A DNA stretch of 64,000 nucleotides from a virus. The notes beneath the pieces are model-generated. The model ran no database searches and was not told the DNA's origin. It saw only the letters and a program-made list of their open reading frames with translations. Numbering within the stretch: the stretch's first letter is position 1; every line of letters begins with the position of its first letter. The stretch covers positions 30,022 to 94,021 of the IMG/VR virus record IMGVR_UViG_3300030329_003334; one strand, written 5' to 3'. Below are positions 1 through 64,000 of the stretch, piece by piece. The position numbers and the translations under genes were made by a program.

Positions 1-1
1 A

Positions 2-3000
2 TTATTTGAATTTGATTCTGAAGGTAATATAAAACTAGATGAGTTTGGTAAACCTATTATTAAAGAAGATTTAGATTATAGAATTTTACAAAAAGATGTA
101 CATTATAAACAAGGTCCTAATGGAGAGAAGTTGATATTAGACGAAGATGGTTATCCGTTAGGAGAAATATTTAAGTTTAATAGTTTTGTAGGTTTGAATA
201 ATATTATAGGAATACGTTCTCATGTAAGTCCTAGAACAGGTAAGGGTTTTATTAAGAATTTAGGTATAGGTAATGCTGAGATTAAAGCTATTAATGGAGT
301 TATACAAAATACTTTAACTGATGAAATGTTACAACTTCAAGCTAATCCTGTATTTATGGCTCAAGTTTCTAAATTATGGGCATTAGCTAAAACTACTTAT
401 GCTACTAAAGAACATTTTATTATAGATTTTTTAGGTAATCAAAAAATATCTTTAGTAGAATCTCAAAATTGGTTTGCTGGTAATATAGCTGAGTTTAAGA
501 ATAAACAAGATAGTACTAAGAGAGCAAAACAAACTAATTCTCCTGGTATGAAACAAGCGGGTATATTTACTAATCCTATGTTTGGTGTTATTGTTATTAA
601 AGATTTAGTATTACCTTCTCAAGATATAGAAACAATAGCTACTACTCTTAAAGACGATATACAAAAAAGAAAGAATTATAAAGGAACTGATGCAGAATTT
701 AATATGGATAATATTATAGCAGAAAATCCTCAAAGTAGTCTTGAACGAGAAGTATATAGAATTGCTCGTCATTATTTAGCTATTAATACAGGTGATGCTC
801 AGGGTTATGTAAGCTGGGAAAGGTATAAAAGACAGCTTAAAGATAATGCTATGTGGAATGATGATATAGCATTGATTGTTAAAAAAATAGATAATGATGA
901 GTATATTACTCCTGAAGAGTTAAATGCTATTATGCAGCCTTTAAAAGGATTTTATTATAATAGATCTATTGATAAGAATACAAACAGATTAAGATCTAGA
1001 CAACTTAAATATTCTACGGTACCTTTGATTCCTCAATTAATTAAAGGCACAGATCTAGAGATTTTAGCAGATAAAATGGATGCATATGGTATAGACGAAA
1101 CTGTATTTGAATCTGCATCTAAAGTAGGTACTTTAAGTGTATTTAAACTTCATGACGAAAATGGTCGTATACTTCCTGATATATTTGAAGAGTTAGTTAT
1201 GGCAGATGAATTCCATGTAGAATTATTAGATAATAATAGATGGATGAGGCAGCAAGATGTTCCTACTAAATTAGAACAAGTTACTGGAACATTAGGTACT
1301 CAGATAAAAGATTTGATTTTTACTAATTTATCTAATGATTCTATATATAAAGTAGCATTTAGTGAAATTTCTTTTACAGGTAAAGAGTTATTACAAAAGA
1401 ATCTTGCTATAGCAGCAGCTAATATCGAAGAAGATGCTATGAATCTTTTAATGGAGATTGGGGCTGAAATAGTAGAAGATTCAACAGCAGTTGGAGGTAT
1501 ACGAGTTATATTTAAAAATAATAAGAAAGTAAGAGCTTTATTAATAAGAGAGTTAACTAAGAGAGGACTTAATGATAATTATATAAAAGCTATTTTACCT
1601 AAACCAGGTACAGATGAATTTAATTTACCTTTATTTTTCTCAGGAATGGCATCTAAATTTGAATCAGTATTACTTTCTTTATTTACAAATAATGTAACTA
1701 ATCAAAAGTTTCCAGGATTTACTTCTGTTCAATTTTCTGGAGCATTCTTTAGAACTGGTAAGAAAGCAAGCGAATCTGTTCAAGCTCTGAATGAAGAGAG
1801 AATGCAAGGAGTTGAATATATTGATGGACATGATGCAAGCCAAAGATTAAGAACTACTAGAGATTCTGAATCTGGAATTATAACAGCTGAAGTTATTGTA
1901 TCTCGTCCTAATATGTTTAATCGACCAGATGGTACTCCTATTCCTATTAATGAAATAGATCCTGAAGTATTAGAAATGATTGGGTATCGTATTCCTACTG
2001 AAGCTAAGCATTCTATGGTAGTATTTAAAGTAGTAGGATTTACTCCTGCAGCTACAGGTGATATAATTATTTTACCTGATGATATTATAGCTCAAACTGG
2101 ATCCGATTTTGATATTGATAAGATGCAAGTTATGGTATATACTTCTGAAAATGGTAAGAAGATTCACTATGATGATGATAAAAGTCCTTCGGAAAATAGT
2201 AGAGATCAGAGAAATAATGGTTTATTAGATACGTTTATGTCTGTATTAAAAAATAGATATCATTTATCAGAGATGTTAGATACAGGTAATTTTGATGATC
2301 TTAAAGAGATCAGAGAGGAGATGGATAATATTGATAATATAAAGGAAGAAACATTTGATATATCTTCATTTTCAGGACAAGATGAAATGCGTAAAAGAAA
2401 TATATCTGGTAGAATACTTAAAGGTATATCTGCTACATTTAATAAGTTTGGAGCTATTGCTCAAAATACTAAGATGGTTTTATCTGAACCTTTTATTTGG
2501 AAATATAGATTAACAGAAATAGATGAAGCATCTGGTATAGAAATTAAGAGAAATGTAGAAGATTTTAAAGCTAGATATGGTGAAGAAAATGTTAGAGTAG
2601 AAGGTGAGTTTATTATTGTTACACATGAATTAATAGGTTGGACTAGAGACAATACACATTTAAATGCAAATGGTGATTTAGTTCTTAAACATTCAGCTCA
2701 AGGTATTACTGGTGCTGTTGATATTAGTAGTGATCCTACATTTAGTTCTTTTAATGTAAAAGCTTTTACTTATCCTATGGTAGCTGCAGCTACTTTAGTA
2801 GGTATTCCTTGGAAAGATATAGCTTGGTTAACTAAACAACAGATTGTAAAAGAAGTACAAGATAAATACTATGAAGCTAGAGGTATTCTTGGGGATAATA
2901 CTCCTGTTCATCAAATAATTAGAGATATTAGAAATTCGTTTTTAAACGTATCTACTAATCCTACTTATCAAGGTAAATTATTTGCTTTATTATCTGATGA

Positions 3001-6000
3001 AAAACAAAAACAAATATTAACTTTATTAAATAGAGCTAAGAAAGGTGATATATCATGGTCAGATTACTTTAATAAAAGAGCAGAAATAATAGGTATTTCT
3101 GAAGAAGTTGTTCCTTTAAGTAAAAACGAATTGAAAGATTTATACTTAACAAGTAAAAATTTCGATAACTTAACTAAAGAAGAAAAAATAGAGTATTATA
3201 AAAAACAATTACAAGTATTAAATAATTTCGAATATTTTAGAAAAATAGGTAGTGCTGTTAGTTCTACAGTATCAATTACTAAAGCTGATACTATAGGAGC
3301 AGGACCACAAATGACTGTTACTTCTAATTTTGAACGGCAATTAGATTCTCATTTCGATAATGATGGTTCAATACAGGTTGAATTGGAAAATGGTGAATTA
3401 ATAGATGCTGCTTTAGCTTTGCATCCTTCTTATTTTGGTAGAGATGCAGAATCTGTATATCCTACTTTAGATACTGTATATAGATTCTCTAATCAATTAA
3501 GTATAAAATCTGTAGGACAACATTTTATAGAACAACATCCTAGTTTTAGAATGATACTAGATGGAGTTATGGAAACTTTAAGAGGAGATAGATTCTTTAA
3601 ATATGATGATAGAATAGAAGCGATAGTTAGAAATTGGGTAGTATCTTATCTTTTAAAAGATGCAGATATATTTAGTGATTTAAGTGATTCTGATAAAAGA
3701 GATATACTTGGAATTACTTCTAAAGAAGATAGAAATATAACATCTTTAGCTGAAGATATAGCTAGTATTCAAAAGAGATTTCCTAGTTTAGCACAATCAG
3801 ATGGTCATATATTAGCTTTTTTAAATCCTAAATTATCTGAAAAAGATAAAAAGAATAATAATGGTATAGAATTTATAGAAGTTAATGAAATACCTAAAGA
3901 TACTGTTATACAGAATCATATAAGTAGATCTCTTTTAAGAATGTATAGAGGCACTGCATTAGATGCTGATGGTAGATCTTTACCAGAAGATGTAAGAGAA
4001 GAATTACAAAGAATAGCTAAAAAGATTCTTCAATATGAATTTATAACTAGAGGATTAAACTTTGGACGTAATTCTTTAACTGAAGTTATTGATACTAATA
4101 TTAAATTGGACGAGCAATTAGGAGCGCATCTTGAAAGAAAATTACAGAGTTTTAATATGGGTAATGATCCTATGAAAACAGGTGAAGAAAATTTAAATGA
4201 ATTAATTCATAAAATTATACGAGCTAATTGGTTTAGACATGATATGGTTCCTAGAGTTAAAAGAAAAACTACTAAAGTATTACGTTGGGATAAGAAGACT
4301 AGACAATATCAAGGTAAAGTAGAAACTGTTAGAGGTACAGGTAATTGGGTTCCTAATAGAGATGGTATTATTGTAACTGAAGGCAGAAAAAAATTAGATA
4401 AAGAACCTCCTAATGTTAGAAATTCACAGTATGTATATGTTCCTATATATAAGAAAATTACTCGTGGTAAAAATAAAGGTAATTGGGTATTAGTTTCTGA
4501 TGTTTTATATATGCAATATGGAGAAGATCCTAGTACTGGAAAATTATATTGGATACCTGTGTCAAGGACTAGTCTTCCTGGTAAATTAATGGAGTTTGGT
4601 ACCAAATCTATTTTAGATACTAACGATCCATATAGAGAAGCTTTTCCTTTTTCTAACGAACAAGAGGCTATGGATTATATAGATGGTGTATTAAATGGTG
4701 ATATAGATAGACAACAAGTATTAGATGAAATAGAAGATACTCAACAAGCATCTAAACAAGGATATGGTATAACTGTTAGTGAGGCGCAAAAAAGAGCAAT
4801 AGAAATGATGGAAGATGGTGATCCTGATAAAATGAAAAAACTTATGGCTGCGTTTGAAAAAATGAGTCAAGGTGGCAAGGATAGGACTGATAAAATAATG
4901 AAGGCAATTGAAAAAGCAGATGAGAAAGATACTAATGCTCCTAAAGTTAAACAGATTAAGGCTGATCCTTCTTTTAAAATACACTCTAAATCTGGATATG
5001 CAGCTAGAACTGCGGAAAATACTAAGTCACATGCTACTATAGATTTTTCTTTTGATCCTAATGTAGGATCAGGAGGAGTAAGAGGTACTACAAAAATTAA
5101 TGTAGATAGGTTTAAACGTGAGTATATAGGTATTAGATTAGAATCAGATGGTACTATTCAAATAACTGATGAATTAGTTAAAGATATAGTTAATCAATTA
5201 AATAATGCTAATAAAGGCAAAGGAGCTGTAACTGTTAATATAGCGGGTCATGGTATAGCTAAAATGGCTAAACAAGGAGCTACTCAAAAACAATTAGATG
5301 ATTCAGTGTATAAATTAGTTAAACAAATATTAGCTCATCCTGATCTTAAGAATAAAAATATTAAGATAAATACAGGAGGACAGACAGGATTTGATGAAGC
5401 TGGTACTAAAGCAGCTATGAGATTAGGTATAGAGAATACTATTTTAGCTCCTAGAGGTTGGATGTTTAGAGATAAGGAAAATAATGATATTTCAGATGAA
5501 CATGAGTTTAAAGCTAGATTTGGTATAGAAGCACTTGCTTCTACAGTTAAAGAAAAGAAAAAAACACGTTCTATGCAACAAGAAGTAGGATTAACTAAAG
5601 TAGATTCTTTTCATAAATTTATTACAGAAGAAGGTTTTGTAAAAGTACCTCTTAAAAATTCTCAAAAAATGAAATATGATGTAAAAGGTTGGGAAGGTAT
5701 AGAGTTTTTTATAGAAACTGAAGGAAATAAAACTAGTGGTATTGTAACAGTATCTGAAGCTATAACAGGAGCTAGGGCAGTATCTGTTGAATATGGAAAA
5801 GATAAAAAGTCAAAGACTGCAAAAGAAGCAATATCTGAAGCTCGTAATCAAATGAAGGAAACAGCTAAAAAAGTTTCTTTTGATAAATTTAAAGCTACAA
5901 TAGAAAAACATATAAAGGATTATGGATTAAATCCAGCTTATAGAAAACAAGTAAAATCTGATCCAAGTAAAACAGAAAATCCTACTATGGATAAGATGTT

Positions 6001-6070
6001 AAAATTATTCGAACAACAACAGGTTGAGAAGAAGAAAAATGATGATAATTCAGAAACTAAATGTGATTAA
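2..6070 (+). CDS. Giant virion protein with RNA polymerase-like DFDID motif (5' end missing)
   Basis: The frame is open from base 2, so the true start lies upstream; a TTG at 131 is only an internal codon. At least 2,022 residues are present. The motif GSDFDIDKM (2099-2125, about residue 702 in the window) resembles the catalytic metal-binding loop (DFDGD/DFDID type) of the single-chain polymerases carried in crAss-like virions. Near the C terminus, GGQTG (5375-5389) followed by FDEAG and an APRGW stretch matches the SLOG/YspA-like nucleotide-binding fold. The tail after it is lysine-rich and charged. The next giant gene starts 2 bases after the stop. Inferred role: virion RNA polymerase that enters the host with the DNA and transcribes early genes. 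The family call rests on the motif, size and position. Confidence 0.7.
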   Translation, partial: LFEFDSEGNIKLDEFGKPIIKEDLDYRILQKDVHYKQGPNGEKLILDEDGYPLGEIFKFNSFVGLNNIIGIRSHVSPRTGKGFIKNLGIGNAEIKAINGVIQNTLTDEMLQLQANPVFMAQVSKLWALAKTTYATKEHFIIDFLGNQKISLVESQNWFAGNIAEFKNKQDSTKRAKQTNSPGMKQAGIFTNPMFGVIVIKDLVLPSQDIETIATTLKDDIQKRKNYKGTDAEFNMDNIIAENPQSSLEREVYRIARHYLAINTGDAQGYVSWERYKRQLKDNAMWNDDIALIVKKIDNDEYITPEELNAIMQPLKGFYYNRSIDKNTNRLRSRQLKYSTVPLIPQLIKGTDLEILADKMDAYGIDETVFESASKVGTLSVFKLHDENGRILPDIFEELVMADEFHVELLDNNRWMRQQDVPTKLEQVTGTLGTQIKDLIFTNLSNDSIYKVAFSEISFTGKELLQKNLAIAAANIEEDAMNLLMEIGAEIVEDSTAVGGIRVIFKNNKKVRALLIRELTKRGLNDNYIKAILPKPGTDEFNLPLFFSGMASKFESVLLSLFTNNVTNQKFPGFTSVQFSGAFFRTGKKASESVQALNEERMQGVEYIDGHDASQRLRTTRDSESGIITAEVIVSRPNMFNRPDGTPIPINEIDPEVLEMIGYRIPTEAKHSMVVFKVVGFTPAATGDIIILPDDIIAQTGSDFDIDKMQVMVYTSENGKKIHYDDDKSPSENSRDQRNNGLLDTFMSVLKNRYHLSEMLDTGNFDDLKEIREEMDNIDNIKEETFDISSFSGQDEMRKRNISGRILKGISATFNKFGAIAQNTKMVLSEPFIWKYRLTEIDEASGIEIKRNVEDFKARYGEENVRVEGEFIIVTHELIGWTRDNTHLNANGDLVLKHSAQGITGAVDISSDPTFSSFNVKAFTYPMVAAATLVGIPWKDIAWLTKQQIVKEVQDKYYEARGILGDNTPVHQIIRDIRNSFLNVSTNPTYQGKLFALLSDEKQKQILTLLNRAKKGDISWSDYFNKRAEIIGISEEVVPLSKNELKDLYLTSKNFDNLTKEEKIEYYKKQLQVLNNFEYFRKIGSAVSSTVSITKADTIGAGPQMTVTSNFERQLDSHFDNDGSIQVELENGELIDAALALHPSYFGRDAESVYPTLDTVYRFSNQLSIKSVGQHFIEQHPSFRMILDGVMETLRGDRFFKYDDRIEAIVRNWVVSYLLKDADIFSDLSDSDKRDILGITSKEDRNITSLAEDIASIQKRFPSLAQSDGHILAFLNPKLSEKDKKNNNGIEFIEVNEIPKDTVIQNHISRSLLRMYRGTALDADGRSLPEDVREELQRIAKKILQYEFITRGLNFGRNSLTEVIDTNIKLDEQLGAHLERKLQSFNMGNDPMKTGEENLNELIHKIIRANWFRHDMVPRVKRKTTKVLRWDKKTRQYQGKVETVRGTGNWVPNRDGIIVTEGRKKLDKEPPNVRNSQYVYVPIYKKITRGKNKGNWVLVSDVLYMQYGEDPSTGKLYWIPVSRTSLPGKLMEFGTKSILDTNDPYREAFPFSNEQEAMDYIDGVLNGDIDRQQVLDEIEDTQQASKQGYGITVSEAQKRAIEMMEDGDPDKMKKLMAAFEKMSQGGKDRTDKIMKAIEKADEKDTNAPKVKQIKADPSFKIHSKSGYAARTAENTKSHATIDFSFDPNVGSGGVRGTTKINVDRFKREYIGIRLESDGTIQITDELVKDIVNQLNNANKGKGAVTVNIAGHGIAKMAKQGATQKQLDDSVYKLVKQILAHPDLKNKNIKINTGGQTGFDEAGTKAAMRLGIENTILAPRGWMFRDKENNDISDEHEFKARFGIEALASTVKEKKKTRSMQQEVGLTKVDSFHKFITEEGFVKVPLKNSQKMKYDVKGWEGIEFFIETEGNKTSGIVTVSEAITGARAVSVEYGKDKKSKTAKEAISEARNQMKETAKKVSFDKFKATIEKHIKDYGLNPAYRKQVKSDPSKTENPTMDKMLKLFEQQQVEKKKNDDNSETKCD

Positions 6071-6072
6071 AT

Positions 6073-9000
6073 ATGGCATGTAGATTAATAATAAAAGCTA
6101 AGAATGGTAAAGATAGTAAATTATTTAATGATTTGAATGATATATTTGGGGAAGAGTATGCTAAAAATTTATATGCTTTAGCTAACACAGATATATTTAA
6201 AACATGGTTAGCAAATAAATATGAATCTCCAGATTTCTCTTATAAGTATGATAACAATGGAGAAATAGAATATAGAGCGATCTTAGAATTTTCTGAAAGT
6301 TATGATACTACTCCTATTAGCATGGCACGAGAATCTAGTAAAAATACAACTAGAAAAATAAATTTACTTAAACAAACATTTAGAAATGTAGGTATTAATG
6401 TTAGTATTATAGAAGATTATGATATAGTAGGAAGAGCTCAGGTAGATCCTGCCACTGATGAGAATCAAGCTGTTATTAGACTTAATCCTGATAAAGTATT
6501 TAAAGATACAATTATACATGAATTTGGTCATATATATGTAGATCTACTTGGAGAGGATCATCCTCTTGTTATAGCTGGTATAAACCAACTTAAGAATACT
6601 GAATTATGGAAACAGGTAGAAGCAGCTTATCCTCATTTAACTCCTAATAAATTAGCTAAGGAAGTATTAGTAACTGCTATTGGAAGAGAAGGTGCTGAAA
6701 TTTTTGATACACAACGAGATCAGAGTAGGTTTCAAAGGGTACTTAATGCTATTTTTTCAGCTATATCTAGAGTATTAGGATTAAATAGTTCTAATATTGC
6801 TAAAAGATTAGCTACAGAAATGCTTAACCAAAATCTTCAAAGAAATTTATCTGGAAAATTATCTGACTATACACAGCATTCTATTAATGTAGAAGAAGGA
6901 TTAAATCAAAAAGAACTTAATAAATATTTAAGTAATAAAATAGGTAATTTACATAAACAAATACGTAAGTTTAAATCTATTGCTCCTGAATTTTCTGAAA
7001 GTTTAAAAGATATAGTTGATGAAATACAAAAAGCAGATACTCATGAACAATTAGAAAAGTTAAATACATATATATCTAGTACTTTAGGACGTGTTATTCA
7101 AATAGAAGATGACAATGGAAATGTGGTAGAAAGAGCAACAGGTATTGAAGGTCGTCTTATAGAAGTGGAAAATATGCTGGATGAAATTGATAGATTAAAA
7201 AACGCTGTCGCGGTAAAAGAATTAAATGGTAAACAATTAAGTCAAGAAGATATTAATAGATTAGAAGAGGATATTAAAGTGAAATTAATGTCAGTTATTA
7301 GATCTTTATATCATGCTAATGTTATGGTAGACTCTTTTAATGATATATCTGATTTAGATGATAGAGCAGAATATCCTCCTGTTATAAAAAAAGCAATACG
7401 AAGCTTACAAGATAATATAGGAAAAATAGCTAAATTAAGAGCAAGAAGTATAAGATTAGGTAAAAGAGCTTTTATAACGCAACTTAAAGAATATACTTCT
7501 AATAAAGAAATATTAGATAATGCTGAAAATATATTTGAAAATAATTTTGATGAATCTGGGACTCAGCGTTGGATGGATGCTTTAGCTGATACAAATCATT
7601 CTTTTATAGCTTTAGTAAGAAAAAGAGTAGCTGAAGAATTAGACAAGAAAAGATTAGATGTTATAAGATTAAAGAGAGAGTGGGAAGATGAAGTAAAAAT
7701 TCTTAAACAAAATGGTATAAAATTAGAAGACTTTTTTGAAGAAGTAGATGGAATCAAAACAGGTCGTTTTATACAAGAATATGATGAGGCTGAGTTTTAT
7801 AGGTTAAAATCAGAAATGTTTGATAGGTATTTTAGTTTAATGAATAGAGCTAATGCTTTAGCTAAAGGTACTAAAGAAAGAAGCGAATTACTTAAAGAAG
7901 CTAAGAAATTAATTAGAGATTTTTATCAAGAAAATACACAACCTATTGAAAATTGGCAACAAATAGTTGAAGCTAAAAAAGCAAAATTATCTCCTGAAAG
8001 ATTCGAACAATGGTTAAAAGATAATTTTTATAGTGGACGTGGAGGCAGGTTATATCCTAGAGGTAAAGAAGTTGTTGAAATGAAAAAAGAAAAATTTCGT
8101 AATCCTAAATTTGATATTTTAATGTCTGATCCAGTTAAAAAAAGGTTTTATGAATATTACCAACGTCTTATAAACGAATTAACAGCGCACAGTAATAATG
8201 ATTTTTTAAGACGAGGATTTTTACCTGCTGTTCCTCTAGATCAGAGAAACTATATACAAGCTTTAAGAGATAATGTAGGTTGGAGAACTTTACAAGAAGA
8301 ACAAGAAGAATTTCAAGAAGATGAAGCTAAAGAAGTATTAGTAGATGAAACTGGTAAAGTAATTAATTTCATACCTTTCTATTATATGACTAAATTAGAT
8401 CAATTAGATTTAAAAGATATAAATAATGAAAGTCTTACTAATGAAGAAATAGAGGAGAGAATAAAAGAAAATAAAAAAATTAGAGAAGAAAATAAAAGAA
8501 GACATGCAGAAAGATTAGATTTTAATCTAGAAAAAACTATGCCTCGTTTTATAGATACGGCTTTAAATCATAGAGCTAAAACAGCTATGGAGGAAGAAGT
8601 ATTATTTGCTAGAGAAATATTGACTCATACTCAAATAAGAAAAAAGACAGGAAGTATATTAGGAAGAGGTAAAAGAGTTATAGATAAAACTTTTAAGCAA
8701 GATATGAATGAAGATAGAGATGCAACTGATGATGCATCAGAGTCTAATATATTAAAACATTTTGATGATTGGATACAGATGGTGTTTTATGAAAAATTTG
8801 AAGAAGACGAAGGTGCTTGGACTAAAGCTTCTAGAGTATTACAAAATTGGGCCTCTCTTAGAGGTATTGGTTGGAATGTATTTTCTGGTATAAATAATAA
8901 GATGTATGGATTTATGCAAACTCATATAGAAGCAGCGGGTAGTCAGTTTTTTGGTTATTCAGAATATAGGAAAGCAAGTTCAGATTATTATGCTAATATA

Positions 9001-10209
9001 CATGAGTATTTAATGGAAGGAATTACTTCTAGTGTAAAAGGAGAAGAATCTAATGTATTTTCTTCTAATAGTAAAGCAGGAGGATTAATGGTTATGTTTG
9101 ATATATTACAATCTCAAGATGAATTAGCTGAGCAAGCGGGAGGGCCTGAAAGATCTAAATTACATAAATTTAAGTTCTTTACAGATTCTGCTTATGCGAT
9201 GCAACATATTGGAGAACATAGTATGCAAAATATTACTATGTTAGCTATGCTTAGAAGATATAAAGTAGATCCTAGTAATGGAAAAATTTATAGAAATTCT
9301 GAAGCATATGCTAGAAAAAATGGATTATCTTATAATACTCCTGAAGAGAAAGCAGATATTCAAAAGAAATTTAAAGAGCTAGAATCTGTATACGATGTAT
9401 ATGAATTAGTAGATGGTTATACACAACTTAAAAAAGGAAGATTTATATCTGATAAAGAATGGTCTGAATTTAGACAAGAAATTATAGGTGTAAATCAATA
9501 TATGCATGGTATTTATAATAAAGAAGATGCGGGCGCCATGCAAAAATATGGTCTTGCAAGATTAGCAATACAATTTAGAAAATGGGCCCGTCCTGGATGG
9601 AACCGTAGATGGGGTAGTAAATTTGGACAATCTTATTGGAATGAAAGACGTAATATGTTAGATGAAGGTATGTATGTAACTACAGCTAAATTTACATGGC
9701 AATTATTAAAAGACTATAGAAACTTTTTTAGTAATTCTAAATTAAATTGGGATAGTCTCGATGAAACACAGAAAGCAAATGTTAAACGATCAGCTATGGA
9801 ATTATTACTTCTAATTAGTGTTATATTATTTACTCAAATGCTAAAAGGAATGGAAGAAGAAGACGATGATTTAAAAGAAAGTAAAGCATTTAATATTCTT
9901 ATGTATCAATCAGATAGATTATGGACTGAAATAGCTACTTATTCTCCTGTATACGGTTGGTTTAATGAGGCTAGTAAGTTAATGCAATCTCCTACTGCTT
10001 CTTGGAATATGGTTGAAGATGTATATAAATTAGCTTATAATACTTTTGCTTATCCATTTAGAACTGAAAAAGAAAGAATATTTAAATCTGGCGTTAATTA
10101 TGGAGATGATAAAATAAATACATATCTTAGAAAATCTGTTCCTTTATATAATCAAGTAGGTAGATGGAATAGATTAGAAAAACATAATAAATTTTATAAA
10201 CTATTCTAA
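6073..10209 (+). CDS. Giant virion-associated protein with zincin (HEFGH) motif and C-terminal hydrophobic segment
   Basis: A 1,378-residue protein in tandem with the DFDID protein. IIHEFGHIYVDLL, with HEFGH at about residues 149-153, is an HExxH zinc metallopeptidase active site; I did not locate the third ligand with confidence. The middle (about 250-850) is highly charged and predicted helical or coiled-coil. A single hydrophobic stretch (LLLLISVILF) lies at about 1243-1256, followed by aromatic-rich sequence. In crAss-like phages the frames next to the polymerase encode large ejected proteins; a role in ejection or host interaction is inferred from that position. It is the last rightward gene before a convergent terminator. 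Confidence 0.6.
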   Translation: MACRLIIKAKNGKDSKLFNDLNDIFGEEYAKNLYALANTDIFKTWLANKYESPDFSYKYDNNGEIEYRAILEFSESYDTTPISMARESSKNTTRKINLLKQTFRNVGINVSIIEDYDIVGRAQVDPATDENQAVIRLNPDKVFKDTIIHEFGHIYVDLLGEDHPLVIAGINQLKNTELWKQVEAAYPHLTPNKLAKEVLVTAIGREGAEIFDTQRDQSRFQRVLNAIFSAISRVLGLNSSNIAKRLATEMLNQNLQRNLSGKLSDYTQHSINVEEGLNQKELNKYLSNKIGNLHKQIRKFKSIAPEFSESLKDIVDEIQKADTHEQLEKLNTYISSTLGRVIQIEDDNGNVVERATGIEGRLIEVENMLDEIDRLKNAVAVKELNGKQLSQEDINRLEEDIKVKLMSVIRSLYHANVMVDSFNDISDLDDRAEYPPVIKKAIRSLQDNIGKIAKLRARSIRLGKRAFITQLKEYTSNKEILDNAENIFENNFDESGTQRWMDALADTNHSFIALVRKRVAEELDKKRLDVIRLKREWEDEVKILKQNGIKLEDFFEEVDGIKTGRFIQEYDEAEFYRLKSEMFDRYFSLMNRANALAKGTKERSELLKEAKKLIRDFYQENTQPIENWQQIVEAKKAKLSPERFEQWLKDNFYSGRGGRLYPRGKEVVEMKKEKFRNPKFDILMSDPVKKRFYEYYQRLINELTAHSNNDFLRRGFLPAVPLDQRNYIQALRDNVGWRTLQEEQEEFQEDEAKEVLVDETGKVINFIPFYYMTKLDQLDLKDINNESLTNEEIEERIKENKKIREENKRRHAERLDFNLEKTMPRFIDTALNHRAKTAMEEEVLFAREILTHTQIRKKTGSILGRGKRVIDKTFKQDMNEDRDATDDASESNILKHFDDWIQMVFYEKFEEDEGAWTKASRVLQNWASLRGIGWNVFSGINNKMYGFMQTHIEAAGSQFFGYSEYRKASSDYYANIHEYLMEGITSSVKGEESNVFSSNSKAGGLMVMFDILQSQDELAEQAGGPERSKLHKFKFFTDSAYAMQHIGEHSMQNITMLAMLRRYKVDPSNGKIYRNSEAYARKNGLSYNTPEEKADIQKKFKELESVYDVYELVDGYTQLKKGRFISDKEWSEFRQEIIGVNQYMHGIYNKEDAGAMQKYGLARLAIQFRKWARPGWNRRWGSKFGQSYWNERRNMLDEGMYVTTAKFTWQLLKDYRNFFSNSKLNWDSLDETQKANVKRSAMELLLLISVILFTQMLKGMEEEDDDLKESKAFNILMYQSDRLWTEIATYSPVYGWFNEASKLMQSPTASWNMVEDVYKLAYNTFAYPFRTEKERIFKSGVNYGDDKINTYLRKSVPLYNQVGRWNRLEKHNKFYKLF

Positions 10210-10237
10210 TTATTCCTTTGAGCAAGGATAAAAAAAA

Positions 10238-10304
10238 GAAGTAGAGAGGGATACAATTAAGTATCCCTCTTTTAGTAAAATCGAATAAAACTAAAAACTA
10301 CTTC
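10238..10304. terminator. Three-way-junction terminator between convergent genes
   Basis: Outer helix GAAGTAG/CTACTTC (10238-10244 with 10298-10304) encloses a 10-bp hairpin AGAGGGATAC/GTATCCCTCT (10245-10254 with 10261-10270, loop AATTAA) and a third helix TTTAGT/ACTAAA (10271-10276 with 10290-10295). The three helices abut with almost no unpaired junction bases. The 10-bp hairpin is followed by TTTT on the + strand. It lies between the ends of the rightward giant gene and the leftward VWA gene, so it probably terminates both. Confidence 0.75.
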
Positions 10305-10309
10305 AATAA

Positions 10310-11683
10310 TTATCTATATCTATCTTTTACTGATTTAGCTACTATTTCAAAATAACCACCATCCTTATTTTTAAATGATTTTTCAAACTTACCATCTATC
10401 CAAAATAATATTTGATTATTATCGTGATATTTTTCAAAACATTCTGGTAATCTTCCACAATCTAGAACAACAAAGTAAACCTTATCAGAATAGTCTTCAA
10501 TGGGATCGAAATAATCATATCCATCTGTTACTATAATACTTGGTCTATTTTGTTGTTTACTTTTATCTATACATTGCTTAATATCAGTACCTCCATCAAA
10601 TGTTTTACTGAAAATTTCACCCTCGTTTAATTTAACTAATTGATCAGTACTGGAAAATAAATATACATCTTTTAATATACCTAACTTTAGCATTTTATAA
10701 ACAAAAATTCTAGATAGTGTTCTCAAAGTGGTAGTTTTTGATTGTGATTCTGTACCATCATTAAAGTTAACTCTGCCGCACATTGATCCAGAATCATCTA
10801 TATAGACATCAAATCCCATATAATATTTTTTTTCATTTACAGATAAATCAGGATATAATACTTCATGTAAAAAGTTTTCTAAGTTATTAATATCATCTAT
10901 ATCATCTGCATCAAATAAAGAATCTTCATTAGTTTTAGCTATTCCTCCTATAGATTCTGTTGCATTAGTTACTATACTTTTAACAAATTGGTTTATTTGT
11001 CTTTTAGTTATATTAACTTTATTTAATATACCAGAGTCTAATAAAGAATCTACCATTTTTAAATCTGCAGGATGATTTCCTTTACCTATACCCATATCAT
11101 CTGCTTTTCTAATACTTTTTCTTATCTTATTCATAGCTCTAGTTGCAGCATTATTTAATCCTTTACCAATATCATTTTGATTAATGTCTTCTCCATTTTT
11201 TATTAATTGATTTAGATTATCCATTGTTTCTTTAAAGTCATGGCTAGAATTATCATAAAAATATTTTCCTAAAGTATCTATAATTACTTTAGCTGCTATA
11301 TAACTAAAACCAAATCTATCTTGAGTAACCATTCTTAATAAATGATTATCTAAACTAGATAGAAAATGATGAAACCAATACATTTTAGGATTTACTTTAA
11401 CAATTCTTTTTTCATTAAACCATAACTTAAAGCAATCTAATGCCGCAGATTTTCCATAACTTTGATCAATTACATCGCTCTCTGATTCTTGATTAACTAA
11501 ACCAATACCCTCTGAAAATTGTCTATAATATTGTGTATCTCTTAATTGCTTACATAACATATCAGCTATATAATTTTCTAGATTAGGTTTAATAATAGCA
11601 TGTTTTTGAACAGATAGATCCACATCGGGATCTATCCATTCATTCAAAATATTATTATTATTTATATTATTTGTGTAACTCAT
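10310..11683 (-). CDS. VWA-domain protein, partner of the adjacent MoxR-type ATPase
   Basis: 457 residues. The C-terminal third is a von Willebrand A fold: a MIDAS motif in DVYIDDSGSM (about residues 290-300), a conserved Thr in the GGTDI segment, and IIVTDGYDY (about 381-389). The N-terminal two thirds is helical and resembles the CobT/CoxE class that pairs with MoxR ATPases. It is the last gene of the leftward unit and lies 17 bases after the ATPase. MoxR-VWA pairs usually act as metal- or cofactor-insertion or remodelling chaperones; the phage target is unknown. A role in assembling or remodelling a phage or host complex is inferred. Confidence 0.75.
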   Translation of the reverse strand: MSYTNNINNNNILNEWIDPDVDLSVQKHAIIKPNLENYIADMLCKQLRDTQYYRQFSEGIGLVNQESESDVIDQSYGKSAALDCFKLWFNEKRIVKVNPKMYWFHHFLSSLDNHLLRMVTQDRFGFSYIAAKVIIDTLGKYFYDNSSHDFKETMDNLNQLIKNGEDINQNDIGKGLNNAATRAMNKIRKSIRKADDMGIGKGNHPADLKMVDSLLDSGILNKVNITKRQINQFVKSIVTNATESIGGIAKTNEDSLFDADDIDDINNLENFLHEVLYPDLSVNEKKYYMGFDVYIDDSGSMCGRVNFNDGTESQSKTTTLRTLSRIFVYKMLKLGILKDVYLFSSTDQLVKLNEGEIFSKTFDGGTDIKQCIDKSKQQNRPSIIVTDGYDYFDPIEDYSDKVYFVVLDCGRLPECFEKYHDNNQILFWIDGKFEKSFKNKDGGYFEIVAKSVKDRYR

Positions 11684-11700
11684 AATTTTTAATTTTTAAT

Positions 11701-12843
11701 TTAAACAATATCATCACTATAATCATTATCATTAGCAGTAGCAAAAGTTACTTCTTTTAAAGTATCTAAAGCTCCATCTTGCCAAAATTGTAATAGATTA
11801 GGTTTAGACTTAAATTTATCGCGGTAGTATATTATTAAATCATCACTCGCTTTTTCATTGAAATGATTATTTAAATCTGCAGTTAATTCTTCTACTTTAC
11901 GTTTATAAGATCTCATTTTACCTAATTCGTCTAAATCTTCTAAAATATTAGATACATATACTTCTGTATAATTCTGATTATTTCCTGCTATAACACCTTC
12001 TAGCCCTTGAATTTTAGTTCTCAAATTGTTTTCTTTCTTTGTCTCTAATTTACTTGAAAGATCTGCAACGTGAGAAGGAGCTATAAGTTCACAACATTTC
12101 ATTAAAGCTTCTATTTCATCTACTTCATAGATTAATTTTATCGCTTTAACTAAATTATGTAAATATGATGCAGTTCTATCTGATACAGCTTCATATACTA
12201 CTTTAATAAATTTAACGATGTTTTTATCACTAATTTGTTCTTTATTTATATCCTCTTTTGTAGGCATAGGAATATCCAAATCTATAACTTTATTTTTCCA
12301 TATGTCTTTAAATTGTCCTGCACCAACTCTTTCAACTTTTTGAGTTAATACAAATCTATCCCAAAAAGGATTTTCTAATTCGTCTTCAGGTATTACATTA
12401 CATGATCCAGCAAATACCGTCCAATCGCATTTCTTTATTTCATCTCCATAAAATAAAGCTTTTTCTCTCATTACAGATAATAAAGTATTTCTTACTCCAG
12501 AAGTACCTTTATCTACCTCATTAATTAATAAAAATTCAGCATCTGCTATAGGCGCATCTATTTTATATTCTTTATCCTCCATTAAAGCTTTCATGTTTAC
12601 TCTACCCTTAATTTCAGAAGTTTTAGTACCTTCATCTAATTCTATAATAAAAGTTTTATCTTTTACTAGATCAGAGTTATAGTTATACTTTGCTGCAGCA
12701 TAATCTATTAAGCATTGAGTTTTTCCAACACCTGGTTCTCCTAATAATAAAACGGGAAGTTGTGTTAACTCCCCGAGCGCTAGTACTTTAAATGTTTCTT
12801 CTTTTCCTACTAATCTTGTTTTAATTTTTCTTATTGTTGTCAT
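11701..12843 (-). CDS. MoxR-family AAA+ ATPase
   Basis: 380 residues. Walker A GEPGVGKT at 35-42, Walker B LLINEVDKG at about 105-113, sensor-1-like FAGSCN at about 144-149 and the MoxR-type FWDRF at about 160-164 are all present, so the ATPase should be active. The C-terminal part is a helical lid followed by coiled-coil. Its start overlaps the end of the upstream nuclease gene by 23 bases, and the VWA gene follows directly, which fits a co-translated MoxR-VWA chaperone pair. It is unlikely to be a replication clamp loader because the linker and DRF motif are MoxR-like. Confidence 0.8.
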   Translation of the reverse strand: MTTIRKIKTRLVGKEETFKVLALGELTQLPVLLLGEPGVGKTQCLIDYAAAKYNYNSDLVKDKTFIIELDEGTKTSEIKGRVNMKALMEDKEYKIDAPIADAEFLLINEVDKGTSGVRNTLLSVMREKALFYGDEIKKCDWTVFAGSCNVIPEDELENPFWDRFVLTQKVERVGAGQFKDIWKNKVIDLDIPMPTKEDINKEQISDKNIVKFIKVVYEAVSDRTASYLHNLVKAIKLIYEVDEIEALMKCCELIAPSHVADLSSKLETKKENNLRTKIQGLEGVIAGNNQNYTEVYVSNILEDLDELGKMRSYKRKVEELTADLNNHFNEKASDDLIIYYRDKFKSKPNLLQFWQDGALDTLKEVTFATANDNDYSDDIV

Positions 12844-13882
12844 ATTTTTTAAATTGATTTAAGTTAATAATTCCACTGTTGTTATATACTTCTTTCTTTA
12901 TTTCCCAGTTTTTAGTTTCTTGATGCCATTCTACCTCACTAATTAGTTCGGTTACACCTTTTACTCTTTTACCAGTATATAAAGATTTGCCTCCGTTCCA
13001 TCCTACTTCTAGATCTTCAGAGCTAGTTTTAAATATTAATGGTTGATTATTGCAAGCAGTTTCTGCAACTATAAATAAAAAAGGTTTTATTTCATATCCA
13101 GGATATAATATAGATAGATCTTTTTCTATAAATTTACTATAAATAGCTGCTTGTCTATAATAAGCATATTTTACATAACTAGATTCAAAACTATATACAG
13201 GTTTTCCTGTAGTTTTTAAATCTATTGCTTGAATAGTTTTAAGATGATGATCTATAATAACTTTATCTATCATTCCTCTAATTATATACTGTTTTCCTGA
13301 CTCAGTTATATATTCCATTTCAAATTCCAGCTGATTCTTTATTTCTTGTAAGGGCCCAGCTGTAATAAAATATTTACCAGTGTGCTCGGATGAAGTTAAC
13401 ATATTCACCATATTAACAGTTTGATTATATTCGTCTTCAGATAAGATAGTTTTATCTGTATTTTCTATTATAAAATTAACATACTCTTGAATATTAGGAT
13501 CTTCAAACTTTTTAATTACGGATTCAAATTTAATTTTAAATCCAGATGCTCCATATGCCATACCTCTTATTTCTTCTTCTAAAAATGAATCTTCAGCACA
13601 GTCTCTGTCTTTTTGCGCAGCAATTTTATACTTTATATACGCACTAATAAAATCTCCCATCATTCCACCAGGGGCTTCTAATTTAGAGACAACATATCTA
13701 TTTTTAAATTCATCGGGCTCAGTAAGCATACAATCTACTGCTGATCCTTTTCTAAAAAAAGTTGTATCCTCTTCTTTAGGATTAAGTATATGTTCTCTAT
13801 AAAATGTTGGACTATAATCCAATAAATTTAATGAAGAAAAACTTAACTTATGATTTTCTAATGTTTTTATTTGTTTTTCCAT
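12821..13882 (-). CDS. RecE/Cas4-like PD-(D/E)XK exonuclease (DUF3799-type)
   Basis: 353 residues. The N terminus (SFSSLNLLDYSP..., FFRKGSAVDCML) is typical of RecE/PDDEXK_1 phage nucleases. The catalytic core is visible as MIDKVI (Asp at about 206) and AIDLKTTG (about 218-225), followed by the QxxxY-like YAYYRQAAIY. These enzymes resect double-stranded ends to make 3' tails for annealing. The gene lies between the RusA-like resolvase and the MoxR gene in the leftward recombination unit. With the Sak4-like ATPase and SSB it would form a phage recombination set. Confidence 0.75.
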   Translation of the reverse strand: MEKQIKTLENHKLSFSSLNLLDYSPTFYREHILNPKEEDTTFFRKGSAVDCMLTEPDEFKNRYVVSKLEAPGGMMGDFISAYIKYKIAAQKDRDCAEDSFLEEEIRGMAYGASGFKIKFESVIKKFEDPNIQEYVNFIIENTDKTILSEDEYNQTVNMVNMLTSSEHTGKYFITAGPLQEIKNQLEFEMEYITESGKQYIIRGMIDKVIIDHHLKTIQAIDLKTTGKPVYSFESSYVKYAYYRQAAIYSKFIEKDLSILYPGYEIKPFLFIVAETACNNQPLIFKTSSEDLEVGWNGGKSLYTGKRVKGVTELISEVEWHQETKNWEIKKEVYNNSGIINLNQFKKYDNNKKN

Positions 13883-13883
13883 T

Positions 13884-14477
13884 TTATATTATTTGTAAAT
13901 TAAATACTAATTTTCTTTCGTCTACAGATTCTACATAAGATATTTGACCAGAACTTCTAACGATCTCTATACTATCATCAGATATTTTTCCACATTCTAC
14001 CAAAGTATCCAAAAACCATTTAGTCCAGGGCCATAAATTATCACAATCCCACGGTTGACCTTCGTCTGGTTTATATATATCTATCCATACTCTTAGATAT
14101 TCTCCTTTCTTTAATTTTATTATAGGAAGTTCATCTATATAAGGTTTTAGATATTCATGTACCCATCGAGCTACTTTAGCTCTAGAATGATAGTTCAAGC
14201 TACCATCATATATTCTCTGCCCATTAATAGTCCAGTATTTAGGTTTACCTGCTACTAAAGGATTAGACAATACTCTGTTGCCCACAGAGTCTACTAAAAA
14301 TCCTTTTTTATCCCAGTTATATTCTCCGCTTTTTAATCTTCTTTGATGTTTTTGAGGTAAATCTTCTGGTTTTAAAGAATCTTTAATTTTATTATAATAT
14401 TTAGCACGCCTTCTTTTTGAAATAGGGACTCTATTTTCAAAATTAGGGAGCACTACTTTCCACACATTTGCGCTCAT
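13884..14477 (-). CDS. rusA: RusA-like Holliday junction resolvase
   Basis: 197 residues, longer than the classical 120-residue RusA because of an N-terminal basic extension (KRRRAKYYNKI). The conserved core is clear: DCDNLWPWTKWFLDTL followed by GKISDDS (about residues 140-165), giving the DxDN and DD acidic residues that bind metal in RusA. It resolves branched DNA made during replication and recombination before packaging. The gene ends 1 base before the nuclease gene begins and follows the primase gene closely, so it is in the same unit. Confidence 0.8.
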   Translation of the reverse strand: MSANVWKVVLPNFENRVPISKRRRAKYYNKIKDSLKPEDLPQKHQRRLKSGEYNWDKKGFLVDSVGNRVLSNPLVAGKPKYWTINGQRIYDGSLNYHSRAKVARWVHEYLKPYIDELPIIKLKKGEYLRVWIDIYKPDEGQPWDCDNLWPWTKWFLDTLVECGKISDDSIEIVRSSGQISYVESVDERKLVFNLQII

Positions 14478-14478
14478 C

Positions 14479-15480
14479 TTAAATTAATTTGGTTAATAAA
14501 TATTTTCCATTTTCACTTCCATACATACTTACATACTCACTTATATCTTTACAATGTGTTGAAGTAGGTATAAATACTATTTTAGCATTAGGAAGTATTT
14601 TTTGTAATTCTTTTGCACCTTTAATACCTGCATCATCATTATCATATAATATAACTATATTCTTATATTGAAGATCTAATGATTCGAGAATCTTATAGTC
14701 TATATGATTAGTTTCAGCTTGTGGTGCTATAGAATCTAAATTAAACGATCGTAAACACATCACGTCTTTCATTGATTTAGTGATCACGAGAGTTTCAGTT
14801 TCTTGTGTTAGTTGTGAAAATCCTTGAAGTTGTTTATTAGTTGCATTACTTAACCACTTATATTTACCTTTTTGAGCTTTAGGCCTATATACTTTTACTT
14901 TATTATCTCCAAGTCTATAACAATATATAGGGTTAGTTTTATAATATCTAAATATAAGTTTCTTATTTACAAATATATATTTAGCTGAAAATACATTATA
15001 TTCTTTAAGTATATTAATATCTATATTAAACTGAGCCCAGTATTCTAAATCTTCTTTAGTAAAATGCTGTGGTTTAAATTGTATTAGAGTATTCTTTTTT
15101 TCTTTAATTACTTCATTTTTAAAACACTCATATTCAATTTTTTCTGTAATTACATTATTAGGGCCATTTAATCCTAAATTCATATCAGAATTTATAATAT
15201 TAAGTGAGGTATTAAAAGTAGATCCAGTTATTAACATAACTAAATCAAAACAACTACCTTGGTAGCCGTTAAAATCTTTAAATCTCATTTCTCCTCCAGG
15301 AGCATAATATATATTAAATGATGGATTTTTATCTTTTCTAAAGGGACTATGATACATTTTCCCTAATTTAAAATCAAATCCTAAATAATGTCTAAATATT
15401 TCTTCTTCACTAGTAACATCAAGTATATCTTTTTTAGTTAAAGAGGGTTTATACTCTTCAACGTTTTCTAAATTATACAT
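14479..15480 (-). CDS. DnaG-like primase with degenerate Toprim and zinc-finger domains
   Basis: 333 residues. The N terminus has the CHC2-type pattern of primases (SPFRKDKNPSFNIY, then FKDFNGYQGSCFDLVM) but lacks the expected zinc-binding Cys/His set. The Toprim domain shows LVITKSMKDVM at about 231-241 and the metal-binding LYDNDDAG at about 277-284. The first motif normally carries a catalytic Glu (VEGYMD); here Thr-Lys stand in that place. The DxD part is intact. It probably primes lagging strands with the DnaB-like helicase. It is preceded by a structured gap after the SSB gene. Confidence 0.75.
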   Translation of the reverse strand: MYNLENVEEYKPSLTKKDILDVTSEEEIFRHYLGFDFKLGKMYHSPFRKDKNPSFNIYYAPGGEMRFKDFNGYQGSCFDLVMLITGSTFNTSLNIINSDMNLGLNGPNNVITEKIEYECFKNEVIKEKKNTLIQFKPQHFTKEDLEYWAQFNIDINILKEYNVFSAKYIFVNKKLIFRYYKTNPIYCYRLGDNKVKVYRPKAQKGKYKWLSNATNKQLQGFSQLTQETETLVITKSMKDVMCLRSFNLDSIAPQAETNHIDYKILESLDLQYKNIVILYDNDDAGIKGAKELQKILPNAKIVFIPTSTHCKDISEYVSMYGSENGKYLLTKLI

Positions 15481-15502
15481 AATATTATAGTTTTGAAAGA
15501 AA

Positions 15503-15577
15503 CAGAAAAAGAGGAGTTTCGTCCTCTAGGAATGAACTTAATCGTCCTTTAGGCCTCTGTTATCTCCTCAGTTTCTG
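15503..15577 (-). ncRNA. Structured intergenic RNA element between ssb and primase
   Basis: The 114-base gap contains a closing helix CAGAAA/TTTCTG (15503-15508 with 15572-15577) stacked, across a 2x2 internal loop, on GAGGAG/CTCCTC (15511-15516 with 15564-15569). Inside, 15523-15531 pairs with 15545-15553 (7 of 9). AGAGGA (15510-15515) can instead pair with TCCTCT (15522-15527), so the element may switch between two folds. No reading frame explains it. It would lie in the leftward transcript just before the primase start. Confidence 0.5.
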
Positions 15578-15594
15578 AATCAAGGTGGATCTTT

Positions 15595-16176
15595 CTAGAA
15601 TGGCAAGTCATCTGAATCAGTAGAATTTACTTCTACTTCTGCTTTAGCGCTTTCTTTTTCCATTTTATCATTATTTCCAATCTTTAATCCAGTTGGATTA
15701 GTTGTCATAATTTCGATAAAAGGACAGAAATTAGGTAAAGCAGCATAATCTCTGTAATTATATATAACTTTTAATCTTATAAGAGTACCTTGATATTTGG
15801 TTCCCATAAAATTAATTAAATTATCACATAATTCATTGAAAGTACTTCCGCTAACTGAAAAAGAGTTTGGATCTACAAATTTTGTACAGATATGCTTAAT
15901 TCTAATAAGCATATTATTTACTCTTCTTTTTGTAGCTTCTTCTTTACTTTCGCCTTCTTTCTTATTCACTCTCTCAGGATCTACATCCCATTCTAAGTGT
16001 TTAAGTTTGTTCCCTTCTAGGTCACTAAAACTAAAACATAAATAAGTACTACCATTGCTAGCAGTTTCTTTACTAATGTTTTCTAAAGTACAGTTATCGT
16101 TTATTCCTACAGGAATACTTGATACTGAACTTTGTTCTTGCACTTGCGTGCTCTGATTAATTTCATACATACTCAT
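15595..16176 (-). CDS. ssb: Single-stranded DNA-binding protein
   Basis: 193 residues ending in DSDDLPF, the acidic tip used by bacterial and phage SSBs to recruit partner proteins. The body has the length and strand-rich pattern of an OB-fold. The linker before the tip is acidic and low-complexity. It lies between the 228-residue unknown protein and the primase, inside the replication unit. A nearby second start (Met3) is possible. It coats single-stranded DNA at the fork and during recombination. Confidence 0.7.
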   Translation of the reverse strand: MSMYEINQSTQVQEQSSVSSIPVGINDNCTLENISKETASNGSTYLCFSFSDLEGNKLKHLEWDVDPERVNKKEGESKEEATKRRVNNMLIRIKHICTKFVDPNSFSVSGSTFNELCDNLINFMGTKYQGTLIRLKVIYNYRDYAALPNFCPFIEIMTTNPTGLKIGNNDKMEKESAKAEVEVNSTDSDDLPF

Positions 16177-16208
16177 AATAATTTAAATTTAAATTGGTTA
16201 CTAAAATA

Positions 16209-16895
16209 CTATTTTAATTCGAAATTAGCAAATGCATCATCTTCTTTTTCAACATTGCTATCTTCTTGATTATCAGACTGTTGTACTTCTTGAGAATCAT
16301 CTGTATGATTTTCATTAGTACTATTGTCATGAATTTCACTACTAGAAGACGTAGAAACAACTTCACCTCCAGATTTTTCTATAGCTTGATGTAAATCATT
16401 TATAGTATCTTGAGCTTTTTGTTCATTACTTTTTTCACCAGGAGGATGTTCTTTTATATAAGCTACTGGTACATCTTCTGCTTCTTCTTCTATATTTTCT
16501 TCCCACCCATCATTATCTTCTTCAACTTTAACAATTTTATAAAATACATATTCAGGATAAGTTGTACTATATATAGCTTCTTCACATACATACATATCTT
16601 CTTCTCCAGTTCCTGGTAATCCCATATATGATCTTATATCTCTGTCATGAGGTATATTTTTAATATATCCTTGCTTATTTACAGCTACACCATCTCCATC
16701 AGGAGCAGTATATATATGTAAATCTTTTTCGCCTTCACTTGGGTATGCTATACCTATTCTGTTATTATTAGCGTCTATTTTTAATCTAGACATTAGTGCT
16801 GGTGATAGTCTCATTTGGCCTTCGCCTTTTAATTTTATAGCTAAACTATCTCCGAAAGAATTCAATCTTTCTCTTCTTTTTCCAATTAGTTTCAT
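16209..16895 (-). CDS. Unknown replication-unit protein with acidic tail
   Basis: 228 residues, not recognised. The N terminus is basic (KLIGKRRERLNSF) and the middle is strand-rich with YPSEGEKDLHIYTAPDGDGVAVN. From about residue 125 the chain becomes very acidic, then Ser/Asn/Gln-rich, and ends DAFANFELK. The acidic C terminus could contact DNA-binding partners. It lies between a 47-residue membrane protein gene and ssb, so a replication accessory role is possible but not shown. Confidence 0.6.
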   Translation of the reverse strand: MKLIGKRRERLNSFGDSLAIKLKGEGQMRLSPALMSRLKIDANNNRIGIAYPSEGEKDLHIYTAPDGDGVAVNKQGYIKNIPHDRDIRSYMGLPGTGEEDMYVCEEAIYSTTYPEYVFYKIVKVEEDNDGWEENIEEEAEDVPVAYIKEHPPGEKSNEQKAQDTINDLHQAIEKSGGEVVSTSSSSEIHDNSTNENHTDDSQEVQQSDNQEDSNVEKEDDAFANFELK

Positions 16896-16897
16896 AT

Positions 16898-17041
16898 TTA
16901 TTTATTTTTATTTGGTTTATCAAAATTTTTCATGTTTTTCATGAATTTTTTATTATCTTCTATTTTAAGACCTTGCTCTAAAGCATATTTTGCTAGTAAT
17001 ATAGTTCCTATTATTACTAGTATTAAAATTAATATATACAT
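16898..17041 (-). CDS. Tiny single-pass membrane protein (47 aa)
   Basis: Starts with ATG at 17041 and ends with TAA at 16898-16900. Residues 2-17 (YILILILVIIGTILLA) form one transmembrane helix, followed by a basic Lys/Asn-rich tail. It fills the gap between the Sak4-like gene and the 228-residue gene with only 2 bases on each side, which supports it being real. Function unknown. Confidence 0.6.
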   Translation of the reverse strand: MYILILILVIIGTILLAKYALEQGLKIEDNKKFMKNMKNFDKPNKNK

Positions 17042-17043
17042 AA

Positions 17044-17724
17044 TTAGTTATAATATTCGTTTATAGTTTTAATTACATTACTTATATCATTTGGAATCTT
17101 AAATTCAAACATATCTCTAGGAGATTTTGCAGTTGTAGTTCCATCAGATTGAGTTATAAAATTATATATTCTCTCACCGTCAGCATTTAAAGACACGTCT
17201 GTAAATAATACTACAGTAAACATACCCTCCATAGTTATTACATTATCTACTAATTTGCCTACAGTTTTAAATTTAAGTCTTCTACTACCTGATAAATCTG
17301 TAGATTGCTCAGCATGCCCAATCATTACAAAATTAATATCTTCTCTCATATTTTTACCAGCTGTAGCGATCTCCCATGCATGTAATCCTATCTCTGTAAA
17401 TTTATCAAATCCACGTTCATTGGCCCTACGCATGTATTCATTAGCCATTATATATTGAAAATCATCTATAATTACATTCTTAATATGAGGCATATTTTCA
17501 TCTATATGTTTCATAGTTTGTACTATAGTAGAAGCTCTATCAGATTCTATATAATTACCTTGAGGATTTTCTTTAGATAATTTAGTATAATTACCTTTCC
17601 ATCCTCTAAATGGCATAGGCTTATTACCTACATTTACAATGAATGTTTCTTTAGGGTCTAAGTTTTCTAAACTAGTGGACTTCCCTGAACCACTTTCTCC
17701 GATAATTAAAATTTCTTGTGACAT
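17044..17724 (-). CDS. Sak4-like RecA-fold ATPase (phage recombinase)
   Basis: 226 residues. Walker A GESGSGKST at 9-17 sits right at the N terminus, and Walker B is VIIDDFQYI at 84-92, followed by MRRANERG and a GHAEQST segment like the sensor region of Sak4/AAA_24 proteins. Such proteins are short RecA-core ATPases that anneal or exchange strands together with phage SSB. The ssb gene, RecE-like nuclease and RusA-like resolvase are downstream in the same unit. The DnaB gene ends 1 base upstream. Confidence 0.7.
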   Translation of the reverse strand: MSQEILIIGESGSGKSTSLENLDPKETFIVNVGNKPMPFRGWKGNYTKLSKENPQGNYIESDRASTIVQTMKHIDENMPHIKNVIIDDFQYIMANEYMRRANERGFDKFTEIGLHAWEIATAGKNMREDINFVMIGHAEQSTDLSGSRRLKFKTVGKLVDNVITMEGMFTVVLFTDVSLNADGERIYNFITQSDGTTTAKSPRDMFEFKIPNDISNVIKTINEYYN

Positions 17725-17725
17725 T

Positions 17726-18769
17726 TTATTCTTTTTTGTTATTATTTATTTTATCTATATCTTCTATTTTTAACTGACCTTTTTCATCAGGTATATCATA
17801 TTCATCTACTCTATTATATTTTAATATGTCTACCATACTCATTACTATTCCAGATTCTCCATCTCTATTTTTTAAAATATGCCAATATATCATTGGTTGT
17901 GATGGTTTTTCAGGATTAATAACAGGTAAATGATGTGGGCCATATGTTTGCATATTAAGCATATATGGTTTATGTGTAATTAAAACATAATCTGATCCAT
18001 GAAATACAGCATCTGATCCAAAAATATCTTTTTTCATAGGATAATTTTGCATAGGATTAGTCATTCTATCAGATTTTTCTATCTCTCTATTTAACTGACT
18101 TATAACTATAAATATACATTTAATTTCCTTTTTAGCTAGCATCATCATTCTATATAATTTTACTAAACTTTCTCTTTCACTGTCTCCAGCTTTATGTTTA
18201 GTTAATAAAGTGTGATCTATTAATATTACAGTTCCGTATTCTTCATCTTGAGTTTTAGTTTTTCTCATCTCATGAAAATGCATAATAGTATGATACATCT
18301 CTTCTACTGTACCAGGAATATCTACATAATATATACTATATTTTCTAGATATACTATTTACTACATTCTCTGCTCGTTGATACATTTCATCATCTAAGTC
18401 TTCATTGCTAGAATATAACTGACCTACAGTTCTATATAATTTATGAGATATTTTTCTACCTACTTGTTTCATTGCTAGCATCTCAAAGTTAAATGATAAT
18501 ACTGAAAAATTTTCATCAGGATTGTTATCAAAAAGACTAGTTTCTAAATCATTTGCTATACTTGATTTACCAGAACCAGACATTCCTGCTATTGTCATTA
18601 TCACGTTCCAATCTAATCCACCCATAGTTGCTTTATTAAACTTATCCCATCTAGTTGCTAAAGAATGTACTAATCCTTTTCTACGTTGATCTATGTATTC
18701 TAAGATTTCTTTTCCTGCATTTCTAATATGAGAATAAGTTAATGTTTTTTTAGATGACTTTTCCTCCAT
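17726..18769 (-). CDS. dnaB: DnaB-type replicative helicase
   Basis: 347 residues. The RecA-like helicase domain has Walker A GMSGSGKSS at 62-70, Walker B VILIDHTLL at about 177-185, and the SQLNRE motif typical of DnaB at about 223-228. It is shorter than cellular DnaB (about 450-470) and lacks most of the N-terminal primase-contact domain. It overlaps the upstream 220-residue gene by 20 bases, so the two are probably translated together; that neighbour could be its loader. Unwinds DNA at the fork. Confidence 0.8.
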   Translation of the reverse strand: MEEKSSKKTLTYSHIRNAGKEILEYIDQRRKGLVHSLATRWDKFNKATMGGLDWNVIMTIAGMSGSGKSSIANDLETSLFDNNPDENFSVLSFNFEMLAMKQVGRKISHKLYRTVGQLYSSNEDLDDEMYQRAENVVNSISRKYSIYYVDIPGTVEEMYHTIMHFHEMRKTKTQDEEYGTVILIDHTLLTKHKAGDSERESLVKLYRMMMLAKKEIKCIFIVISQLNREIEKSDRMTNPMQNYPMKKDIFGSDAVFHGSDYVLITHKPYMLNMQTYGPHHLPVINPEKPSQPMIYWHILKNRDGESGIVMSMVDILKYNRVDEYDIPDEKGQLKIEDIDKINNNKKE

Positions 18770-19412
18770 AATCTATGTTGTTGTTGTTATTATTATTTGT
18801 ATTTTTCATGTGCTCTTGTACATCTATATATACTTCATCTCTTAAATAATTTTTAAGAGTTTTAATATACATCATTTTTCCGCTTTTTTTCAAATTATCT
18901 ACATAATAAGATAAAAGTTCTAACATTTTTTGATGCTTAAGTTTATTAGATTTTAAAATGCCTATATATATTTCTTTGCATAATTTTTTCTGTAATCTTA
19001 AACTTGATTCTGCTCCATTAGATCTCAAAGTGCTTAAAGGATATGCTTCATAAAATTCTTCAAATTCTTTAATATACTTTTCTAATGCTAAATCGTTTAG
19101 ATCATCATCTCCTAATAGTAAATTATCAGCTTTAGCGTCTGCAAAACTATCTACCATAGATTTAATAAATCTTATTCCTTTAGCGGTTGGCTTAAATCCA
19201 TCCAAATTAACTTCTTTGGCATCTCTTCTCACCATTATATATTTTGCTTTGACTAAAGGAGCAACATCTTTCATTGTTATTGTATCTATTTCTTTATAAG
19301 TACGTAATAAATATACTTTATTATATACATAACAATATATTATAAAATAATCTTTTAGACTTAAGTTATTATCTATTAATATGTTGATAAAAGGTTTTCC
19401 AAATGGTATCAT
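18750..19412 (-). CDS. Possible replication initiation or helicase-loading protein
   Basis: 220 residues without a motif I can name. The first 110 residues resemble a winged-helix arrangement (LSLKDYFIIYCYVYNK, then KDVAPLVKAKYIMVRR and GIRFIKSM). The C-terminal half is helical, like phage replication proteins that contact DnaB. Its 3' end overlaps the dnaB start by 20 bases and ends in an Asn-rich run. The loader assignment comes from position and fold guess only. Confidence 0.5.
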   Translation of the reverse strand: MIPFGKPFINILIDNNLSLKDYFIIYCYVYNKVYLLRTYKEIDTITMKDVAPLVKAKYIMVRRDAKEVNLDGFKPTAKGIRFIKSMVDSFADAKADNLLLGDDDLNDLALEKYIKEFEEFYEAYPLSTLRSNGAESSLRLQKKLCKEIYIGILKSNKLKHQKMLELLSYYVDNLKKSGKMMYIKTLKNYLRDEVYIDVQEHMKNTNNNNNNNIDYGGKVI

Positions 19413-19645
19413 TTTCCTTTTTTAATTTCTGCTTCCCATTCAGCCCAAGTTTCATGCATTTGTTCTGCTTGTTCCGCTGTTATAAATTGTTTTTCTTTTA
19501 AATGTATTTTATGATCATGTTCTTCTTCAAAAAATATTTCTTTTGTTTTAGTAGCTTTATATATATTCCACAATTTTCCTCTAAAAAATATTCTTTTAAT
19601 CTTTTCCTTCTTCTGGTTTGCTAGCTTTTTTAACTGTTGTATCAT
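19409..19645 (-). CDS. Unknown 78-aa basic/acidic protein
   Basis: Starts basic (QQLKKLANQKKEKIKRIFFRG) and continues with an acidic, aromatic second half (HDHKIHLKEKQFITAEQAEQMHETWAEWEAEI, split here only for description). It overlaps both neighbours: 50 bases with the DUF1599-like gene and 4 bases with the downstream gene. No family recognised. Confidence 0.5.
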   Translation of the reverse strand: MIQQLKKLANQKKEKIKRIFFRGKLWNIYKATKTKEIFFEEEHDHKIHLKEKQFITAEQAEQMHETWAEWEAEIKKGK

Positions 19646-19934
19646 AATTTGTAAAGTTTAGTGAAATTAATAATAAAATTATATATCCTGCTAGATCCCA
19701 TAATGAATCTGCTGTCTTACTTGTAATTCCTCCATTTTGTAATCTATGTAGTTTATCATCTATTCTACAACATAATCCAAATTGTTTAGGAGTCATTGCT
19801 TCCATATTCGATTTTGTTCCAAATATAGGATCTCCTTGAGTAGCAGAATCACCATAGTCTTGATTTTTAGCAGTAAGTAAATTAATTAATTGTTCACCTA
19901 CTTTTTTAATTTTCCATTGTGTGTGTTTTTCCAT
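19596..19934 (-). CDS. DUF1599-like (nucleotide modification-associated domain 1) protein
   Basis: 112 residues. The pattern NQDYGDSAT, FGLCCRIDDKLHRLQNGG, then ADSLWDLAGYIILLL matches DUF1599/Nmad1, a small MazG-like helical family found in phages and linked to nucleotide metabolism or base modification. The acidic residues in RIDDK and DLAGY are kept. It is the first gene after a structured gap and heads the helicase segment of the leftward unit. The exact substrate cannot be read from the sequence. Confidence 0.7.
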   Translation of the reverse strand: MEKHTQWKIKKVGEQLINLLTAKNQDYGDSATQGDPIFGTKSNMEAMTPKQFGLCCRIDDKLHRLQNGGITSKTADSLWDLAGYIILLLISLNFTNYDTTVKKASKPEEGKD

Positions 19935-19948
19935 AATTTTAATTTTAA

Positions 19949-20060
19949 AGGGCGAGGTCGGCCAAGTATTTATGGTGGCAGTCTCCCTATCATATAAACC
20001 ACATTTGACATTTTTAAAGCTAGCTCGTTAGACTCTAAAATACTCAACCTGTTTGGCCCT
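19949..20060 (-). ncRNA. Pseudoknotted intergenic RNA element
   Basis: Fills the 125-base gap between the SF2 helicase and DUF1599-like genes. Helices: AGGGC/GCCCT (19949-19953 with 20056-20060), AGGT/ACCT (19955-19958 with 20047-20050) and AGTATT/AATACT (19965-19970 with 20039-20044). The next pair, 19964 with 20045, is A-C on + but U-G on the - transcript. Inside, GTGG (19975-19978) pairs with CCAC (19999-20002) and AGTCT (19980-19984) with AGACT (20030-20034), crossing each other as an H-type pseudoknot. Confidence 0.6.
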
Positions 20061-21238
20061 TATGTTAATATTTCATTTAATGTTTCTATCCATTCACAGT
20101 TATAATCATTTTGAGTTCTCTTTCGTACCCATTTAACTTCCTGAGTACCACGTACATAGAGATTTATATACAAAGCTTGTTTACCTTCTATCATTCTTAA
20201 TACTCTACCTCTTCTTTGTATATTATCTAATGCTTTAGAACTACCTGCAGCACATATTCCAAGAGAACATTCTGGTACATTTAAACCAGCATTTAATGCT
20301 TTAACAGAACTTATTAATCTTACTTTAGTTCTTCCATCACCGAATTCTTTGAGAGCTCGTTTCTTGTCTTTAAGTTTCATTTTAGAATGAAAAGTTATAC
20401 ACTCTTCTCCTAAAATATCTTGTAGATTCTCCGCAAAGTTAATACTTTGACTAAAAACAAGACCCTTTCTGTTAGGAAATTTATTAACAATTTTCTTGAT
20501 TAATTCTACTTTATTTACAGCATTATAGCAAATATTTTTCCTTTTTTGCATTGCCATATAAAATATATTTGCCCATTTAGCTTCTTCTTTATCTTTAGAA
20601 TTCTTTAATTTTGTAGCATTCTCAAAAGCTACAAATCTACCTCCTAATTCATTAGTTGCTTTATTAAATAATGTATCAAATCTCTTATATTCTTTAACTT
20701 CTTCTTCGGTAAAACTTACTCCTAAATTATATACTTTATATGGTGATACTAATTCTAGATCTAATGCATCTAAAGTATCTGTTTTTTTAATTGTAGGCGC
20801 AAATCCTTTTAGATATTCTTTATATTCATCATTTTCTGGTTCTGTAGCTGTTAAACAATATATATTATCAAAACTATTATTTTCGTATAAGTTTCTATAT
20901 TCATAAGATAAAGTAGTATGTACTTCATCTACTATTAATATAGAACAGGTATAATTTTCCCATTTGTATACAGTTTGTATACATTGTATATCTATTCGAT
21001 CTTTATATTTAGATAATTTCCATTTTTTTAATTCATTTGGCCATTCATTATCTCTTAAATTTTCAGTAGGAACAACTATTAAAGCCTTATTATATATATC
21101 TTTAGATAAAATATGATCAATTGCCATTAATCCCATTTTAGTTTTACCTATACCTGTAGCTGCTATAGAAGTTCCTTTACAATTATTATTTATCCACGCA
21201 TCTATATGTTCTTTTTGTTCTTTATCTTTATTATTCAT
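20060..21238 (-). CDS. Superfamily 2 helicase (UvsW/DEAD-like)
   Basis: 392 residues. Motif I AATGIGKT at 26-33, motif II IVDEVHT (DEVH) at about 99-105, motif III LTATEP, then a second RecA domain with GLVFSQS and the motif VI-like NIQRRGRVLRM. The set is complete, so it should be an active ATP-dependent DNA or RNA translocase. Phage homologues of this type (UvsW) remodel branched intermediates and help replication restart. It overlaps the next upstream gene by 4 bases. The structured element follows immediately after its start region on the other side. Confidence 0.8.
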   Translation of the reverse strand: MNNKDKEQKEHIDAWINNNCKGTSIAATGIGKTKMGLMAIDHILSKDIYNKALIVVPTENLRDNEWPNELKKWKLSKYKDRIDIQCIQTVYKWENYTCSILIVDEVHTTLSYEYRNLYENNSFDNIYCLTATEPENDEYKEYLKGFAPTIKKTDTLDALDLELVSPYKVYNLGVSFTEEEVKEYKRFDTLFNKATNELGGRFVAFENATKLKNSKDKEEAKWANIFYMAMQKRKNICYNAVNKVELIKKIVNKFPNRKGLVFSQSINFAENLQDILGEECITFHSKMKLKDKKRALKEFGDGRTKVRLISSVKALNAGLNVPECSLGICAAGSSKALDNIQRRGRVLRMIEGKQALYINLYVRGTQEVKWVRKRTQNDYNCEWIETLNEILT

Positions 21239-21486
21239 ATTAAAATATTTATAATTTTTCTAAATCTTGCCATTACTTGTGTAAAAGTTTTGGAAGATTT
21301 ATTATAATACATTGGACTTAGAGGTACAAACTGATGCTTTTCCATTGTTTCATTTACTCCCTTTTGTAATCTTTTTTTATTAGGACCTTCAGCTAAAATA
21401 ACTTCTTCTATATCAGGCATAAACCTATCGTGAGGCCCTCTGTCATTACCAAAAAGCTGTTTTTTCTTTTTTGTTTGTTTTTTCAT
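21235..21486 (-). CDS. Unknown basic protein (83 aa)
   Basis: Very basic N terminus (KKQTKKKKQLFGNDRGP), then PDIEEVILAEGPNKKRLQ and an aromatic C terminus. No family recognised. It overlaps the SF2 helicase start by 4 bases, which suggests translational coupling and possibly a nucleic-acid-binding partner. Its start lies 18 bases after a kissing-hairpin element that ends in a U-rich stretch, so its expression may be controlled there. Confidence 0.5.
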   Translation of the reverse strand: MKKQTKKKKQLFGNDRGPHDRFMPDIEEVILAEGPNKKRLQKGVNETMEKHQFVPLSPMYYNKSSKTFTQVMARFRKIINILI

Positions 21487-21503
21487 GTTGTGTGTAATTT
21501 AAT

Positions 21504-21576
21504 AAAAGAGCGGGTAAGCGCTCTTTTGGTACTACGACTGATAAAACAAGTATTAGTTCTAGCTTACCCTAGAACT
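21504..21576 (-). ncRNA. Two hairpins with complementary six-base loops (kissing loops)
   Basis: Hairpin A: AAAAGAGCG/CGCTCTTTT (21504-21512 with 21519-21527), loop GGTAAG (21513-21518). Hairpin B: AGTTCTAG/CTAGAACT (21555-21562 with 21569-21576), loop CTTACC (21563-21568). Both stems are perfect (9 and 8 bp) and the two loops are exact reverse complements over all six bases. In the leftward transcript, hairpin B comes first and hairpin A ends in CUCUUUUAUU, like an intrinsic terminator, 18 bases before the start codon at 21486. Confidence 0.7.
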
Positions 21577-21584
21577 GTAAAAAG

Positions 21585-21661
21585 GAAAGAAAGAGAAATT
21601 GCATAACTGTATGTATATTACTAACGCAATATTTCATATACTATCTAGTTTTCTCTCTTTC
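21585..21661 (-). ncRNA. Pseudoknotted RNA element upstream of the kissing hairpins
   Basis: Closing helix GAAAGA + GAGAAA (21585-21590, 21593-21598) with TTTCTC + TCTTTC (21650-21661), broken by a 2-base bulge. Inside, TTGC (21599-21602) pairs with GCAA (21626-21629), and GTATAT (21613-21618) pairs with ATATAC (21636-21641), crossing to form an H-type pseudoknot. No open frame covers it. It is separated from hairpin B by 8 bases. Confidence 0.5.
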
Positions 21662-21671
21662 TAACCTATTA

Positions 21672-21707
21672 ATTAAAGGCAGAAATCATGACATAACGAC
21701 CTTTAAT
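21672..21707 (-). terminator. Hairpin at the 3' end of the 82-aa gene
   Basis: ATTAAAGG/CCTTTAAT (21672-21679 with 21700-21707), 8 bp perfect, with a 20-base loop containing TCATGA. It overlaps the stop codon of the leftward gene ending at 21703. There is no strong U-run, so it may stabilise a 3' end or mark processing rather than terminate. Confidence 0.4.
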
Positions 21708-21951
21708 CATTTTTATCTTCTTTAAATACTACAGTTTTAAATCTATCATCTTCTGGATTATTATCTGTATATTTATTTTTCCATTTATCTACCTCTGCAA
21801 AATATAGTTTTCTGAATTTATCTAATTCTTCTCGCGTATCTTTAATTTCTATTGATACTACAGAAAACGTTAACAACGATCCAAGTATTGCTCCTCCTGC
21901 TATTGATATAGCTATTACCAGTAAAGGTACAAATATATTTGTATATTCCAT
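21703..21951 (-). CDS. Small single-pass membrane protein (82 aa)
   Basis: Residues about 8-31 (FVPLLVIAISIAGGAILGSLLTF) form a transmembrane helix with a small-residue GG motif. A charged cytoplasmic-type tail follows, rich in Lys, Asp and Glu. Its ATG overlaps the upstream stop as TAATG, so it is translationally coupled to the 81-residue gene. Function unknown. Confidence 0.6.
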   Translation of the reverse strand: MEYTNIFVPLLVIAISIAGGAILGSLLTFSVVSIEIKDTREELDKFRKLYFAEVDKWKNKYTDNNPEDDRFKTVVFKEDKND

Positions 21952-22196
21952 TATTTCTTAAATTTAATATGTTTTATTTTTATTTTACTTATACAAGATT
22001 CAATTTTAATTATATCTATGTATCCATTTTTATCATAAGGAACATAGTCTAATCCTGTAATTTTATTAAACTTCTTCATATCATTATCTATTAGATTTAA
22101 TATATACTTTTGAAAATCTATCATTTTCTGAAGTTCTTCTCTGAATTGTTTTTTAGTTATTTTATTCTTTTTTAACTTTTTAATTGTTTCTTTCAT
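21951..22196 (-). CDS. Unknown lysine-rich protein (81 aa)
   Basis: Highly basic (KKLKKNKITKKQFREEL), helical N-terminal half and an Ile/Lys-rich end. Coupled to the membrane protein downstream through a 1-base stop-start overlap. No family recognised. It is the first gene after the structured element at 22219-22345. Confidence 0.5.
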   Translation of the reverse strand: MKETIKKLKKNKITKKQFREELQKMIDFQKYILNLIDNDMKKFNKITGLDYVPYDKNGYIDIIKIESCISKIKIKHIKFKK

Positions 22197-22218
22197 AATT
22201 TTAAATATTAAATAAAAA

Positions 22219-22345
22219 AGAAGAGAGTCCAGCTGACCTGAGTAACGTTGTTGTACCCTTCAGGAATAAACCACTATAGTGTTTCGTTTAATTTATTCTC
22301 TGGGGAATCTATTTCCAGTACTTCTGAGGTATGAAACTCTCTTCT
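22219..22345. ncRNA. Multibranched intergenic element with 10-bp closing helix
   Basis: AGAAGAGAGT (22219-22228) pairs perfectly with ACTCTCTTCT (22336-22345). Inside are CCTGA/TCAGG (22237-22241 with 22260-22264), AATAAA/TTTATA-type helix (22265-22270 with TTTATT 22292-22297) around CACTATAGTG, CTGG/CCAG (22300-22303 with 22315-22318) and a short hairpin at 22319-22331. It fills the gap after the polymerase gene. Minor wobble pairs in the last two helices would favour the + strand, so the functional strand is uncertain. Confidence 0.5.
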
Positions 22346-22356
22346 ATTTATATTAT

Positions 22357-24255
22357 TTATTTACACCATTTATCTGATATATTTTCATCTACAACCATAT
22401 CAACGTCTTTGCAGATAACTTTACCTGCTGCTAACATTAATTTTTCTTGCTGACTTACCCAATGATCTACATAATCTTCTCTTACTTCACAAGTTATTTC
22501 ATCATGTACTTGTGAAACTATTCTAACTTTATCATGTAAATTATTCATTATAATATAATCAGCAATCCAGGCTAATGCTTGTTTTATCATATCAGCTCCT
22601 GATCCTTGAATCGGTGTATTTTTAGATGCTCGTTCAATTTCGCCTAATCTTTGAAATTTATGAGAATTTGGCATAGTGTCTAAATCTTTATGATCTTCAA
22701 ACCATCTAATCCTTCTATAAGGCTTAAATGTTTTAATATATCCATATTTTTTCCCATAATTACCTAATGAATTAAGAAACTTTTTAATTTTAGGCAAAGA
22801 CTCAAAATATTTATCAATAAAATGTTTAGCATCTGTCTGTGGTATATCTAAAGTATCTGCTAATTTCATATATGACATGCCATAAGCTAAACCAAAATTA
22901 ATAGTTTTGGCTACATCTCTGTAAGATTTACCTCTTAAAAAATCAGGTTTATTTTTAACTTTATTTATATCTATATCAAATACTAAAGCAGCTACTTTAC
23001 CGTGAACATCTTCTCCTTTATTAAATGCAGTTAACCACATAGGGTCCTTCGATCCCTCAGCAATTAATCTTAACTCCTGGCCTGAATAATCCATAGTAAC
23101 TAATTTCCATCCTTCTTCAGCATGAAAACAGTTTCTATATTTATCATCAGCTGGTATATTTTGCATATTAGGATAACTCTGATATGAATATTTACCTTTT
23201 TGCCCAGAAGACACACGACCTGTATTTAATATTTGCCAAAATACAGTATGTATTTTTTGACTACTTTTATTTAAATATTTAATAAATTCTTTACCATATG
23301 TAGTTCTTAATTTAGCTTTCTTTCTATAATCTATTATAGTTTTAATAAGAATATGCTGCTTCTGCCTTTTAAATAATTCTAACATATTAGTGTTCTGTAA
23401 ACTAGGATCCAGGGTTTGTAATACTTTAGTTACCTGTGACGGGGACGACCATTTAATACCTACCTCCCTTCCTTTTTTACCAAACATATCTAATTGAATA
23501 CCAGGTAGTTTGAATTTTTCTAACTCTTTTGTAGATAGTACTATATTATCTAGTTCAGTCTCTAATTCTTGTGAAGTATCTTCGGCATTCTTTGCTAGCT
23601 CCAGCCACCTGTCTTTATCAAAACACATACCATTCCATTCTATTTCAGCAAATGCTCTTAAGGCCCCATTTTCTAAATCTAAAACGTTCTTCAGATCTAA
23701 ATTATTAATTGATTCCATTTGTTTCTCTCTTATAGGTATCAAATATTCTACATCTTTAGCACCATATATAATTTGATTTTCTGTAAATGGTTCACCTTTT
23801 TTTATTTTACTAAACTCTCCTCTAGTATCCTTTTCCATTTCTACTCCCATGTACCTAAGCAATACTTTATCTAATCCATATCCATATCCTCTTTTTCCAC
23901 AGTTTAAGACTACCTCTGCTAACATAGTATCATATATACCATTCAATCTAAATCCAAAACTACTTAAAATAAATTTATAATCAAATTTTAAATTATGGCC
24001 TAATTTGATCCATCTATCGTCTTCAAATAAAGGGCGTAATATACTTATATCAATATCTCTAGTATCTATAACGAACTGCACATTCTCATCTCCAATTTGA
24101 AGCATAATAACTTTATTTTTATGCCAGTCTACTCCATCAGTTTCAGTATCTATAGCTACAAAAGTTTTATAATTAAAATAATCTATTACATCATTTAATG
24201 TAGCTGTTTCTAAATTATTAAAAACTGTTTGTTTATTACTTATATATTTAATCAT
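22357..24255 (-). CDS. polA: Family A DNA polymerase with 3'-5' exonuclease
   Basis: 632 residues. The N-terminal proofreading domain has Exo I AIDTETDG (about 35-42) and a later YGAKDVEYL (Exo III type). The polymerase domain has motif A TMDYSGQELRLIAEG, motif B KTINFGLAYGMS (O helix) and motif C SQVHDEI, with all catalytic Asp, Lys and Tyr residues in place. There is no 5'-3' nuclease domain, as usual for phage replicases of this class. It overlaps the upstream gene by 8 bases. It is the replicative polymerase of the phage. Confidence 0.9.
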   Translation of the reverse strand: MIKYISNKQTVFNNLETATLNDVIDYFNYKTFVAIDTETDGVDWHKNKVIMLQIGDENVQFVIDTRDIDISILRPLFEDDRWIKLGHNLKFDYKFILSSFGFRLNGIYDTMLAEVVLNCGKRGYGYGLDKVLLRYMGVEMEKDTRGEFSKIKKGEPFTENQIIYGAKDVEYLIPIREKQMESINNLDLKNVLDLENGALRAFAEIEWNGMCFDKDRWLELAKNAEDTSQELETELDNIVLSTKELEKFKLPGIQLDMFGKKGREVGIKWSSPSQVTKVLQTLDPSLQNTNMLELFKRQKQHILIKTIIDYRKKAKLRTTYGKEFIKYLNKSSQKIHTVFWQILNTGRVSSGQKGKYSYQSYPNMQNIPADDKYRNCFHAEEGWKLVTMDYSGQELRLIAEGSKDPMWLTAFNKGEDVHGKVAALVFDIDINKVKNKPDFLRGKSYRDVAKTINFGLAYGMSYMKLADTLDIPQTDAKHFIDKYFESLPKIKKFLNSLGNYGKKYGYIKTFKPYRRIRWFEDHKDLDTMPNSHKFQRLGEIERASKNTPIQGSGADMIKQALAWIADYIIMNNLHDKVRIVSQVHDEITCEVREDYVDHWVSQQEKLMLAAGKVICKDVDMVVDENISDKWCK

Positions 24256-24808
24256 CTTTTAATTCTTCTTTACAATCATCACACATATTATAAGCTTTCT
24301 TTAAAAGCCCAACAAATCTACCACTCATGCTTTTAGCATCTTCACCTTCTATAATAAGGTCATCTCTAGGAATTAAACTAAGATTATTATTTTCTTCTTT
24401 TATTTCAAAACTCATTGCTGCCATATTTTCTCCTAAAAATTCAAACCATAAATTCAATAATTCTATTCTTTCTTCATGCTGAGAAGGCCTCATCTGCATT
24501 GCTTCTTCTTTAGTTAAATTTTCTGTTATTTCTCTAGGTAATGCCCAAGCTTCAGATGCAAAACAAATAATATTAGTTTCAGCTGTTCTGATCATATCTA
24601 ACATTATTTCTAATACTGCGTCCTTACCATTTTGACTTTCGAATCCTTCCATAGGTAATCCAAATTTCTTTCTATAACCATCTTTAGATAATAAAAATAA
24701 AGCTGGAGATAATCTTAAATTTTCATTTAAATATAAATTAGTAACAAACTTTAATGTAGCTAATTTAAAATCATTAATTTCTTCTTTAGTTGGTTTTTCA
24801 ATTGACAT
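24248..24808 (-). CDS. Unknown protein coupled to the DNA polymerase
   Basis: 186 residues, mostly helical, with two Cys near the C terminus (CDDCKEELKDD). No family recognised. SFEIKEENNNLSLIPRDDLI suggests a small beta segment after the helices. The last 8 bases overlap the polymerase start, implying coupled expression and possibly a polymerase accessory role, which is inference from position only. Confidence 0.55.
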   Translation of the reverse strand: MSIEKPTKEEINDFKLATLKFVTNLYLNENLRLSPALFLLSKDGYRKKFGLPMEGFESQNGKDAVLEIMLDMIRTAETNIICFASEAWALPREITENLTKEEAMQMRPSQHEERIELLNLWFEFLGENMAAMSFEIKEENNNLSLIPRDDLIIEGEDAKSMSGRFVGLLKKAYNMCDDCKEELKDD

Positions 24809-24844
24809 AATAATATAATTTATTGGTTAATACTTAAAAAAATA

Positions 24845-24946
24845 CCTCAACTCTAATAGGATCCATGATCTAGATAAAAACGGAAACTATAAAAATCTAG
24901 GTATAGTTCTTCAATGTATAAACTATACAATCCTATTAAAGTGAGG
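24845..24946 (-). ncRNA. Bistable pseudoknot/hairpin element upstream of the polymerase operon segment
   Basis: Closing helices CCTCA/TGAGG (24845-24849 with 24942-24946) and AATAGGAT/ATCCTATT (24855-24862 with 24930-24937). Inside, CTAGAT/ATCTAG (24870-24875 with 24895-24900) is crossed by AACTATA/TATAGTT (24885-24891 with 24902-24908), an H-type pseudoknot. The same GTATAGTT (24901-24908) can instead pair with a second copy, AACTATAC (24921-24928), as an 8-bp hairpin. Two identical partners competing for one strand suggests a switch. Confidence 0.55.
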
Positions 24947-24957
24947 GTGAAATATTT

Positions 24958-25251
24958 TTAATCTTCAGTCTCGTCAGGTGGCGTGTCTTCTGATTGTTGT
25001 TGTGCGGCTTCTATATATTTTATGGTTTGATTTACCATATCTTCTTCATGACCTTTAAATTCTTTGTAATAAGTTCCCATTAATTTACTTGGCCATATAT
25101 GTTTACCTTTAAGTTTTTGTTTTTCTATTGTTTTAATTAACTTACGTCTAGCTTTATACTCTTCATAAGTTTCTCCTTCTAATCTATATGATGCACTAGA
25201 AAATTTAAATTCTTTTTCTACAGATCTATCTTCTTTTTTATCTTTAGCCAT
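24958..25251 (-). CDS. Unknown charged protein (97 aa)
   Basis: The start at ATG 25251 is preferred over an upstream ATG at 25284 because it overlaps the previous stop as TAATG, a layout used elsewhere in this unit. Lysine- and glutamate-rich (AKDKKEDRSVEKEF, YEEYKARRKLIKTIEKQKLKG), with WPSKLMGTYYKEF in the middle and an acidic end. No family recognised. Confidence 0.55.
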   Translation of the reverse strand: MAKDKKEDRSVEKEFKFSSASYRLEGETYEEYKARRKLIKTIEKQKLKGKHIWPSKLMGTYYKEFKGHEEDMVNQTIKYIEAAQQQSEDTPPDETED

Positions 25252-25547
25252 TATTTTGTTTTTAAAACATCTAATAAATAACATTCAGAATCATTATGTA
25301 AATAATTATATATATCTATTATTTTATATTTACCTCTTTCATTAAATGTTATAGTATTACCTATAGATAGCACAGGGCCTCCTTCATACGCTATTTCTAT
25401 TATTTTTCCTTCTTCTTTATCATCATATTTTATGGATGAAGTTGGATCATCAGAATAAATAATTATTCCTCCTTCGTCTTCAGGTAAAAACTTAAATGTA
25501 CGTCTTTGTTTGTCTTTATTTAATATATTTATTACTCTTCTCTTCAT
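25251..25547 (-). CDS. Unknown small beta-rich protein (98 aa)
   Basis: Begins MKRRVINILNKDKQRRTF; the start at 25547 is chosen because a promoter-like element (25556-25586) covers the alternative upstream TTG and ATG codons. KFLPEDEGGIIIYSDDPTS and GNTITFNERGKYKIIDIYNYL suggest a small beta fold. Function unknown. It is probably translated from a very short leader. Confidence 0.5.
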   Translation of the reverse strand: MKRRVINILNKDKQRRTFKFLPEDEGGIIIYSDDPTSSIKYDDKEEGKIIEIAYEGGPVLSIGNTITFNERGKYKIIDIYNYLHNDSECYLLDVLKTK

Positions 25548-25555
25548 ATTAAATG

Positions 25556-25586
25556 CAAACATACAAAAAATAATATACATTAGCAA
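25556..25586 (-). promoter_or_regulatory. Bacteroidota-type promoter inside the leftward unit
   Basis: On the - strand, TTG (25584-25586) is followed after 20 bases by TATGTTTG (25556-25563), matching the TTTG / TAnnTTTG pattern at the -7 box. The predicted start of transcription would fall within a few bases of the ATG at 25547, giving a nearly leaderless mRNA. Confidence 0.45.
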
Positions 25587-25589
25587 CTA

Positions 25590-25823
25590 TTACATATTTT
25601 TTTTCAACATAATAGTGTGTATATCATGGCATCTTCTGTTAGTTTTAAATGGAGATTTCATTGTATTATAAGATTCAAATTTATATAAAGGTACACTTAA
25701 TTCTATTTCTCCACTATATTTAAAATAGTTATCAAAATTAATTACAGTACTTTTATATAATTCATTTAATCTTTGTTCTGTTTTTTGTTCTTCTATAAAA
25801 TTTTTTATTATATCTTCGTCCAT
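25590..25823 (-). CDS. Unknown protein (77 aa)
   Basis: Starts MDEDIIKNFIEEQKTEQRLNEL, then an aromatic strand-like middle (NFDNYFKYSGEIELSVPLYKF) and a basic end. It overlaps the upstream 61-residue gene by 16 bases. No family recognised. Confidence 0.5.
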   Translation of the reverse strand: MDEDIIKNFIEEQKTEQRLNELYKSTVINFDNYFKYSGEIELSVPLYKFESYNTMKSPFKTNRRCHDIHTIMLKKNM

Positions 25824-25993
25824 AAGTCTTCTTCTTTTAAATTATATTTTTTCATTAAGTTTATTAATTTTCTCTTTAATGTACTTTTTTTAGCACTTGG
25901 AACATCAAACGGACTATCCATTACAACTCTTTTCATTCTAGTTATTGTTTTAGATAGATTTTTACAAATTTCTATTGCAGATTCTTTTGACAT
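25808..25993 (-). CDS. Unknown small basic protein (61 aa)
   Basis: Mostly helical and basic (MSKESAIEICKNLSKTITRMKR, KKSTLKRKLINLMKKYNL). Overlaps the next gene by 16 bases. The size and charge allow a nucleic-acid-binding role, but nothing specific is visible. Confidence 0.5.
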   Translation of the reverse strand: MSKESAIEICKNLSKTITRMKRVVMDSPFDVPSAKKSTLKRKLINLMKKYNLKEEDLWTKI

Positions 25994-26020
25994 AATTATT
26001 TGGTTTTAGTTAATAAAAAA

Positions 26021-26070
26021 AGAACGGAGCTACAAATTGGCTAGTCGTAATACTTGTAATACTCCGTTCT
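26021..26070 (-). ncRNA. Intergenic hairpin element (9-bp stem plus inner helix)
   Basis: AGAACGGAG (26021-26029) pairs perfectly with CTCCGTTCT (26062-26070); inside, TACAA (26031-26035) pairs with TTGTA (26054-26058), leaving an 18-base loop. It fills the gap between the 159-residue and 61-residue leftward genes and no frame covers it. There is no U-tract on the - strand side, so a simple terminator is unlikely. Confidence 0.5.
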
Positions 26071-26098
26071 CTCTCCTCGTACAACACACAACAAGAAA

Positions 26099-26578
26099 TC
26101 ATTTAAAGACTTTATTAAATTTATCAGAACAATCTTCTAATTCATTATCTATAATATCTCTTATTCTCATTAATATAGAAATTAAAGAATTGTCTGTTAA
26201 ATCTTTTAAATTTATATTAAAATTAGATAGCTTAATCTTTTCATCTTTATATTTGTCTTTCTTATTAATATATTTATCTATTTGTTTAAGTTTATCTACA
26301 AAATCACTAGGATTATCTACATCAGCTAAAGATTTTAATAATCCATCAGCATTAGAAGAATATTCATCCTTATTATTATCAGGTAACTTAATTTCTACAT
26401 TAATAGATATTTTATTAATACTAGAATTCTTATCCATATTAATAATAGCTTCACATGCATTATTAATAGTTTCCTTATAGTTTCTAAATTTATCACAAAG
26501 TTCTACTATATTCTTTGTTTGATTAAACTTAGCTTTTACTATATCATAATTTTTAACTGTATCTTTTTTACTAGCCAT
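26099..26578 (-). CDS. Unknown helical protein (159 aa)
   Basis: Long helices with Lys/Asp/Asn-rich sequence; contains KINKISINVEIKLPDNNKDEY as a likely strand segment in the middle, and ends with LEDCSDKFNKVFK. No catalytic motif seen. The gene stands alone between two small structured gaps. A coiled-coil or scaffold-like role is possible. Confidence 0.5.
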   Translation of the reverse strand: MASKKDTVKNYDIVKAKFNQTKNIVELCDKFRNYKETINNACEAIINMDKNSSINKISINVEIKLPDNNKDEYSSNADGLLKSLADVDNPSDFVDKLKQIDKYINKKDKYKDEKIKLSNFNINLKDLTDNSLISILMRIRDIIDNELEDCSDKFNKVFK

Positions 26579-26605
26579 AATATTTATTTTTATACATTTA
26601 TAATA

Positions 26606-27001
26606 TTAGAAATCATTCTTTTTCTCACTTAAATGAGATTCAAAACCTTCTCTATCAACACCATATGCTTGATAGCTGTTTTCTTTTCCATATGCTCTTT
26701 CAAGTATATTTTCGAATAATGCTTTAGTTATTTCAGGTGGAGGTAAATGGTGTGCCATTTGTTCTGTCATTCTATGTACAGTATTTGCATTACCAAATGC
26801 CATGCCTAAAACTAATATATCATTAGCATTTTTTGGATTAACTTTTTTAATTATTTTTTCTATAAGTAAAGATTTACTAATATCTCCTTCTTTTGCACCT
26901 ATTTCATGCATAAATTTAGGTATATCCATAGGATCTAAATTAGTAGGAACAGCTTTTGAGAAATGTTTTTCTTCATGGTCAAAATTAAATTTTATTTCCA
27001 T
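26606..27001 (-). CDS. Unknown protein (131 aa)
   Basis: Begins with a strand-like MEIKFNFDHEEKHF and continues with helices: IGAKEGDISKSLLIEKIIKKV, ILVLGMAFGNANTVHRMTEQMAHHLPP. Two His residues in MAHHLPP and several acidic residues are notable, but no known metal site is complete. It overlaps the upstream gene by 17 bases. Not recognised. Confidence 0.5.
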   Translation of the reverse strand: MEIKFNFDHEEKHFSKAVPTNLDPMDIPKFMHEIGAKEGDISKSLLIEKIIKKVNPKNANDILVLGMAFGNANTVHRMTEQMAHHLPPPEITKALFENILERAYGKENSYQAYGVDREGFESHLSEKKNDF

Positions 27002-27554
27002 CTTTCTTGTTTTTGTTGTTAATATTTATTTCTTCTATCATACTACATATATTTTCATATTCAGAACTATCTATCATACTATCTTCAGATTTCTCTAAAG
27101 TCATTTCAAAATTATTTATAATAATATGACCATGTCCTTTAAATATAGAATAGATATTTTCACCAGGTAATATAACATATGTTGCTGTATGAACTAATTC
27201 ATCTTTTATCTTATACGGAATTACTTCTCTTGTAACTATATCACCAGCTATTTTTGTTCCAATATAATTAAGTGCTTTATCAGGTGGTACTCTTTTCCAA
27301 ACAGGAATGCCTATACTATTTCTAGACTGAAACATTAATCTAGATCTAACTAATCCAAAAGGACAATTAACGCTAACAAAATCTATTAAATAATACTCAA
27401 CTGGTTCTTGATCAGTTTCTTTTGTTATATTAATATATCCTTTTATACCATTAGAACTTTTTATTCTAATGGCTTTAGGATTATCAGATAATCTAACACC
27501 AACTATTTCAATCTCTCTGTCTTCTTTTATAAATTCTACTTCAGTCATCACCAT
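26985..27554 (-). CDS. Unknown beta-rich protein (189 aa)
   Basis: Alternating short strands (IEIVGVRLSDNPKAIRIK, GIKGYINITKETDQEPVEYYLIDF, TATYVILPGENIYSIFKGHGHIIINNFEM). ATG at 27554 or the in-frame ATG at 27548 are both possible starts; both overlap the upstream gene. The Cys in NCPFGLVRS is single. No family recognised; an OB- or barrel-like fold is possible. Confidence 0.5.
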   Translation of the reverse strand: MVMTEVEFIKEDREIEIVGVRLSDNPKAIRIKSSNGIKGYINITKETDQEPVEYYLIDFVSVNCPFGLVRSRLMFQSRNSIGIPVWKRVPPDKALNYIGTKIAGDIVTREVIPYKIKDELVHTATYVILPGENIYSIFKGHGHIIINNFEMTLEKSEDSMIDSSEYENICSMIEEININNKNKKDGNKI

Positions 27555-27738
27555 ATGCTTTAATTAATTTTAAAAGTTGCTCTGCTACATCTCCATTAAA
27601 TTCTGCATTCTTTCTGATCCAATCTCTGTTTTCTTGTATACACTTTAATAATAACTCTTGATTCTGTATAATTATTTGTAAATATTCTCCAATAATATAA
27701 TCTTTATCAGAGGTTTTCTGTTGTGTTGTTTTGCTCAT
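27541..27738 (-). CDS. Unknown small protein (65 aa)
   Basis: Helical, with YIIGEYLQIIIQNQELLLKCIQ and an acidic end. Overlaps the downstream gene by 14 bases and the upstream one by 32 bases. Nothing identifies a function. Confidence 0.45.
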   Translation of the reverse strand: MSKTTQQKTSDKDYIIGEYLQIIIQNQELLLKCIQENRDWIRKNAEFNGDVAEQLLKLIKAYGDD

Positions 27739-27916
27739 TTTTCAATAGTTTTTTATAATCATTAATATAGTCTAATAAGTGTTTTGCATATGTAGTATAA
27801 TACATTGCGCCTTCAAAGTGAAATCTCACTTGTTCATCTTCTATTGCGGCTTCATACGCTTCTCTTAAACTTTTTTCTTTTTCCACCAATATACTTACTA
27901 ATTTCATTTTTGCCAT
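27707..27916 (-). CDS. Unknown small helical protein (69 aa)
   Basis: MAKMKLVSILVEKEKSLREA then a helical pair with YYTTYAKHLLDYINDYKKLL. Overlaps the next gene by 32 bases. Part of the run of small leftward genes between 24.9 and 29.3 kb. Confidence 0.45.
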   Translation of the reverse strand: MAKMKLVSILVEKEKSLREAYEAAIEDEQVRFHFEGAMYYTTYAKHLLDYINDYKKLLKNEQNNTTENL

Positions 27917-27918
27917 AT

Positions 27919-28221
27919 CTATTCTTTTTTAATTACTCTATCAAATTTATACCTACCCCAAAAGTTTTTCCTAAATATAATTAAATCATCTATTTTAATC
28001 AATGCAAATTCTCCAAATGTACAATAATAGGTATCACCATTTTCTAATGCAATTGCATAATTTGTATAAGGTTCTTCTATTATCTTATCTATAACTTTGA
28101 GTGTAATTTCTTTATTATATTTAAAATCATTAGCCATTGTTTGGCTATAACTATTATGACTTAGTAACATAAAAACAGTACTAATCAAAGATAGCATTAT
28201 TATTTTTATTATTGCTTTCAT
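27919..28221 (-). CDS. Exported protein with signal peptide (100 aa)
   Basis: The N terminus has a basic start (MKAIIKI), a hydrophobic core (IMLSLISTVFMLL) and a likely cleavage near NSYSQT, so it is probably exported to the periplasm. The mature part has short strands and a Cys in TYYCTFGEFALI. Unlike its neighbours it is not an inner-membrane protein. Function unknown. Confidence 0.55.
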   Translation of the reverse strand: MKAIIKIIMLSLISTVFMLLSHNSYSQTMANDFKYNKEITLKVIDKIIEEPYTNYAIALENGDTYYCTFGEFALIKIDDLIIFRKNFWGRYKFDRVIKKE

Positions 28222-28242
28222 TTTAAATTCATTTAATTGTTA

Positions 28243-28662
28243 TTATTTTACCCATTCTCCTTCTTTTATATCTTTCATCTCTTTAGATATTAATCTAATT
28301 TTATTAGATCTAATTACAGACATTAATGTTTTCTTTAACTCATACATCTTATTTTCTATATCTTCATAGAACTTTGGAGATGATTTCACTACATCAAAAA
28401 TGTGAATATAATATCTACATTTAAGATCATAATTACCAACATGGTAATTTCTAGAACTTATATCTATATTCTTTTGATTATAAGATTTTAAATTTACTTT
28501 TTGAATAAATTTGTATACATCTTTACTTATTTGTAAAGTATATAGTATTTCCATAGCTCCATCTAATAATAATTTATATCTATATCCTTTATTTCTAATA
28601 GTAAACAAATCCTGCGTTATATTTTCTTGAAATATAACTGGCTTTTTAGTTTCCTTTTCCAT
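28243..28662 (-). CDS. Unknown protein (139 aa)
   Basis: Basic, aromatic and mixed helix/strand: FTIRNKGYRYKLLLDGAMEIL and a KCRYYIHIFDVV segment. Only one Cys, no motif. Its start overlaps the end of the upstream 95-residue gene by 17 bases. Confidence 0.45.
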   Translation of the reverse strand: MEKETKKPVIFQENITQDLFTIRNKGYRYKLLLDGAMEILYTLQISKDVYKFIQKVNLKSYNQKNIDISSRNYHVGNYDLKCRYYIHIFDVVKSSPKFYEDIENKMYELKKTLMSVIRSNKIRLISKEMKDIKEGEWVK

Positions 28663-28933
28663 TATTAAATAGTTTAATTATAATTTCTGTTAATATATCT
28701 ATTTTTCCTTCTAATATTTTTATATCTGTTGTAGCTTTATGTCTTTCATTAAGCAATTCATTCTTAGTTGCTTCTAACTCTTTTTGTACATCTATTGTAC
28801 ATGCATTACCTCTTGCTGATGGATAATTTTGTATCATTTCTAATACATCTTCATAGTTTAATATGTCATAATCAGCTTGGCCAGCACCATCATGACCTAT
28901 TTGTATTGAATTTAATATATCTTCTGCTTTCAT
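28646..28933 (-). CDS. Unknown coiled-coil protein (95 aa)
   Basis: N-terminal half is acidic (MKAEDILNSIQIGHDGAGQA). The second half, with ELEATKNELLNERHK and an ILEGKIDILTEIIIKLF stretch, is a heptad-like coiled coil. It likely dimerises. Function unknown. Confidence 0.45.
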   Translation of the reverse strand: MKAEDILNSIQIGHDGAGQADYDILNYEDVLEMIQNYPSARGNACTIDVQKELEATKNELLNERHKATTDIKILEGKIDILTEIIIKLFNNGKGN

Positions 28934-28951
28934 ATCTTTATATTTTAAGTA

Positions 28952-29167
28952 TTATTTAACTTTACATTTATTCTCATCAACACACTTTTCATCCTCTTCT
29001 AAATCCCATATAACTACCATGCCATCTCCTCCTTCACTATCCCAAGTATCTGGATGGTTATCTCTTATTTTCTCTGCTTCTTCCATTGTATCTACATTTG
29101 CTATGAAATATGTACTAACTCCACAACACATACATCCTATTTGCTGTACTAAATATCTTTTCTTCAT
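28952..29167 (-). CDS. Unknown Cys-rich small protein (71 aa)
   Basis: Starts MKKRYLVQQIGCMCCGVSTYFI; the CMCC cluster and a later pair in EKCVDENKCKVK could bind a metal. An acidic middle (DTMEEAEKIRDNHPDTWDSE) separates them. No family recognised. Confidence 0.5.
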   Translation of the reverse strand: MKKRYLVQQIGCMCCGVSTYFIANVDTMEEAEKIRDNHPDTWDSEGGDGMVVIWDLEEDEKCVDENKCKVK

Positions 29168-29185
29168 CTTTTTATATTTTAAATG

Positions 29186-29317
29186 TTAATATAAACTGTA
29201 AAATCCTGATAAATATAAAATGAGAAGAAATATTGATGTTCCTAATACAGATCCCCAAAATCCAACCCAAATTACTATTCCTAATAATTCTAATATTATT
29301 TTTAATATATCTTTCAT
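29186..29317 (-). CDS. Tiny membrane protein (43 aa)
   Basis: ATG at 29317, TAA at 29186-29188. IVIWVGFWGSVLGTSIFLLI (about residues 14-33) is one hydrophobic helix, preceded by MKDILKIILELLG. It sits between the 71-residue gene and the long structured element, where longer frames do not explain the sequence. Confidence 0.5.
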   Translation of the reverse strand: MKDILKIILELLGIVIWVGFWGSVLGTSIFLLILYLSGFYSLY

Positions 29318-29357
29318 AATTTCTTTTTTAAATAAATTGATAAAATTCGCCTTGGGA

Positions 29358-29543
29358 CTACCTCTATTCGCTAGAATAGAAGTAGCGTGCTCGTCAGCAC
29401 TATTTCTGAGTCGCTAAACTCAACCCGATTATACTCCATAAAAGAGAATAACCCACATATCGGACTTCAATGTGTTTATTAATGAGCCTATATATAAGGA
29501 CTCATCCTTAGAGATGCACATGAGGCTTAGCATAAAGCTTTGA
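29358..29543 (-). ncRNA. Hairpin- and pseudoknot-rich intergenic RNA
   Basis: Tandem hairpins: 29358-29369 with 29374-29385 (12 bp; the one + strand mismatch C-A at 29362/29381 becomes G-U on the - transcript), GTGC/GCAC at 29387-29400 (loop TCGTCA), TGAGT/ACTCA at 29407-29422 (loop CGCTAA), and AAGGA/TCCTT at 29496-29509. CCGAT (29425-29429) with ATCGG (29459-29463) is crossed by CACAT (29454-29458) with ATGTG (29470-29474), a pseudoknot. AGCCT/AGGCT (29485-29489 with 29523-29527) encloses the last hairpin. A short GTG-started frame here (61 codons) is probably incidental. Confidence 0.6.
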
Positions 29544-29564
29544 ACCGTTCGCATCGTTTGTTTA

Positions 29565-29831
29565 TTACCTATAAGCTGGGCAATTTTGCGCTGCTTGCCA
29601 ACTAAATCCTCCACAAGAAGATTGAGTTGACATACAAGATGAGAATAAAAACATACATATAATAGCTATTGCTATTGATGTAAGTATTCCATATCCTAAT
29701 CCTTTTTCTATTCTCTTGTGTTTTATATCTCTATCTATTCTTTCATAGTTAGCCCTCATTACTTCTGGATCTGATTTATAAGGACTAATCTTCTGTCCTT
29801 TACTATTTACCATATATTTTATTTCTGCCAT
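29565..29831 (-). CDS. Small membrane-anchored protein (88 aa)
   Basis: A basic cytoplasmic N terminus (YMVNSKGQKISPYKSD) is followed at about residues 48-66 by a hydrophobic helix (LGYGILTSIAIAIICMFLFS). A Cys just after it (SSCMSTQSSCGG) might be a lipid anchor or disulfide; the C-terminal end CGGFSWQAAQNCPAYR is aromatic and Cys-rich, probably periplasmic. Function unknown. Confidence 0.55.
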   Translation of the reverse strand: MAEIKYMVNSKGQKISPYKSDPEVMRANYERIDRDIKHKRIEKGLGYGILTSIAIAIICMFLFSSCMSTQSSCGGFSWQAAQNCPAYR

Positions 29832-29848
29832 GATTTCTAATTTTTTAA

Positions 29849-29926
29849 TTAATAACTATCTCTTTCTTTTGAAGAAGGTAATAGAACTATTGCTAGTCCT
29901 ATCACCACTAATATTTTGAATAACAT
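29849..29926 (-). CDS. Very small membrane peptide (25 aa)
   Basis: ATG at 29926, stop at 29849-29851. MLFKILVVIGLAIVLLP is a single hydrophobic helix, followed by SSKERDSY. Its even spacing between the flanking small genes supports it, but its size makes chance possible. Confidence 0.4.
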   Translation of the reverse strand: MLFKILVVIGLAIVLLPSSKERDSY

Positions 29927-29938
29927 TATAAATTCCCT

Positions 29939-30088
29939 TTACAACTTAGTAGGGATAGAATGCATTCCTATACCTATTATACAAAATGGTAAAATGATAA
30001 CTAAACCATTATGACTTTCATAACCAATACCAAATGCAAATAGTTTTTCAAAACTTGCTTTAAGAACGAACTTTTTTCTAATTTCCAT
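29939..30088 (-). CDS. Small membrane protein (49 aa)
   Basis: ATG at 30088, TAA at 29939-29941. Charged N terminus (MEIRKKFVLKASFEKLFAF) then SHNGLVIILPFCIIGIGM as one hydrophobic helix. Same A-rich leader style as its neighbours. Function unknown. Confidence 0.5.
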   Translation of the reverse strand: MEIRKKFVLKASFEKLFAFGIGYESHNGLVIILPFCIIGIGMHSIPTKL

Positions 30089-30124
30089 GATTTCTAATTT
30101 AAAGTTAATACTGTTAATTGTGTG

Positions 30125-30721
30125 TTAATACCTGTAATGTCCTGTTATTTTCCAATCAAATAAACAATCTTCAATTACTTGTCCATAACCTATGTTATGT
30201 ATCACTTTGTATTCAGAGTGATAGTTGCTTGGTACATTTACTACTATACCAATATGATTTAATCCTCCTCCTAAATCCCAGGTTACAATATCACCTGGTA
30301 AATATTTAGTTGGATTAGGTATTGTCGGCAATGATTCTCCATATCTTTCAAATAATGTTTGAAGATTTGGTACTCTTCTATGATCTATATTTGGATCAAC
30401 TTTATCATCTGTTAATTGATAACAATTTAGACCTATTTCTCTAGTGTACTTAATATCTTCATGTATTAATTGTTGTAAATCAATACCTAATTTCCTATAA
30501 GCTCTTATAACAACGTCAGTACATACACCTATGTTATCTGGTACATCACCCATTGGATAATCTATTGCATAATAAGAACCATCATACTTTATAGTCCAAT
30601 CTTCCAATGATTTCGCTGCTACTGCTAATTTATCATAAAAGCTAGGATTGTCTTGTGCATTTATATTTAAAAATATAAATAAACAATAACTAATAATCAA
30701 TAAAATTCTATTCGTTTTCAT
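30125..30721 (-). CDS. Exported DUF1287-type (NlpC/P60-like) protein
   Basis: 198 residues. A signal peptide (ILLIISYCLFIFLNINAQD, cleavage after about 23) is followed by the DUF1287 pattern: an early Tyr/Asp-rich stretch, GVCTDVVIRAYRKLG with the likely catalytic Cys, DHRRVPNLQTLFER, and PGDIVTWDLGGGLNHIGIVV with a candidate His. Such proteins belong to the NlpC/P60-like peptidase group, so it may act on peptidoglycan in the periplasm, for example in lysis or in blocking a second infection. It overlaps the upstream 53-residue gene by 14 bases. It lies among early-type genes, far from the holin. Confidence 0.65.
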   Translation of the reverse strand: MKTNRILLIISYCLFIFLNINAQDNPSFYDKLAVAAKSLEDWTIKYDGSYYAIDYPMGDVPDNIGVCTDVVIRAYRKLGIDLQQLIHEDIKYTREIGLNCYQLTDDKVDPNIDHRRVPNLQTLFERYGESLPTIPNPTKYLPGDIVTWDLGGGLNHIGIVVNVPSNYHSEYKVIHNIGYGQVIEDCLFDWKITGHYRY

Positions 30722-30869
30722 GATTTCTTTTGTGTTTATCCTTCCTGTTATAAGCCTTCTTACTTTTATGTACTCTAGATGAGGGAGGCCTTATACCTAA
30801 TTCTAGATCAACTCTTCTTCTTATTGCTCTTTTTCTCTTTATACTTAGTCTTTTATTTTCTCGTGCCAT
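30708..30869 (-). CDS. Very basic small protein (53 aa)
   Basis: ATG at 30869, TAG at 30708-30710. Rich in Arg/Lys throughout (SIKRKRAIRRRVDLE, HKSKKAYNRKDKHKR), with PP in the middle. It overlaps the DUF1287-type gene by 14 bases. Likely to bind nucleic acid or ribosomes, but no family recognised. Confidence 0.5.
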   Translation of the reverse strand: MARENKRLSIKRKRAIRRRVDLELGIRPPSSRVHKSKKAYNRKDKHKRNHENE

Positions 30870-30880
30870 GATTTCTTTTT

Positions 30881-30970
30881 TTATTTATCATCATTACATA
30901 CTGAATATACTATACATACTAGTAATAGCATTACTACTGCAGTAATTATAAGTGGTGGTAATATTGTCAT
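30881..30970 (-). CDS. Very small membrane peptide (29 aa)
   Basis: ATG at 30970, TAA at 30881-30883. PLIITAVVMLLLVCIVYSV is a hydrophobic helix ending in CNDDK. Spacing to the neighbouring gene is 11 bases. Confidence 0.4.
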   Translation of the reverse strand: MTILPPLIITAVVMLLLVCIVYSVCNDDK

Positions 30971-31031
30971 ATCATTTAAATATTAATATAAAAAGAACAG
31001 TACTAATAAATCCATGTATCTTAGCGGTATT

Positions 31032-31160
31032 TATAAAGTATTTTCTTGAATTTAATCAAGACGTTTTATACTATTTATATCTACGGTTATAAATAATAAT
31101 CACTGATCAAGTGATATTTAAACTAACTGTTCAATGTCACACCTAAATGTGACTAGTTTA
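31032..31160 (-). ncRNA. Intergenic element with three hairpins
   Basis: CTTGA/TCAAG (31045-31049 with 31056-31060) within an AT-rich stem (TATAAA 31032-31037 with TTTATA 31074-31079, and GTAT/ATAC at 31038-31041/31068-31071); ATCACT/AGTGAT (31099-31104 with 31110-31115, loop GATCA); and GTCACA/TGTGAC (31136-31141 with 31148-31153) stacked directly on TAAACTA/TAGTTTA (31119-31125 with 31154-31160). The last helix overlaps the stop of the upstream leftward gene. Confidence 0.5.
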
Positions 31161-31367
31161 TTTTATTCTTTTGTTTTTATTTGGGATTATATCTGCATAT
31201 GCAAACACAGCAGCTGCAAATAAAAAGATTAATGAGTAGATTAAACAGAAATTACTCTGAAATGACCCACTGTTAGATCCATATAATCCTACATACATTA
31301 ATAAGAATGCCTGTATAACAGACATGATTGATCCTATTATGTATTTGTTCTTACTTATTTTCTTCAT
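31158..31367 (-). CDS. Small two-pass membrane protein (69 aa)
   Basis: Two hydrophobic segments (YIIGSIMSVIQAFLLMYVGLYG at about 8-29 and FCLIYSLIFLFAAAVFAYA at about 40-58) joined by a Ser/Asn-rich loop, with a basic end NKNKRIK. No family recognised. It lies between two strongly structured gaps. Confidence 0.55.
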   Translation of the reverse strand: MKKISKNKYIIGSIMSVIQAFLLMYVGLYGSNSGSFQSNFCLIYSLIFLFAAAVFAYADIIPNKNKRIK

Positions 31368-31402
31368 GATTACTCTTTTTATAGTCTTTTATTCTATTAA
31401 AT

Positions 31403-31493
31403 TAAAGAGTACACAATAGTAATGTCCCACAGAGTTATTACTTCAGTGTGGAACTGTGTTTGTCCTCTCCATTACTATTGTGATTACTCTTTA
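31403..31493 (-). ncRNA. Long-stem RNA element (22 bp with one bulge)
   Basis: TAAAGAGTA (31403-31411) pairs with TACTCTTTA (31485-31493), and CACAATAGTAATG (31412-31424) with CATTACTATTGTG (31470-31482), interrupted by a 2-base bulge AT at 31483-31484. The 45-base interior has CCACA/TGTGG (31427-31431 with 31447-31451) and a competing CACAG/CTGTG (31428-31432 with 31454-31458). No frame covers it and no U-run follows. It precedes the 69-residue membrane protein start. Confidence 0.55.
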
Positions 31494-31539
31494 TGTTATT
31501 GCTATACTATATTAATGTATAGTGTTGTATGTTGTATTA

Positions 31540-31585
31540 AAAAACAAGTGAAATACCCCTGTTGAGAGGTATAACACTCGTTTTT
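31540..31585 (-). terminator. Intrinsic terminator of the first leftward gene
   Basis: On the - strand, a stem of 31540-31550 with 31575-31585 stacks on 31553-31560 with 31565-31572 (loop of 4), followed by TTTTTT. Two + strand C-A mismatches (31546/31579 and 31558/31567) both become G-U pairs in the - transcript, which confirms the direction. It would end transcription of the gene at 31704-31946 before the other leftward genes. Confidence 0.75.
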
Positions 31586-31592
31586 GTTCAGA

Positions 31593-31707
31593 TTAAGCAT
31601 TAACTGTTCGATTCTTAACCAAATCAATGGAAGAACGGATGCATAGCTTCCGTATAATCTGTTATATTCTACTTATAGTAGTAAGAGTTTGAGCAAAGCT
31701 CTCTTAC
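31593..31707 (-). ncRNA. Structured 3' untranslated region of the first leftward gene
   Basis: GTAAGAG/CTCTTAC (31681-31687 with 31701-31707) overlaps the stop codon; CTAC/GTAG at 31669-31681; GGAAG/CTTCC (31629-31633 with 31647-31651) competes with ACGGA/TCCGT (31635-31639 with 31649-31653); and TTAAG/CTTAA (31593-31597 with 31614-31618). There is no open frame of interest. It continues the hairpin chain of the coding region. Confidence 0.45.
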
Positions 31708-31946
31708 GAGAACTTTAACCACGTGAACTCAATCACTTCACCAGTTTCTTCGTCCGTGACTGAAGAGACTTCAGTGTGAACTTTAGTTGCGCCTTCAATA
31801 TTGAGATAGTCGCCTATCTCAGGATTGATGCCTTCCTTCAAGTTGGTGAAGCCAACTGTAGATTGAATAATGTCACCCATTTGTTGCTCAACGGCAACAG
31901 TGGCTGCTTTGCCACTTTCTGATACATACAAAACTTTTGCTTTCAT
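31704..31946 (-). CDS. First leftward gene, compositionally distinct small beta-type protein (80 aa)
   Basis: Not recognised. MKAKVLYVSESGKAATVAVEQQ, GFTNLKEGINPEIGDYLNIEG and a C-terminal IEFTWLKFS suggest a small beta barrel. Base composition is unlike its neighbours: 54 of 120 bases (31741-31860) are G or C, against 34 of 120 in the DUF1287-type gene (30421-30540). The coding strand contains a chain of perfect hairpins with 3-6-base loops (positions in the findings). It has its own probable promoter, leader hairpin and terminator. Probably an abundantly made early protein, or a coding RNA whose structure itself matters. Confidence 0.65.
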   Translation of the reverse strand: MKAKVLYVSESGKAATVAVEQQMGDIIQSTVGFTNLKEGINPEIGDYLNIEGATKVHTEVSSVTDEETGEVIEFTWLKFS

Positions 31947-31969
31947 AATTTCGATTTTAGAATTTCATA

Positions 31970-31984
31970 CGGGGACTATCCCCG
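31970..31984 (-). promoter_or_regulatory. Leader hairpin just upstream of the first leftward start codon
   Basis: CGGGGA/TCCCCG (31970-31975 with 31979-31984) is 6 bp with a 3-base loop, 24 bases before the start codon at 31946. Six G-C-rich pairs in such AT-rich DNA stand out. It could protect the 5' end or control translation. Confidence 0.5.
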
Positions 31985-32028
31985 CACAAAACTGAGTGGG
32001 AGTCTTTGATAGTGGTGGTTTATGATCT

Positions 32029-32063
32029 CGAATATATATATATTTTTATTTTTTTTCTTCAAA
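32029..32063 (-). promoter_or_regulatory. Possible leftward early promoter
   Basis: On the - strand, TTTG (32060-32063) is followed after 23 bases by TATATTCG (32029-32036), one base off the Bacteroidota TAnnTTTG box. It would start the leader of the 31704-31946 gene about 75 bases before the ATG. The spacing is long, so this is tentative. Confidence 0.35.
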
Positions 32064-32088
32064 ATTTTTTTTTAGAATTTTTTTATTG

Positions 32089-32096
32089 TATATTTG
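32089..32096 (+). promoter_or_regulatory. Rightward promoter -7 box for the structured RNA
   Basis: TATATTTG (32089-32096) is an exact match to the Bacteroidota -7 box. The upstream region is T-rich, without a clear TTTG. Transcription starting near 32103 would enter the structured RNA candidate directly. Confidence 0.5.
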
Positions 32097-32115
32097 CATA
32101 TCATTAGTTTATAAC

Positions 32116-32304
32116 TAAGACACCTCGCCAGGAGAAAAAAGGGTTTAATGAAGCGGGGCAACTACGTCTTATGATATATACAAATCATACTATATATCAC
32201 AACTGTTCTTAATTGAACAGAAAAGATCCATGGAGATCTCTTCTTCGGAAGTTCTTGGGAAAATTCAAACGGCACAAAAAAATCGGGTGGGGGATAAGGT
32301 GTCG
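32116..32304 (+). ncRNA. Structured RNA candidate in the divergent control region
   Basis: Helices in order: TAAGAC/GTCTTA (32116-32121 with 32166-32171) around CCTCGC/GCGGGG (32123-32128 with 32153-32158, containing a U-G pair that exists only on the + strand RNA); TGATATATA/TATATATCA (32172-32180 with 32191-32199); CTGTTC/GAACAG (32203-32208 with 32215-32220); CTTC-TTCG-GAAG (32240-32251), a classic C(UUCG)G tetraloop on this strand; and CGGCAC/GTGTCG (32270-32275 with 32299-32304, again with a + strand G-U). It is preceded by a promoter box and has no open frame. Confidence 0.6.
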
Positions 32305-32339
32305 TGTATCTAGTAGAAGTATAAATACTTAATAAAAGT

Positions 32340-32370
32340 TTTGGTAATTAAAATAAATGTTATATATTTG
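32340..32370 (+). promoter_or_regulatory. Rightward promoter for the 32.4 kb gene run
   Basis: TTTG (32340-32343), 19 bases, TATATTTG (32363-32370): a full match to the Bacteroidota promoter consensus. The first ATG (32394) is 24 bases after the box, so an upstream TTG at 32373 is not a good start. Confidence 0.75.
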
Positions 32371-32393
32371 CATTGAATTGCTATATAATAGTT

Positions 32394-32771
32394 ATGAAAA
32401 GATTGAAGAAACAGAATGTTAATAGAAAAGAGTTCTACCCACAATATCTTAAATTAGTAAATGTGATATTGCCTAAACCTCTTACTGCAAAGGAGATTGA
32501 AATACTGTCTGCTTTTATGGAGTTAGAGGGGGATTTAGTGGAAAGTGATAGATTCGGAACTCAGGCTAGAAAACTTGTTAGGGAGAAATTTGGGTTTAAG
32601 AAACATTCTAATATAGACAATTATATAAAATATTTTAAAAGAAAGGGGATTTTGTATATTGATAAATCTGATAATAAGTTAAAAGTTATTGGAAGTATTG
32701 ATATACCTAAAGAAGAAAAAGAAGTCGAGTTATCATTTAATTTTACATTTAGTGATGGAGGAAATAAGTAA
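32394..32771 (+). CDS. Unknown protein, first gene of the rightward unit (125 aa)
   Basis: Starts MKRLKKQNVNRKEFYPQYL at ATG 32394, just after the promoter. The middle (PLTAKEIEILSAFMELEG, then QARKLVREKFG and SNIDNYIKYFKRKGIL) looks like a winged or helix-turn-helix fold; the C terminus is acidic and strand-like. It may be a regulator of the late unit, which is inference from fold and position. Confidence 0.5.
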   Translation: MKRLKKQNVNRKEFYPQYLKLVNVILPKPLTAKEIEILSAFMELEGDLVESDRFGTQARKLVREKFGFKKHSNIDNYIKYFKRKGILYIDKSDNKLKVIGSIDIPKEEKEVELSFNFTFSDGGNK

Positions 32772-32985
32772 AAATACTGGAATAGATAGTCTTATCCAAA
32801 TGGGTAAAGAAGAAGCCATTGAAAAAAGAGGTAATGCAAAGTTTTTAATTATAAATCCTTTAGGGTCTATGGTTTTAAAAGAAATACTAGCACTTGAAGA
32901 TACTATGGAATTACCTAAGTTTTATAAGGGATTAGAGGTAGTTTATACAATAGATCAGTATGAAGAAGTCGCAAGAGTTTATTAA
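32755..32985 (+). CDS. Unknown small protein (76 aa)
   Basis: The start at ATG 32755 is chosen because it overlaps the previous gene by 17 bases; a longer upstream frame has only poor starts. MEEISKNTGIDSLIQMGKEEA is acidic and helical, followed by KFLIINPLGSMVLKEILA. No family recognised. Confidence 0.45.
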   Translation: MEEISKNTGIDSLIQMGKEEAIEKRGNAKFLIINPLGSMVLKEILALEDTMELPKFYKGLEVVYTIDQYEEVARVY

Positions 32986-33220
32986 AAATTTGGCAGAAGA
33001 GAAAAATTTACCTATCTTTGCAATAGATAAAGTTATTAAGCATCAATTTAGATTCTTAAAAAAATGTATGCAGAGTGATGAATTACCTAATATTTATTTA
33101 AAAAATTTAGGGAGATTTAAGGTAAAGTTAAAAAGATTAGAATGGATGATAGAGCAAATAGATGATAAAAAAGAATTAGATAAACTAAATAAAGCAAAAA
33201 ATGCCAGGGAAAAAAAATAA
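32960..33220 (+). CDS. IHF/HU-like DNA-binding protein
   Basis: 86 residues. LPIFAIDKVIKHQFRFLKKCM followed by IYLKNLGRFKVKLKRLEW follows the IHF/HU layout: N-terminal helix pair, then the strand with LGRFKV before the DNA-gripping arm. crAss-like phages often encode IHF-like proteins near virion genes. It would bend DNA, for example in transcription control or packaging. The arm is short, so binding may differ from IHF. It overlaps both neighbours. Confidence 0.5.
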   Translation: MKKSQEFIKNLAEEKNLPIFAIDKVIKHQFRFLKKCMQSDELPNIYLKNLGRFKVKLKRLEWMIEQIDDKKELDKLNKAKNAREKK

Positions 33221-33434
33221 TGATATAAGTAATGAAGCTATAAATTTAGCTACTACTTATTGGGAGAGTAAAAAAAATGATTCATCTAGTTTATTACTTG
33301 ATCTTATAGAAGACGCTGCAGATGATACTATGGAAAGATATGAAGCTAAAATGAGAAAAGCTGTAAATGAATTTCATCAAGCTAATGATATATTAACTAT
33401 TTTAAATAACGTAAAAAATGACAGAAAAAAATAA
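33201..33434 (+). CDS. Unknown acidic helical protein (77 aa)
   Basis: Helical with DSSSLLLDLIEDAADDTMERYEA and a basic end. Overlaps both neighbours (20 and 17 bases). No family recognised. Confidence 0.45.
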   Translation: MPGKKNNDISNEAINLATTYWESKKNDSSSLLLDLIEDAADDTMERYEAKMRKAVNEFHQANDILTILNNVKNDRKK

Positions 33435-33654
33435 ATGCTATTATGATTTTACAAGGAATTTACCGCCAGAAGATGGTATAAGTATGGTTATGTGTGGAAA
33501 AGGAAGTTGTAAATGTCCTGCTGTGAATATACATAAAGAATTAGAAAAAGTAGTTTTAGGTGGAGAAGAAGAAGGATATAGTGTATGGACGAAAGAACAA
33601 TTTAAAATAATGGTAGAAAATATTAAAAAAGGAGAATTCGATGAGTATATTTAA
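33418..33654 (+). CDS. Unknown Cys-containing protein (78 aa)
   Basis: CYYDFTRNLPPEDGISMVMCGKGSCKCPA has four Cys in 30 residues, possibly a zinc site. The remainder is acidic and helical (KEQFKIMVENIKKGEFDEYI). Overlaps the zinc-ribbon gene by 14 bases. Confidence 0.45.
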   Translation: MTEKNKCYYDFTRNLPPEDGISMVMCGKGSCKCPAVNIHKELEKVVLGGEEEGYSVWTKEQFKIMVENIKKGEFDEYI

Positions 33655-34036
33655 AAACATTAAAGACGGCTGGACTAATTATATGAAAGCCTTTGGAGAC
33701 TATCACGGAGAAAAGGTAAGTCCTCAAGTAGAAAAGATAGCTAGAGAAAGAGCTGATATTTGTAAAGGATGTCCTGAATTAAAAGAATCAGGATTTTATA
33801 AACTAGTAGATAAAGTAATAAATAGAATAGACGGCACGAAAGATCATAAAAAGGTTTTACATCGTGCTGAAACTCCTACAGTAGCTGATGAAAGCATGTG
33901 GGATGGAAGAACGTATAAGTGTGGACAATGTGGTTGTCAATTTCCTGCTAATGTATATTCTCCTGGTAAAACGTGTCCTATGGGTAAATGGGATGCATAT
34001 GAATTAGAAAATAACCAAGATTTAAACGTAGGATAA
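33641..34036 (+). CDS. Zinc-ribbon protein of the Bacteroidota phage type
   Basis: 131 residues. ADICKGCPELKESGF supplies the first CxxC, and YKCGQCGCQFPANVYSPGKT then CPMGKW supplies a second set. The pattern is common near packaging genes in Bacteroidota phages, where its role is unknown. The rest is basic and helical. It ends at the base where the GroES-like gene starts. Confidence 0.6.
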   Translation: MSIFKNIKDGWTNYMKAFGDYHGEKVSPQVEKIARERADICKGCPELKESGFYKLVDKVINRIDGTKDHKKVLHRAETPTVADESMWDGRTYKCGQCGCQFPANVYSPGKTCPMGKWDAYELENNQDLNVG

Positions 34037-34314
34037 TGAAAACAAATATTGAAATGGTAGGTAATAATATATTAGTATATATAGAATTGCCTAAAACAGA
34101 AACAGAATCAGGAATACAATTAACAGAGCAAACAGCTTCAACACTAAATAGAGATATAGTTGGAGAAGTAATGGCTATAGGACCTGAAGTTAATAATTTT
34201 TCTACAGGAGATAAGATTTTATTACCTCCTCATGGAAATACACCTATTAGTTATAAAGGCGAGGTTTATCATGTATTTAGAGAAACAAGTTTATTTGCTA
34301 AAGTAAATGGATAA
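34036..34314 (+). CDS. groES: GroES-like co-chaperonin
   Basis: 92 residues. NNILVYIELPKTETESGIQL is the GroES N-terminal strand plus mobile-loop region, and GEVMAIGPEV followed by GDKILLPPHGN matches the conserved barrel. Phage co-chaperonins of this kind (as in T4 gp31) help host GroEL fold large capsid proteins. It is 16-odd kb upstream of the major capsid gene but in the same rightward unit. The mobile loop is short, so GroEL binding is probable but not certain. Confidence 0.65.
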   Translation: MKTNIEMVGNNILVYIELPKTETESGIQLTEQTASTLNRDIVGEVMAIGPEVNNFSTGDKILLPPHGNTPISYKGEVYHVFRETSLFAKVNG

Positions 34315-34507
34315 TAGTACAACAGATAGTACCGTACATGGAGTAGTTATAGTAATAGATTCTACTCATAAAGAAGCTGTATTAGCTACTGCTAAAAGTT
34401 ATTTTGGTAAAGAATTAACTAAAGAAGATCTTAATAAAGATGGTAGCTACACTATGCGTTTGTATGTTAAAGAAGGATATGAGGTTTGTAAAGAGTCAAA
34501 TGAATAA
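34307..34507 (+). CDS. Unknown protein (66 aa)
   Basis: Acidic, with VVIVIDSTHKEAVLATAKSYFGKEL in the middle. Overlaps the previous gene by 8 bases and shares its last base with the next start. No family recognised. Confidence 0.45.
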   Translation: MDNSTTDSTVHGVVIVIDSTHKEAVLATAKSYFGKELTKEDLNKDGSYTMRLYVKEGYEVCKESNE

Positions 34508-35055
34508 TGGATTTATTTGATTTAAGAGATTTTAAAGTAACTATCTCACCTAAAGCACTAATAGTACCAGAATTTAAAGCTCTTTGGGATAGAGACGAAA
34601 GTAAAAATAAGAGTACAGCTTTAAGTGAATTAGCTTATGTTTATTATCTCAGCGATTTTAAATCTCCATATTTGTTATCTTTAGATATTAGTGTGGTTAA
34701 ACATACTGTAGCTAAAGATTTTATGAAAGATGAAAACTATAAACCTGATGATCTTGTAGAAGAGGCTATTAAAAAGTATAAATCTTTGCAAGAAACTCCT
34801 TCTATGAGGTTATTAAATTCATCTTTGGTTACTGTAAGTAAGTTAACTGATTATTTAGAGTCTGTGGATTTAGATGAGAGAGATGATAAGAATAAACCTA
34901 TTTATAAACCTAGTGATATTACTAATAGTTTAAAATCTATTGGTGGTATTGTTGAGTCACTAACAAAAGTTAGAGATCAAGTAGAAAAAGAAATAACTCA
35001 AGCTGGAGCTCTTAGAGGACAGCGTAAAAAAGGAAATCGTGAAGACCCGAGGTAA
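34507..35055 (+). CDS. Conserved-looking virion-unit protein (182 aa)
   Basis: MDLFDLRDFKVTISPKALIVPEF opens it; the rest is helical with LSELAYVYYLSDFKSPYL and a very basic end GQRKKGNREDPR. Proteins with this N-terminal style are common next to packaging genes in crAss-like phages, but I cannot name the function. A small terminase subunit is conceivable, not shown. Confidence 0.45.
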   Translation: MDLFDLRDFKVTISPKALIVPEFKALWDRDESKNKSTALSELAYVYYLSDFKSPYLLSLDISVVKHTVAKDFMKDENYKPDDLVEEAIKKYKSLQETPSMRLLNSSLVTVSKLTDYLESVDLDERDDKNKPIYKPSDITNSLKSIGGIVESLTKVRDQVEKEITQAGALRGQRKKGNREDPR

Positions 35056-35067
35056 TATAGTAGTAAT

Positions 35068-35202
35068 ATGGCCTTCTTAAGAAAATTATTAAGGAAGTAT
35101 AAATGGTTGCATTATTTAGGTTTACATAATGAAGATTGTAAGCGTAGATTATTTACAACTAAAGATAAATGTATTTGTTTAAGAACAGGAAATAAAATTT
35201 AA
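35068..35202 (+). CDS. Small basic Cys-containing protein (44 aa)
   Basis: ATG at 35068, TAA at 35200-35202. MAFLRKLLRKYKWLHYLG is basic and aromatic; CKRRL and KCICLRTGN bring three Cys that could bind zinc. It sits neatly between its neighbours. Confidence 0.45.
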   Translation: MAFLRKLLRKYKWLHYLGLHNEDCKRRLFTTKDKCICLRTGNKI

Positions 35203-35205
35203 ATT

Positions 35206-35427
35206 ATGGGTTATTTAACACATTTAAAAAGAACTGCTCATTGCCCATCTTGTAGATGGTTTATAAAGAGAGATTCTAATGATGATATAAAAGAAGTAAA
35301 ATTAGTTTATAAACCATCAGAGTATAGGCAAACATCAAATGCAAGAAAATTATATACTCAAAAAGGATTAATATCTATATTAGAAGCAGAAAAAAATAAA
35401 AAGAATAATGAAATCAGTCGTACATAA
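35206..35427 (+). CDS. Unknown small protein with a CPSC motif (73 aa)
   Basis: LKRTAHCPSCRWFIKRDSND holds one CxxC; a partner CxxC is not visible, so a full zinc finger is not supported. The C terminus is Lys/Asn-rich. Overlaps the next gene by 20 bases. Confidence 0.45.
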   Translation: MGYLTHLKRTAHCPSCRWFIKRDSNDDIKEVKLVYKPSEYRQTSNARKLYTQKGLISILEAEKNKKNNEISRT

Positions 35428-35713
35428 AATATCAGGATCTACAGCCGTTGAGTTAATAGATATTAATACTAGAGTAAGACCTTTAAAATCTATGTCATTA
35501 GCTAATATACATGCAAGTGATGCAGCTGCTGTAGATTTATATTTAAAGAATGCAGGAGGAACAGATTATTATATAATGAAGGGATTGTCTATTCCAGCTG
35601 GAGTAACTTTATCTTTAGATAGTGATGATCTGCAATATGATTTTGATACCTTTAATTTTTATATTAAATTAGGAGCTGGTGGTAGTACTGTAGATGTTAT
35701 TATTAAATCATGA
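35408..35713 (+). CDS. Small beta-type virion protein (101 aa)
   Basis: MKSVVHKISGSTAVELIDINT and IKLGAGGSTVDVIIKS bracket strand-rich sequence like baseplate or fibre accessory proteins. It overlaps the tail-fibre-like gene by 4 bases, so a role at the fibre base is inferred. Confidence 0.5.
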   Translation: MKSVVHKISGSTAVELIDINTRVRPLKSMSLANIHASDAAAVDLYLKNAGGTDYYIMKGLSIPAGVTLSLDSDDLQYDFDTFNFYIKLGAGGSTVDVIIKS

Positions 35714-37410
35714 AATGGTTAGGACAATATATTATAGATTTTATAGCTAGATTTAGGTCTGATGTATATTTAGATTCTCCAACAGCTGGAGGATCTGATC
35801 CAGATAAATTTCTTGGTATAGATTCTAATAATAAAATTATATATAGAACTGGTAGCGAGGTTTTATCTGATATAGGAGCTGGTTCTGGTGATATAACTGG
35901 AGTAGTTGTAACAGCAGACGATACAAATACCGTATCTGATACAGCTGGTAGTGCAGATTTTGGTATAAAAGGTGGAGAAGGAATAGATACCTCTGTTGAT
36001 GGAACTGATATAGTTATAACTGGTGAAACCGCTTCTACCACAAACCCAGGCGTTGTCGAATTAGCAACCACAGCAGAAACAACTACTGGTACAGATACAG
36101 CTAGAGCAGTAACACCAGATGGCTTAAAAGATGGCTATCAAGGAAGTGCTAATGTTACTACGCTAGGAACTATAACATCTGGAGAATGGAATGGAGATGC
36201 TATAGTAAAAACATATATAGATCCAGATCAAAGAAATATAACACAAGTTGGTACGTTGACGAACTTATTACTATCATCTGCAGTTGCGGATAATCCAGCA
36301 ATTACTATTACAAATACTACTGACGATGATCAAGCCGCACAGATAATATTTAATAAACTAAGGGCTGATGATGGGGTTGCTACAGGACAAAATGTAGGTG
36401 AAATAAAATTTGATGGTCAAGATAGCGCACAAAACACGCAGAGGTATGCTATTATTACAGGTGAAATTGACGTATCAACTCACGGTCAAGAATCTGGGCA
36501 ACTAGTACTTGGTGTAGCAAGTCATAATGGTACAGTTCAATCTGGTCTTTCATTAGTTGGAGGTAGTGTTGCAGGTGAAGTAGATGCAACAATTGGAAGA
36601 GGAACCGCCTCAGTGACAACTGTTGCTGGTACATTAACAATGGGTAGTACTGCTACTTTAGATAACAGCGGTTTATTACAAGTAGCAAATCAAAGTAATA
36701 TAACGGGTGTTGGTACTATTTCTTCTGGAACTTGGCAGGGGACAGCTATTGCATCTGCTTATCTAGACGCTGATACAGCGCACCTAAGTGGTGCTCAAAC
36801 TATTGGAGGTGTAAAAACTATAGAGGAAGATGTGAAACTTCAATTTAGAGATGCTAATGCTTATATAAATTCTCCAGAAGCTAATGATATAGAAATTGCA
36901 GCTACAGATATAACTTTAGACGCGGATGGTACTATAAAATTAGAAGGACCAACTAGGTCTACTGGCCAAATACACATGACACATCATAATTTTAGTGATG
37001 ATATAGATACAACTAAACATTATGTAGGTTTAGCAAGAGGTGATTCAGAAAACACAGCTACAACTCAAATACAACTTCCTTTAGTTTTTCCAACAGCAGC
37101 AAAGTTATTAAAAATATATTTAAGATCTAATCAAAATTTAAGCGCAAAAGAAATTACATTTACACTGGAAACACAGGCTGCTGGGGTAACGTTTGGAACT
37201 GGACCAACTATTGTTGGCACCAAAGCGCTTTCTGGTCCTACAAATAGTAGTATAGTTACTTATGATATGGCCGCGGGCCACATTGATAGTGGTGATAATA
37301 TTGTAGACGCGGGTGATGCTGCTTACTTAGGTATACAATCAAGTGCTAGTACAAGTACAACTAAGTTTTATATAACTTGTGTTTGGGAAGTTGATTTTAG
37401 TTCAATATAA
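35710..37410 (+). CDS. Tail fibre-like protein with GTI(S)SGxWxG repeats
   Basis: 566 residues. The repeated units GTITSGEWNG, VGTLTNLLL, GTISSGTWQG and QTIGGVKTIEED are the beta-repeats seen in phage fibres and knobs. Gly, Asp, Thr and Ser dominate; there are no catalytic motifs. The C-terminal 120 residues form a separate beta-rich head (TIQLPLVFPTAAKLLKI onwards), probably the trimerising or receptor-binding tip. A host-contact role fits its place after the small beta protein. Confidence 0.65.
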   Translation: MKWLGQYIIDFIARFRSDVYLDSPTAGGSDPDKFLGIDSNNKIIYRTGSEVLSDIGAGSGDITGVVVTADDTNTVSDTAGSADFGIKGGEGIDTSVDGTDIVITGETASTTNPGVVELATTAETTTGTDTARAVTPDGLKDGYQGSANVTTLGTITSGEWNGDAIVKTYIDPDQRNITQVGTLTNLLLSSAVADNPAITITNTTDDDQAAQIIFNKLRADDGVATGQNVGEIKFDGQDSAQNTQRYAIITGEIDVSTHGQESGQLVLGVASHNGTVQSGLSLVGGSVAGEVDATIGRGTASVTTVAGTLTMGSTATLDNSGLLQVANQSNITGVGTISSGTWQGTAIASAYLDADTAHLSGAQTIGGVKTIEEDVKLQFRDANAYINSPEANDIEIAATDITLDADGTIKLEGPTRSTGQIHMTHHNFSDDIDTTKHYVGLARGDSENTATTQIQLPLVFPTAAKLLKIYLRSNQNLSAKEITFTLETQAAGVTFGTGPTIVGTKALSGPTNSSIVTYDMAAGHIDSGDNIVDAGDAAYLGIQSSASTSTTKFYITCVWEVDFSSI

Positions 37411-37420
37411 AATAAATAAA

Positions 37421-37897
37421 ATGAAATTAAAAGTATTAAGATTTAGCAGTCAAGAGGATTCTACAAATGGATTATTGTTTAGAGAAACTGATTCAGGATT
37501 AGAATTTTTATGTTATACTCTAGAAGACGAAGCTAGAGATAAAAAAATAAGAAGTGAAACAAGAGTACCTTCTGGTACGTATGAAATTAAATTACGTAAA
37601 GAAGGAGGTTTTCATTCAAGATATAAGAAAAAATATGGTACTTGGCATAAAGGAATGTTACATATTACTAATGTACCAAATTTTGAATATATTCTGATAC
37701 ATACTGGAAATACAGATGAGCATACTGCTGGATGTTTGCTTGTGGGTGATTCACAAGAAAATAATATCATTATTAAAGATGGTTTTATTGGAAAGTCGAA
37801 TAATGCATATAAAAGAATATATCCAGAAATTGTAGAAGCAATTGAAAAAAATAATAAAGTATTAATTACATATATAGATTATGATGGCAATAAATGA
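37421..37897 (+). CDS. DUF5675 family protein (peptidoglycan-related)
   Basis: 158 residues from ATG 37421, chosen because an in-frame upstream start lies inside the preceding gene. TRVPSGTYEIKLRKEGG, HKGMLHITNVPNFEYILIHTGN and TAGCLLVGD follow DUF5675. The HTGN and AGCLLVG pair resembles the His/Cys catalytic arrangement of L,D-transpeptidase-like enzymes, suggesting work on the host wall during lysis or entry. It overlaps the next gene by 17 bases. Confidence 0.6.
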   Translation: MKLKVLRFSSQEDSTNGLLFRETDSGLEFLCYTLEDEARDKKIRSETRVPSGTYEIKLRKEGGFHSRYKKKYGTWHKGMLHITNVPNFEYILIHTGNTDEHTAGCLLVGDSQENNIIIKDGFIGKSNNAYKRIYPEIVEAIEKNNKVLITYIDYDGNK

Positions 37898-38138
37898 TTA
37901 TCTTGATTCAGAAATATTAGATATTTCAATGAATAATGCATATAGATTATTAACAAATAAAGCAACCTTTGATCAGTTGTTTCCTTCTGATAATGATGAG
38001 GATGGATTTTGGATGCCTTATAGAAATTTTAAAAATCCTTCTGAAGAAGAGATAGATGATGTTATTGATTATTTCTGTGAGTTAGAAGAATATGAAAAAT
38101 GCGCTGAATTAGTAAAAATTAAAGAAAAGAAAAAATGA
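37881..38138 (+). CDS. Unknown acidic protein (85 aa)
   Basis: Acidic and helical, with NAYRLLTNKATFDQLFPSDND and ending in a Lys-rich stretch. A second ATG at 37884 is equally likely. Its stop overlaps the next ATG as ATGA, so they are coupled. No family recognised. Confidence 0.45.
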   Translation: MMAINDYLDSEILDISMNNAYRLLTNKATFDQLFPSDNDEDGFWMPYRNFKNPSEEEIDDVIDYFCELEEYEKCAELVKIKEKKK

Positions 38139-40081
38139 GTAGTCATTGGGGTTTTCATTATTGGAGAATACATAGTTGTGTAGGAACACCATCTCCCTAT
38201 ACATGGTGGTTTCCATTTAAACCAAGTAGTACGGGTACAACCCTTATGTCTACAAGTAATAATGCCACATTTTATTCGATGGTAGGTTCTCCAGCTGTGG
38301 GGACATTTCTTCGGTATACTAATCCAGGATATTTAATAACACAACCAGGTCAGACACCAACTAATGATCCAGACACAGTTCTTTGTATGGAATATATGGG
38401 AAGGGCCGATACTACATTACCAAACCAATCAGCCAGTCTACAGGCTTGGATTATAGCTAATCATGGGTCAGGTAATATAGTTATAAAAGATTATGGTAAT
38501 AATTTTTTTACCAATCATGGTGGGCAGACATTTAGTTCAAACTCTTTGTGTTGTGATACTAGTTTTTTTGGCTTAGGAGTAGATGATCCAACTTTAACAG
38601 GGATACCACCAAAACCACCAAAACCGCCAACGGGGCTTCCAGGTCAAGTATATAGTCCTTGTGATCCTAAGCCAGCTATATTAAGTAATCCTGAATTTTG
38701 TATTAATTGTCATTCTGGCGGCTACTATGGAGCAGGCGGAGGTTGGGGCGGATCTGGAGAGCATCCTCATTGTCAGTGTTGTGAAGATACTTTTCCTGAT
38801 GATCCTATTGGTTCTAATCAACCTAGGCTGGGAAAAAGTGCTGATGATCAAAGTTTAAACGTTTATACAGGACTTCCTATAACTAATCAACCTAGGCTAG
38901 GAAGACTTTCTGAAGGTCAAGATATAGATATACATCCTGAAGGAGTTACTGGAGCTGTTTATAGTACCCATATTCAGAGGTTTAATACTGCCCCTGCGAC
39001 CTCTTGTACATCAAAGAGTGGTGTTGTCTCCTTTCACCTTGAGGCTGAAATAAGTATAGTACCTGGTCCATATGCTGGTTCAACACAATGGCCATATACT
39101 ACAGGTTATGCTGGTCCTCATGGTTGGATCACATCTAATAGCCCTGCTACAACCTGGTCTGGAGTAGGTGAACAAGAATGGGATATTTATCTTTTAGATG
39201 CAAATGGTATCTCTCTAACATTAGATCCAATAGTATTAGCAGCTTTTACAACTGGTACTCAGGCCCCTGGTTTTACTTTAGCTATAGCACATAATCCATC
39301 GCCACCAGGTTCTGGATTACCCTCTTATTATACTATTACTAAAACTAATCATACTTTTACAACTCCAGTTAATGGTTCGATCGACTCTCCCTCTTGGTAT
39401 GTATCTCAAGGTACATATCATGCAGGAATACTGGATTATAGAGTTGATGGTGTTTCATCAGACTTAGGTCTTAATAGTGTATGTAATTGTTGTACGACAT
39501 ATACAGCGTCAGGAACACCAGTTATTGGTACAACGCAATTAGATTGTCCCCATAGAAAAAGCGTTACTGTTGGCACTGTACCAGGTGTTCTTTGTCCTCC
39601 TGCATATTTTTGTGATGATTATAATTGCTTTGAAATTTTATATGCTGGAGATCCTGGTTGGATACCATATGGAAGTTATCCAGGCTCTGGAACATCCTCT
39701 TATACACCACCACCAACTATTTACAATCCAGCAACTCAAATTCTAGATTGGCAGGCTTTTAATACGGCTACTACTCATCCGAGAGGTCAGGCAGCTTTTG
39801 CACCAGGACAACCATGGCATGGATCTACAAATGTAAGTCAATTATGGGCAGCGCAAGGTATTATAAATAGTTATACGCCTTTTAAAGGTACTTTAGATGA
39901 TTGTATAAATTGTTGTGGTGGAATGAATCAACCAGCATATTTAAATGGAGGTTCTAATCCATTTTATGCTTGGGTGCAAGCTAATGGTTGGCAGTTTGGA
40001 CAAGGGCAACCATTATATGGACAATTTATGCCACATATGTATAGCAATTTTGGTATTACTGGTTGTGGAGTATATCCGTAA
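38135..40081 (+). CDS. Cysteine-rich virion or tail protein (648 aa)
   Basis: Not recognised. The N terminus has a module TFYSMVGSPAVGTFLRY...CMEYMG that recurs in the gene at 55244. Then come a Pro-rich hinge, a Cys/His cluster (CQCCEDTF), and a tandem repeat NQPRLGKSADDQSL / NQPRLGRLSEGQDI (38817 and 38887 regions). More Cys pairs follow (CNCCTTY, CCGG). Gly, Thr, Ser and aromatic residues dominate. It looks like a surface-exposed, disulfide- or metal-stabilised adhesin. Confidence 0.5.
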   Translation: MSSHWGFHYWRIHSCVGTPSPYTWWFPFKPSSTGTTLMSTSNNATFYSMVGSPAVGTFLRYTNPGYLITQPGQTPTNDPDTVLCMEYMGRADTTLPNQSASLQAWIIANHGSGNIVIKDYGNNFFTNHGGQTFSSNSLCCDTSFFGLGVDDPTLTGIPPKPPKPPTGLPGQVYSPCDPKPAILSNPEFCINCHSGGYYGAGGGWGGSGEHPHCQCCEDTFPDDPIGSNQPRLGKSADDQSLNVYTGLPITNQPRLGRLSEGQDIDIHPEGVTGAVYSTHIQRFNTAPATSCTSKSGVVSFHLEAEISIVPGPYAGSTQWPYTTGYAGPHGWITSNSPATTWSGVGEQEWDIYLLDANGISLTLDPIVLAAFTTGTQAPGFTLAIAHNPSPPGSGLPSYYTITKTNHTFTTPVNGSIDSPSWYVSQGTYHAGILDYRVDGVSSDLGLNSVCNCCTTYTASGTPVIGTTQLDCPHRKSVTVGTVPGVLCPPAYFCDDYNCFEILYAGDPGWIPYGSYPGSGTSSYTPPPTIYNPATQILDWQAFNTATTHPRGQAAFAPGQPWHGSTNVSQLWAAQGIINSYTPFKGTLDDCINCCGGMNQPAYLNGGSNPFYAWVQANGWQFGQGQPLYGQFMPHMYSNFGITGCGVYP

Positions 40082-40098
40082 ATATAAATTAAAATAAA

Positions 40099-40395
40099 AT
40101 GAAAATAAAAAATATAGATGGTATACCTTTGTATAGCACACAACGAGAGGCTAGAGACCATTTTGCGCAATATGGAATAACAGACTATCATGTTCATTAT
40201 TATATAAATAATAGAGGTAGATCAGCTAATGGTTATATGCCTGGAAAATCTCATGAAGATATATTAAAACAAATACAACGTCTAAGTTTGAAATATCCAG
40301 AAATTATTACAAATACAGAAATTATTACAAACAATATATCTAGATCCTCTACTAGCGGAAGTGGAAGCGGAAGCAGTAGTGGAGGTGGATATTAA
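40099..40395 (+). CDS. Unknown small protein with Ser/Gly-rich tail (98 aa)
   Basis: KIKNIDGIPLYSTQREARDHFAQYG and HVHYYINNRGRSANGYM resemble small tail-accessory proteins. The C terminus is a Ser/Gly-rich flexible tail. Function unknown. Confidence 0.5.
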   Translation: MKIKNIDGIPLYSTQREARDHFAQYGITDYHVHYYINNRGRSANGYMPGKSHEDILKQIQRLSLKYPEIITNTEIITNNISRSSTSGSGSGSSSGGGY

Positions 40396-40409
40396 ATAAA
40401 AATAAAATT

Positions 40410-40802
40410 ATGAGTATAATAAGTAAAATATTTTCAGCAGGAGCTGGAGAATTAGTTAAAAATGTAGGAGGTGTTATAGACAATCTTACTACTAGTAAAG
40501 AAGAAAAAATGGAAGCTGAACGCAAAATCAAAGATATGATTATGGGTTATGAAGCTGAAATGCAAAAACAAGTAACAGAGCGATGGTCGATGGATATGAA
40601 GTCTGATTCATGGCTTAGTAAAAATATAAGACCACTAGTTTTAATATTTCTAGTAGTATCTACAGTATTGTTAGTTTTTATTGACGCTGGAGTTATTTCT
40701 TTTGAAGTTAAAGCTTCATGGGTGGATTTATTACAATTAGTTCTTATAACAGTTATTGGTGCATATTTTGGAGGACGTTCACTTGAAAAAGTAAAAAAAT
40801 AA
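40410..40802 (+). CDS. Holin of the 3TM type
   Basis: 130 residues. KSDSWLSKNIRPLVLIFLVVS is the hallmark of the GTA/3TM holin family (WLSKNIRPL), followed by LLVFIDAGVISF and LVLITVIGAYFGGRSLEK as further hydrophobic segments. The N terminus is amphipathic. Holins make membrane holes for lysis; DUF5675 protein nearby may be the wall enzyme. Its stop overlaps the next start as TAATG. Confidence 0.75.
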   Translation: MSIISKIFSAGAGELVKNVGGVIDNLTTSKEEKMEAERKIKDMIMGYEAEMQKQVTERWSMDMKSDSWLSKNIRPLVLIFLVVSTVLLVFIDAGVISFEVKASWVDLLQLVLITVIGAYFGGRSLEKVKK

Positions 40803-40933
40803 TGGCTGTAAAACTATTTGTAAAGAAAAATATTATTACTAAAAAAAGACCTGGAATTCACGCAAAAAGTAAAATGTCTAAGTCAAAGAATTCTAAGAAT
40901 TATGTCAAAAAATATAAAGGACAAGGTAGATAA
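40802..40933 (+). CDS. Small basic protein overlapping the terminase start (43 aa)
   Basis: ATG at 40802 overlaps the holin stop; TAA at 40931-40933, so its end overlaps the terminase start by 32 bases. Lys-rich throughout (KKNIITKKRPGIHAKSKMSK) and ends YKGQGR. Tiny genes of this type precede terminase genes in Bacteroidota phages. Possibly binds DNA. Confidence 0.6.
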   Translation: MAVKLFVKKNIITKKRPGIHAKSKMSKSKNSKNYVKKYKGQGR

Positions 40934-42974
40934 TACTATTGCTATACCTTGGTCAGAAATAGATAAAAATAAAAATAATCCTGTTCGTCATACTGATCAG
41001 GAGTATTTGCATTTTATAGATACTGTACGTTTTAGCGAAACTAGTCAATATTATTTGAAGCATGGAGTTTATACCCATGCACCTGAAGGTACATCTGAAC
41101 ATAAAGAATTTTGGGATGAAGAAGAACGTAGATGTAAAGAAGGATATACTATAGAAGGTATTCGAATTACTGGTGAACATTATGCATATTTGAATTATGG
41201 TAGAATTTTAGCTACTGTCGAACAAGATGGAAGAACTAGAAAGGTAGATACTTTTCCTAAGTTTCTAGATATGGATTATTATTGGTATCATGAATTAGAA
41301 ACAGCTGAAAAAAATGGTGAAGGAATGATAGTAGTGAAAGCTAGACGTAAAGGTTTTTCCTATAAGAATGCTTTTGGGATGGCTTGGAAATATCATTTCT
41401 TTCCTTTTTCTATTTCTATTCTTGCTGCTTTTGAAAAGACATTCTGGGCTAATACTATGGAAATGGCTAAGAATATGATTAACTTTATCAATGAGAATAC
41501 TGATTGGGTTAAAGGTACTTTAGTAGATAGGCAAGATCATATTAAAGCAGGATATATAGAAAAAGATCCTATTTCTGGAGTTAATATTCAAAAAGGATAT
41601 AAGTCTGAGATTTTAGCATTATCATTTAAAGATGCTCCTCAAAAATCTGTAGGTCGTACAGCTGAACGAATGTTATTTGAAGAAGCTGGGGATTGGCCTG
41701 GACTTATGCAAGCATATCAACGTTCATACCCTTTGTTTAAAGATGGTAATATTATGATTGGTATTCCTATCATTTATGGTACAGGAGGTAATAATAAAAA
41801 TGGAACAAATGCAGATTTTGAATCTATGTTTTATAATCCTTCAGCATATGGTCTTAGATCTTATGATAATATATATGATGATAACGCTGTTGGTGAAGCA
41901 GGTTGGTTTGTTGATGACGCTTGGTATAGAGAGCCTTTTATAACTGAAGCTGGAGAACATGAAAGAGAAAAAGCTGCTGAAGATATAGATTTAGAAAGAG
42001 AAGAAAAAAAGAAAGCCGATCCTATTGCTTACAACATGATGGTAACGCAGCATCCTCATACTCCTAAAGAAGCTTTTTTAAGGAATGAAGGAGCAGTATT
42101 TCCAGCTGTAGAATTATATAATGTTTTAGCTAAATTAAAATCTGATGATCGGTATAAAAAGTTAGGAACTCCTGGAACACTTTATTTAGAAGAAGGAGAA
42201 ATTAGATTTAAACCTGATCTAAGAAAAGAATTATTTCCTTTAGAAAAATTTCCTCATAAACCAAATGATAATGTAGAAGGATGTGTTATGGTATATCAAC
42301 ATCCTCCAGAAACTATACCTTATGGATTGTATAAGATTGGACTCGATCCTGTAGCTTTTGATAAATCAGGAAGTAGATCATTAAATGCTGCTTATGTATA
42401 TAAATCTATGCAAAGTTTTGAACATGGTTATGATGAGATTGTAGCTGAGTATGTAGGAAGACCAGATAATATTGAGATTTATAATAGGAATCTTGAGTTA
42501 TTATCTGAGTACTATGGAGGCGCTGAAATTATGTTTGAGAATGATCGAGGAGAAGTTTTATCTTATTTTAAAAGAAAAGGTAAAATGCATTTATTAGCTG
42601 ATCAACCTGATAATGTAATTTCTAAAGTTATTAAAGATTCTACAGTTTCTAGAATAAAAGGTTGTCATATGAACGAACGTATGAAAGACGCTGGAGAAAA
42701 ATTTATACTTAGATGGTTATGGACTGAAAGAGGTACAAATAGTGAAGGTAATAAGATATATAATATGGATTTAATTCCTAGTCCTGGTTTAATTGAGGAG
42801 TTAATTGGGTATTTTAGAGGAGGTAATTTTGATAGAGTTATGGCTCTTATGCAGGTAATGTTTATGGTTGAAGAGTCTTATGAAGAAGAAATCGGACCCG
42901 AAAAACGTAGAAATAAGGCTGCAGATTACCTTGTAAGCAATATTAGTAGCATGTTTAGTAGGAGTAGAAGATAA
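40902..42974 (+). CDS. terL: Terminase large subunit (crAss-like)
   Basis: 690 residues. The ATPase half shows Walker A-like VVKARRKGFSYKNA and Walker B-like RMLFEEAGDWP (about residues 256-266). The nuclease half shows YKIGLDPVAFDKSG, EIMFENDRGEV and later acidic residues of the RNase H-like fold. It packages DNA into the prohead. Followed by a promoter box and the portal gene, the normal order in tailed phages. Confidence 0.85.
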   Translation: MSKNIKDKVDNTIAIPWSEIDKNKNNPVRHTDQEYLHFIDTVRFSETSQYYLKHGVYTHAPEGTSEHKEFWDEEERRCKEGYTIEGIRITGEHYAYLNYGRILATVEQDGRTRKVDTFPKFLDMDYYWYHELETAEKNGEGMIVVKARRKGFSYKNAFGMAWKYHFFPFSISILAAFEKTFWANTMEMAKNMINFINENTDWVKGTLVDRQDHIKAGYIEKDPISGVNIQKGYKSEILALSFKDAPQKSVGRTAERMLFEEAGDWPGLMQAYQRSYPLFKDGNIMIGIPIIYGTGGNNKNGTNADFESMFYNPSAYGLRSYDNIYDDNAVGEAGWFVDDAWYREPFITEAGEHEREKAAEDIDLEREEKKKADPIAYNMMVTQHPHTPKEAFLRNEGAVFPAVELYNVLAKLKSDDRYKKLGTPGTLYLEEGEIRFKPDLRKELFPLEKFPHKPNDNVEGCVMVYQHPPETIPYGLYKIGLDPVAFDKSGSRSLNAAYVYKSMQSFEHGYDEIVAEYVGRPDNIEIYNRNLELLSEYYGGAEIMFENDRGEVLSYFKRKGKMHLLADQPDNVISKVIKDSTVSRIKGCHMNERMKDAGEKFILRWLWTERGTNSEGNKIYNMDLIPSPGLIEELIGYFRGGNFDRVMALMQVMFMVEESYEEEIGPEKRRNKAADYLVSNISSMFSRSRR

Positions 42975-42981
42975 TTTTTAT

Positions 42982-42989
42982 TATATTTG
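42982..42989 (+). promoter_or_regulatory. Promoter -7 box before the portal gene
   Basis: TATATTTG at 42982-42989, 29 bases before the portal ATG at 43019. A -33 TTTG is not clear (TGTTTAG at 42952-42958), so strength may be low. It would boost structural genes over packaging ones. Confidence 0.5.
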
Positions 42990-43018
42990 TTAATTAGGGA
43001 ATTTTTAAATTAAGTGAT

Positions 43019-45451
43019 ATGGGATATTCGTTTCCACAACAGAAGCTTACTAGAAAGCAAAAATCTAAAAATAATTTTGCGTGGGGTAAGCGTGTATTAG
43101 ATGAGATAGATGGCTATAATTCAAAAGGATTTGATGAAAGATCTAACAATCAAAGAAAAAGAGTTAACTATAAATTATTTAATGGGCAAATAGATTTAGA
43201 TGATTATGAGTATGTATGTAAGCCATATGGTATGCAAGTAAATGGTGAATTACCTGCTGAATTAAGACATTATGATATTACTACACCTAAGTTACGAGTT
43301 TTATTTGGAGAAGAAATTAAACGTCCTTTTAATTTTAAAGTAGTTTCAATTAATCAAGAAGCTGTTACTGAAAGAGAGCGTGCTCAATATAAAATGATTG
43401 CTGAATATGTTAAAGAGCAAATCATGACTAGAGTAAATGCAATGCTAGCGGAAGAAGCTGAAAAGATGCAAGCAGGTGTTCCACCTGAATCTGCGACTCC
43501 TGAGATGCAACAACAAATGCAGCAACAATTAGACGGTATGAAAGCTTCTATGACACCCCCAGAAATTGAAGAATACATGAAGAGAGATTATGCGGGATCT
43601 AGAGAAATACAAGGACAGCAAATACTTAATTATTTACTTAAAAAAGAAAATGTAAAAGAAAAATTTATTAAAGGGTGGAAACATGCTTTAATCTCTGGCG
43701 AAGAGATTTATTGGACTGGTATTGTTAATGGAGAACCTATTGTAAGAACTGTTAATCCTTTATACTTTGATTATGATATGGATCCTGATTTAGACTATAT
43801 ACAAGATGGTCAATGGGCTAAATACATAATGAGAATGACTCCAGGATCTGTAATTGATAATTTTGGAGAATTTTTAACAGAAAGACAACTTAAAGACCTG
43901 TATGATGAGACAGGTATTACAGGGTCTGATCATGTAATAAATGAAACATTTGGTGAGTTTTCATATGATTATGGTAATGATTTCGATCCTGATAATTTTG
44001 GTGATTTTAGTCATGGTACTGGAGGATCTGGAGCTTATATTAAAGTAGTACATTGTGAATGGAGATCTTTAAGAAAAATTGGATTTCTAACTTATATGGA
44101 TGAGAAAGGAGTTCCTCAAGAAACTATAGTAGATGATACTTATGTATTAGATGAGCCTAAAGGAGATATAGCTTTAAGATGGGAATGGATTCCAGAAATA
44201 TGGGAAGGAACTAAAATAGAAGATGATATATATGTTAATATACGTCCTAAACCAAATCAATTTAAAGATCTAGATAATTTATATGAATGTAAATTAGGAT
44301 ATACTGGAGTAGCGTATAATAATTTAAATGCTGAATCTGTATCTGTAATTGATAGAATTAAACCTTATCAGTATTTATATAATATTATTATGTATAGATT
44401 AGAATTAGATCTAGCTTCTGATAAAGGTAAAAAGTTTTTAGCTGATATAAATCAAATTCCTAGTGATTTAGGAATGGATATGGAAAAGTGGTTATATTAC
44501 TTTGATGCTATGGGAATAGCCTGGGTTAATCCTCATGAAGAAGGTAATAGAGGGAAACCTCATTCATTTAATCAATGGCAAGCAGTCGATCTATCTATGG
44601 CTCAAACTATCAATCAAAAAATACAATTATTAGAATATTTAGAAATACAAAGTGGAGAAATTGCAGGTGTTACTAAACAACGAGAGGGGCAAATTGGTCC
44701 TAGAGAAGGATTAGGAACATCTCAACAAGCTATTGTACAATCATCTCATATTACAGAAGATTTATTTAATACTCATAGTGAAGTTAAAAAACAAGTATTA
44801 ACATCTTTAATAGAAACAGCAAAAGTAGCATGGGGAGATGGTAAGTCTAAGAAAATGCAATATGTTCTTGATGATATGAGTGTTGCTATGTTTACAATAG
44901 AACCAGAGATATTTAATAACTCTTCTTATAACGTCTTCGTATCTGATTCTGCTAAAGACCAAGAAACATTCATGGTCCTTAAACAGCTAGCACAAGCTGC
45001 ACTTCAAAATCAAAGAGCAGAACTTTCTGATGTTATTAAAATGTTCTCTACTGATTCAACGGCTGAATTGAAAGCTATTTTAGAAAAAGCTGAAGACAAA
45101 CGTAGAGCCGAAGAACAGCAAGCTAGACAAGAGCAAGCTCAATCTCAAGAACGTATAGCACAAGGACAGCAAGAACAAAAAGATAAAGAAATGATGCTAG
45201 ATAAATATAAAGTAGATGAAGATAATGCTACTAAATTAGAAATAGCTAGGATGAAAGAAGATGGTACTGCTAAAGCATTAGATATGAATAGAAATAAAAT
45301 ACCTGATGTTCTTGAAGTTGCTAAGTTTAAGAAAGAAAGTGAAAATGCTAAAGAAAAGATTAAACTTGAAGAAAAGAAACTTGATTTAAAATCTCGTGAA
45401 CTAGATATTAAAGCTAGAGAATCTAGAAAAAAAGCTAAAGAAAGAAAATAG
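43019..45451 (+). CDS. Portal protein (crAss-like)
   Basis: 810 residues. NFKVVSINQEAVTERERAQY, the TPEMQQQMQQQLDGMKASM insert, HITEDLFNTHSEVKKQV and other parts follow the crAss-like portal layout. The C-terminal 110 residues are a Gln/Lys/Glu coiled-coil barrel extension. It forms the 12-fold ring through which DNA is packaged. The next gene starts on its stop codon (TAGTG). Confidence 0.75.
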   Translation: MGYSFPQQKLTRKQKSKNNFAWGKRVLDEIDGYNSKGFDERSNNQRKRVNYKLFNGQIDLDDYEYVCKPYGMQVNGELPAELRHYDITTPKLRVLFGEEIKRPFNFKVVSINQEAVTERERAQYKMIAEYVKEQIMTRVNAMLAEEAEKMQAGVPPESATPEMQQQMQQQLDGMKASMTPPEIEEYMKRDYAGSREIQGQQILNYLLKKENVKEKFIKGWKHALISGEEIYWTGIVNGEPIVRTVNPLYFDYDMDPDLDYIQDGQWAKYIMRMTPGSVIDNFGEFLTERQLKDLYDETGITGSDHVINETFGEFSYDYGNDFDPDNFGDFSHGTGGSGAYIKVVHCEWRSLRKIGFLTYMDEKGVPQETIVDDTYVLDEPKGDIALRWEWIPEIWEGTKIEDDIYVNIRPKPNQFKDLDNLYECKLGYTGVAYNNLNAESVSVIDRIKPYQYLYNIIMYRLELDLASDKGKKFLADINQIPSDLGMDMEKWLYYFDAMGIAWVNPHEEGNRGKPHSFNQWQAVDLSMAQTINQKIQLLEYLEIQSGEIAGVTKQREGQIGPREGLGTSQQAIVQSSHITEDLFNTHSEVKKQVLTSLIETAKVAWGDGKSKKMQYVLDDMSVAMFTIEPEIFNNSSYNVFVSDSAKDQETFMVLKQLAQAALQNQRAELSDVIKMFSTDSTAELKAILEKAEDKRRAEEQQARQEQAQSQERIAQGQQEQKDKEMMLDKYKVDEDNATKLEIARMKEDGTAKALDMNRNKIPDVLEVAKFKKESENAKEKIKLEEKKLDLKSRELDIKARESRKKAKERK

Positions 45452-48333
45452 TGAGTAAAATATTTGAAGAATATAGAAAGTGGGCTCTTTCTAAAACGCC
45501 TTCTTATGATCATGGAGATGATGTTCATGAAGAGGAATCTACATTTACATATGAACTTCCTCCGTCTCCATTTAAAACAGTTACTCCTAAAGATGAAGAT
45601 TTTCCGTTTAAAGATTATGGTCTAAGTCAAGATACTATTTTAGAATTCTATGATAAAAATCAATCTGAGAGACCTGTAGGATATTATACACAATCAGGAG
45701 AGCGTGTTAACTTTGCCGATGCTATTAGTGTAGGAGAAATAAAAGAACCTTTTGAAAATAAACCTGGTGATTCAGAATATACTCTTAAAGATGTTGAGAA
45801 CTATATGATGAATTATTTAAAAGATGCAGGAGCTTTTGGAGATTACAAAGATTTACGAGATATGTATACACAACAAGCTAAAACCCATTATGGGGATTTT
45901 TATCCAAAACTTGTACAAACAGCTGAAGAATTATTTCCTAATAATGCAGAATCACAGAAAAGATATATTGATCAACATAAATCTAAAGGTACTAAAAAGT
46001 GGGGATATTATGATAAGATTAATCCTATTATGACTGATGCAATAAAACAGCGAATGGTAGATGATAATATTGCTGTTATGATGCAGGAACAATTTGGACC
46101 TGAACTTATTACTGCATTTCAACAAAGACAAATGGAATTATTACCTGGTTTAGAAAAATTTGTTTACGAGGGAGGAGAAGAAAAACCATATGATGATAGT
46201 TGGGCTGGTCCTGCTACTTTTGAAAATTTGTTAAAATATAGAATTAATGAAGCAAGTAGACATGCTAGAGGAAATATTAGATCATCTGGTTGGCCCTATC
46301 TAAAAGTATTTCATAAAAAGACTACAGAAATTCCAGATGTTGATCCTGCTACATTTCAAGGAGCTACAACATCTGTAGATTTACCCGCAGGTTCAATAAA
46401 TATACAAAAACGTGGTGATGTAGTAAAATCATATGATGAAGGAGATCATGTTCATCCGCATGAAGGAGATGATTTAAATAGATTATTACAACTACATAAG
46501 GATGGTGTTTTAAATAATGTTCAGAAACAAAAATTGATTAAATTATTAAAATCAGATATAACAACTTTTAAAAGTAATGATCCTAGTTTTCAAAAATTTC
46601 AATTTAATTTAGCACAACAGGCTGCTGCATCAGGTACAGATTTTTATTTACAAACTGATATTACAACACAAGAAGAACTTGAAGAAGCACGTGATAAAGG
46701 AATTATTTTTACGCAGGGACAGCTGGTAGGTGGTGATGATATATTAACGAAAGAAGATATTGTAAAAAAACAAGAAAATCCTGAGAGATATGGACCTTTA
46801 ACCGAAGAGTATACTACACGAAAAGGTATGTTAAGAGCTTATAAAACTACAGGAGAAGATGTAGTTATAAATCGTAAAGATTATAGTGTAAGTGGAGATA
46901 ATTTGTTAGATGAAAATATATTATGGAAGAATGCTTATGAAAGACGTGGAGTTTATGATGAAACAGATCCTAATATAGCAGGTTGTGGAGATAATATGAC
47001 TTGTATAACTGCTCAGACATATTTAATGAATGATGCTATTGATGCTTGGAATAAAGTTGATGGTAATCCTAAAATTCAACTTCCACGAGGAGGGCGGGGT
47101 GTTGCAACAGCTCATCCAGCTTTTTGGGGTACAGGTTACTATGCTCAATTTGGAGAAGCTGGTATGAATACAAATGATAGAAATTTTTTAACTAATATGT
47201 ATGATAGATCTTCTTTTTATGATAGAGTAGAAGATGAAGATGGTACAATTAGAGATTATGCTAATCCTGAGGCTATAGCAGACTTTTTTAAAAATTTAGA
47301 ACCAGGTACTATTATGGGAGTTCATGGCGGTAGTCATAGAGGTAGTCAGAGTGAAGAATCAGCTAACATGCCTGGACATGCAATGATGTATGCTGGAGGG
47401 GTAAGATATTATTTAGGTGGAGGAGAATATCAAGGTTTAGATTTTAGTACTAAAGAAGGTTATGAAAAGGCTTTAAAGTTTTTTAAGGATCAAGGAAAAG
47501 ATCTTAATCTTCAAAATATAGGATTTTTAAATTTACAAGATCCTACTACTAATTCGCCTTGGCAATATAGAACAGAAAATATGGGTTATGATTTTTGGAC
47601 GAAAGCCAAGAATATTAGAACATCAACTTTTCAAGGTAATCCAGCATATAGAGATTGGTATAAAAAAACATATACTGATCCTTTAATGGAAAAAGAAAGT
47701 ATATTATCACAACTGACTACAGATCCGTCAAGTGTTAATTCTCAATTGGGGACTAATTATGAATTATTTAAAGGATCTGAAGATATTTATTCAAAAGTTA
47801 AAGAAAAAGAAAAAGAAGTAAATGTTAATAAGAAAACAGATGTAACAGAGTCAGGAACTAGACCTACTAGTTGGTGGCTAGGCGAGGAGGGTTGGATTCC
47901 CGATGAATTCCAAGCAGGTGTAAATCGTCCAGATGTAGTAATAGATTCACAGGAAACAGGTGATGTAGTAACTCCTTCAACTAATTTAGATTTTGGTAGA
48001 AAAATTAATATAGATAAAGAGAATATTGTAGATCTTAAACTTAATAACTTTAGAAAAACAAGATCTTATCCTTCTGTAACTCCTATTGGCGGAATAGAGG
48101 GAGGAGGACAATTAGGTGAATCAGGACTAGGAAACTATTCATTTAATGCTTTTGGTGGATTAGGAGTTAATGTAAATCCTAATTTAACTTTTAATATAAC
48201 TCAAGGAACTAATTTTGGAGGAGGTGGTTATAAAGATCCTAATGAAGATTCGGGTATTGGAACATATACTTTTAGTAATGTAGAACTTCCTAAATTAGGA
48301 TTGAGGTATACTATACCACATAAAAAAAGATAA
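45451..48333 (+). CDS. Large virion protein with a Cys/His peptidase-like region (960 aa)
   Basis: GTG start overlapping the portal stop. The N-terminal 200 residues are helical and acidic. In the middle, GCGDNMTCITAQTYLMNDA (about residue 510), GVHGGSHRGSQ and ANMPGHAMMYAGG resemble the Cys...His layout of NlpC/P60-like enzymes. A Lys/Glu-rich linker follows, and the C terminus is Gly- and beta-rich (FGGLGVNVNPNLTFNITQG). Role inferred: wall-degrading or head-tail-associated virion enzyme; the class is not certain. Confidence 0.5.
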   Translation: MSKIFEEYRKWALSKTPSYDHGDDVHEEESTFTYELPPSPFKTVTPKDEDFPFKDYGLSQDTILEFYDKNQSERPVGYYTQSGERVNFADAISVGEIKEPFENKPGDSEYTLKDVENYMMNYLKDAGAFGDYKDLRDMYTQQAKTHYGDFYPKLVQTAEELFPNNAESQKRYIDQHKSKGTKKWGYYDKINPIMTDAIKQRMVDDNIAVMMQEQFGPELITAFQQRQMELLPGLEKFVYEGGEEKPYDDSWAGPATFENLLKYRINEASRHARGNIRSSGWPYLKVFHKKTTEIPDVDPATFQGATTSVDLPAGSINIQKRGDVVKSYDEGDHVHPHEGDDLNRLLQLHKDGVLNNVQKQKLIKLLKSDITTFKSNDPSFQKFQFNLAQQAAASGTDFYLQTDITTQEELEEARDKGIIFTQGQLVGGDDILTKEDIVKKQENPERYGPLTEEYTTRKGMLRAYKTTGEDVVINRKDYSVSGDNLLDENILWKNAYERRGVYDETDPNIAGCGDNMTCITAQTYLMNDAIDAWNKVDGNPKIQLPRGGRGVATAHPAFWGTGYYAQFGEAGMNTNDRNFLTNMYDRSSFYDRVEDEDGTIRDYANPEAIADFFKNLEPGTIMGVHGGSHRGSQSEESANMPGHAMMYAGGVRYYLGGGEYQGLDFSTKEGYEKALKFFKDQGKDLNLQNIGFLNLQDPTTNSPWQYRTENMGYDFWTKAKNIRTSTFQGNPAYRDWYKKTYTDPLMEKESILSQLTTDPSSVNSQLGTNYELFKGSEDIYSKVKEKEKEVNVNKKTDVTESGTRPTSWWLGEEGWIPDEFQAGVNRPDVVIDSQETGDVVTPSTNLDFGRKINIDKENIVDLKLNNFRKTRSYPSVTPIGGIEGGGQLGESGLGNYSFNAFGGLGVNVNPNLTFNITQGTNFGGGGYKDPNEDSGIGTYTFSNVELPKLGLRYTIPHKKR

Positions 48334-48405
48334 AATAAGTTGTAAGATAAATAAAAAAGTATTACTTTTGCTATAATATTCACTAAAATATAAAATATAA
48401 CAAGA

Positions 48406-48441
48406 TTTGTTATGATATTAATTAAAATTAACTTATATTTG
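48406..48441 (+). promoter_or_regulatory. Promoter before the scaffold and capsid genes
   Basis: TTTG at 48406-48409 and TATATTTG at 48434-48441, spaced 24 bases. The 121-base gap 48334-48454 holds nothing else. The box ends 13 bases before the ATG at 48455, so the leader is very short. Confidence 0.55.
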
Positions 48442-48454
48442 TAAAACATTAATT

Positions 48455-49657
48455 ATGGAAGAAAACAAAATAGAAGAAACATCAGTACCTAAAAACGCAG
48501 ATACGTTATGGGATATTGATGAAAGTACAACTTTCGAAAATGCTTTTGATATGACAGAAACTGCTGATCCTGATCCTATCTTGGATTTTGATAAAAAGTT
48601 AAATCCTGTTGAAGATAAAGCTGAAGAAATTAAAGAAGAAACTAAAGAAGAAAAACCAGAAGAATTAGTAGGTAATTTAGATGATGAATCTAAAGATACT
48701 GAAGAAACTTCTGAGTCTCCAGATTTTGATCCAGAGGCAGTTTCTACTACTGAGGTAGATACAGAAGACAATACAATTGACGAGGATAATCCCGTTGCTG
48801 TATTTGCTAGTATGTTGAATGAGAAAGAAATCATTGAATTAAATGATGATTTCGAAGCTACTGAAGAAGGATTACTTGAAGCAGTAGAAGGTACTGTTGA
48901 AAGTAGAGTTAAAGAGGAACTTGATCTATTTCAAAATAGTCTTACTAAAGAAGGTAGGGAGTTATTAAAGCATCTTATCAATGGAGGTAAGGTTTCTGAT
49001 TTTGTTGATACATATTCTCAATTAGGATTTGAAGAAGTAGATATTTCTAAAAGTACTAATCAAAAATATGTATTAAGAGAATTTATGAAATTAAGAGGCG
49101 ACAGTGAAGAGGAGATACGTGAGAACATGGAATTATACGAAGATAATGGTATTCTAGCTAAGAAAGCCCAAGTTGCTCAGCAACGATTAGCTGCTTATCA
49201 AGATCAAAGAAAGCAGAAATTTGCTGAGGAACAGCAAAGAGCTGCCAGACAGAAAGAAGACAAAAGGAAAGAAATTGTAACTAATATCCAAGAGACTATT
49301 TCAAAGTCTGAGGAAATAAAGGGTATTCCTTTATCTAAGAAAGCTAAGAAGCAATTATTATCGTATATGACCGTCCCTACTGTTAAGATTAATGATCCTA
49401 GTGGAGGGGTTCAATACGTTACTCAGTTTCAAGCCGATGAAGCAAAATCATCTAATAATTTAGATGAATTTATTTTAAAGGCTTATTTACGTATGACTGA
49501 TTATGATTTGTCTAGTGCAAAGAAAAGATCAGTTACGGATTTTAGCTCTAAACTTAGAACTAGTCTTCAGAACAAAAAAAGTTTGACTGACACTAAAGCA
49601 AAGTTTGGGGGTAACAAGAAAGTAGGAGGTAAATCTTCTGTTTCTTGGGATTTATAA
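48455..49657 (+). CDS. Probable scaffold protein
   Basis: 400 residues. The first 120 are very acidic (Asp/Glu/Ser/Thr) and disordered; 130-270 are coiled-coil helices with Gln/Lys/Arg, and the C terminus is basic (RSVTDFSSKLRTSLQNKKSL), a typical scaffold layout where the basic end docks to the capsid. It lies directly before the major capsid gene. Confidence 0.65.
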   Translation: MEENKIEETSVPKNADTLWDIDESTTFENAFDMTETADPDPILDFDKKLNPVEDKAEEIKEETKEEKPEELVGNLDDESKDTEETSESPDFDPEAVSTTEVDTEDNTIDEDNPVAVFASMLNEKEIIELNDDFEATEEGLLEAVEGTVESRVKEELDLFQNSLTKEGRELLKHLINGGKVSDFVDTYSQLGFEEVDISKSTNQKYVLREFMKLRGDSEEEIRENMELYEDNGILAKKAQVAQQRLAAYQDQRKQKFAEEQQRAARQKEDKRKEIVTNIQETISKSEEIKGIPLSKKAKKQLLSYMTVPTVKINDPSGGVQYVTQFQADEAKSSNNLDEFILKAYLRMTDYDLSSAKKRSVTDFSSKLRTSLQNKKSLTDTKAKFGGNKKVGGKSSVSWDL

Positions 49658-49686
49658 CTTAATATTAATAATTTAAATTTAAAAAG

Positions 49687-51129
49687 ATGGCAAGAGCACA
49701 ATCAAAATTGGTAACAATGACTCGTCCTTGGCATGCTAATTTTACTGAGATGAACCACTTAGGTAATGCTTTTATGGCTGAACCTCATAAGTTTGATTCA
49801 GTATTAACTAGAGTATTTACTGCTTCAAGATTAGCAGATAATCCTTTAACAGCTATGACTAAAGGTATGGGTAAAACTTCCGAGATAGAGTCTTTTGAGT
49901 GGGAATGGGAATTGATGGGATCATCTTCTCGTCCTTTAGTAGTAATTGAAAACTTTGAGTCAGGAGCTTCAGCTGCTGCAGGTAATACCACTAATCCTGG
50001 TATTGCTGGTACTGAGTTCAGACTAAAAGTTGACGAAGACTGGTGGAAGCCTGGAGACGTTGTTACTCCAGACAAGAAGTATCTTTGTAGAGTACAAAGA
50101 GAGCCTATTGCAGATGGAGATGGGTATATATATTTCATGAGATTAGTAACTGATGATAATAGTTTATTTTTAGACCCAGACTACATGAAGGTAGGCACAC
50201 AATGGACTAAATATTTCTCTATTTATGAAGAAGGTGGCGATCAAAGTGGTTCTACTACTTACGCGATGCCTATGAAACTAAAATCTTCTTTATCTACTTT
50301 AAGAAAAGAATATTCCGTTACAGGTGATGCTGCTAATCAAGCATTAGTAGTTGCATTAATGGACGCAGAAGGTAAAGTATACAAAGACTATAAATGGTTA
50401 AAGTATGCTGAAGCTGAATATTGGATTCAATGGCACAAGGAAAAAGAGAGATCTCTATGGTATGGAAGATCTAACTCTACTGTTCCTGGAGCTAATGGTA
50501 GAATGGCAAGAACAGGTCCTGGAGTTCAGGAATTGTTAGAAGATTCTCATATCCATTATTATTCTACACTAACTGAAAATTTAATCCGTGAGTATTTATT
50601 GGATATTTTCTTTGGTAGAGTAGATATGGCTAATAGAAATATTGTAGCCTTTACAGGTGAATATGGTATGTTAGCATTCCATCAAGCTATGATGAATGCG
50701 TCTGCTCCTTTCTTAACTACTGATAGTAAGTTTATTGGAGGAAGCGGAAGTAATCTAGAGTTTGGAGGACAGTTCGTTAAATATAATGGACCTAATGGTA
50801 TTTCTTTAACATTAAGACACAATCCTGTGTATGATGATAGAGAAATTAATTTAAAAATGCACTCAAGCCTACAAGTTCCTGTAGAATCAATGAGATTTAC
50901 TTTCCTTGATTTTGGAGGAGGTGATGGTATGGGTAACATTAAATATGTTCATAAGAAAAATGGTTATAAACTAGGATATGTTTCTGGTTTACAAACTCCT
51001 TATGGACCAAATCAAGGTGGATTAATGAGTAACGCTAAAGATTCGTATACTATGATCGTTCATGATCAGTGTGGTATTCAGATTGATGACGTAACTCGTT
51101 GTGGAGAATTAATTCTTCAAGAAAATTAA
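49687..51129 (+). CDS. Major capsid protein (crAss-like)
   Basis: 480 residues, the usual length for crAss-like capsid proteins of the HK97 fold. MTRPWHANFTEMNHLGNAF, TGMGKTSEIESFEWEWEL-type segment and GEYGMLAFHQAMMNASAP match that family by eye. Codon use is somewhat richer in C-ended codons than the neighbours, as expected of a highly made protein. It is flanked by scaffold and connector genes. Confidence 0.8.
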   Translation: MARAQSKLVTMTRPWHANFTEMNHLGNAFMAEPHKFDSVLTRVFTASRLADNPLTAMTKGMGKTSEIESFEWEWELMGSSSRPLVVIENFESGASAAAGNTTNPGIAGTEFRLKVDEDWWKPGDVVTPDKKYLCRVQREPIADGDGYIYFMRLVTDDNSLFLDPDYMKVGTQWTKYFSIYEEGGDQSGSTTYAMPMKLKSSLSTLRKEYSVTGDAANQALVVALMDAEGKVYKDYKWLKYAEAEYWIQWHKEKERSLWYGRSNSTVPGANGRMARTGPGVQELLEDSHIHYYSTLTENLIREYLLDIFFGRVDMANRNIVAFTGEYGMLAFHQAMMNASAPFLTTDSKFIGGSGSNLEFGGQFVKYNGPNGISLTLRHNPVYDDREINLKMHSSLQVPVESMRFTFLDFGGGDGMGNIKYVHKKNGYKLGYVSGLQTPYGPNQGGLMSNAKDSYTMIVHDQCGIQIDDVTRCGELILQEN

Positions 51130-51146
51130 TCTAACTTAAAATAATT

Positions 51147-52064
51147 ATGATGAGTAAAAGAACTTTGGTTTATGTAAAACCTATTATTAGAAATAAATGG
51201 CACGGTTTAAATGACTTAAATCGTTCTAAATTTCAAGATACTGCAGATGTCTTAATGGCTTTGTATGATTCAAAAATTGGTAAATTAGCAACTGGACTTG
51301 ATTCAGATGATGAGACTAGATTGGGGGCGGCTCTTGGAGCTGACCTCGGATCTACCTCTGAGTACTGGGATAATTTTCGTGTTAGGCTAAAAGATCAAAC
51401 GATGATTTATGATTTAAGCATTCCTTTACAGGAAGTACAAATTAAACTACTTAAAGCTAGTAGATTTGTAGCTAATTCTCAAAAAGAGTTTGATCAAGGA
51501 AAATGGCCAGCAGCTAAGTATATTATCTTTGATGAAGAACAAGAGCTTGAAAAGAAGGCAACTGAGGTAGAGTTAAAAACTAAAGCTATAGAGTTATTTA
51601 ATAATTTATCTCTTGAAAAAAAGATAGATTTATTAAAAATTTATGGAAAGTATACTATGGATTCTTCAAGAGATTTTGTATATACAAAATTATATGAGAT
51701 TGTTGAAGAAACACCAACTGACTTTTTAAAAGTAGCTTCGTTAAAACCAGAACAGATTAAAATTAAAGCTCTTGTTTTTGATTTAGAAAGAACTGGTATA
51801 TTTAGGAGAAAAGGTACGGCTTTTTTATATAATGATCAGCAAGTAGGTTTCGACTATGATAATACAGTAGAAAATTTATTAGATCCTATGAAACAAGAAC
51901 TTTTAGTTAAACTTAAAGGTGATTTGGAAGCTAGAATTCCTTCTCATACTATTGCAGTAAAAGAAGAGGTTATAGAAGAAGTAACTAATGTTGAATCAGA
52001 AGTTAAAGAATCTAAGCCTAAAGCTACTGCAAAAAAAGTTAAGAAGGATAAGAAAACTAAATAG
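51147..52064 (+). CDS. Virion protein downstream of the capsid gene (305 aa)
   Basis: KRTLVYVKPIIRNKWHGLN opens the chain; the middle is helical (TEVELKTKAIELFNNLSLEKK) and the end is Lys-rich and disordered (KPKATAKKVKKDKKTK). A gene in this place occurs in crAss-like genomes, but its function is not known to me. It may be a capsid-associated protein. Confidence 0.5.
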   Translation: MMSKRTLVYVKPIIRNKWHGLNDLNRSKFQDTADVLMALYDSKIGKLATGLDSDDETRLGAALGADLGSTSEYWDNFRVRLKDQTMIYDLSIPLQEVQIKLLKASRFVANSQKEFDQGKWPAAKYIIFDEEQELEKKATEVELKTKAIELFNNLSLEKKIDLLKIYGKYTMDSSRDFVYTKLYEIVEETPTDFLKVASLKPEQIKIKALVFDLERTGIFRRKGTAFLYNDQQVGFDYDNTVENLLDPMKQELLVKLKGDLEARIPSHTIAVKEEVIEEVTNVESEVKESKPKATAKKVKKDKKTK

Positions 52065-52067
52065 TAG

Positions 52068-52838
52068 ATGGATGTTAGAGAAATGCATTATGAAGTTAAG
52101 TTAAAACTTAACAAAATTGATAGTTCGGATTATGAAAATTTAACTGTTCCTGAGATAGATTGGTATCTAAATGAGGCTCAAGATATTTTTATAAAACAAC
52201 GCTATGGTATTTCTAATAACAAACGTCAAGGTTTTGAAACAACTCAAAAAAGAATAGATGATCTTAGGAAGTTAGTAGTTAAAGGTAATATTATACCTTT
52301 TACTACTTCTTCTGTTGATCTAAATTCTTATGAGGCTTGTTTACCTGAAAATTATATGTTTCATATAAGAAGTAGAGCAAATATAAGTAAAGAGACTTGC
52401 GCAACAAAATTAGGAGTATCAACTGTACAAGTACAACATGATGATCTTGATTCTATTTTACAAGACCCTTTTTACTCTCCTTCTTTTGAATGGGAAGAAA
52501 TACCTATAGTTTTTATGGAAGGAGGTCCTCAAGGGGTTACAGGAGCCGATGATATATGTCCTACAGGTTATGTTATAGGATATTCTGATGGAACTTTTAT
52601 TTTAAATGATTTAAGACTGGATTATCTACGAATGCCTAGACGTATAGCGTGGGGAGCAGGAGTAGGTAGTACATCTTACATCTATCCTAGCGGATTGCCA
52701 GCAGCACTTCTTGATAGTTGTGAGTTGGCTGAACATACACATCACGAGATTGTGGACATAGCCGTTATGATAGCTTCGGGTGATTTAGACCACCCAAATC
52801 TTCAAAGTAAGATTTTGAAGACACAATTAAATGAATAA
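52068..52838 (+). CDS. Head-tail connector or ring protein
   Basis: 256 residues. MDVREMHYEVKLKLNKIDSS, LNEAQDIFIKQRYG and HTHHEIVDIAVMIASGDLDHP resemble connector (ring/adaptor) proteins that dock under the portal. The four-helix N terminus and the beta insert (PTGYVIGYSDGTFIL) are consistent with that. It follows the capsid gene, as connectors often do. Confidence 0.55.
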   Translation: MDVREMHYEVKLKLNKIDSSDYENLTVPEIDWYLNEAQDIFIKQRYGISNNKRQGFETTQKRIDDLRKLVVKGNIIPFTTSSVDLNSYEACLPENYMFHIRSRANISKETCATKLGVSTVQVQHDDLDSILQDPFYSPSFEWEEIPIVFMEGGPQGVTGADDICPTGYVIGYSDGTFILNDLRLDYLRMPRRIAWGAGVGSTSYIYPSGLPAALLDSCELAEHTHHEIVDIAVMIASGDLDHPNLQSKILKTQLNE

Positions 52839-52859
52839 TAATAAATAAAAATTAAAACA

Positions 52860-54305
52860 ATGAGTACAAGAAATATGACAACCGATGTCTTAGTACCTTT
52901 TGTAGATAATGTTATAGCACAAGATGCTGATGTTGCTACATTTGTGAGCTCTGGGACTGTTGGTGAATTATATGCGTATGATACTGATACCAATTTAAAT
53001 GCTGGGGATACTAGTGCTATAGTTAGTCCTAATGTTCCTAGATCTATTACTTGGTGTGTCAAATATACGGATGAAGATGGAAATACTGCTTTGAAGAAAA
53101 GTAGTCCTATTCCTACTAAATGTATTAGATCTGTTCGTTATGAAGTAGGTGGAGCTGGTACAGCAAAAGTTGTAACAATTGATAGTGTTGATAATATCGA
53201 CTGTGAAACTGAATATTGTTTAAAAGTGAGATACGAGTCTCCAGAAATTGCTAAAACATATGGTTATCAAGATATGGTTAAAACATATTCTTATGTAACT
53301 AGATGTTGTGGTAGTGCATGTGGATGCCCTGATGGAGCTGCATGGGATGCTCTTATGGGTCTTGCTGAGCAATTAAATAATGATAATGATTCAGGAATGA
53401 ATAATGGTACTGCTAAATCAATAACACATGCTAGAGTATTAAACTCTACTTCTCCTACTGCTTCTAATGATCCAGATGAAATTTGGACATTAACTAAAGG
53501 TTCTAATATTATTAACTGTGCAACAGATATAGACTACGCTAGTGGTACTGATGTTGCTGTTGGTGACTTTATTAGAATTATGGATGGTGGTGGAACTGTT
53601 ACTACTGCTGCTGGTGATACATTTAGAGTAGAAGCTACTGATACAACTGCATTAACTATTACATTAGATCGTCCTTGGCCTTATTCTACGCAAAACCTAG
53701 ATACTACTGGTGATGCAGAGGTAATTCCTAAAGCTACTGGTGAGGCGTTTGCTGACTCTACGTGGTCTATGGAAATAGCTGGAGCTGGACAAGTTAATCC
53801 TTCTGGTGGTAATAATGTAAATTATACTCCAGCTTATATGACAGATTTCTATGTTGGATTAAGTTGTAATTTAGATTGTAATGCTACTGTAACTACTAGT
53901 ACTGCTTTAGTACAACCTGAAGGTTATGGTGTTGGTATCCAACAAATGGAAATAGCTAATTCTAGAATGCATAAGCCTTATATGGGTGCTACAATTACTG
54001 ATCAACCAAAATCTGGTTATGATTATTTTGTAGGAACAGGAACTACGCAAACTACTGCTTACTTCAATCAATTAATCGTTGAGTACACTGATTGTGGACA
54101 CGAATCTGCAGAGCAACCAATTATTTCTAGAAAGAAATTAATTATTGCTATGGATGCAGGTGATACTACTTTAAGAGGTGCAGCTGCCGCTGATGCGTCA
54201 GGTGAAACTGATGATGATGTTGTTACTTGGTGGGCAAGTCTGTGTGACTCTTTAGAGATTAATTTCGAAATGGAGCATATTGATCTAGATGCAGGAACTG
54301 ACTAA
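52860..54305 (+). CDS. Tail structural protein (481 aa)
   Basis: Beta-rich with Gly/Asp/Thr: SGTVGELYAYDTDTNL, FIRIMDGGGTVTTAAGD, and TRCCGSACGCPDG, a Cys cluster like those in the two small genes downstream. C-terminal VTWWASLCDSLEINFEMEH. No sheath or tube motif was seen. It is the last gene before a strong terminator, so it closes the capsid-tail block. Confidence 0.5.
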   Translation: MSTRNMTTDVLVPFVDNVIAQDADVATFVSSGTVGELYAYDTDTNLNAGDTSAIVSPNVPRSITWCVKYTDEDGNTALKKSSPIPTKCIRSVRYEVGGAGTAKVVTIDSVDNIDCETEYCLKVRYESPEIAKTYGYQDMVKTYSYVTRCCGSACGCPDGAAWDALMGLAEQLNNDNDSGMNNGTAKSITHARVLNSTSPTASNDPDEIWTLTKGSNIINCATDIDYASGTDVAVGDFIRIMDGGGTVTTAAGDTFRVEATDTTALTITLDRPWPYSTQNLDTTGDAEVIPKATGEAFADSTWSMEIAGAGQVNPSGGNNVNYTPAYMTDFYVGLSCNLDCNATVTTSTALVQPEGYGVGIQQMEIANSRMHKPYMGATITDQPKSGYDYFVGTGTTQTTAYFNQLIVEYTDCGHESAEQPIISRKKLIIAMDAGDTTLRGAAAADASGETDDDVVTWWASLCDSLEINFEMEHIDLDAGTD

Positions 54306-54326
54306 TAGTTAGTTACCTCAGATATT

Positions 54327-54359
54327 AAGAGAGCGAGGGATTTATTCCCTCCCTCTTTT
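54327..54359 (+). terminator. Intrinsic terminator after the capsid-tail block
   Basis: AAGAG/CTCTT enclosing GAGGGA/TCCCTC (54335-54340 with 54346-54351), loop TTTAT, followed by TTTT. It ends the transcript from the promoter at 48.4 kb and probably attenuates the downstream adhesin genes. Confidence 0.65.
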
Positions 54360-54381
54360 ATCTGTTTAAAAATTTATATCA

Positions 54382-54609
54382 ATGGATCGAGTTCTCTGTA
54401 TTCTTCAAGCTTACGCTGCACAAATTGTATTAGACTGTGATAAATGTAATGAAGAGTTTCTAAGAAAGTTTTTAGAAGCTCATGCCTTATATAGGACTGT
54501 TATTATTGCTACTAATGAAGGCTGTGATCAGACAAAAATAGATAATGTTACTAAAACATTAGAAAATTATGTATTGACTATGGAATGCAGATATTGTGGT
54601 AATTGTTAA
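54382..54609 (+). CDS. Small Cys-module protein (75 aa), paralogue of the next gene's C terminus
   Basis: CDKCNEEFLRKFLEAHALYRTVI then ECRYCGNC at the end. The same layout (CDECDDEYRRKFLKAYALSKAI, then CDCKNC) ends the next gene. The Cys sets could bind zinc. Function unknown; likely a tail accessory. Confidence 0.55.
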   Translation: MDRVLCILQAYAAQIVLDCDKCNEEFLRKFLEAHALYRTVIIATNEGCDQTKIDNVTKTLENYVLTMECRYCGNC

Positions 54610-54619
54610 TAATTAATTT

Positions 54620-55237
54620 ATGGCAACAAAAACAACATTAAATACAGGAGATAATACAAAAGAAATATTTCCAAATAGTAAGAGTACATTTACGACTACT
54701 GCAAAAGTAGACCGTCATTTAATTAGTCCTGCTCAGGATTGTAGTGGCTTTTTACTTGTATTAAGTTTAAATACTATTTTGGATGATCAAGATCCTAATC
54801 AAATAACTAATATGGCTATTACATTAGATGTAATACAACATAATGATGGAAGTACAACAACTTATAGTGATGGTACAGATTATGATATAGATTATTATAA
54901 TGATGAGCTTATATATGGAGTTTTTATTACTCATTCTTTTACTAGTGGATATTATACTATAAGATATAAAGTATCTGGAGATAATATTGATACCATATAT
55001 GTAGATAAAAAAATAAAAGTAGATTGTAATTGTTGTTTAAATAAAGCTTTAAAGAAACTGCATTCTTTAGAATGTGATGAATGTGATGATGAATATAGGA
55101 GAAAGTTTTTAAAAGCTTATGCTTTGAGTAAGGCTATTGAATTTGCACCTCATGCTACAAATAAAACTATGGTAGCTAGAGCAATTAAATTAAGAGACAA
55201 TTTATGTAATAACTTATGTGATTGTAAAAACTGTTAA
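54620..55237 (+). CDS. Beta-type virion protein with C-terminal Cys module (205 aa)
   Basis: The N-terminal 130 residues are beta-rich (FLLVLSLNTILDDQD, TITLDVI-type strands), the rest is the Cys module described for the previous gene: CCLNKALKKLHSLECDECDDEYRRKF and NLCDCKNC. The fusion of a beta domain to that module suggests that the module docks a partner. No family recognised. Confidence 0.5.
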   Translation: MATKTTLNTGDNTKEIFPNSKSTFTTTAKVDRHLISPAQDCSGFLLVLSLNTILDDQDPNQITNMAITLDVIQHNDGSTTTYSDGTDYDIDYYNDELIYGVFITHSFTSGYYTIRYKVSGDNIDTIYVDKKIKVDCNCCLNKALKKLHSLECDECDDEYRRKFLKAYALSKAIEFAPHATNKTMVARAIKLRDNLCNNLCDCKNC

Positions 55238-55243
55238 AAAATA

Positions 55244-56524
55244 ATGGCTATTATATATAAATTTACTAATTGTATTGCGCCTAATACTGATATATACCCA
55301 TTTTTCTGTGGTAACTCAAATGGTGTAATGAGTATTAATTGTACTTCACCGCCTACACCTATAGCTACAATGGTTGCAGCAAATGCTGCTTGGTATAATG
55401 CTGTAGGTTCTCCTGTTCCTGGAACAGTTATACAAATTAATGGTTCTGCAGAGTTTACATATATGGGTAGTGCAACCTATACTCCAGGATCACTTCCAAA
55501 TCTTACTCCATGGGTAAGTGCGATTAATAGTGTTAGTACTCTTACAACAGGGTGTACAACTAACAGACCACCTCCAATAACAACAAAACATCATAAATGG
55601 ATGGAGTGTGATGGTCCATCAACTTTATTTAATGTAATAGAACAAGGACTTGTGGCGTATACTGCAGTGCTTTCAAATCAATGGTGGGTTAGTGTAGGTT
55701 CTCCTGCTTCTGGTGAGGTAGTTAAAATTACAGTAGATGGAAATCCTAAATGTTTAATGTATAAAGGTTGGGATAATATAGCTCAAAGTTCCTTTGATGA
55801 TTTATCTTCTTCTAGTGCTAGTATTTATAGTGATTGTGTAGATTGTGAAGCTATTTACGGTTGTACAGACCCAACAGCCACTAATTATGATCCAAATGCA
55901 ACAATTGATGATGGAAGTTGTATATATACTGGAAGTGTGGTTAGAGGTTGTACTGATCCTAGTGCAACTGTTGCAACATATAACCCTAATGCAACTGCTG
56001 ATTGTGATGGTAATGTTATAGGTGGTTCAGTTTATAATTCATTTTCTGGTGGTTATGGAGATACTCAATGTTGTGTTTATCCCATTGCTATTCTTGGGTG
56101 TACTGATCCATTATCGTGTAATTATAATCCAAATGCTACAGTCGATGATGGATCATGTTGTGATTTGTTGGGTTGTATGGATCCAGCAGCTACCAACTAT
56201 GATCCAAATGCGTGTTGCGATGACGGTTCTTGTATCTATCCGCCAAATCCTTCTATTTCAGGATGTACCGATCCTACAGCTCTTAATTATAATCCTTTAG
56301 CTACTGCAGATGATGGTTCTTGTCAGTATCCATGTACTCCAGAAATAGTTGATCCTAATTCTGATCCAACAGATCCAAGTACTCCAAATCCTTGTTCTAT
56401 ATTACAGTTGGCTAATCAATGGTCGGCTAATGTTAGTATAGGTACAATAGATTGTAGTCCTACTTTAATGAATGATTTAATAATGATAATAGCATTAAAT
56501 GATATGCTTAATGAAATAGTTTAA
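55244..56524 (+). CDS. Virion protein with GCTDP...DDGSC repeats (426 aa)
   Basis: The N-terminal half holds two copies of a module (AAWYNAVGSPVPGTVIQI and QWWVSVGSPASGEVVKI), also seen in the gene at 38135. From about residue 206 to 360 come five repeats of GCTDPTATNYDPNATIDDGSC type, the second enlarged and partly degenerate. Such repeats are common in secreted Bacteroidota proteins and are probably calcium-binding or disulfide-bound. Likely surface-exposed adhesin of the tail. Confidence 0.6.
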   Translation: MAIIYKFTNCIAPNTDIYPFFCGNSNGVMSINCTSPPTPIATMVAANAAWYNAVGSPVPGTVIQINGSAEFTYMGSATYTPGSLPNLTPWVSAINSVSTLTTGCTTNRPPPITTKHHKWMECDGPSTLFNVIEQGLVAYTAVLSNQWWVSVGSPASGEVVKITVDGNPKCLMYKGWDNIAQSSFDDLSSSSASIYSDCVDCEAIYGCTDPTATNYDPNATIDDGSCIYTGSVVRGCTDPSATVATYNPNATADCDGNVIGGSVYNSFSGGYGDTQCCVYPIAILGCTDPLSCNYNPNATVDDGSCCDLLGCMDPAATNYDPNACCDDGSCIYPPNPSISGCTDPTALNYNPLATADDGSCQYPCTPEIVDPNSDPTDPSTPNPCSILQLANQWSANVSIGTIDCSPTLMNDLIMIIALNDMLNEIV

Positions 56525-56526
56525 TT

Positions 56527-59500
56527 ATGCCAAATATAGGAGATTATATACCATCGGTTGATGGATTTTGTTATTGGATAGATCCTTTGGATTCGCAACA
56601 TATAAAGGTTGCTAAAGTGATGTATACTAGTATAATACAAAATGTATTAGGTACTGCTAATACAACTCCTAGTATTGCTGCAGGTACTCCAGCGGTTAAT
56701 GGAAATATTCAGACTAGAATATGGGGATGTGATGCGATATATCAAGCTCCTAATACTACGAATCCAGATAATGGAACTACATATCCTTCAGAAAGTCATA
56801 CAGATGGTGTAGGAAATACTATAGGTATGATTCATTATTGGAATGCTACTTATGGTATAACTCCGTCTTATTCTAATACAGATCCTAATTGCGATTTTTA
56901 TAATGTAACAAGAAAGCTTATGGGTTGTGGACCTATGGTATATAGTAATTGTAATACATACAATGCTAATTATTATATTTATAGTAGTTCTCCATTTCAT
57001 TCGGCAGCCTCAGGATTAGAATCATATTTCGAAAATGGAGTTGGAACTTATCATTGGTATTTACCCGCTATAGACGAGTTAGTAGAAGTTGTCCAAAGTA
57101 TAGGAAGTGTGGGTGCTAATACAATAGGAGATCCTAATGGTATTCATAAAGTTTATCCTTCTTCTACTCAAGTATCAGAAGACGAAGAAACAAATGGTTG
57201 TTTTGATTTAAATGGTGCTAATCTTAGTGATTATAAATATGGTACAGCTCCAAGTAGAAGACTTAATGTGTGGGGAGTTGATACTACTGGAGAACCGTTA
57301 ATGGGTACTGGAAGTTCTAATACTATTATTTTACCTAAGAATGTTTGGACACAGTTTATTATGATAAAGGAATATAACATTCCTGAAGATACTTATGATT
57401 GTAGTAATGGAACTTGTGTTCTTAATCAGTTTGGTTTAGGACAATATCAAGGACCAACAGCATTAGCAGATTGTCAAGCTCTTTGTGGCGTAGTAGACTG
57501 TACTAATCAACATCCTGTATGTGACGCTGCTGCTGTTACTAATATTAGTGTTGCTGGTGCTAATGATGGTCAAGTAACATTACCTTTTCATTATGAAGAT
57601 CAATTTGGTGCTACAATACCTAATCCTGTAAGCTCTACATTTACATTAACTTATGAATTATTTATAGATATTAGTGGTAGTTGGAGTAGTCAAGGAGGTG
57701 CAGGACAATTAAATTCTAGTTCACAAACATCTTTTACTTATACAAATCTTGGTCCTGGAAGTTATAAACATACTATATTTGATGTTGAAGGATGTTCATG
57801 TGATCATTTTTTTACTATAACTGAACCTGCTGATCCTTGTGCAAGTACTAATATAGTAACATCAAATGTATCTTCTGTTTTACCTGGTTGTACAACAAAT
57901 TTAAATGGAGGAGAAAGTACTTATACTATAAGCGGAGGAACATCACCATATAATATAACTAATGTTTTTTCTCCTTCATGTTATAGTACATATTTACAAA
58001 ATTATACTAGTACAGGATCTATTACTTTTCCTAATTTATGCCAAGGAAACTATGAATGGGAAATAGAAGATGAAGATGGTTGTACAACAATGCTTACTTT
58101 TACTGTAGGATGTGAACAATGTGATATTTCATTATCAGGAGTTGTAAAACCGCCTCAATGTTTTGGTGGGAATAATCCTTTAGGAGGCTATGAAGCTACA
58201 GTAAATACAACTAATATTTCTACTTTTCAATATACACTAACTGGTAGTTTAGGATATTCTTTTAGTACTACTACTGGTCAATTAGGTGTTTATACTTTTA
58301 CAAATTTACCGCCAGATACATATACTTTGGTTGTAGTAGATGATACAACATTATGTACAGATACTATAACTTTTGCTGTAAGTACTCCTCCAACTATAAT
58401 AATTTCTGGAATTGTATCTCATGTAAGTATGTATGGATTAAGCGATGGTTCAATAACTTTATCTGTGTCAGGAGGAACACCTCCATTTAGTTATATATGG
58501 AATACAGGAGCAACAACACAGAATTTAACAGGTATTCCAGCAGGAACTTATACAGTTTCTATTACAGATATGAGCGGTTGTACAGCAGAACAAACATTTG
58601 TAGTAGAAGAACCAGAATGTAATTTAGTTATAGCAGGTTCTGTTACATGTCCTTCAGAAGGTACTGTAGATAGTACTACAACTGCAACAGCTACTATAGA
58701 TGTAGATTCTTCTACTGTAGCTGATTATGATGGAAAAAGATTTTTAATAGATATACCTAATAGTTCAGGAGGTTTTGGGTATTACGAAGTATGGTTTGAT
58801 GCTACAGGATCTACTACAGCACCTACTGCTATTACGGGATATACTCAAATAGAGATTGATATTAGTGCTGCAACAACTGTTGCTGATATTGCTACACAAA
58901 TAAAAATTGCATTAAATTTAAATACATCTAATATTACAGTTACTGCTAATTCGGATATTGTAAGTATTACTTTTGATAATGCAGGTACTGCAGTATTAGA
59001 ACATGCAAGTTCTAATGGTACTACTAATTCTCAATTAAATATAAGTTTAACTCAACAATCTGGTAATGATGGCTCTATTAATTTATATACACCTTTAGGA
59101 GGATTACCTCCTTATACTTATAATTGGATAGGTCCTGATTCATTTTCAGACACTACACAAGATATTGATGGTTTATCTTCAGGATTATATACAGTAACTG
59201 TTTGTGATTCTTTAGGTTGTTGTGAAGATAAAACTTTTATAGTTCAGACTGGATGTTGTATTAGTTCAGACGATGCTGATGATGCAGTTGATTATTTAAA
59301 TTCTATATTAGCTAGATGTGGATGCGAAATAGATCCTTGTAAAGATGGTGTTACTTCAACACCACCGACAACAAAACCTAAAAGTGGTGGTTCTAGTAGA
59401 ACATTTACTAATTTATATCATCAATCAATTTCAATAGGTGGAATTAATTTAACAACTACTCCACTGAATAATAGACAAAATGTAAGAGTTCCTCAAGTTT

Positions 59501-60399
59501 CAAAAGAATTACGAGCGATTATTACTAGTCCTTCTTTTCGGAAAGATCAAATTAGTCAAGTATCTGTTTTAGAAAAAACAGCACAATTAGCTAATAAAAA
59601 TGAAATTAAAGGTTTTAAAGAGTATGCTAAATTTGTAGTAGAATCAGGAATGGAAAGTGTATATAAAAGTCTAGTAATAGATAATCCGAGTTTTCAAAAT
59701 CCTTTATTAAATAAAGATGTAAATGTAATAGCAGAATTAACAGATAGAGAAATAGAAAAAATACAAAAAGAAAATAAAGATGATCTTTCTTTTGTAGAAT
59801 TAAGTAATCCTGTAATAAAAAAATCTATTGGTAGTAATATATATGAAGATCCTACAGATGAACCATCTGAACCTGGTAGCCGCGATAGGGACGAACCAGA
59901 AACTGGTGGTTGTTTCTTAGAAGGAACTAAAGTAAGAACTCCTAAAGGAGAAAAGATGATAGAAAGTATAATAAAGGGAGATGTTGTTTATTCTTATAAT
60001 CTAGAAACAAAAAAGATTGTTAAAAATACCGTAGATAAATTACTAGTTCATAGAGATTATAATGATGAAGCAGTATTATTAATATTATCTAATAATGAAG
60101 AATTGTATGTTACATTAAATCATCCATTCTTTAGTATTTCAGATGATAAATTTAAGAGACTAGAGAAGTTTGAAATCGGAGATTTAGTATATTATTATAA
60201 AAATGGAGAATTAGAGATTGTTAAAATAAAACAGATGAAACCAATTGGTACTTTTGAAGTACAGTATAATTTAGAGTTAGAAGGCGAACCAAGAAATTAT
60301 TTTGCTAATAATACTTTAGTTCATAATGCTCAAGAAAAAAATGGTGAGGGAGAAACTGAAGGTGAATACGAGGGAGAATGTGAAGGACTGGATTGTTAA
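56527..60399 (+). CDS. Adhesin-like virion protein with SprB-type repeats and C-terminal Hint domain
   Basis: 1,290 residues. Residues about 1-330 have FxWxxx-type exported features and Cys pairs. From about 440 to 920 there are three SprB-type units (GTSPYNITNVF..., GTPPFSYIWNTGATTQN...AGTYTVSITD, GGLPPYTYNW...GLYTVTVCD) with an inserted beta domain. A Hint (intein/hedgehog-like) domain spans about 1129-1267: CFLEGTKVRTPKG, then VTLNHPFFS, ending LVHN before AQEK. All key residues are present except a Cys/Ser/Thr after the last Asn. The final 23 residues are acidic. Confidence 0.65.
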   Translation: MPNIGDYIPSVDGFCYWIDPLDSQHIKVAKVMYTSIIQNVLGTANTTPSIAAGTPAVNGNIQTRIWGCDAIYQAPNTTNPDNGTTYPSESHTDGVGNTIGMIHYWNATYGITPSYSNTDPNCDFYNVTRKLMGCGPMVYSNCNTYNANYYIYSSSPFHSAASGLESYFENGVGTYHWYLPAIDELVEVVQSIGSVGANTIGDPNGIHKVYPSSTQVSEDEETNGCFDLNGANLSDYKYGTAPSRRLNVWGVDTTGEPLMGTGSSNTIILPKNVWTQFIMIKEYNIPEDTYDCSNGTCVLNQFGLGQYQGPTALADCQALCGVVDCTNQHPVCDAAAVTNISVAGANDGQVTLPFHYEDQFGATIPNPVSSTFTLTYELFIDISGSWSSQGGAGQLNSSSQTSFTYTNLGPGSYKHTIFDVEGCSCDHFFTITEPADPCASTNIVTSNVSSVLPGCTTNLNGGESTYTISGGTSPYNITNVFSPSCYSTYLQNYTSTGSITFPNLCQGNYEWEIEDEDGCTTMLTFTVGCEQCDISLSGVVKPPQCFGGNNPLGGYEATVNTTNISTFQYTLTGSLGYSFSTTTGQLGVYTFTNLPPDTYTLVVVDDTTLCTDTITFAVSTPPTIIISGIVSHVSMYGLSDGSITLSVSGGTPPFSYIWNTGATTQNLTGIPAGTYTVSITDMSGCTAEQTFVVEEPECNLVIAGSVTCPSEGTVDSTTTATATIDVDSSTVADYDGKRFLIDIPNSSGGFGYYEVWFDATGSTTAPTAITGYTQIEIDISAATTVADIATQIKIALNLNTSNITVTANSDIVSITFDNAGTAVLEHASSNGTTNSQLNISLTQQSGNDGSINLYTPLGGLPPYTYNWIGPDSFSDTTQDIDGLSSGLYTVTVCDSLGCCEDKTFIVQTGCCISSDDADDAVDYLNSILARCGCEIDPCKDGVTSTPPTTKPKSGGSSRTFTNLYHQSISIGGINLTTTPLNNRQNVRVPQVSKELRAIITSPSFRKDQISQVSVLEKTAQLANKNEIKGFKEYAKFVVESGMESVYKSLVIDNPSFQNPLLNKDVNVIAELTDREIEKIQKENKDDLSFVELSNPVIKKSIGSNIYEDPTDEPSEPGSRDRDEPETGGCFLEGTKVRTPKGEKMIESIIKGDVVYSYNLETKKIVKNTVDKLLVHRDYNDEAVLLILSNNEELYVTLNHPFFSISDDKFKRLEKFEIGDLVYYYKNGELEIVKIKQMKPIGTFEVQYNLELEGEPRNYFANNTLVHNAQEKNGEGETEGEYEGECEGLDC

Positions 60400-60408
60400 A
60401 ATTAAATT

Positions 60409-61458
60409 ATGAAAAAAATACTATTAATATTATTAATTATTTTTATTTCTTGCACAGTTCCAAAGAAATGCTGCTCACAAGAAATAAAGAAAATATTTAA
60501 ATTTTCTACATTTTATGCGGCAGCAAGTGGTGGTACATCTATATCAGATGTAGATGTTTTTTCTGTAACTAATGGTTTAGAAACATCTATTGTACAAACT
60601 CCGTTTGATTATAATTTAGCATTTGGTATTAGAAAGATTGCTAGATTTGGATATGAAAATAGAGCTAACACATTTTATGATGGTACAGAAACATCATGGT
60701 CTGATGCTGCTAATATCGGTAAGAAAAGTGGATTAGAGTTTTTATTTGAAGCAGATATAAAAAGACAAGAAGGTGTTGACTATTTAGACCAACATCATTT
60801 TATTAGATATGTAGCTGATAGTTGGATATTAAAAGGAGAATATTTACAAGATGGATTTGCAGATATTAAATATTTTGAAACTTCGCAAAGATATAGATAT
60901 AATATAGGTAAATTATCATTTAATATAGGTGCTGCACAAAGATTATCTGAGCCTTATGGGTATGATCCTTTAGAAGAGTGGTTATTAGATAATGGTGGAA
61001 TACACTATACATATTTAGCTATACAAGAAGGATATAATATAGATGTGTATAATTCTATTTATACAGATCCTGATGGAAAAGTAGTTGCTACAAATCCAGA
61101 AGTTTGGGAAGAAGTTGTTATACCTCAAATGTTATCTGATTATACAGAGAAAAAAAGAAATGAGTTAGAGAGAAAAATGCAACAATCTTTAGTAATAGGA
61201 TTTGATTATTATTACTATAAAAAAGATTTTTGGCTTCATAGTTGGGGAAATATAATGCCCTGGCACTACGATGATGGAGGCACTTTTTCTTATCATAATT
61301 ATAATGATGGGAATCAGTGGTATGATTATTCTGGTGGACTTATATTTGGGTATAAATTAAGTAAAAGTTTAGGTACTTTTATAGAAGGAAAATATAATAA
61401 ATACTGGAATAGAGAGTGGTATGATTTTAAGTTTGGTGTAAATTATATCATATTTTAA
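60409..61458 (+). CDS. Exported outer-membrane-type protein (349 aa)
   Basis: A lipoprotein-type signal (LLILLIIFISCTVPKK, lipobox near Cys15) precedes a strand-rich chain with aromatic girdles (QSLVIGFDYYYYKKDFWLHS) and it ends in FKFGVNYIIF, with a terminal Phe as in outer-membrane beta-barrels. No catalytic motif. It may remodel the host outer membrane or block superinfecting phage. The lipobox and barrel signals both fit, so the exact type is open. Confidence 0.5.
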   Translation: MKKILLILLIIFISCTVPKKCCSQEIKKIFKFSTFYAAASGGTSISDVDVFSVTNGLETSIVQTPFDYNLAFGIRKIARFGYENRANTFYDGTETSWSDAANIGKKSGLEFLFEADIKRQEGVDYLDQHHFIRYVADSWILKGEYLQDGFADIKYFETSQRYRYNIGKLSFNIGAAQRLSEPYGYDPLEEWLLDNGGIHYTYLAIQEGYNIDVYNSIYTDPDGKVVATNPEVWEEVVIPQMLSDYTEKKRNELERKMQQSLVIGFDYYYYKKDFWLHSWGNIMPWHYDDGGTFSYHNYNDGNQWYDYSGGLIFGYKLSKSLGTFIEGKYNKYWNREWYDFKFGVNYIIF

Positions 61459-61485
61459 AACAAGTATTAATTAAAACTAATAAAC

Positions 61486-61710
61486 ATGGATAATGTATTT
61501 AATTTAGTAACAAGTTTTGTAAGTAAAATGACAAGTTTATTTATGACTATGCTATCGTTTGGTATAATGGCAGAAATCTTATTTGGTGGACCTATGATGG
61601 GATTATCTGTTATTTCGAACATAATGGATCTGATAAACATGTTAGGAAGTAATGGTGTTATAGGACTTATAACATTAGTAGTATTATTTGGATTATTAAA
61701 TAAAGAATAA
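61486..61710 (+). CDS. Small membrane protein (74 aa)
   Basis: Hydrophobic almost throughout: MTSLFMTMLSFGIMAEILFGG and LGSNGVIGLITLVVLFGLLN give two membrane helices. It stands between the exported protein and the nuclease gene. Possibly a second holin or an antiholin, which is a guess. Confidence 0.5.
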   Translation: MDNVFNLVTSFVSKMTSLFMTMLSFGIMAEILFGGPMMGLSVISNIMDLINMLGSNGVIGLITLVVLFGLLNKE

Positions 61711-61714
61711 TACT

Positions 61715-62083
61715 ATGTATACCTATAATATTAAATTACTAAGAGTTATTGATGGAGATACAATAGACGCACAAATTGATTTAGGATTTGATGTTTCGGT
61801 AAAGAAAAGGATTCGATTCTTAGGGGTTAATACCCCTGAGTCTCGGACCAGAGACTTAGAAGAAAAAGCTAGGGGTTTAGCTGCCAAAGATAGGGTTAAA
61901 CAGTTGCTAGAAGGAACAAATACAATACGATTAGTTTCACATGGAGTTGGAAAATACGGAAGATGTTTAGGAGAATTAAGTATAGATGTATTAGATGGAA
62001 AAGAATGTTTAACAATGATTAGTATAAATGAATTATTAATTAAGGAAGGCCATGCTGTAGAATATCATGGTGGAAAAAGATAA
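61715..62083 (+). CDS. Thermonuclease-like (SNase) protein
   Basis: 122 residues. RVIDGDTIDAQIDLGF, RIRFLGVNTPESRTRDLEE and KYGRCLGEL hold the Asp, Arg and Glu residues of the staphylococcal nuclease site. It lacks an obvious signal peptide, so it is probably cytoplasmic, degrading host nucleic acid, or it is carried in the virion. It cuts single-stranded and double-stranded DNA or RNA in the family. Confidence 0.8.
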   Translation: MYTYNIKLLRVIDGDTIDAQIDLGFDVSVKKRIRFLGVNTPESRTRDLEEKARGLAAKDRVKQLLEGTNTIRLVSHGVGKYGRCLGELSIDVLDGKECLTMISINELLIKEGHAVEYHGGKR

Positions 62084-62087
62084 AATT

Positions 62088-62252
62088 ATGAATTGGATAA
62101 ATAGTTGGAAAGAAGGTAATAAAAAGGAAAAGTATAATATGGAAATTAGATTAGGAAAACTTACCATATTAGAAATGAAATATTGCGCATGTTCAGAAAA
62201 GAAATGTGCTAAATTTAGAATGATGTTGTTTAACTTAGGATTTGAAATATAA
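62088..62252 (+). CDS. Unknown Cys-containing small protein (54 aa)
   Basis: ATG 62088 is preferred because the frame's earlier start lies inside the nuclease gene. Basic and helical N terminus, then MKYCACSEKKCAKFRMM with three Cys. Its last base is the first base of the next start. No family recognised. Confidence 0.4.
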   Translation: MNWINSWKEGNKKEKYNMEIRLGKLTILEMKYCACSEKKCAKFRMMLFNLGFEI

Positions 62253-62527
62253 TGGCAAAAGAATTAAATGAAGAGACTGGTTTTACGGTCAGTATAAAAA
62301 CAATGATCGCTGTAGGTTTTGCTATGGCAACTATAATAGGAATGTGGTTTGCTTTACAAGCAGATATAGCGGAAGCAAAAGAGCTTCCCAAACCAGATAT
62401 TTCCAGAATGGAATTTAATATGAAAGATGAAAATATCCGAAATACTATTATAGAAACTAGAGATGATGTTAAAAAACTAGAAGAAAGAATGATCAGAATG
62501 GAAGATAAAATAGATGATTTAAGATGA
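62252..62527 (+). CDS. Single-pass membrane protein with coiled-coil (91 aa)
   Basis: SIKTMIAVGFAMATIIGMWFALQA (about 14-37) is a membrane helix; the rest is an acidic coiled-coil (IIETRDDVKKLEERMIRMED). The layout is that of an inner-membrane spanin or a virion anchor. It overlaps the next gene by 4 bases; that protein is exported, so a two-part spanin is conceivable but not shown. Confidence 0.5.
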   Translation: MAKELNEETGFTVSIKTMIAVGFAMATIIGMWFALQADIAEAKELPKPDISRMEFNMKDENIRNTIIETRDDVKKLEERMIRMEDKIDDLR

Positions 62528-62886
62528 AAGAAACTTGGAGAATTTTTTGTATATATCTACTAATACTTAGTTTAGTATTATTTGGAGGAATGGCTTTTGG
62601 TCAAAGTCCTTGTAAAAAAGATGTGTGTGTTGTAGAATTTAATGCAAGCTGGAATTCAGCAAATGGTGTAGATTATCTAAATGATCTTACTGATTGTGGG
62701 ATTAAAAAAATAAGTATAGATGAAGGAGATTGGCAAAAGAAATATAATATAGTTATAGTTCCTACTATTATAGTTTTTAATGGGGACGAAGTAAAAAGAT
62801 TTCAAGCTGATCTTAGTTTTAAACTATTAGCAACTAAAGAAGAAATACAAGGAGTTGTTGATGAAATTATAATGAGCGATTTTTAA
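62524..62886 (+). CDS. Exported thioredoxin-like protein without a redox CxxC
   Basis: 120 residues. Signal peptide ICIYLLILSLVLFGGMAFGQ-type sequence, then VCVVEFNASWNSANGVDYL aligned to the thioredoxin active-site helix (WCGPC becomes WNSAN) and IVIVPTIIVFNGDEVKRF with the cis-Pro strand. So the fold is kept and the disulfide chemistry is lost. Two other Cys (PCKKDVC) follow the signal. Likely a structural or binding role in the periplasm. Confidence 0.55.
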   Translation: MKETWRIFCIYLLILSLVLFGGMAFGQSPCKKDVCVVEFNASWNSANGVDYLNDLTDCGIKKISIDEGDWQKKYNIVIVPTIIVFNGDEVKRFQADLSFKLLATKEEIQGVVDEIIMSDF

Positions 62887-62887
62887 T

Positions 62888-64000
62888 ATGAAAAGAATAC
62901 CTGATATATTATACCCTTGGATAGCAATATATATTGCTGTCTTTTTAGTAGCAATAAGTGCATTTTTTAATGTAGCCTTTAGTCAAAATACCTGGGTAAA
63001 CTTTAAAGTACAATATGATTTCTATGGAGTTCAGGAATCTAATTTCTTTATGGTTAATGACAGCTCTGGACAACAAGTTTTTTATCATCAACCAACAGTA
63101 TCTTATGAATATTTAGATACGACTATACAATTACAATCTGGTAATTATACAGTATCATTAACAGATAACTATGGTGATGGATGGACATCTAATTTACCAT
63201 CTTGGTTTAAGATGCAGAATACTTGTCAGGGATTAATGATAGACTGGCAGTTACAAGGACTTAATTTCTTTTTAAGAGATACAACTGTAAATATAATGCC
63301 TTGTCCTCCTCCTTATGGAGCATGTACTGATCCTTTAGCTTTAAATTATGATTCACTAGCAGGTTGGGATGATGGCAGCTGTATATATCCACCTTGTACA
63401 GGTTTAGATACATTTTATGTTTTAAATTATTGTCAAGGAGCTCAAAATAGAGTTCACTATAAATGGACAAATATGCCAAATCCTAGTTGCAGAATGGCGT
63501 ATTATACTAGAACAACAGATCCAAACACATTAGGAAATGTTTGGTATCCTTATCCTACAAACTGGTCAAATACAGGTGTAATATTTAGTAATTCTCAAAA
63601 TAATACTACATATTATTTCTTAGGTATGTTAGCTGATTCAAGTTTAACAGATACCTTAGTTGTAACAACTATAGAATGTATACCAGGATGTATGGATCCT
63701 GCTGCTTTAAACTATAATCCATGGGCAAACGTAGATGATGGTAGCTGTCAAATGCCTCCAGCGAATTGTACGGTAGGAGAATCTAATATAGTAGTAACTG
63801 TAATACCAGATACATATCCAGGAGAAACTTCCTGGGAAATAGCAGACACAACAGGAACTATATTAGCAACTTCACCTCCGTTCACTCAAGTGGGTATTCC
63901 AGTGGTAACTGAAGTTTGTATTCCAAATGGAACTGTTATAGAATTTACTATGTTTGATTCTTTTGGAGATGGTTTATGTGGATCATGTTATGGAGGTGTA
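62888..64000 (+). CDS. Exported GCTDP-repeat protein (3' end missing)
   Basis: Starts with ATG 62888 and is open to the window end (371 codons here). An N-terminal hydrophobic stretch (IAIYIAVFLVAISAFFNVAF) is followed by exported sequence. ACTDPLALNYDSLAGWDDGSC and GCMDPAALNYNPWANVDDGSC are the same repeat type as in the gene at 55244. The ends of the visible part (DSFGDGLCGSCYGGV) look like Bacteroidota secreted proteins. Likely surface or virion adhesin. Confidence 0.55.
   Translation, partial: MKRIPDILYPWIAIYIAVFLVAISAFFNVAFSQNTWVNFKVQYDFYGVQESNFFMVNDSSGQQVFYHQPTVSYEYLDTTIQLQSGNYTVSLTDNYGDGWTSNLPSWFKMQNTCQGLMIDWQLQGLNFFLRDTTVNIMPCPPPYGACTDPLALNYDSLAGWDDGSCIYPPCTGLDTFYVLNYCQGAQNRVHYKWTNMPNPSCRMAYYTRTTDPNTLGNVWYPYPTNWSNTGVIFSNSQNNTTYYFLGMLADSSLTDTLVVTTIECIPGCMDPAALNYNPWANVDDGSCQMPPANCTVGESNIVVTVIPDTYPGETSWEIADTTGTILATSPPFTQVGIPVVTEVCIPNGTVIEFTMFDSFGDGLCGSCYGGV

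Follow-up and report, generated by a model that had tools for sequence, protein, structure and literature searches.

Why the intergenic gaps of one gene arm of this phage should carry compact RNA-like folds, and what such folds might do, are the questions raised by this locus. The window, 64,000 nucleotides from IMG/VR record IMGVR_UViG_3300030329_003334 (positions 30,022 to 94,021), belongs to a marine crAss-like phage of the Crassvirales, as indicated by a crAss-type major capsid protein (PF23898, E 6.7e-127), TerL and portal proteins recognised by PHROG and a layout of two divergent gene arms. The leftward replication arm consists of co-directional genes with almost no host-type internal promoters; a promoter scan found nearly none in this arm and none dedicated within the gaps. 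The only match immediately before a left-arm gene has a counterpart upstream of the orthologue in L001, a related contig:

25556..25586, minus strand: internal host-type promoter, TTG-N20-TATGTTTG

The lack of such promoters is uninformative on those of the virion RNA polymerase, which has been reported to transcribe the replication genes of Crassvirales, with the late genes read by the host polymerase (PMC10136315).

The initial annotation had described folds closed by perfect helices in at least ten of the leftward gaps. The helices it named are present, for example 26021-26029/26062-26070 (9 bp), 22219-22228/22336-22345 (10 bp), 31540-31550/31575-31585, a core of 12 Watson-Crick (WC) pairs and one G-U pair in 24845-24946, and helices of 9 and 13 bp in 31403-31493. 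The elements are listed below, where z compares folding of the leftward strand with that of dinucleotide shuffles.

15503..15577, minus strand: element F, flanked by the DNA primase gene and an ssDNA-binding-protein-like gene (C-terminal DLPF) and closed by the helix CAGAAA..GAGGAG / CTCCTC..TTTCTG; z -2.3
19949..20060, minus strand: weak element upstream of the helicase gene, no homologue found; z -1.3, not significant
21504..21575, minus strand: two hairpins with complementary 8-nt loops, a likely kissing-loop pair (GTTCTA/TAGAAC around GGGTAAGC at 21556-21575; AAAAGAGC/GCTCTTTT around GCTTACCC at 21504-21527)
21588..21662, minus strand: element B, closing helix 21653-21662/21588-21597, inner hairpin 21636-21641/21613-21618 (stretch 21504-21707, z -3.8)
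22219..22345, minus strand: element lying downstream of DNA polymerase A and closed by the 10-bp helix AGAAGAGAGT/ACTCTCTTCT, then a U run; z -2.0
24845..24946, minus strand: element with closing helix ACTTTAATAGGAT/ATCCTATTAGAGT, then a U run, lying in the leftward transcript after gene 24958-25284 and before gene 24248-24808; z -5.3
26021..26070, minus strand: element A, 9-bp closing helix around conserved ACAAGTATTACGAC; z -4.3
29358..29543, minus strand: row of hairpins, including 12-bp CTACTTCTATTC/GAATAGAGGTAG; z -2.3
31032..31160, minus strand: row of hairpins; z -3.8
31403..31493, minus strand: long hairpin element, TAAAGAGTA/TACTCTTTA then CACAATAGTAATG/CATTACTATTGTG; z -4.8
31540..31585, minus strand: hairpin AAAAACGAGTG..CACTTGTTTTT, then a U run; z -7.2
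31589..31661, minus strand: element D, closing helix CAGATTA/TAATCTG, conserved CGAACAGTTTAATGC and a variable hairpin

Nine of the 11 tested stretches fold better than their shuffles, six of them strongly. The remaining two, 19949-20060 (z -1.3) and 31593-31707 (z -1.4), are at chance level, although the latter is rescued in part by a conserved relative. Since the boundaries of these stretches had been picked in the initial annotation, the unbiased test is that of whole gaps; these gave a mean z of -2.88 for seven left-arm gaps versus -0.70 for six other gaps of the genome. The left-arm gaps contain eight helices with 10 or more WC pairs, compared with 1.4 +- 1.2 in shuffles. Structure had been claimed for nearly every leftward gap, and this holds for most, but 16896-17043, 29832-30124 and the first half of 30722-31157 consist mostly of small unannotated reading frames, so that some long gaps chiefly encode small proteins. 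Pseudoknots had been proposed for four gaps. As a general rule we reject them, because crossing helices of at least 6 bp (five window gaps, 2.9 +- 1.1 in shuffles) are not enriched as a class, but two cases are individually supported: the kissing loops of 21504-21575, one of which, GCTTACCC, recurs in the relative L024 as the loop of a hairpin with another stem, and element B (21588-21662), whose pseudoknot helix, 21626-21630/21598-21602, is invariant across homologues.

Three other readings of individual sequences were considered and set aside. A hammerhead core in 15503-15577 (CTGAGGA...GAAA) was rejected for want of a fitting stem II and because CTGAGGAG is paired within the closing helix. 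A frameshifted tail of the SSB gene across the same stretch was rejected because L001 lacks one base after the stop codon and the frame is not kept. Finally, TTACGACT, which we take to be complementary to the region around the 1492R primer site of 16S rRNA, is not conserved among members and this complementarity was dropped.

Comparison of about 80 related contigs shows folded gaps in the replication arm to be characteristic of the whole clade. Among 280 non-redundant gaps of this arm we counted 48 helices with 12 or more WC pairs, against 3.0 +- 1.9 in shuffles (maximum 8 among 20 sets); the other arm has one such helix (shuffles, 0.3). Mean folding z in the relatives was -2.27 (n = 266) and -2.26 (n = 29) for the polymerase arm and -0.71 (n = 35) for the other arm, and consensus folding gave z < -3 in 17 of 42 alignments. 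The early-arm gaps of Cellulophaga phage phi14:2 are likewise structured (mean z -2.95, n = 12). The structural arm has no comparable RNA structures.

The initial annotation had argued for leftward RNA from mismatches that become G-U pairs in the leftward transcript. In the window alone this argument is weak (seven G-U, two A-C), but across the relatives it becomes very strong: the mismatches tolerated on the sense strand comprise 52 G-U and 3 A-C, compared with 1.6 and 2.2 in shuffled sequences, which indicates that selection acts on the RNA. This count was used in place of the raw difference between sense and antisense folding energies, which was discarded because the other arm has the same offset. 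Together with covariation and the restriction to the replication arm, the G-U bias makes it well supported that the elements are selectively preserved as leftward RNA. The same ratio bears on signals at the level of DNA. Phage N4 has hairpin promoters, and the restriction of the elements to the arm that the virion polymerase reportedly transcribes would suit such promoters here; a ratio of 52:3 is, however, unexpected for a duplex-DNA signal or a template-strand hairpin, and we give this explanation almost no credence.

A separate covarying RNA of about 170-260 nt was noted in 16 relatives, where it lies between the two gene arms. Its counterpart in the window precedes the promoter of the rightward arm (32341-32370):

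32098..32310, plus strand: inter-arm RNA candidate behind a TATATTTG box; 83% identity to the relatives L025 and L026, 43 consensus pairs, five with double changes

The elements had been called a family. They are alike in architecture and position, not in sequence, and common descent is not borne out. Twenty gaps of 45-450 nt after the polymerase gene fall into 14 unrelated sequence clusters, and the gap after polA measures at most 30 nt in 63 of 86 relatives; relatives without an element usually have no gap at all. The position of 22219..22345 is occupied in relatives by unrelated elements or none, and L001 has a helix of wholly different sequence at the site of 31540..31585. The sequence at a given gap turns over rapidly. 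Rfam returned no covariance-model match at gathering score in the window, and at E <= 5 only implausible sub-threshold matches in 15000-32400 of the window, L001 and L002; by this comparison the elements belong to no catalogued RNA family (4,227 Rfam families). No tRNAs were found. A Y-RNA/TROVE reading, considered since crAss001 gp96 is annotated as a TROVE protein, was abandoned as no TROVE gene occurs in nine phage records.

Could the elements be intrinsic terminators or attenuators that set a stepwise expression of the early operon? Some do consist of a helix and then a U run: five window elements (15503, 22219, 24845, 26021 and 31540) end in or precede one, and TTTT directly follows 37 of 130 strong stems in the clade (28%, background 8%), so that some elements may be terminators. 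The other 72% have no U run, and although loops are of at most 10 nt in 77 of the 130, about 40% (53) enclose more than 10 nt, beyond terminator loop size, many of the elements having large structured loops. Essential genes lie downstream without a detectable promoter, and a scan for leftward-strand terminators catches only parts of two elements. As a class they thus depart from the GC-rich hairpin, short loop and immediate U run of intrinsic terminators, and this explanation is unlikely, even if single members may terminate.

Element B is the most informative single case. Its three homologues (window, L001:2244-2328 and G001:49707-49788) each adjoin different genes; all 21 pairs are kept, five of them changed on both sides, and the core is almost invariant. 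Searches of IMG/VR with 17- and 19-mers found only L001 and G001, a covariance model found nothing besides these two in 35 phage records, and in a set of 84,980 species genomes the sole copy is on the L001 contig, which is misbinned there as Nanoarchaeota. A pseudoknot in the leader of T4 gene 32 lies upstream of the AU-rich ribosome-binding region of a replication gene (PMC3014915), and the place and AU-rich leaders of our elements recall this operator. Unlike that operator, they do not belong to any one downstream gene: which element accompanies a given gene varies between phages, and element B precedes unrelated genes. Gene-specific translational operators or riboswitch-like leaders are therefore improbable. 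The variable closing helix and invariant core of elements B and A would also suit small self-cleaving ribozymes that process the transcript without a nuclease. Rfam contains no ribozyme match at E <= 5 and we recognised no known ribozyme core by eye, which makes this more improbable still.

Elements F, A and D (15503-15577, 26021-26070 and 31589-31661) likewise have cores common to one to three relatives. Element F, with a further copy in L001 only, is 98% conserved between the phages (one base different in ~98 nt) and its flanking coding DNA is about 75% and flanking proteins ~66% identical. The element A core, ACAAGTATTACGAC, occurs in unrelated closing stems of L001, L025 and, with one base changed, L026. 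Element D is homologous to L001:about 408-500, where the variable hairpin, read by eye, pairs with different letters. In the main rival explanation the elements would be trans-acting small RNAs or decoys, excised from the early operon transcript or co-transcribed with it, whose target is a host factor, an mRNA or a defence system. The core of B nearly unchanged in three gene contexts while its closing helix changes by compensation, the conservation of F, the recurrence of ACAAGTATTACGAC in different stems and the patchy presence of elements all favour it, and a phage RNA of PhiTE that mimics a type III antitoxin and neutralises a host abortive-infection system (PMC3475682) is a precedent. Tandem short-pseudoknot repeats of that kind are absent from 15000-32400. 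Against it, the gaps have no dedicated promoters, many elements are plain hairpins without conserved loops, the elements fit between the ribosome footprints of an mRNA, and bacterial genomes lack copies of element B apart from the misbinned phage contig. We regard a trans role as possible, at appreciably lower odds than the reading preferred below. Slightly more doubtful is a specific form of it, in which A, B, D and F would be founders of new small-RNA families exchanged among crAss-like phages as 'RNA morons': compact RNAs parked between replication genes, free in the closing helix but fixed in the core, that would act on a host target, for instance as decoys for a factor of defence or decay.

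In our view, the elements are best interpreted as exchangeable sense-strand RNA cassettes that punctuate a long polycistronic early/replication transcript in cis, and we assign this reading a probability of about 0.45. The elements would act as marks between genes. They begin roughly 15 nt past a stop codon and end roughly 30 nt ahead of the next start (medians of 13-28 and 26-35 nt), and the last 30 nt leading up to the start codon, unstructured and AU-rich, would stay free for the ribosome. A host RNase, double-strand-specific or of another kind, may be guided in its cleavage by the closing helix and folded interior, or these may hold off exonucleases, and each gene of a transcript with few internal promoters would thereby gain its own stability. 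Elements A, B, D and F probably bind a specific partner, a host factor being likelier than the product of a neighbouring gene.

The role is probably one of processing or stability as in T7, built differently. The T7 early mRNA has five RNase III sites in about 7,000 nt (PMC4858673), and here too several double-helical elements lie in the intergenic gaps of a long early polycistronic transcript. Unlike the T7 sites, ours are usually closed by a shorter helix, with a complex or pseudoknotted interior; they move between gaps, some have strongly conserved cores, and cleavage is putative. Several observations count against cis punctuation, among them the U runs described above. RNase III as a rule requires a duplex of about two turns; stems of 20-48 pairs, which would reach the ~20 bp or more of a T7-type site, occur in some relatives only, and most window helices are of 9-13 bp. 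Simple punctuation would also not require cores as nearly invariant as those of A, B and F.

Candidate structured RNAs from comparative genomics (e.g. PMC2864571) are similarly covarying, intergenic and partly metagenomic, but the present elements are concentrated, many per genome, in a single arm within a single phage clade. The descriptions of crAss-like phages that we searched make no mention of such noncoding RNA, and the terms 'non-coding' and 'intergenic' are absent from the Crassvirales order review. If the whole replication arm is punctuated in this manner, transcription by the virion polymerase would carry a layer of control at the level of RNA. Cultured members with published transcriptomes (phi14:2 and crAss001) allow a direct test, and the conserved cores offer concrete targets in the search for a bound host factor.

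The window (bases 30022-94021 of a 94,021-bp IMG/VR virus record) can be assigned to a Crassvirales phage on the basis of its capsid protein, which matches Pfam Crass_capsid (E 6.7e-127), the matches of its TerL and portal to PHROGs head-and-packaging families, and its set of replication genes. The latter are carried by the leftward arm, hereafter the replication arm, and comprise DNA polymerase A, primase, a DnaB-like helicase, a Sak4-like protein and a second helicase; the rightward arm is the structural one. We also note a DUF1287 protein in the early arm (30125-30721, E 3.4e-58) and, where the replication arm ends, a MoxR-type AAA ATPase (PF20030, E 4e-22) adjoining a 457-residue protein without any family (11701-12843 and 10310-11683).

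The initial annotation had proposed folded RNA-like elements in at least ten leftward gaps. Nine of 11 tested stretches fold better than their dinucleotide shuffles, with a strong effect in six (z -3.8 to -7.2), the two failures being 19949-20060 and 31593-31707. As the stretch boundaries had been picked in that annotation, whole gaps are the fairer test, and these have a mean z of -2.88 in the left arm (n = 7) compared with -0.70 in the rest of the same genome (n = 6). The proposal that nearly every leftward gap longer than about 50 bases holds an element was too broad, as 16896-17043, 29832-30124 and the first half of 30722-31157 hold small reading frames, the first encoding a 46-residue membrane-type protein read straight from the sequence. 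Pseudoknots likewise do not stand as a class, crossing helices being no commoner than in shuffles. Unannotated small reading frames, each of about 45-60 codons, lie at 16896-17043, 29190-29320, 29832-30124 and 30722-31000, and several of their products are membrane-like or basic; a related phage, L092, has a counterpart of the gap 16896-17043 at 73% identity.

Relatives were found by a polymerase scan (L001 and L002), a helicase scan (seven more) and a polymerase profile (80 loci, polymerase identity 43-71%). Several come from metagenomes whose numbers we take to be those of marine samples. The closest, L001 (NZCU01000020.1, an 18,547-bp phage contig), has also been placed, evidently by misbinning, in a 'Nanoarchaeota archaeon' MAG (isolate ARS1172). 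Gaps were defined from ORFs in a simple way that overlooks small genes in the relatives; on this definition the relatives' replication-arm gaps gave mean z values of -2.27 (n = 266) and -2.26 (n = 29), compared with -0.71 for the opposite arm (n = 35). Consensus folding of 42 replication-arm gap alignments gave a mean z of -2.91, with 17 below -3; many of these alignments are pairwise, so single values are not to be relied on, and the other-arm control comprised four alignments. The early arm of phi14:2 also contains strongly structured gaps (L125:9568-9636, 15735-15865 and 35422-35504, and phi14:2 record positions 98317-98455 and 99417-99527), which are useful because this cultured, sequenced crAss-like phage has infection transcriptomes.

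The 280 non-redundant replication-arm gaps contain 48 helices with 12 or more Watson-Crick pairs, compared with a mean of 3.0 and a maximum of 8 in 20 shuffle sets; the other arm has one, against 0.3 in shuffles. On the sense strand the non-Watson-Crick pairs within the replication-arm helices are 52 G-U and 3 A-C (shuffles, 1.6 and 2.2). This argues that selection acts on the sense-strand RNA, since neither hairpins acting at the DNA level nor palindromes arising by chance would produce such asymmetry. Taken alone, the window, for which a G-U bias of the leftward transcript had first been proposed, has the same direction (7 to 2 in helices of at least ten Watson-Crick pairs), but the numbers are small. 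Sense versus antisense folding energy was dropped as strand evidence, the structural arm having an equal offset.

Any single window element has few homologues. Element B (21588-21662) has them in L001 and in G001, a 93-kb relative reached by a scan with the B core. A three-helix model, one helix of which forms a pseudoknot, has 21 pairs, all of them kept in the three phages; five have changed on both sides, one closing pair being A-U, C-G and G-C in turn, and shifting the partner by 1-3 columns lowers the paired cells from 100% to 36-66%. From these three sequences, the closing helix has strong covariation support and the inner hairpin has modest support; the helix of the pseudoknot is invariant and so gains none.

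Individual checking showed that B is flanked by different genes in each phage; the overall counts of changed gene context contain errors from the ORF rule. Downstream of the polymerase gene there is no gap (30 nt or less) in 63 of 86 relatives; the 20 gaps measuring 45-450 nt divide into 14 sequence clusters and are on average structured as well (mean z -2.35). A few relatives carry highly elaborate elements. In L024, two perfect helices (13 and 11 bp) cross each other 3' of this gene; L024 also has the loop GCTTACCC in common with window 21504-21527, carried on a different stem. The core ACAAGTATTACGAC recurs in the window, L001 and L025, and with one base changed in L026, each time inside an unrelated closing stem. 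Element F (15503-15577, between SSB and primase) is nearly identical to L001 over about 98 nt, amid coding DNA of about 75% identity, which implies either recent exchange or very strong constraint.

No Rfam family reached gathering score in the window, and matches at E up to 5 were weak and implausible. Titles and abstracts of the open literature held nothing relevant on structured or non-coding RNA in crAss-like phages, and the Crassvirales order review is silent on intergenic and non-coding features.

A separate RNA, which may merit its own treatment, occupies the region separating the two gene arms and has the same strand as the non-polymerase arm. Its covarying core of about 170 nt has 39 consensus pairs, 14 of them changed on both sides among 12 sequences, scores strongly at 16 loci and more weakly at about seven, and has no match in Rfam. 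L098, L051, L083, L059 and G001 have a TANNTTTG box some 80 nt upstream; because conservation runs up to this box, the RNA may be about 260 nt long.

Inter-arm RNA: three of the 16 strong loci and the window counterpart
L095:3704-3874, - strand, inter-arm RNA
L098:7180-7349, - strand, inter-arm RNA
L016:11232-11395, - strand, inter-arm RNA
Window 32098-32310, + strand, counterpart by position; similarity to the core undetectable, 83% identical to L025/L026

Strong stems of the replication arm start at a median of 13-28 nt past the stop codon and leave 26-35 nt to the following start, spacing that would give about enough room for one terminating and one initiating ribosome. Termination would account for a minority of the elements at most, as TTTT follows no more than 28% of strong stems (background, 8%). 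Host-type promoters are almost lacking in the left arm.

Clear Bacteroidetes-type promoters (TTG-N19/20-TANNTTTG)
25556-25586, - strand, within the leftward arm and immediately preceding an ATG; conserved in L001
32341-32370, + strand, preceding the rightward structural arm

The cores of elements A (26021-26070), B, D (31589-31661) and F are invariant, which suggests that these four bind something specific; that they act in trans is a serious rival explanation. Published work on Crassvirales assigns transcription of the early and replication genes to the virion RNA polymerase, with the host polymerase reading the late ones (PMC10136315), and the restriction of the elements to the replication arm coincides with this reported territory. 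Given the stem spacing, the scarcity of host-type promoters and the reported transcription of this arm by the virion polymerase, we favour the interpretation that the elements punctuate a long early transcript, where they would serve in its processing and stability. This is the role of the RNase III sites of T7, which process and stabilize its long early transcript (PMC4858673), and we propose that the elements of these crAss-like phages may play the same one.
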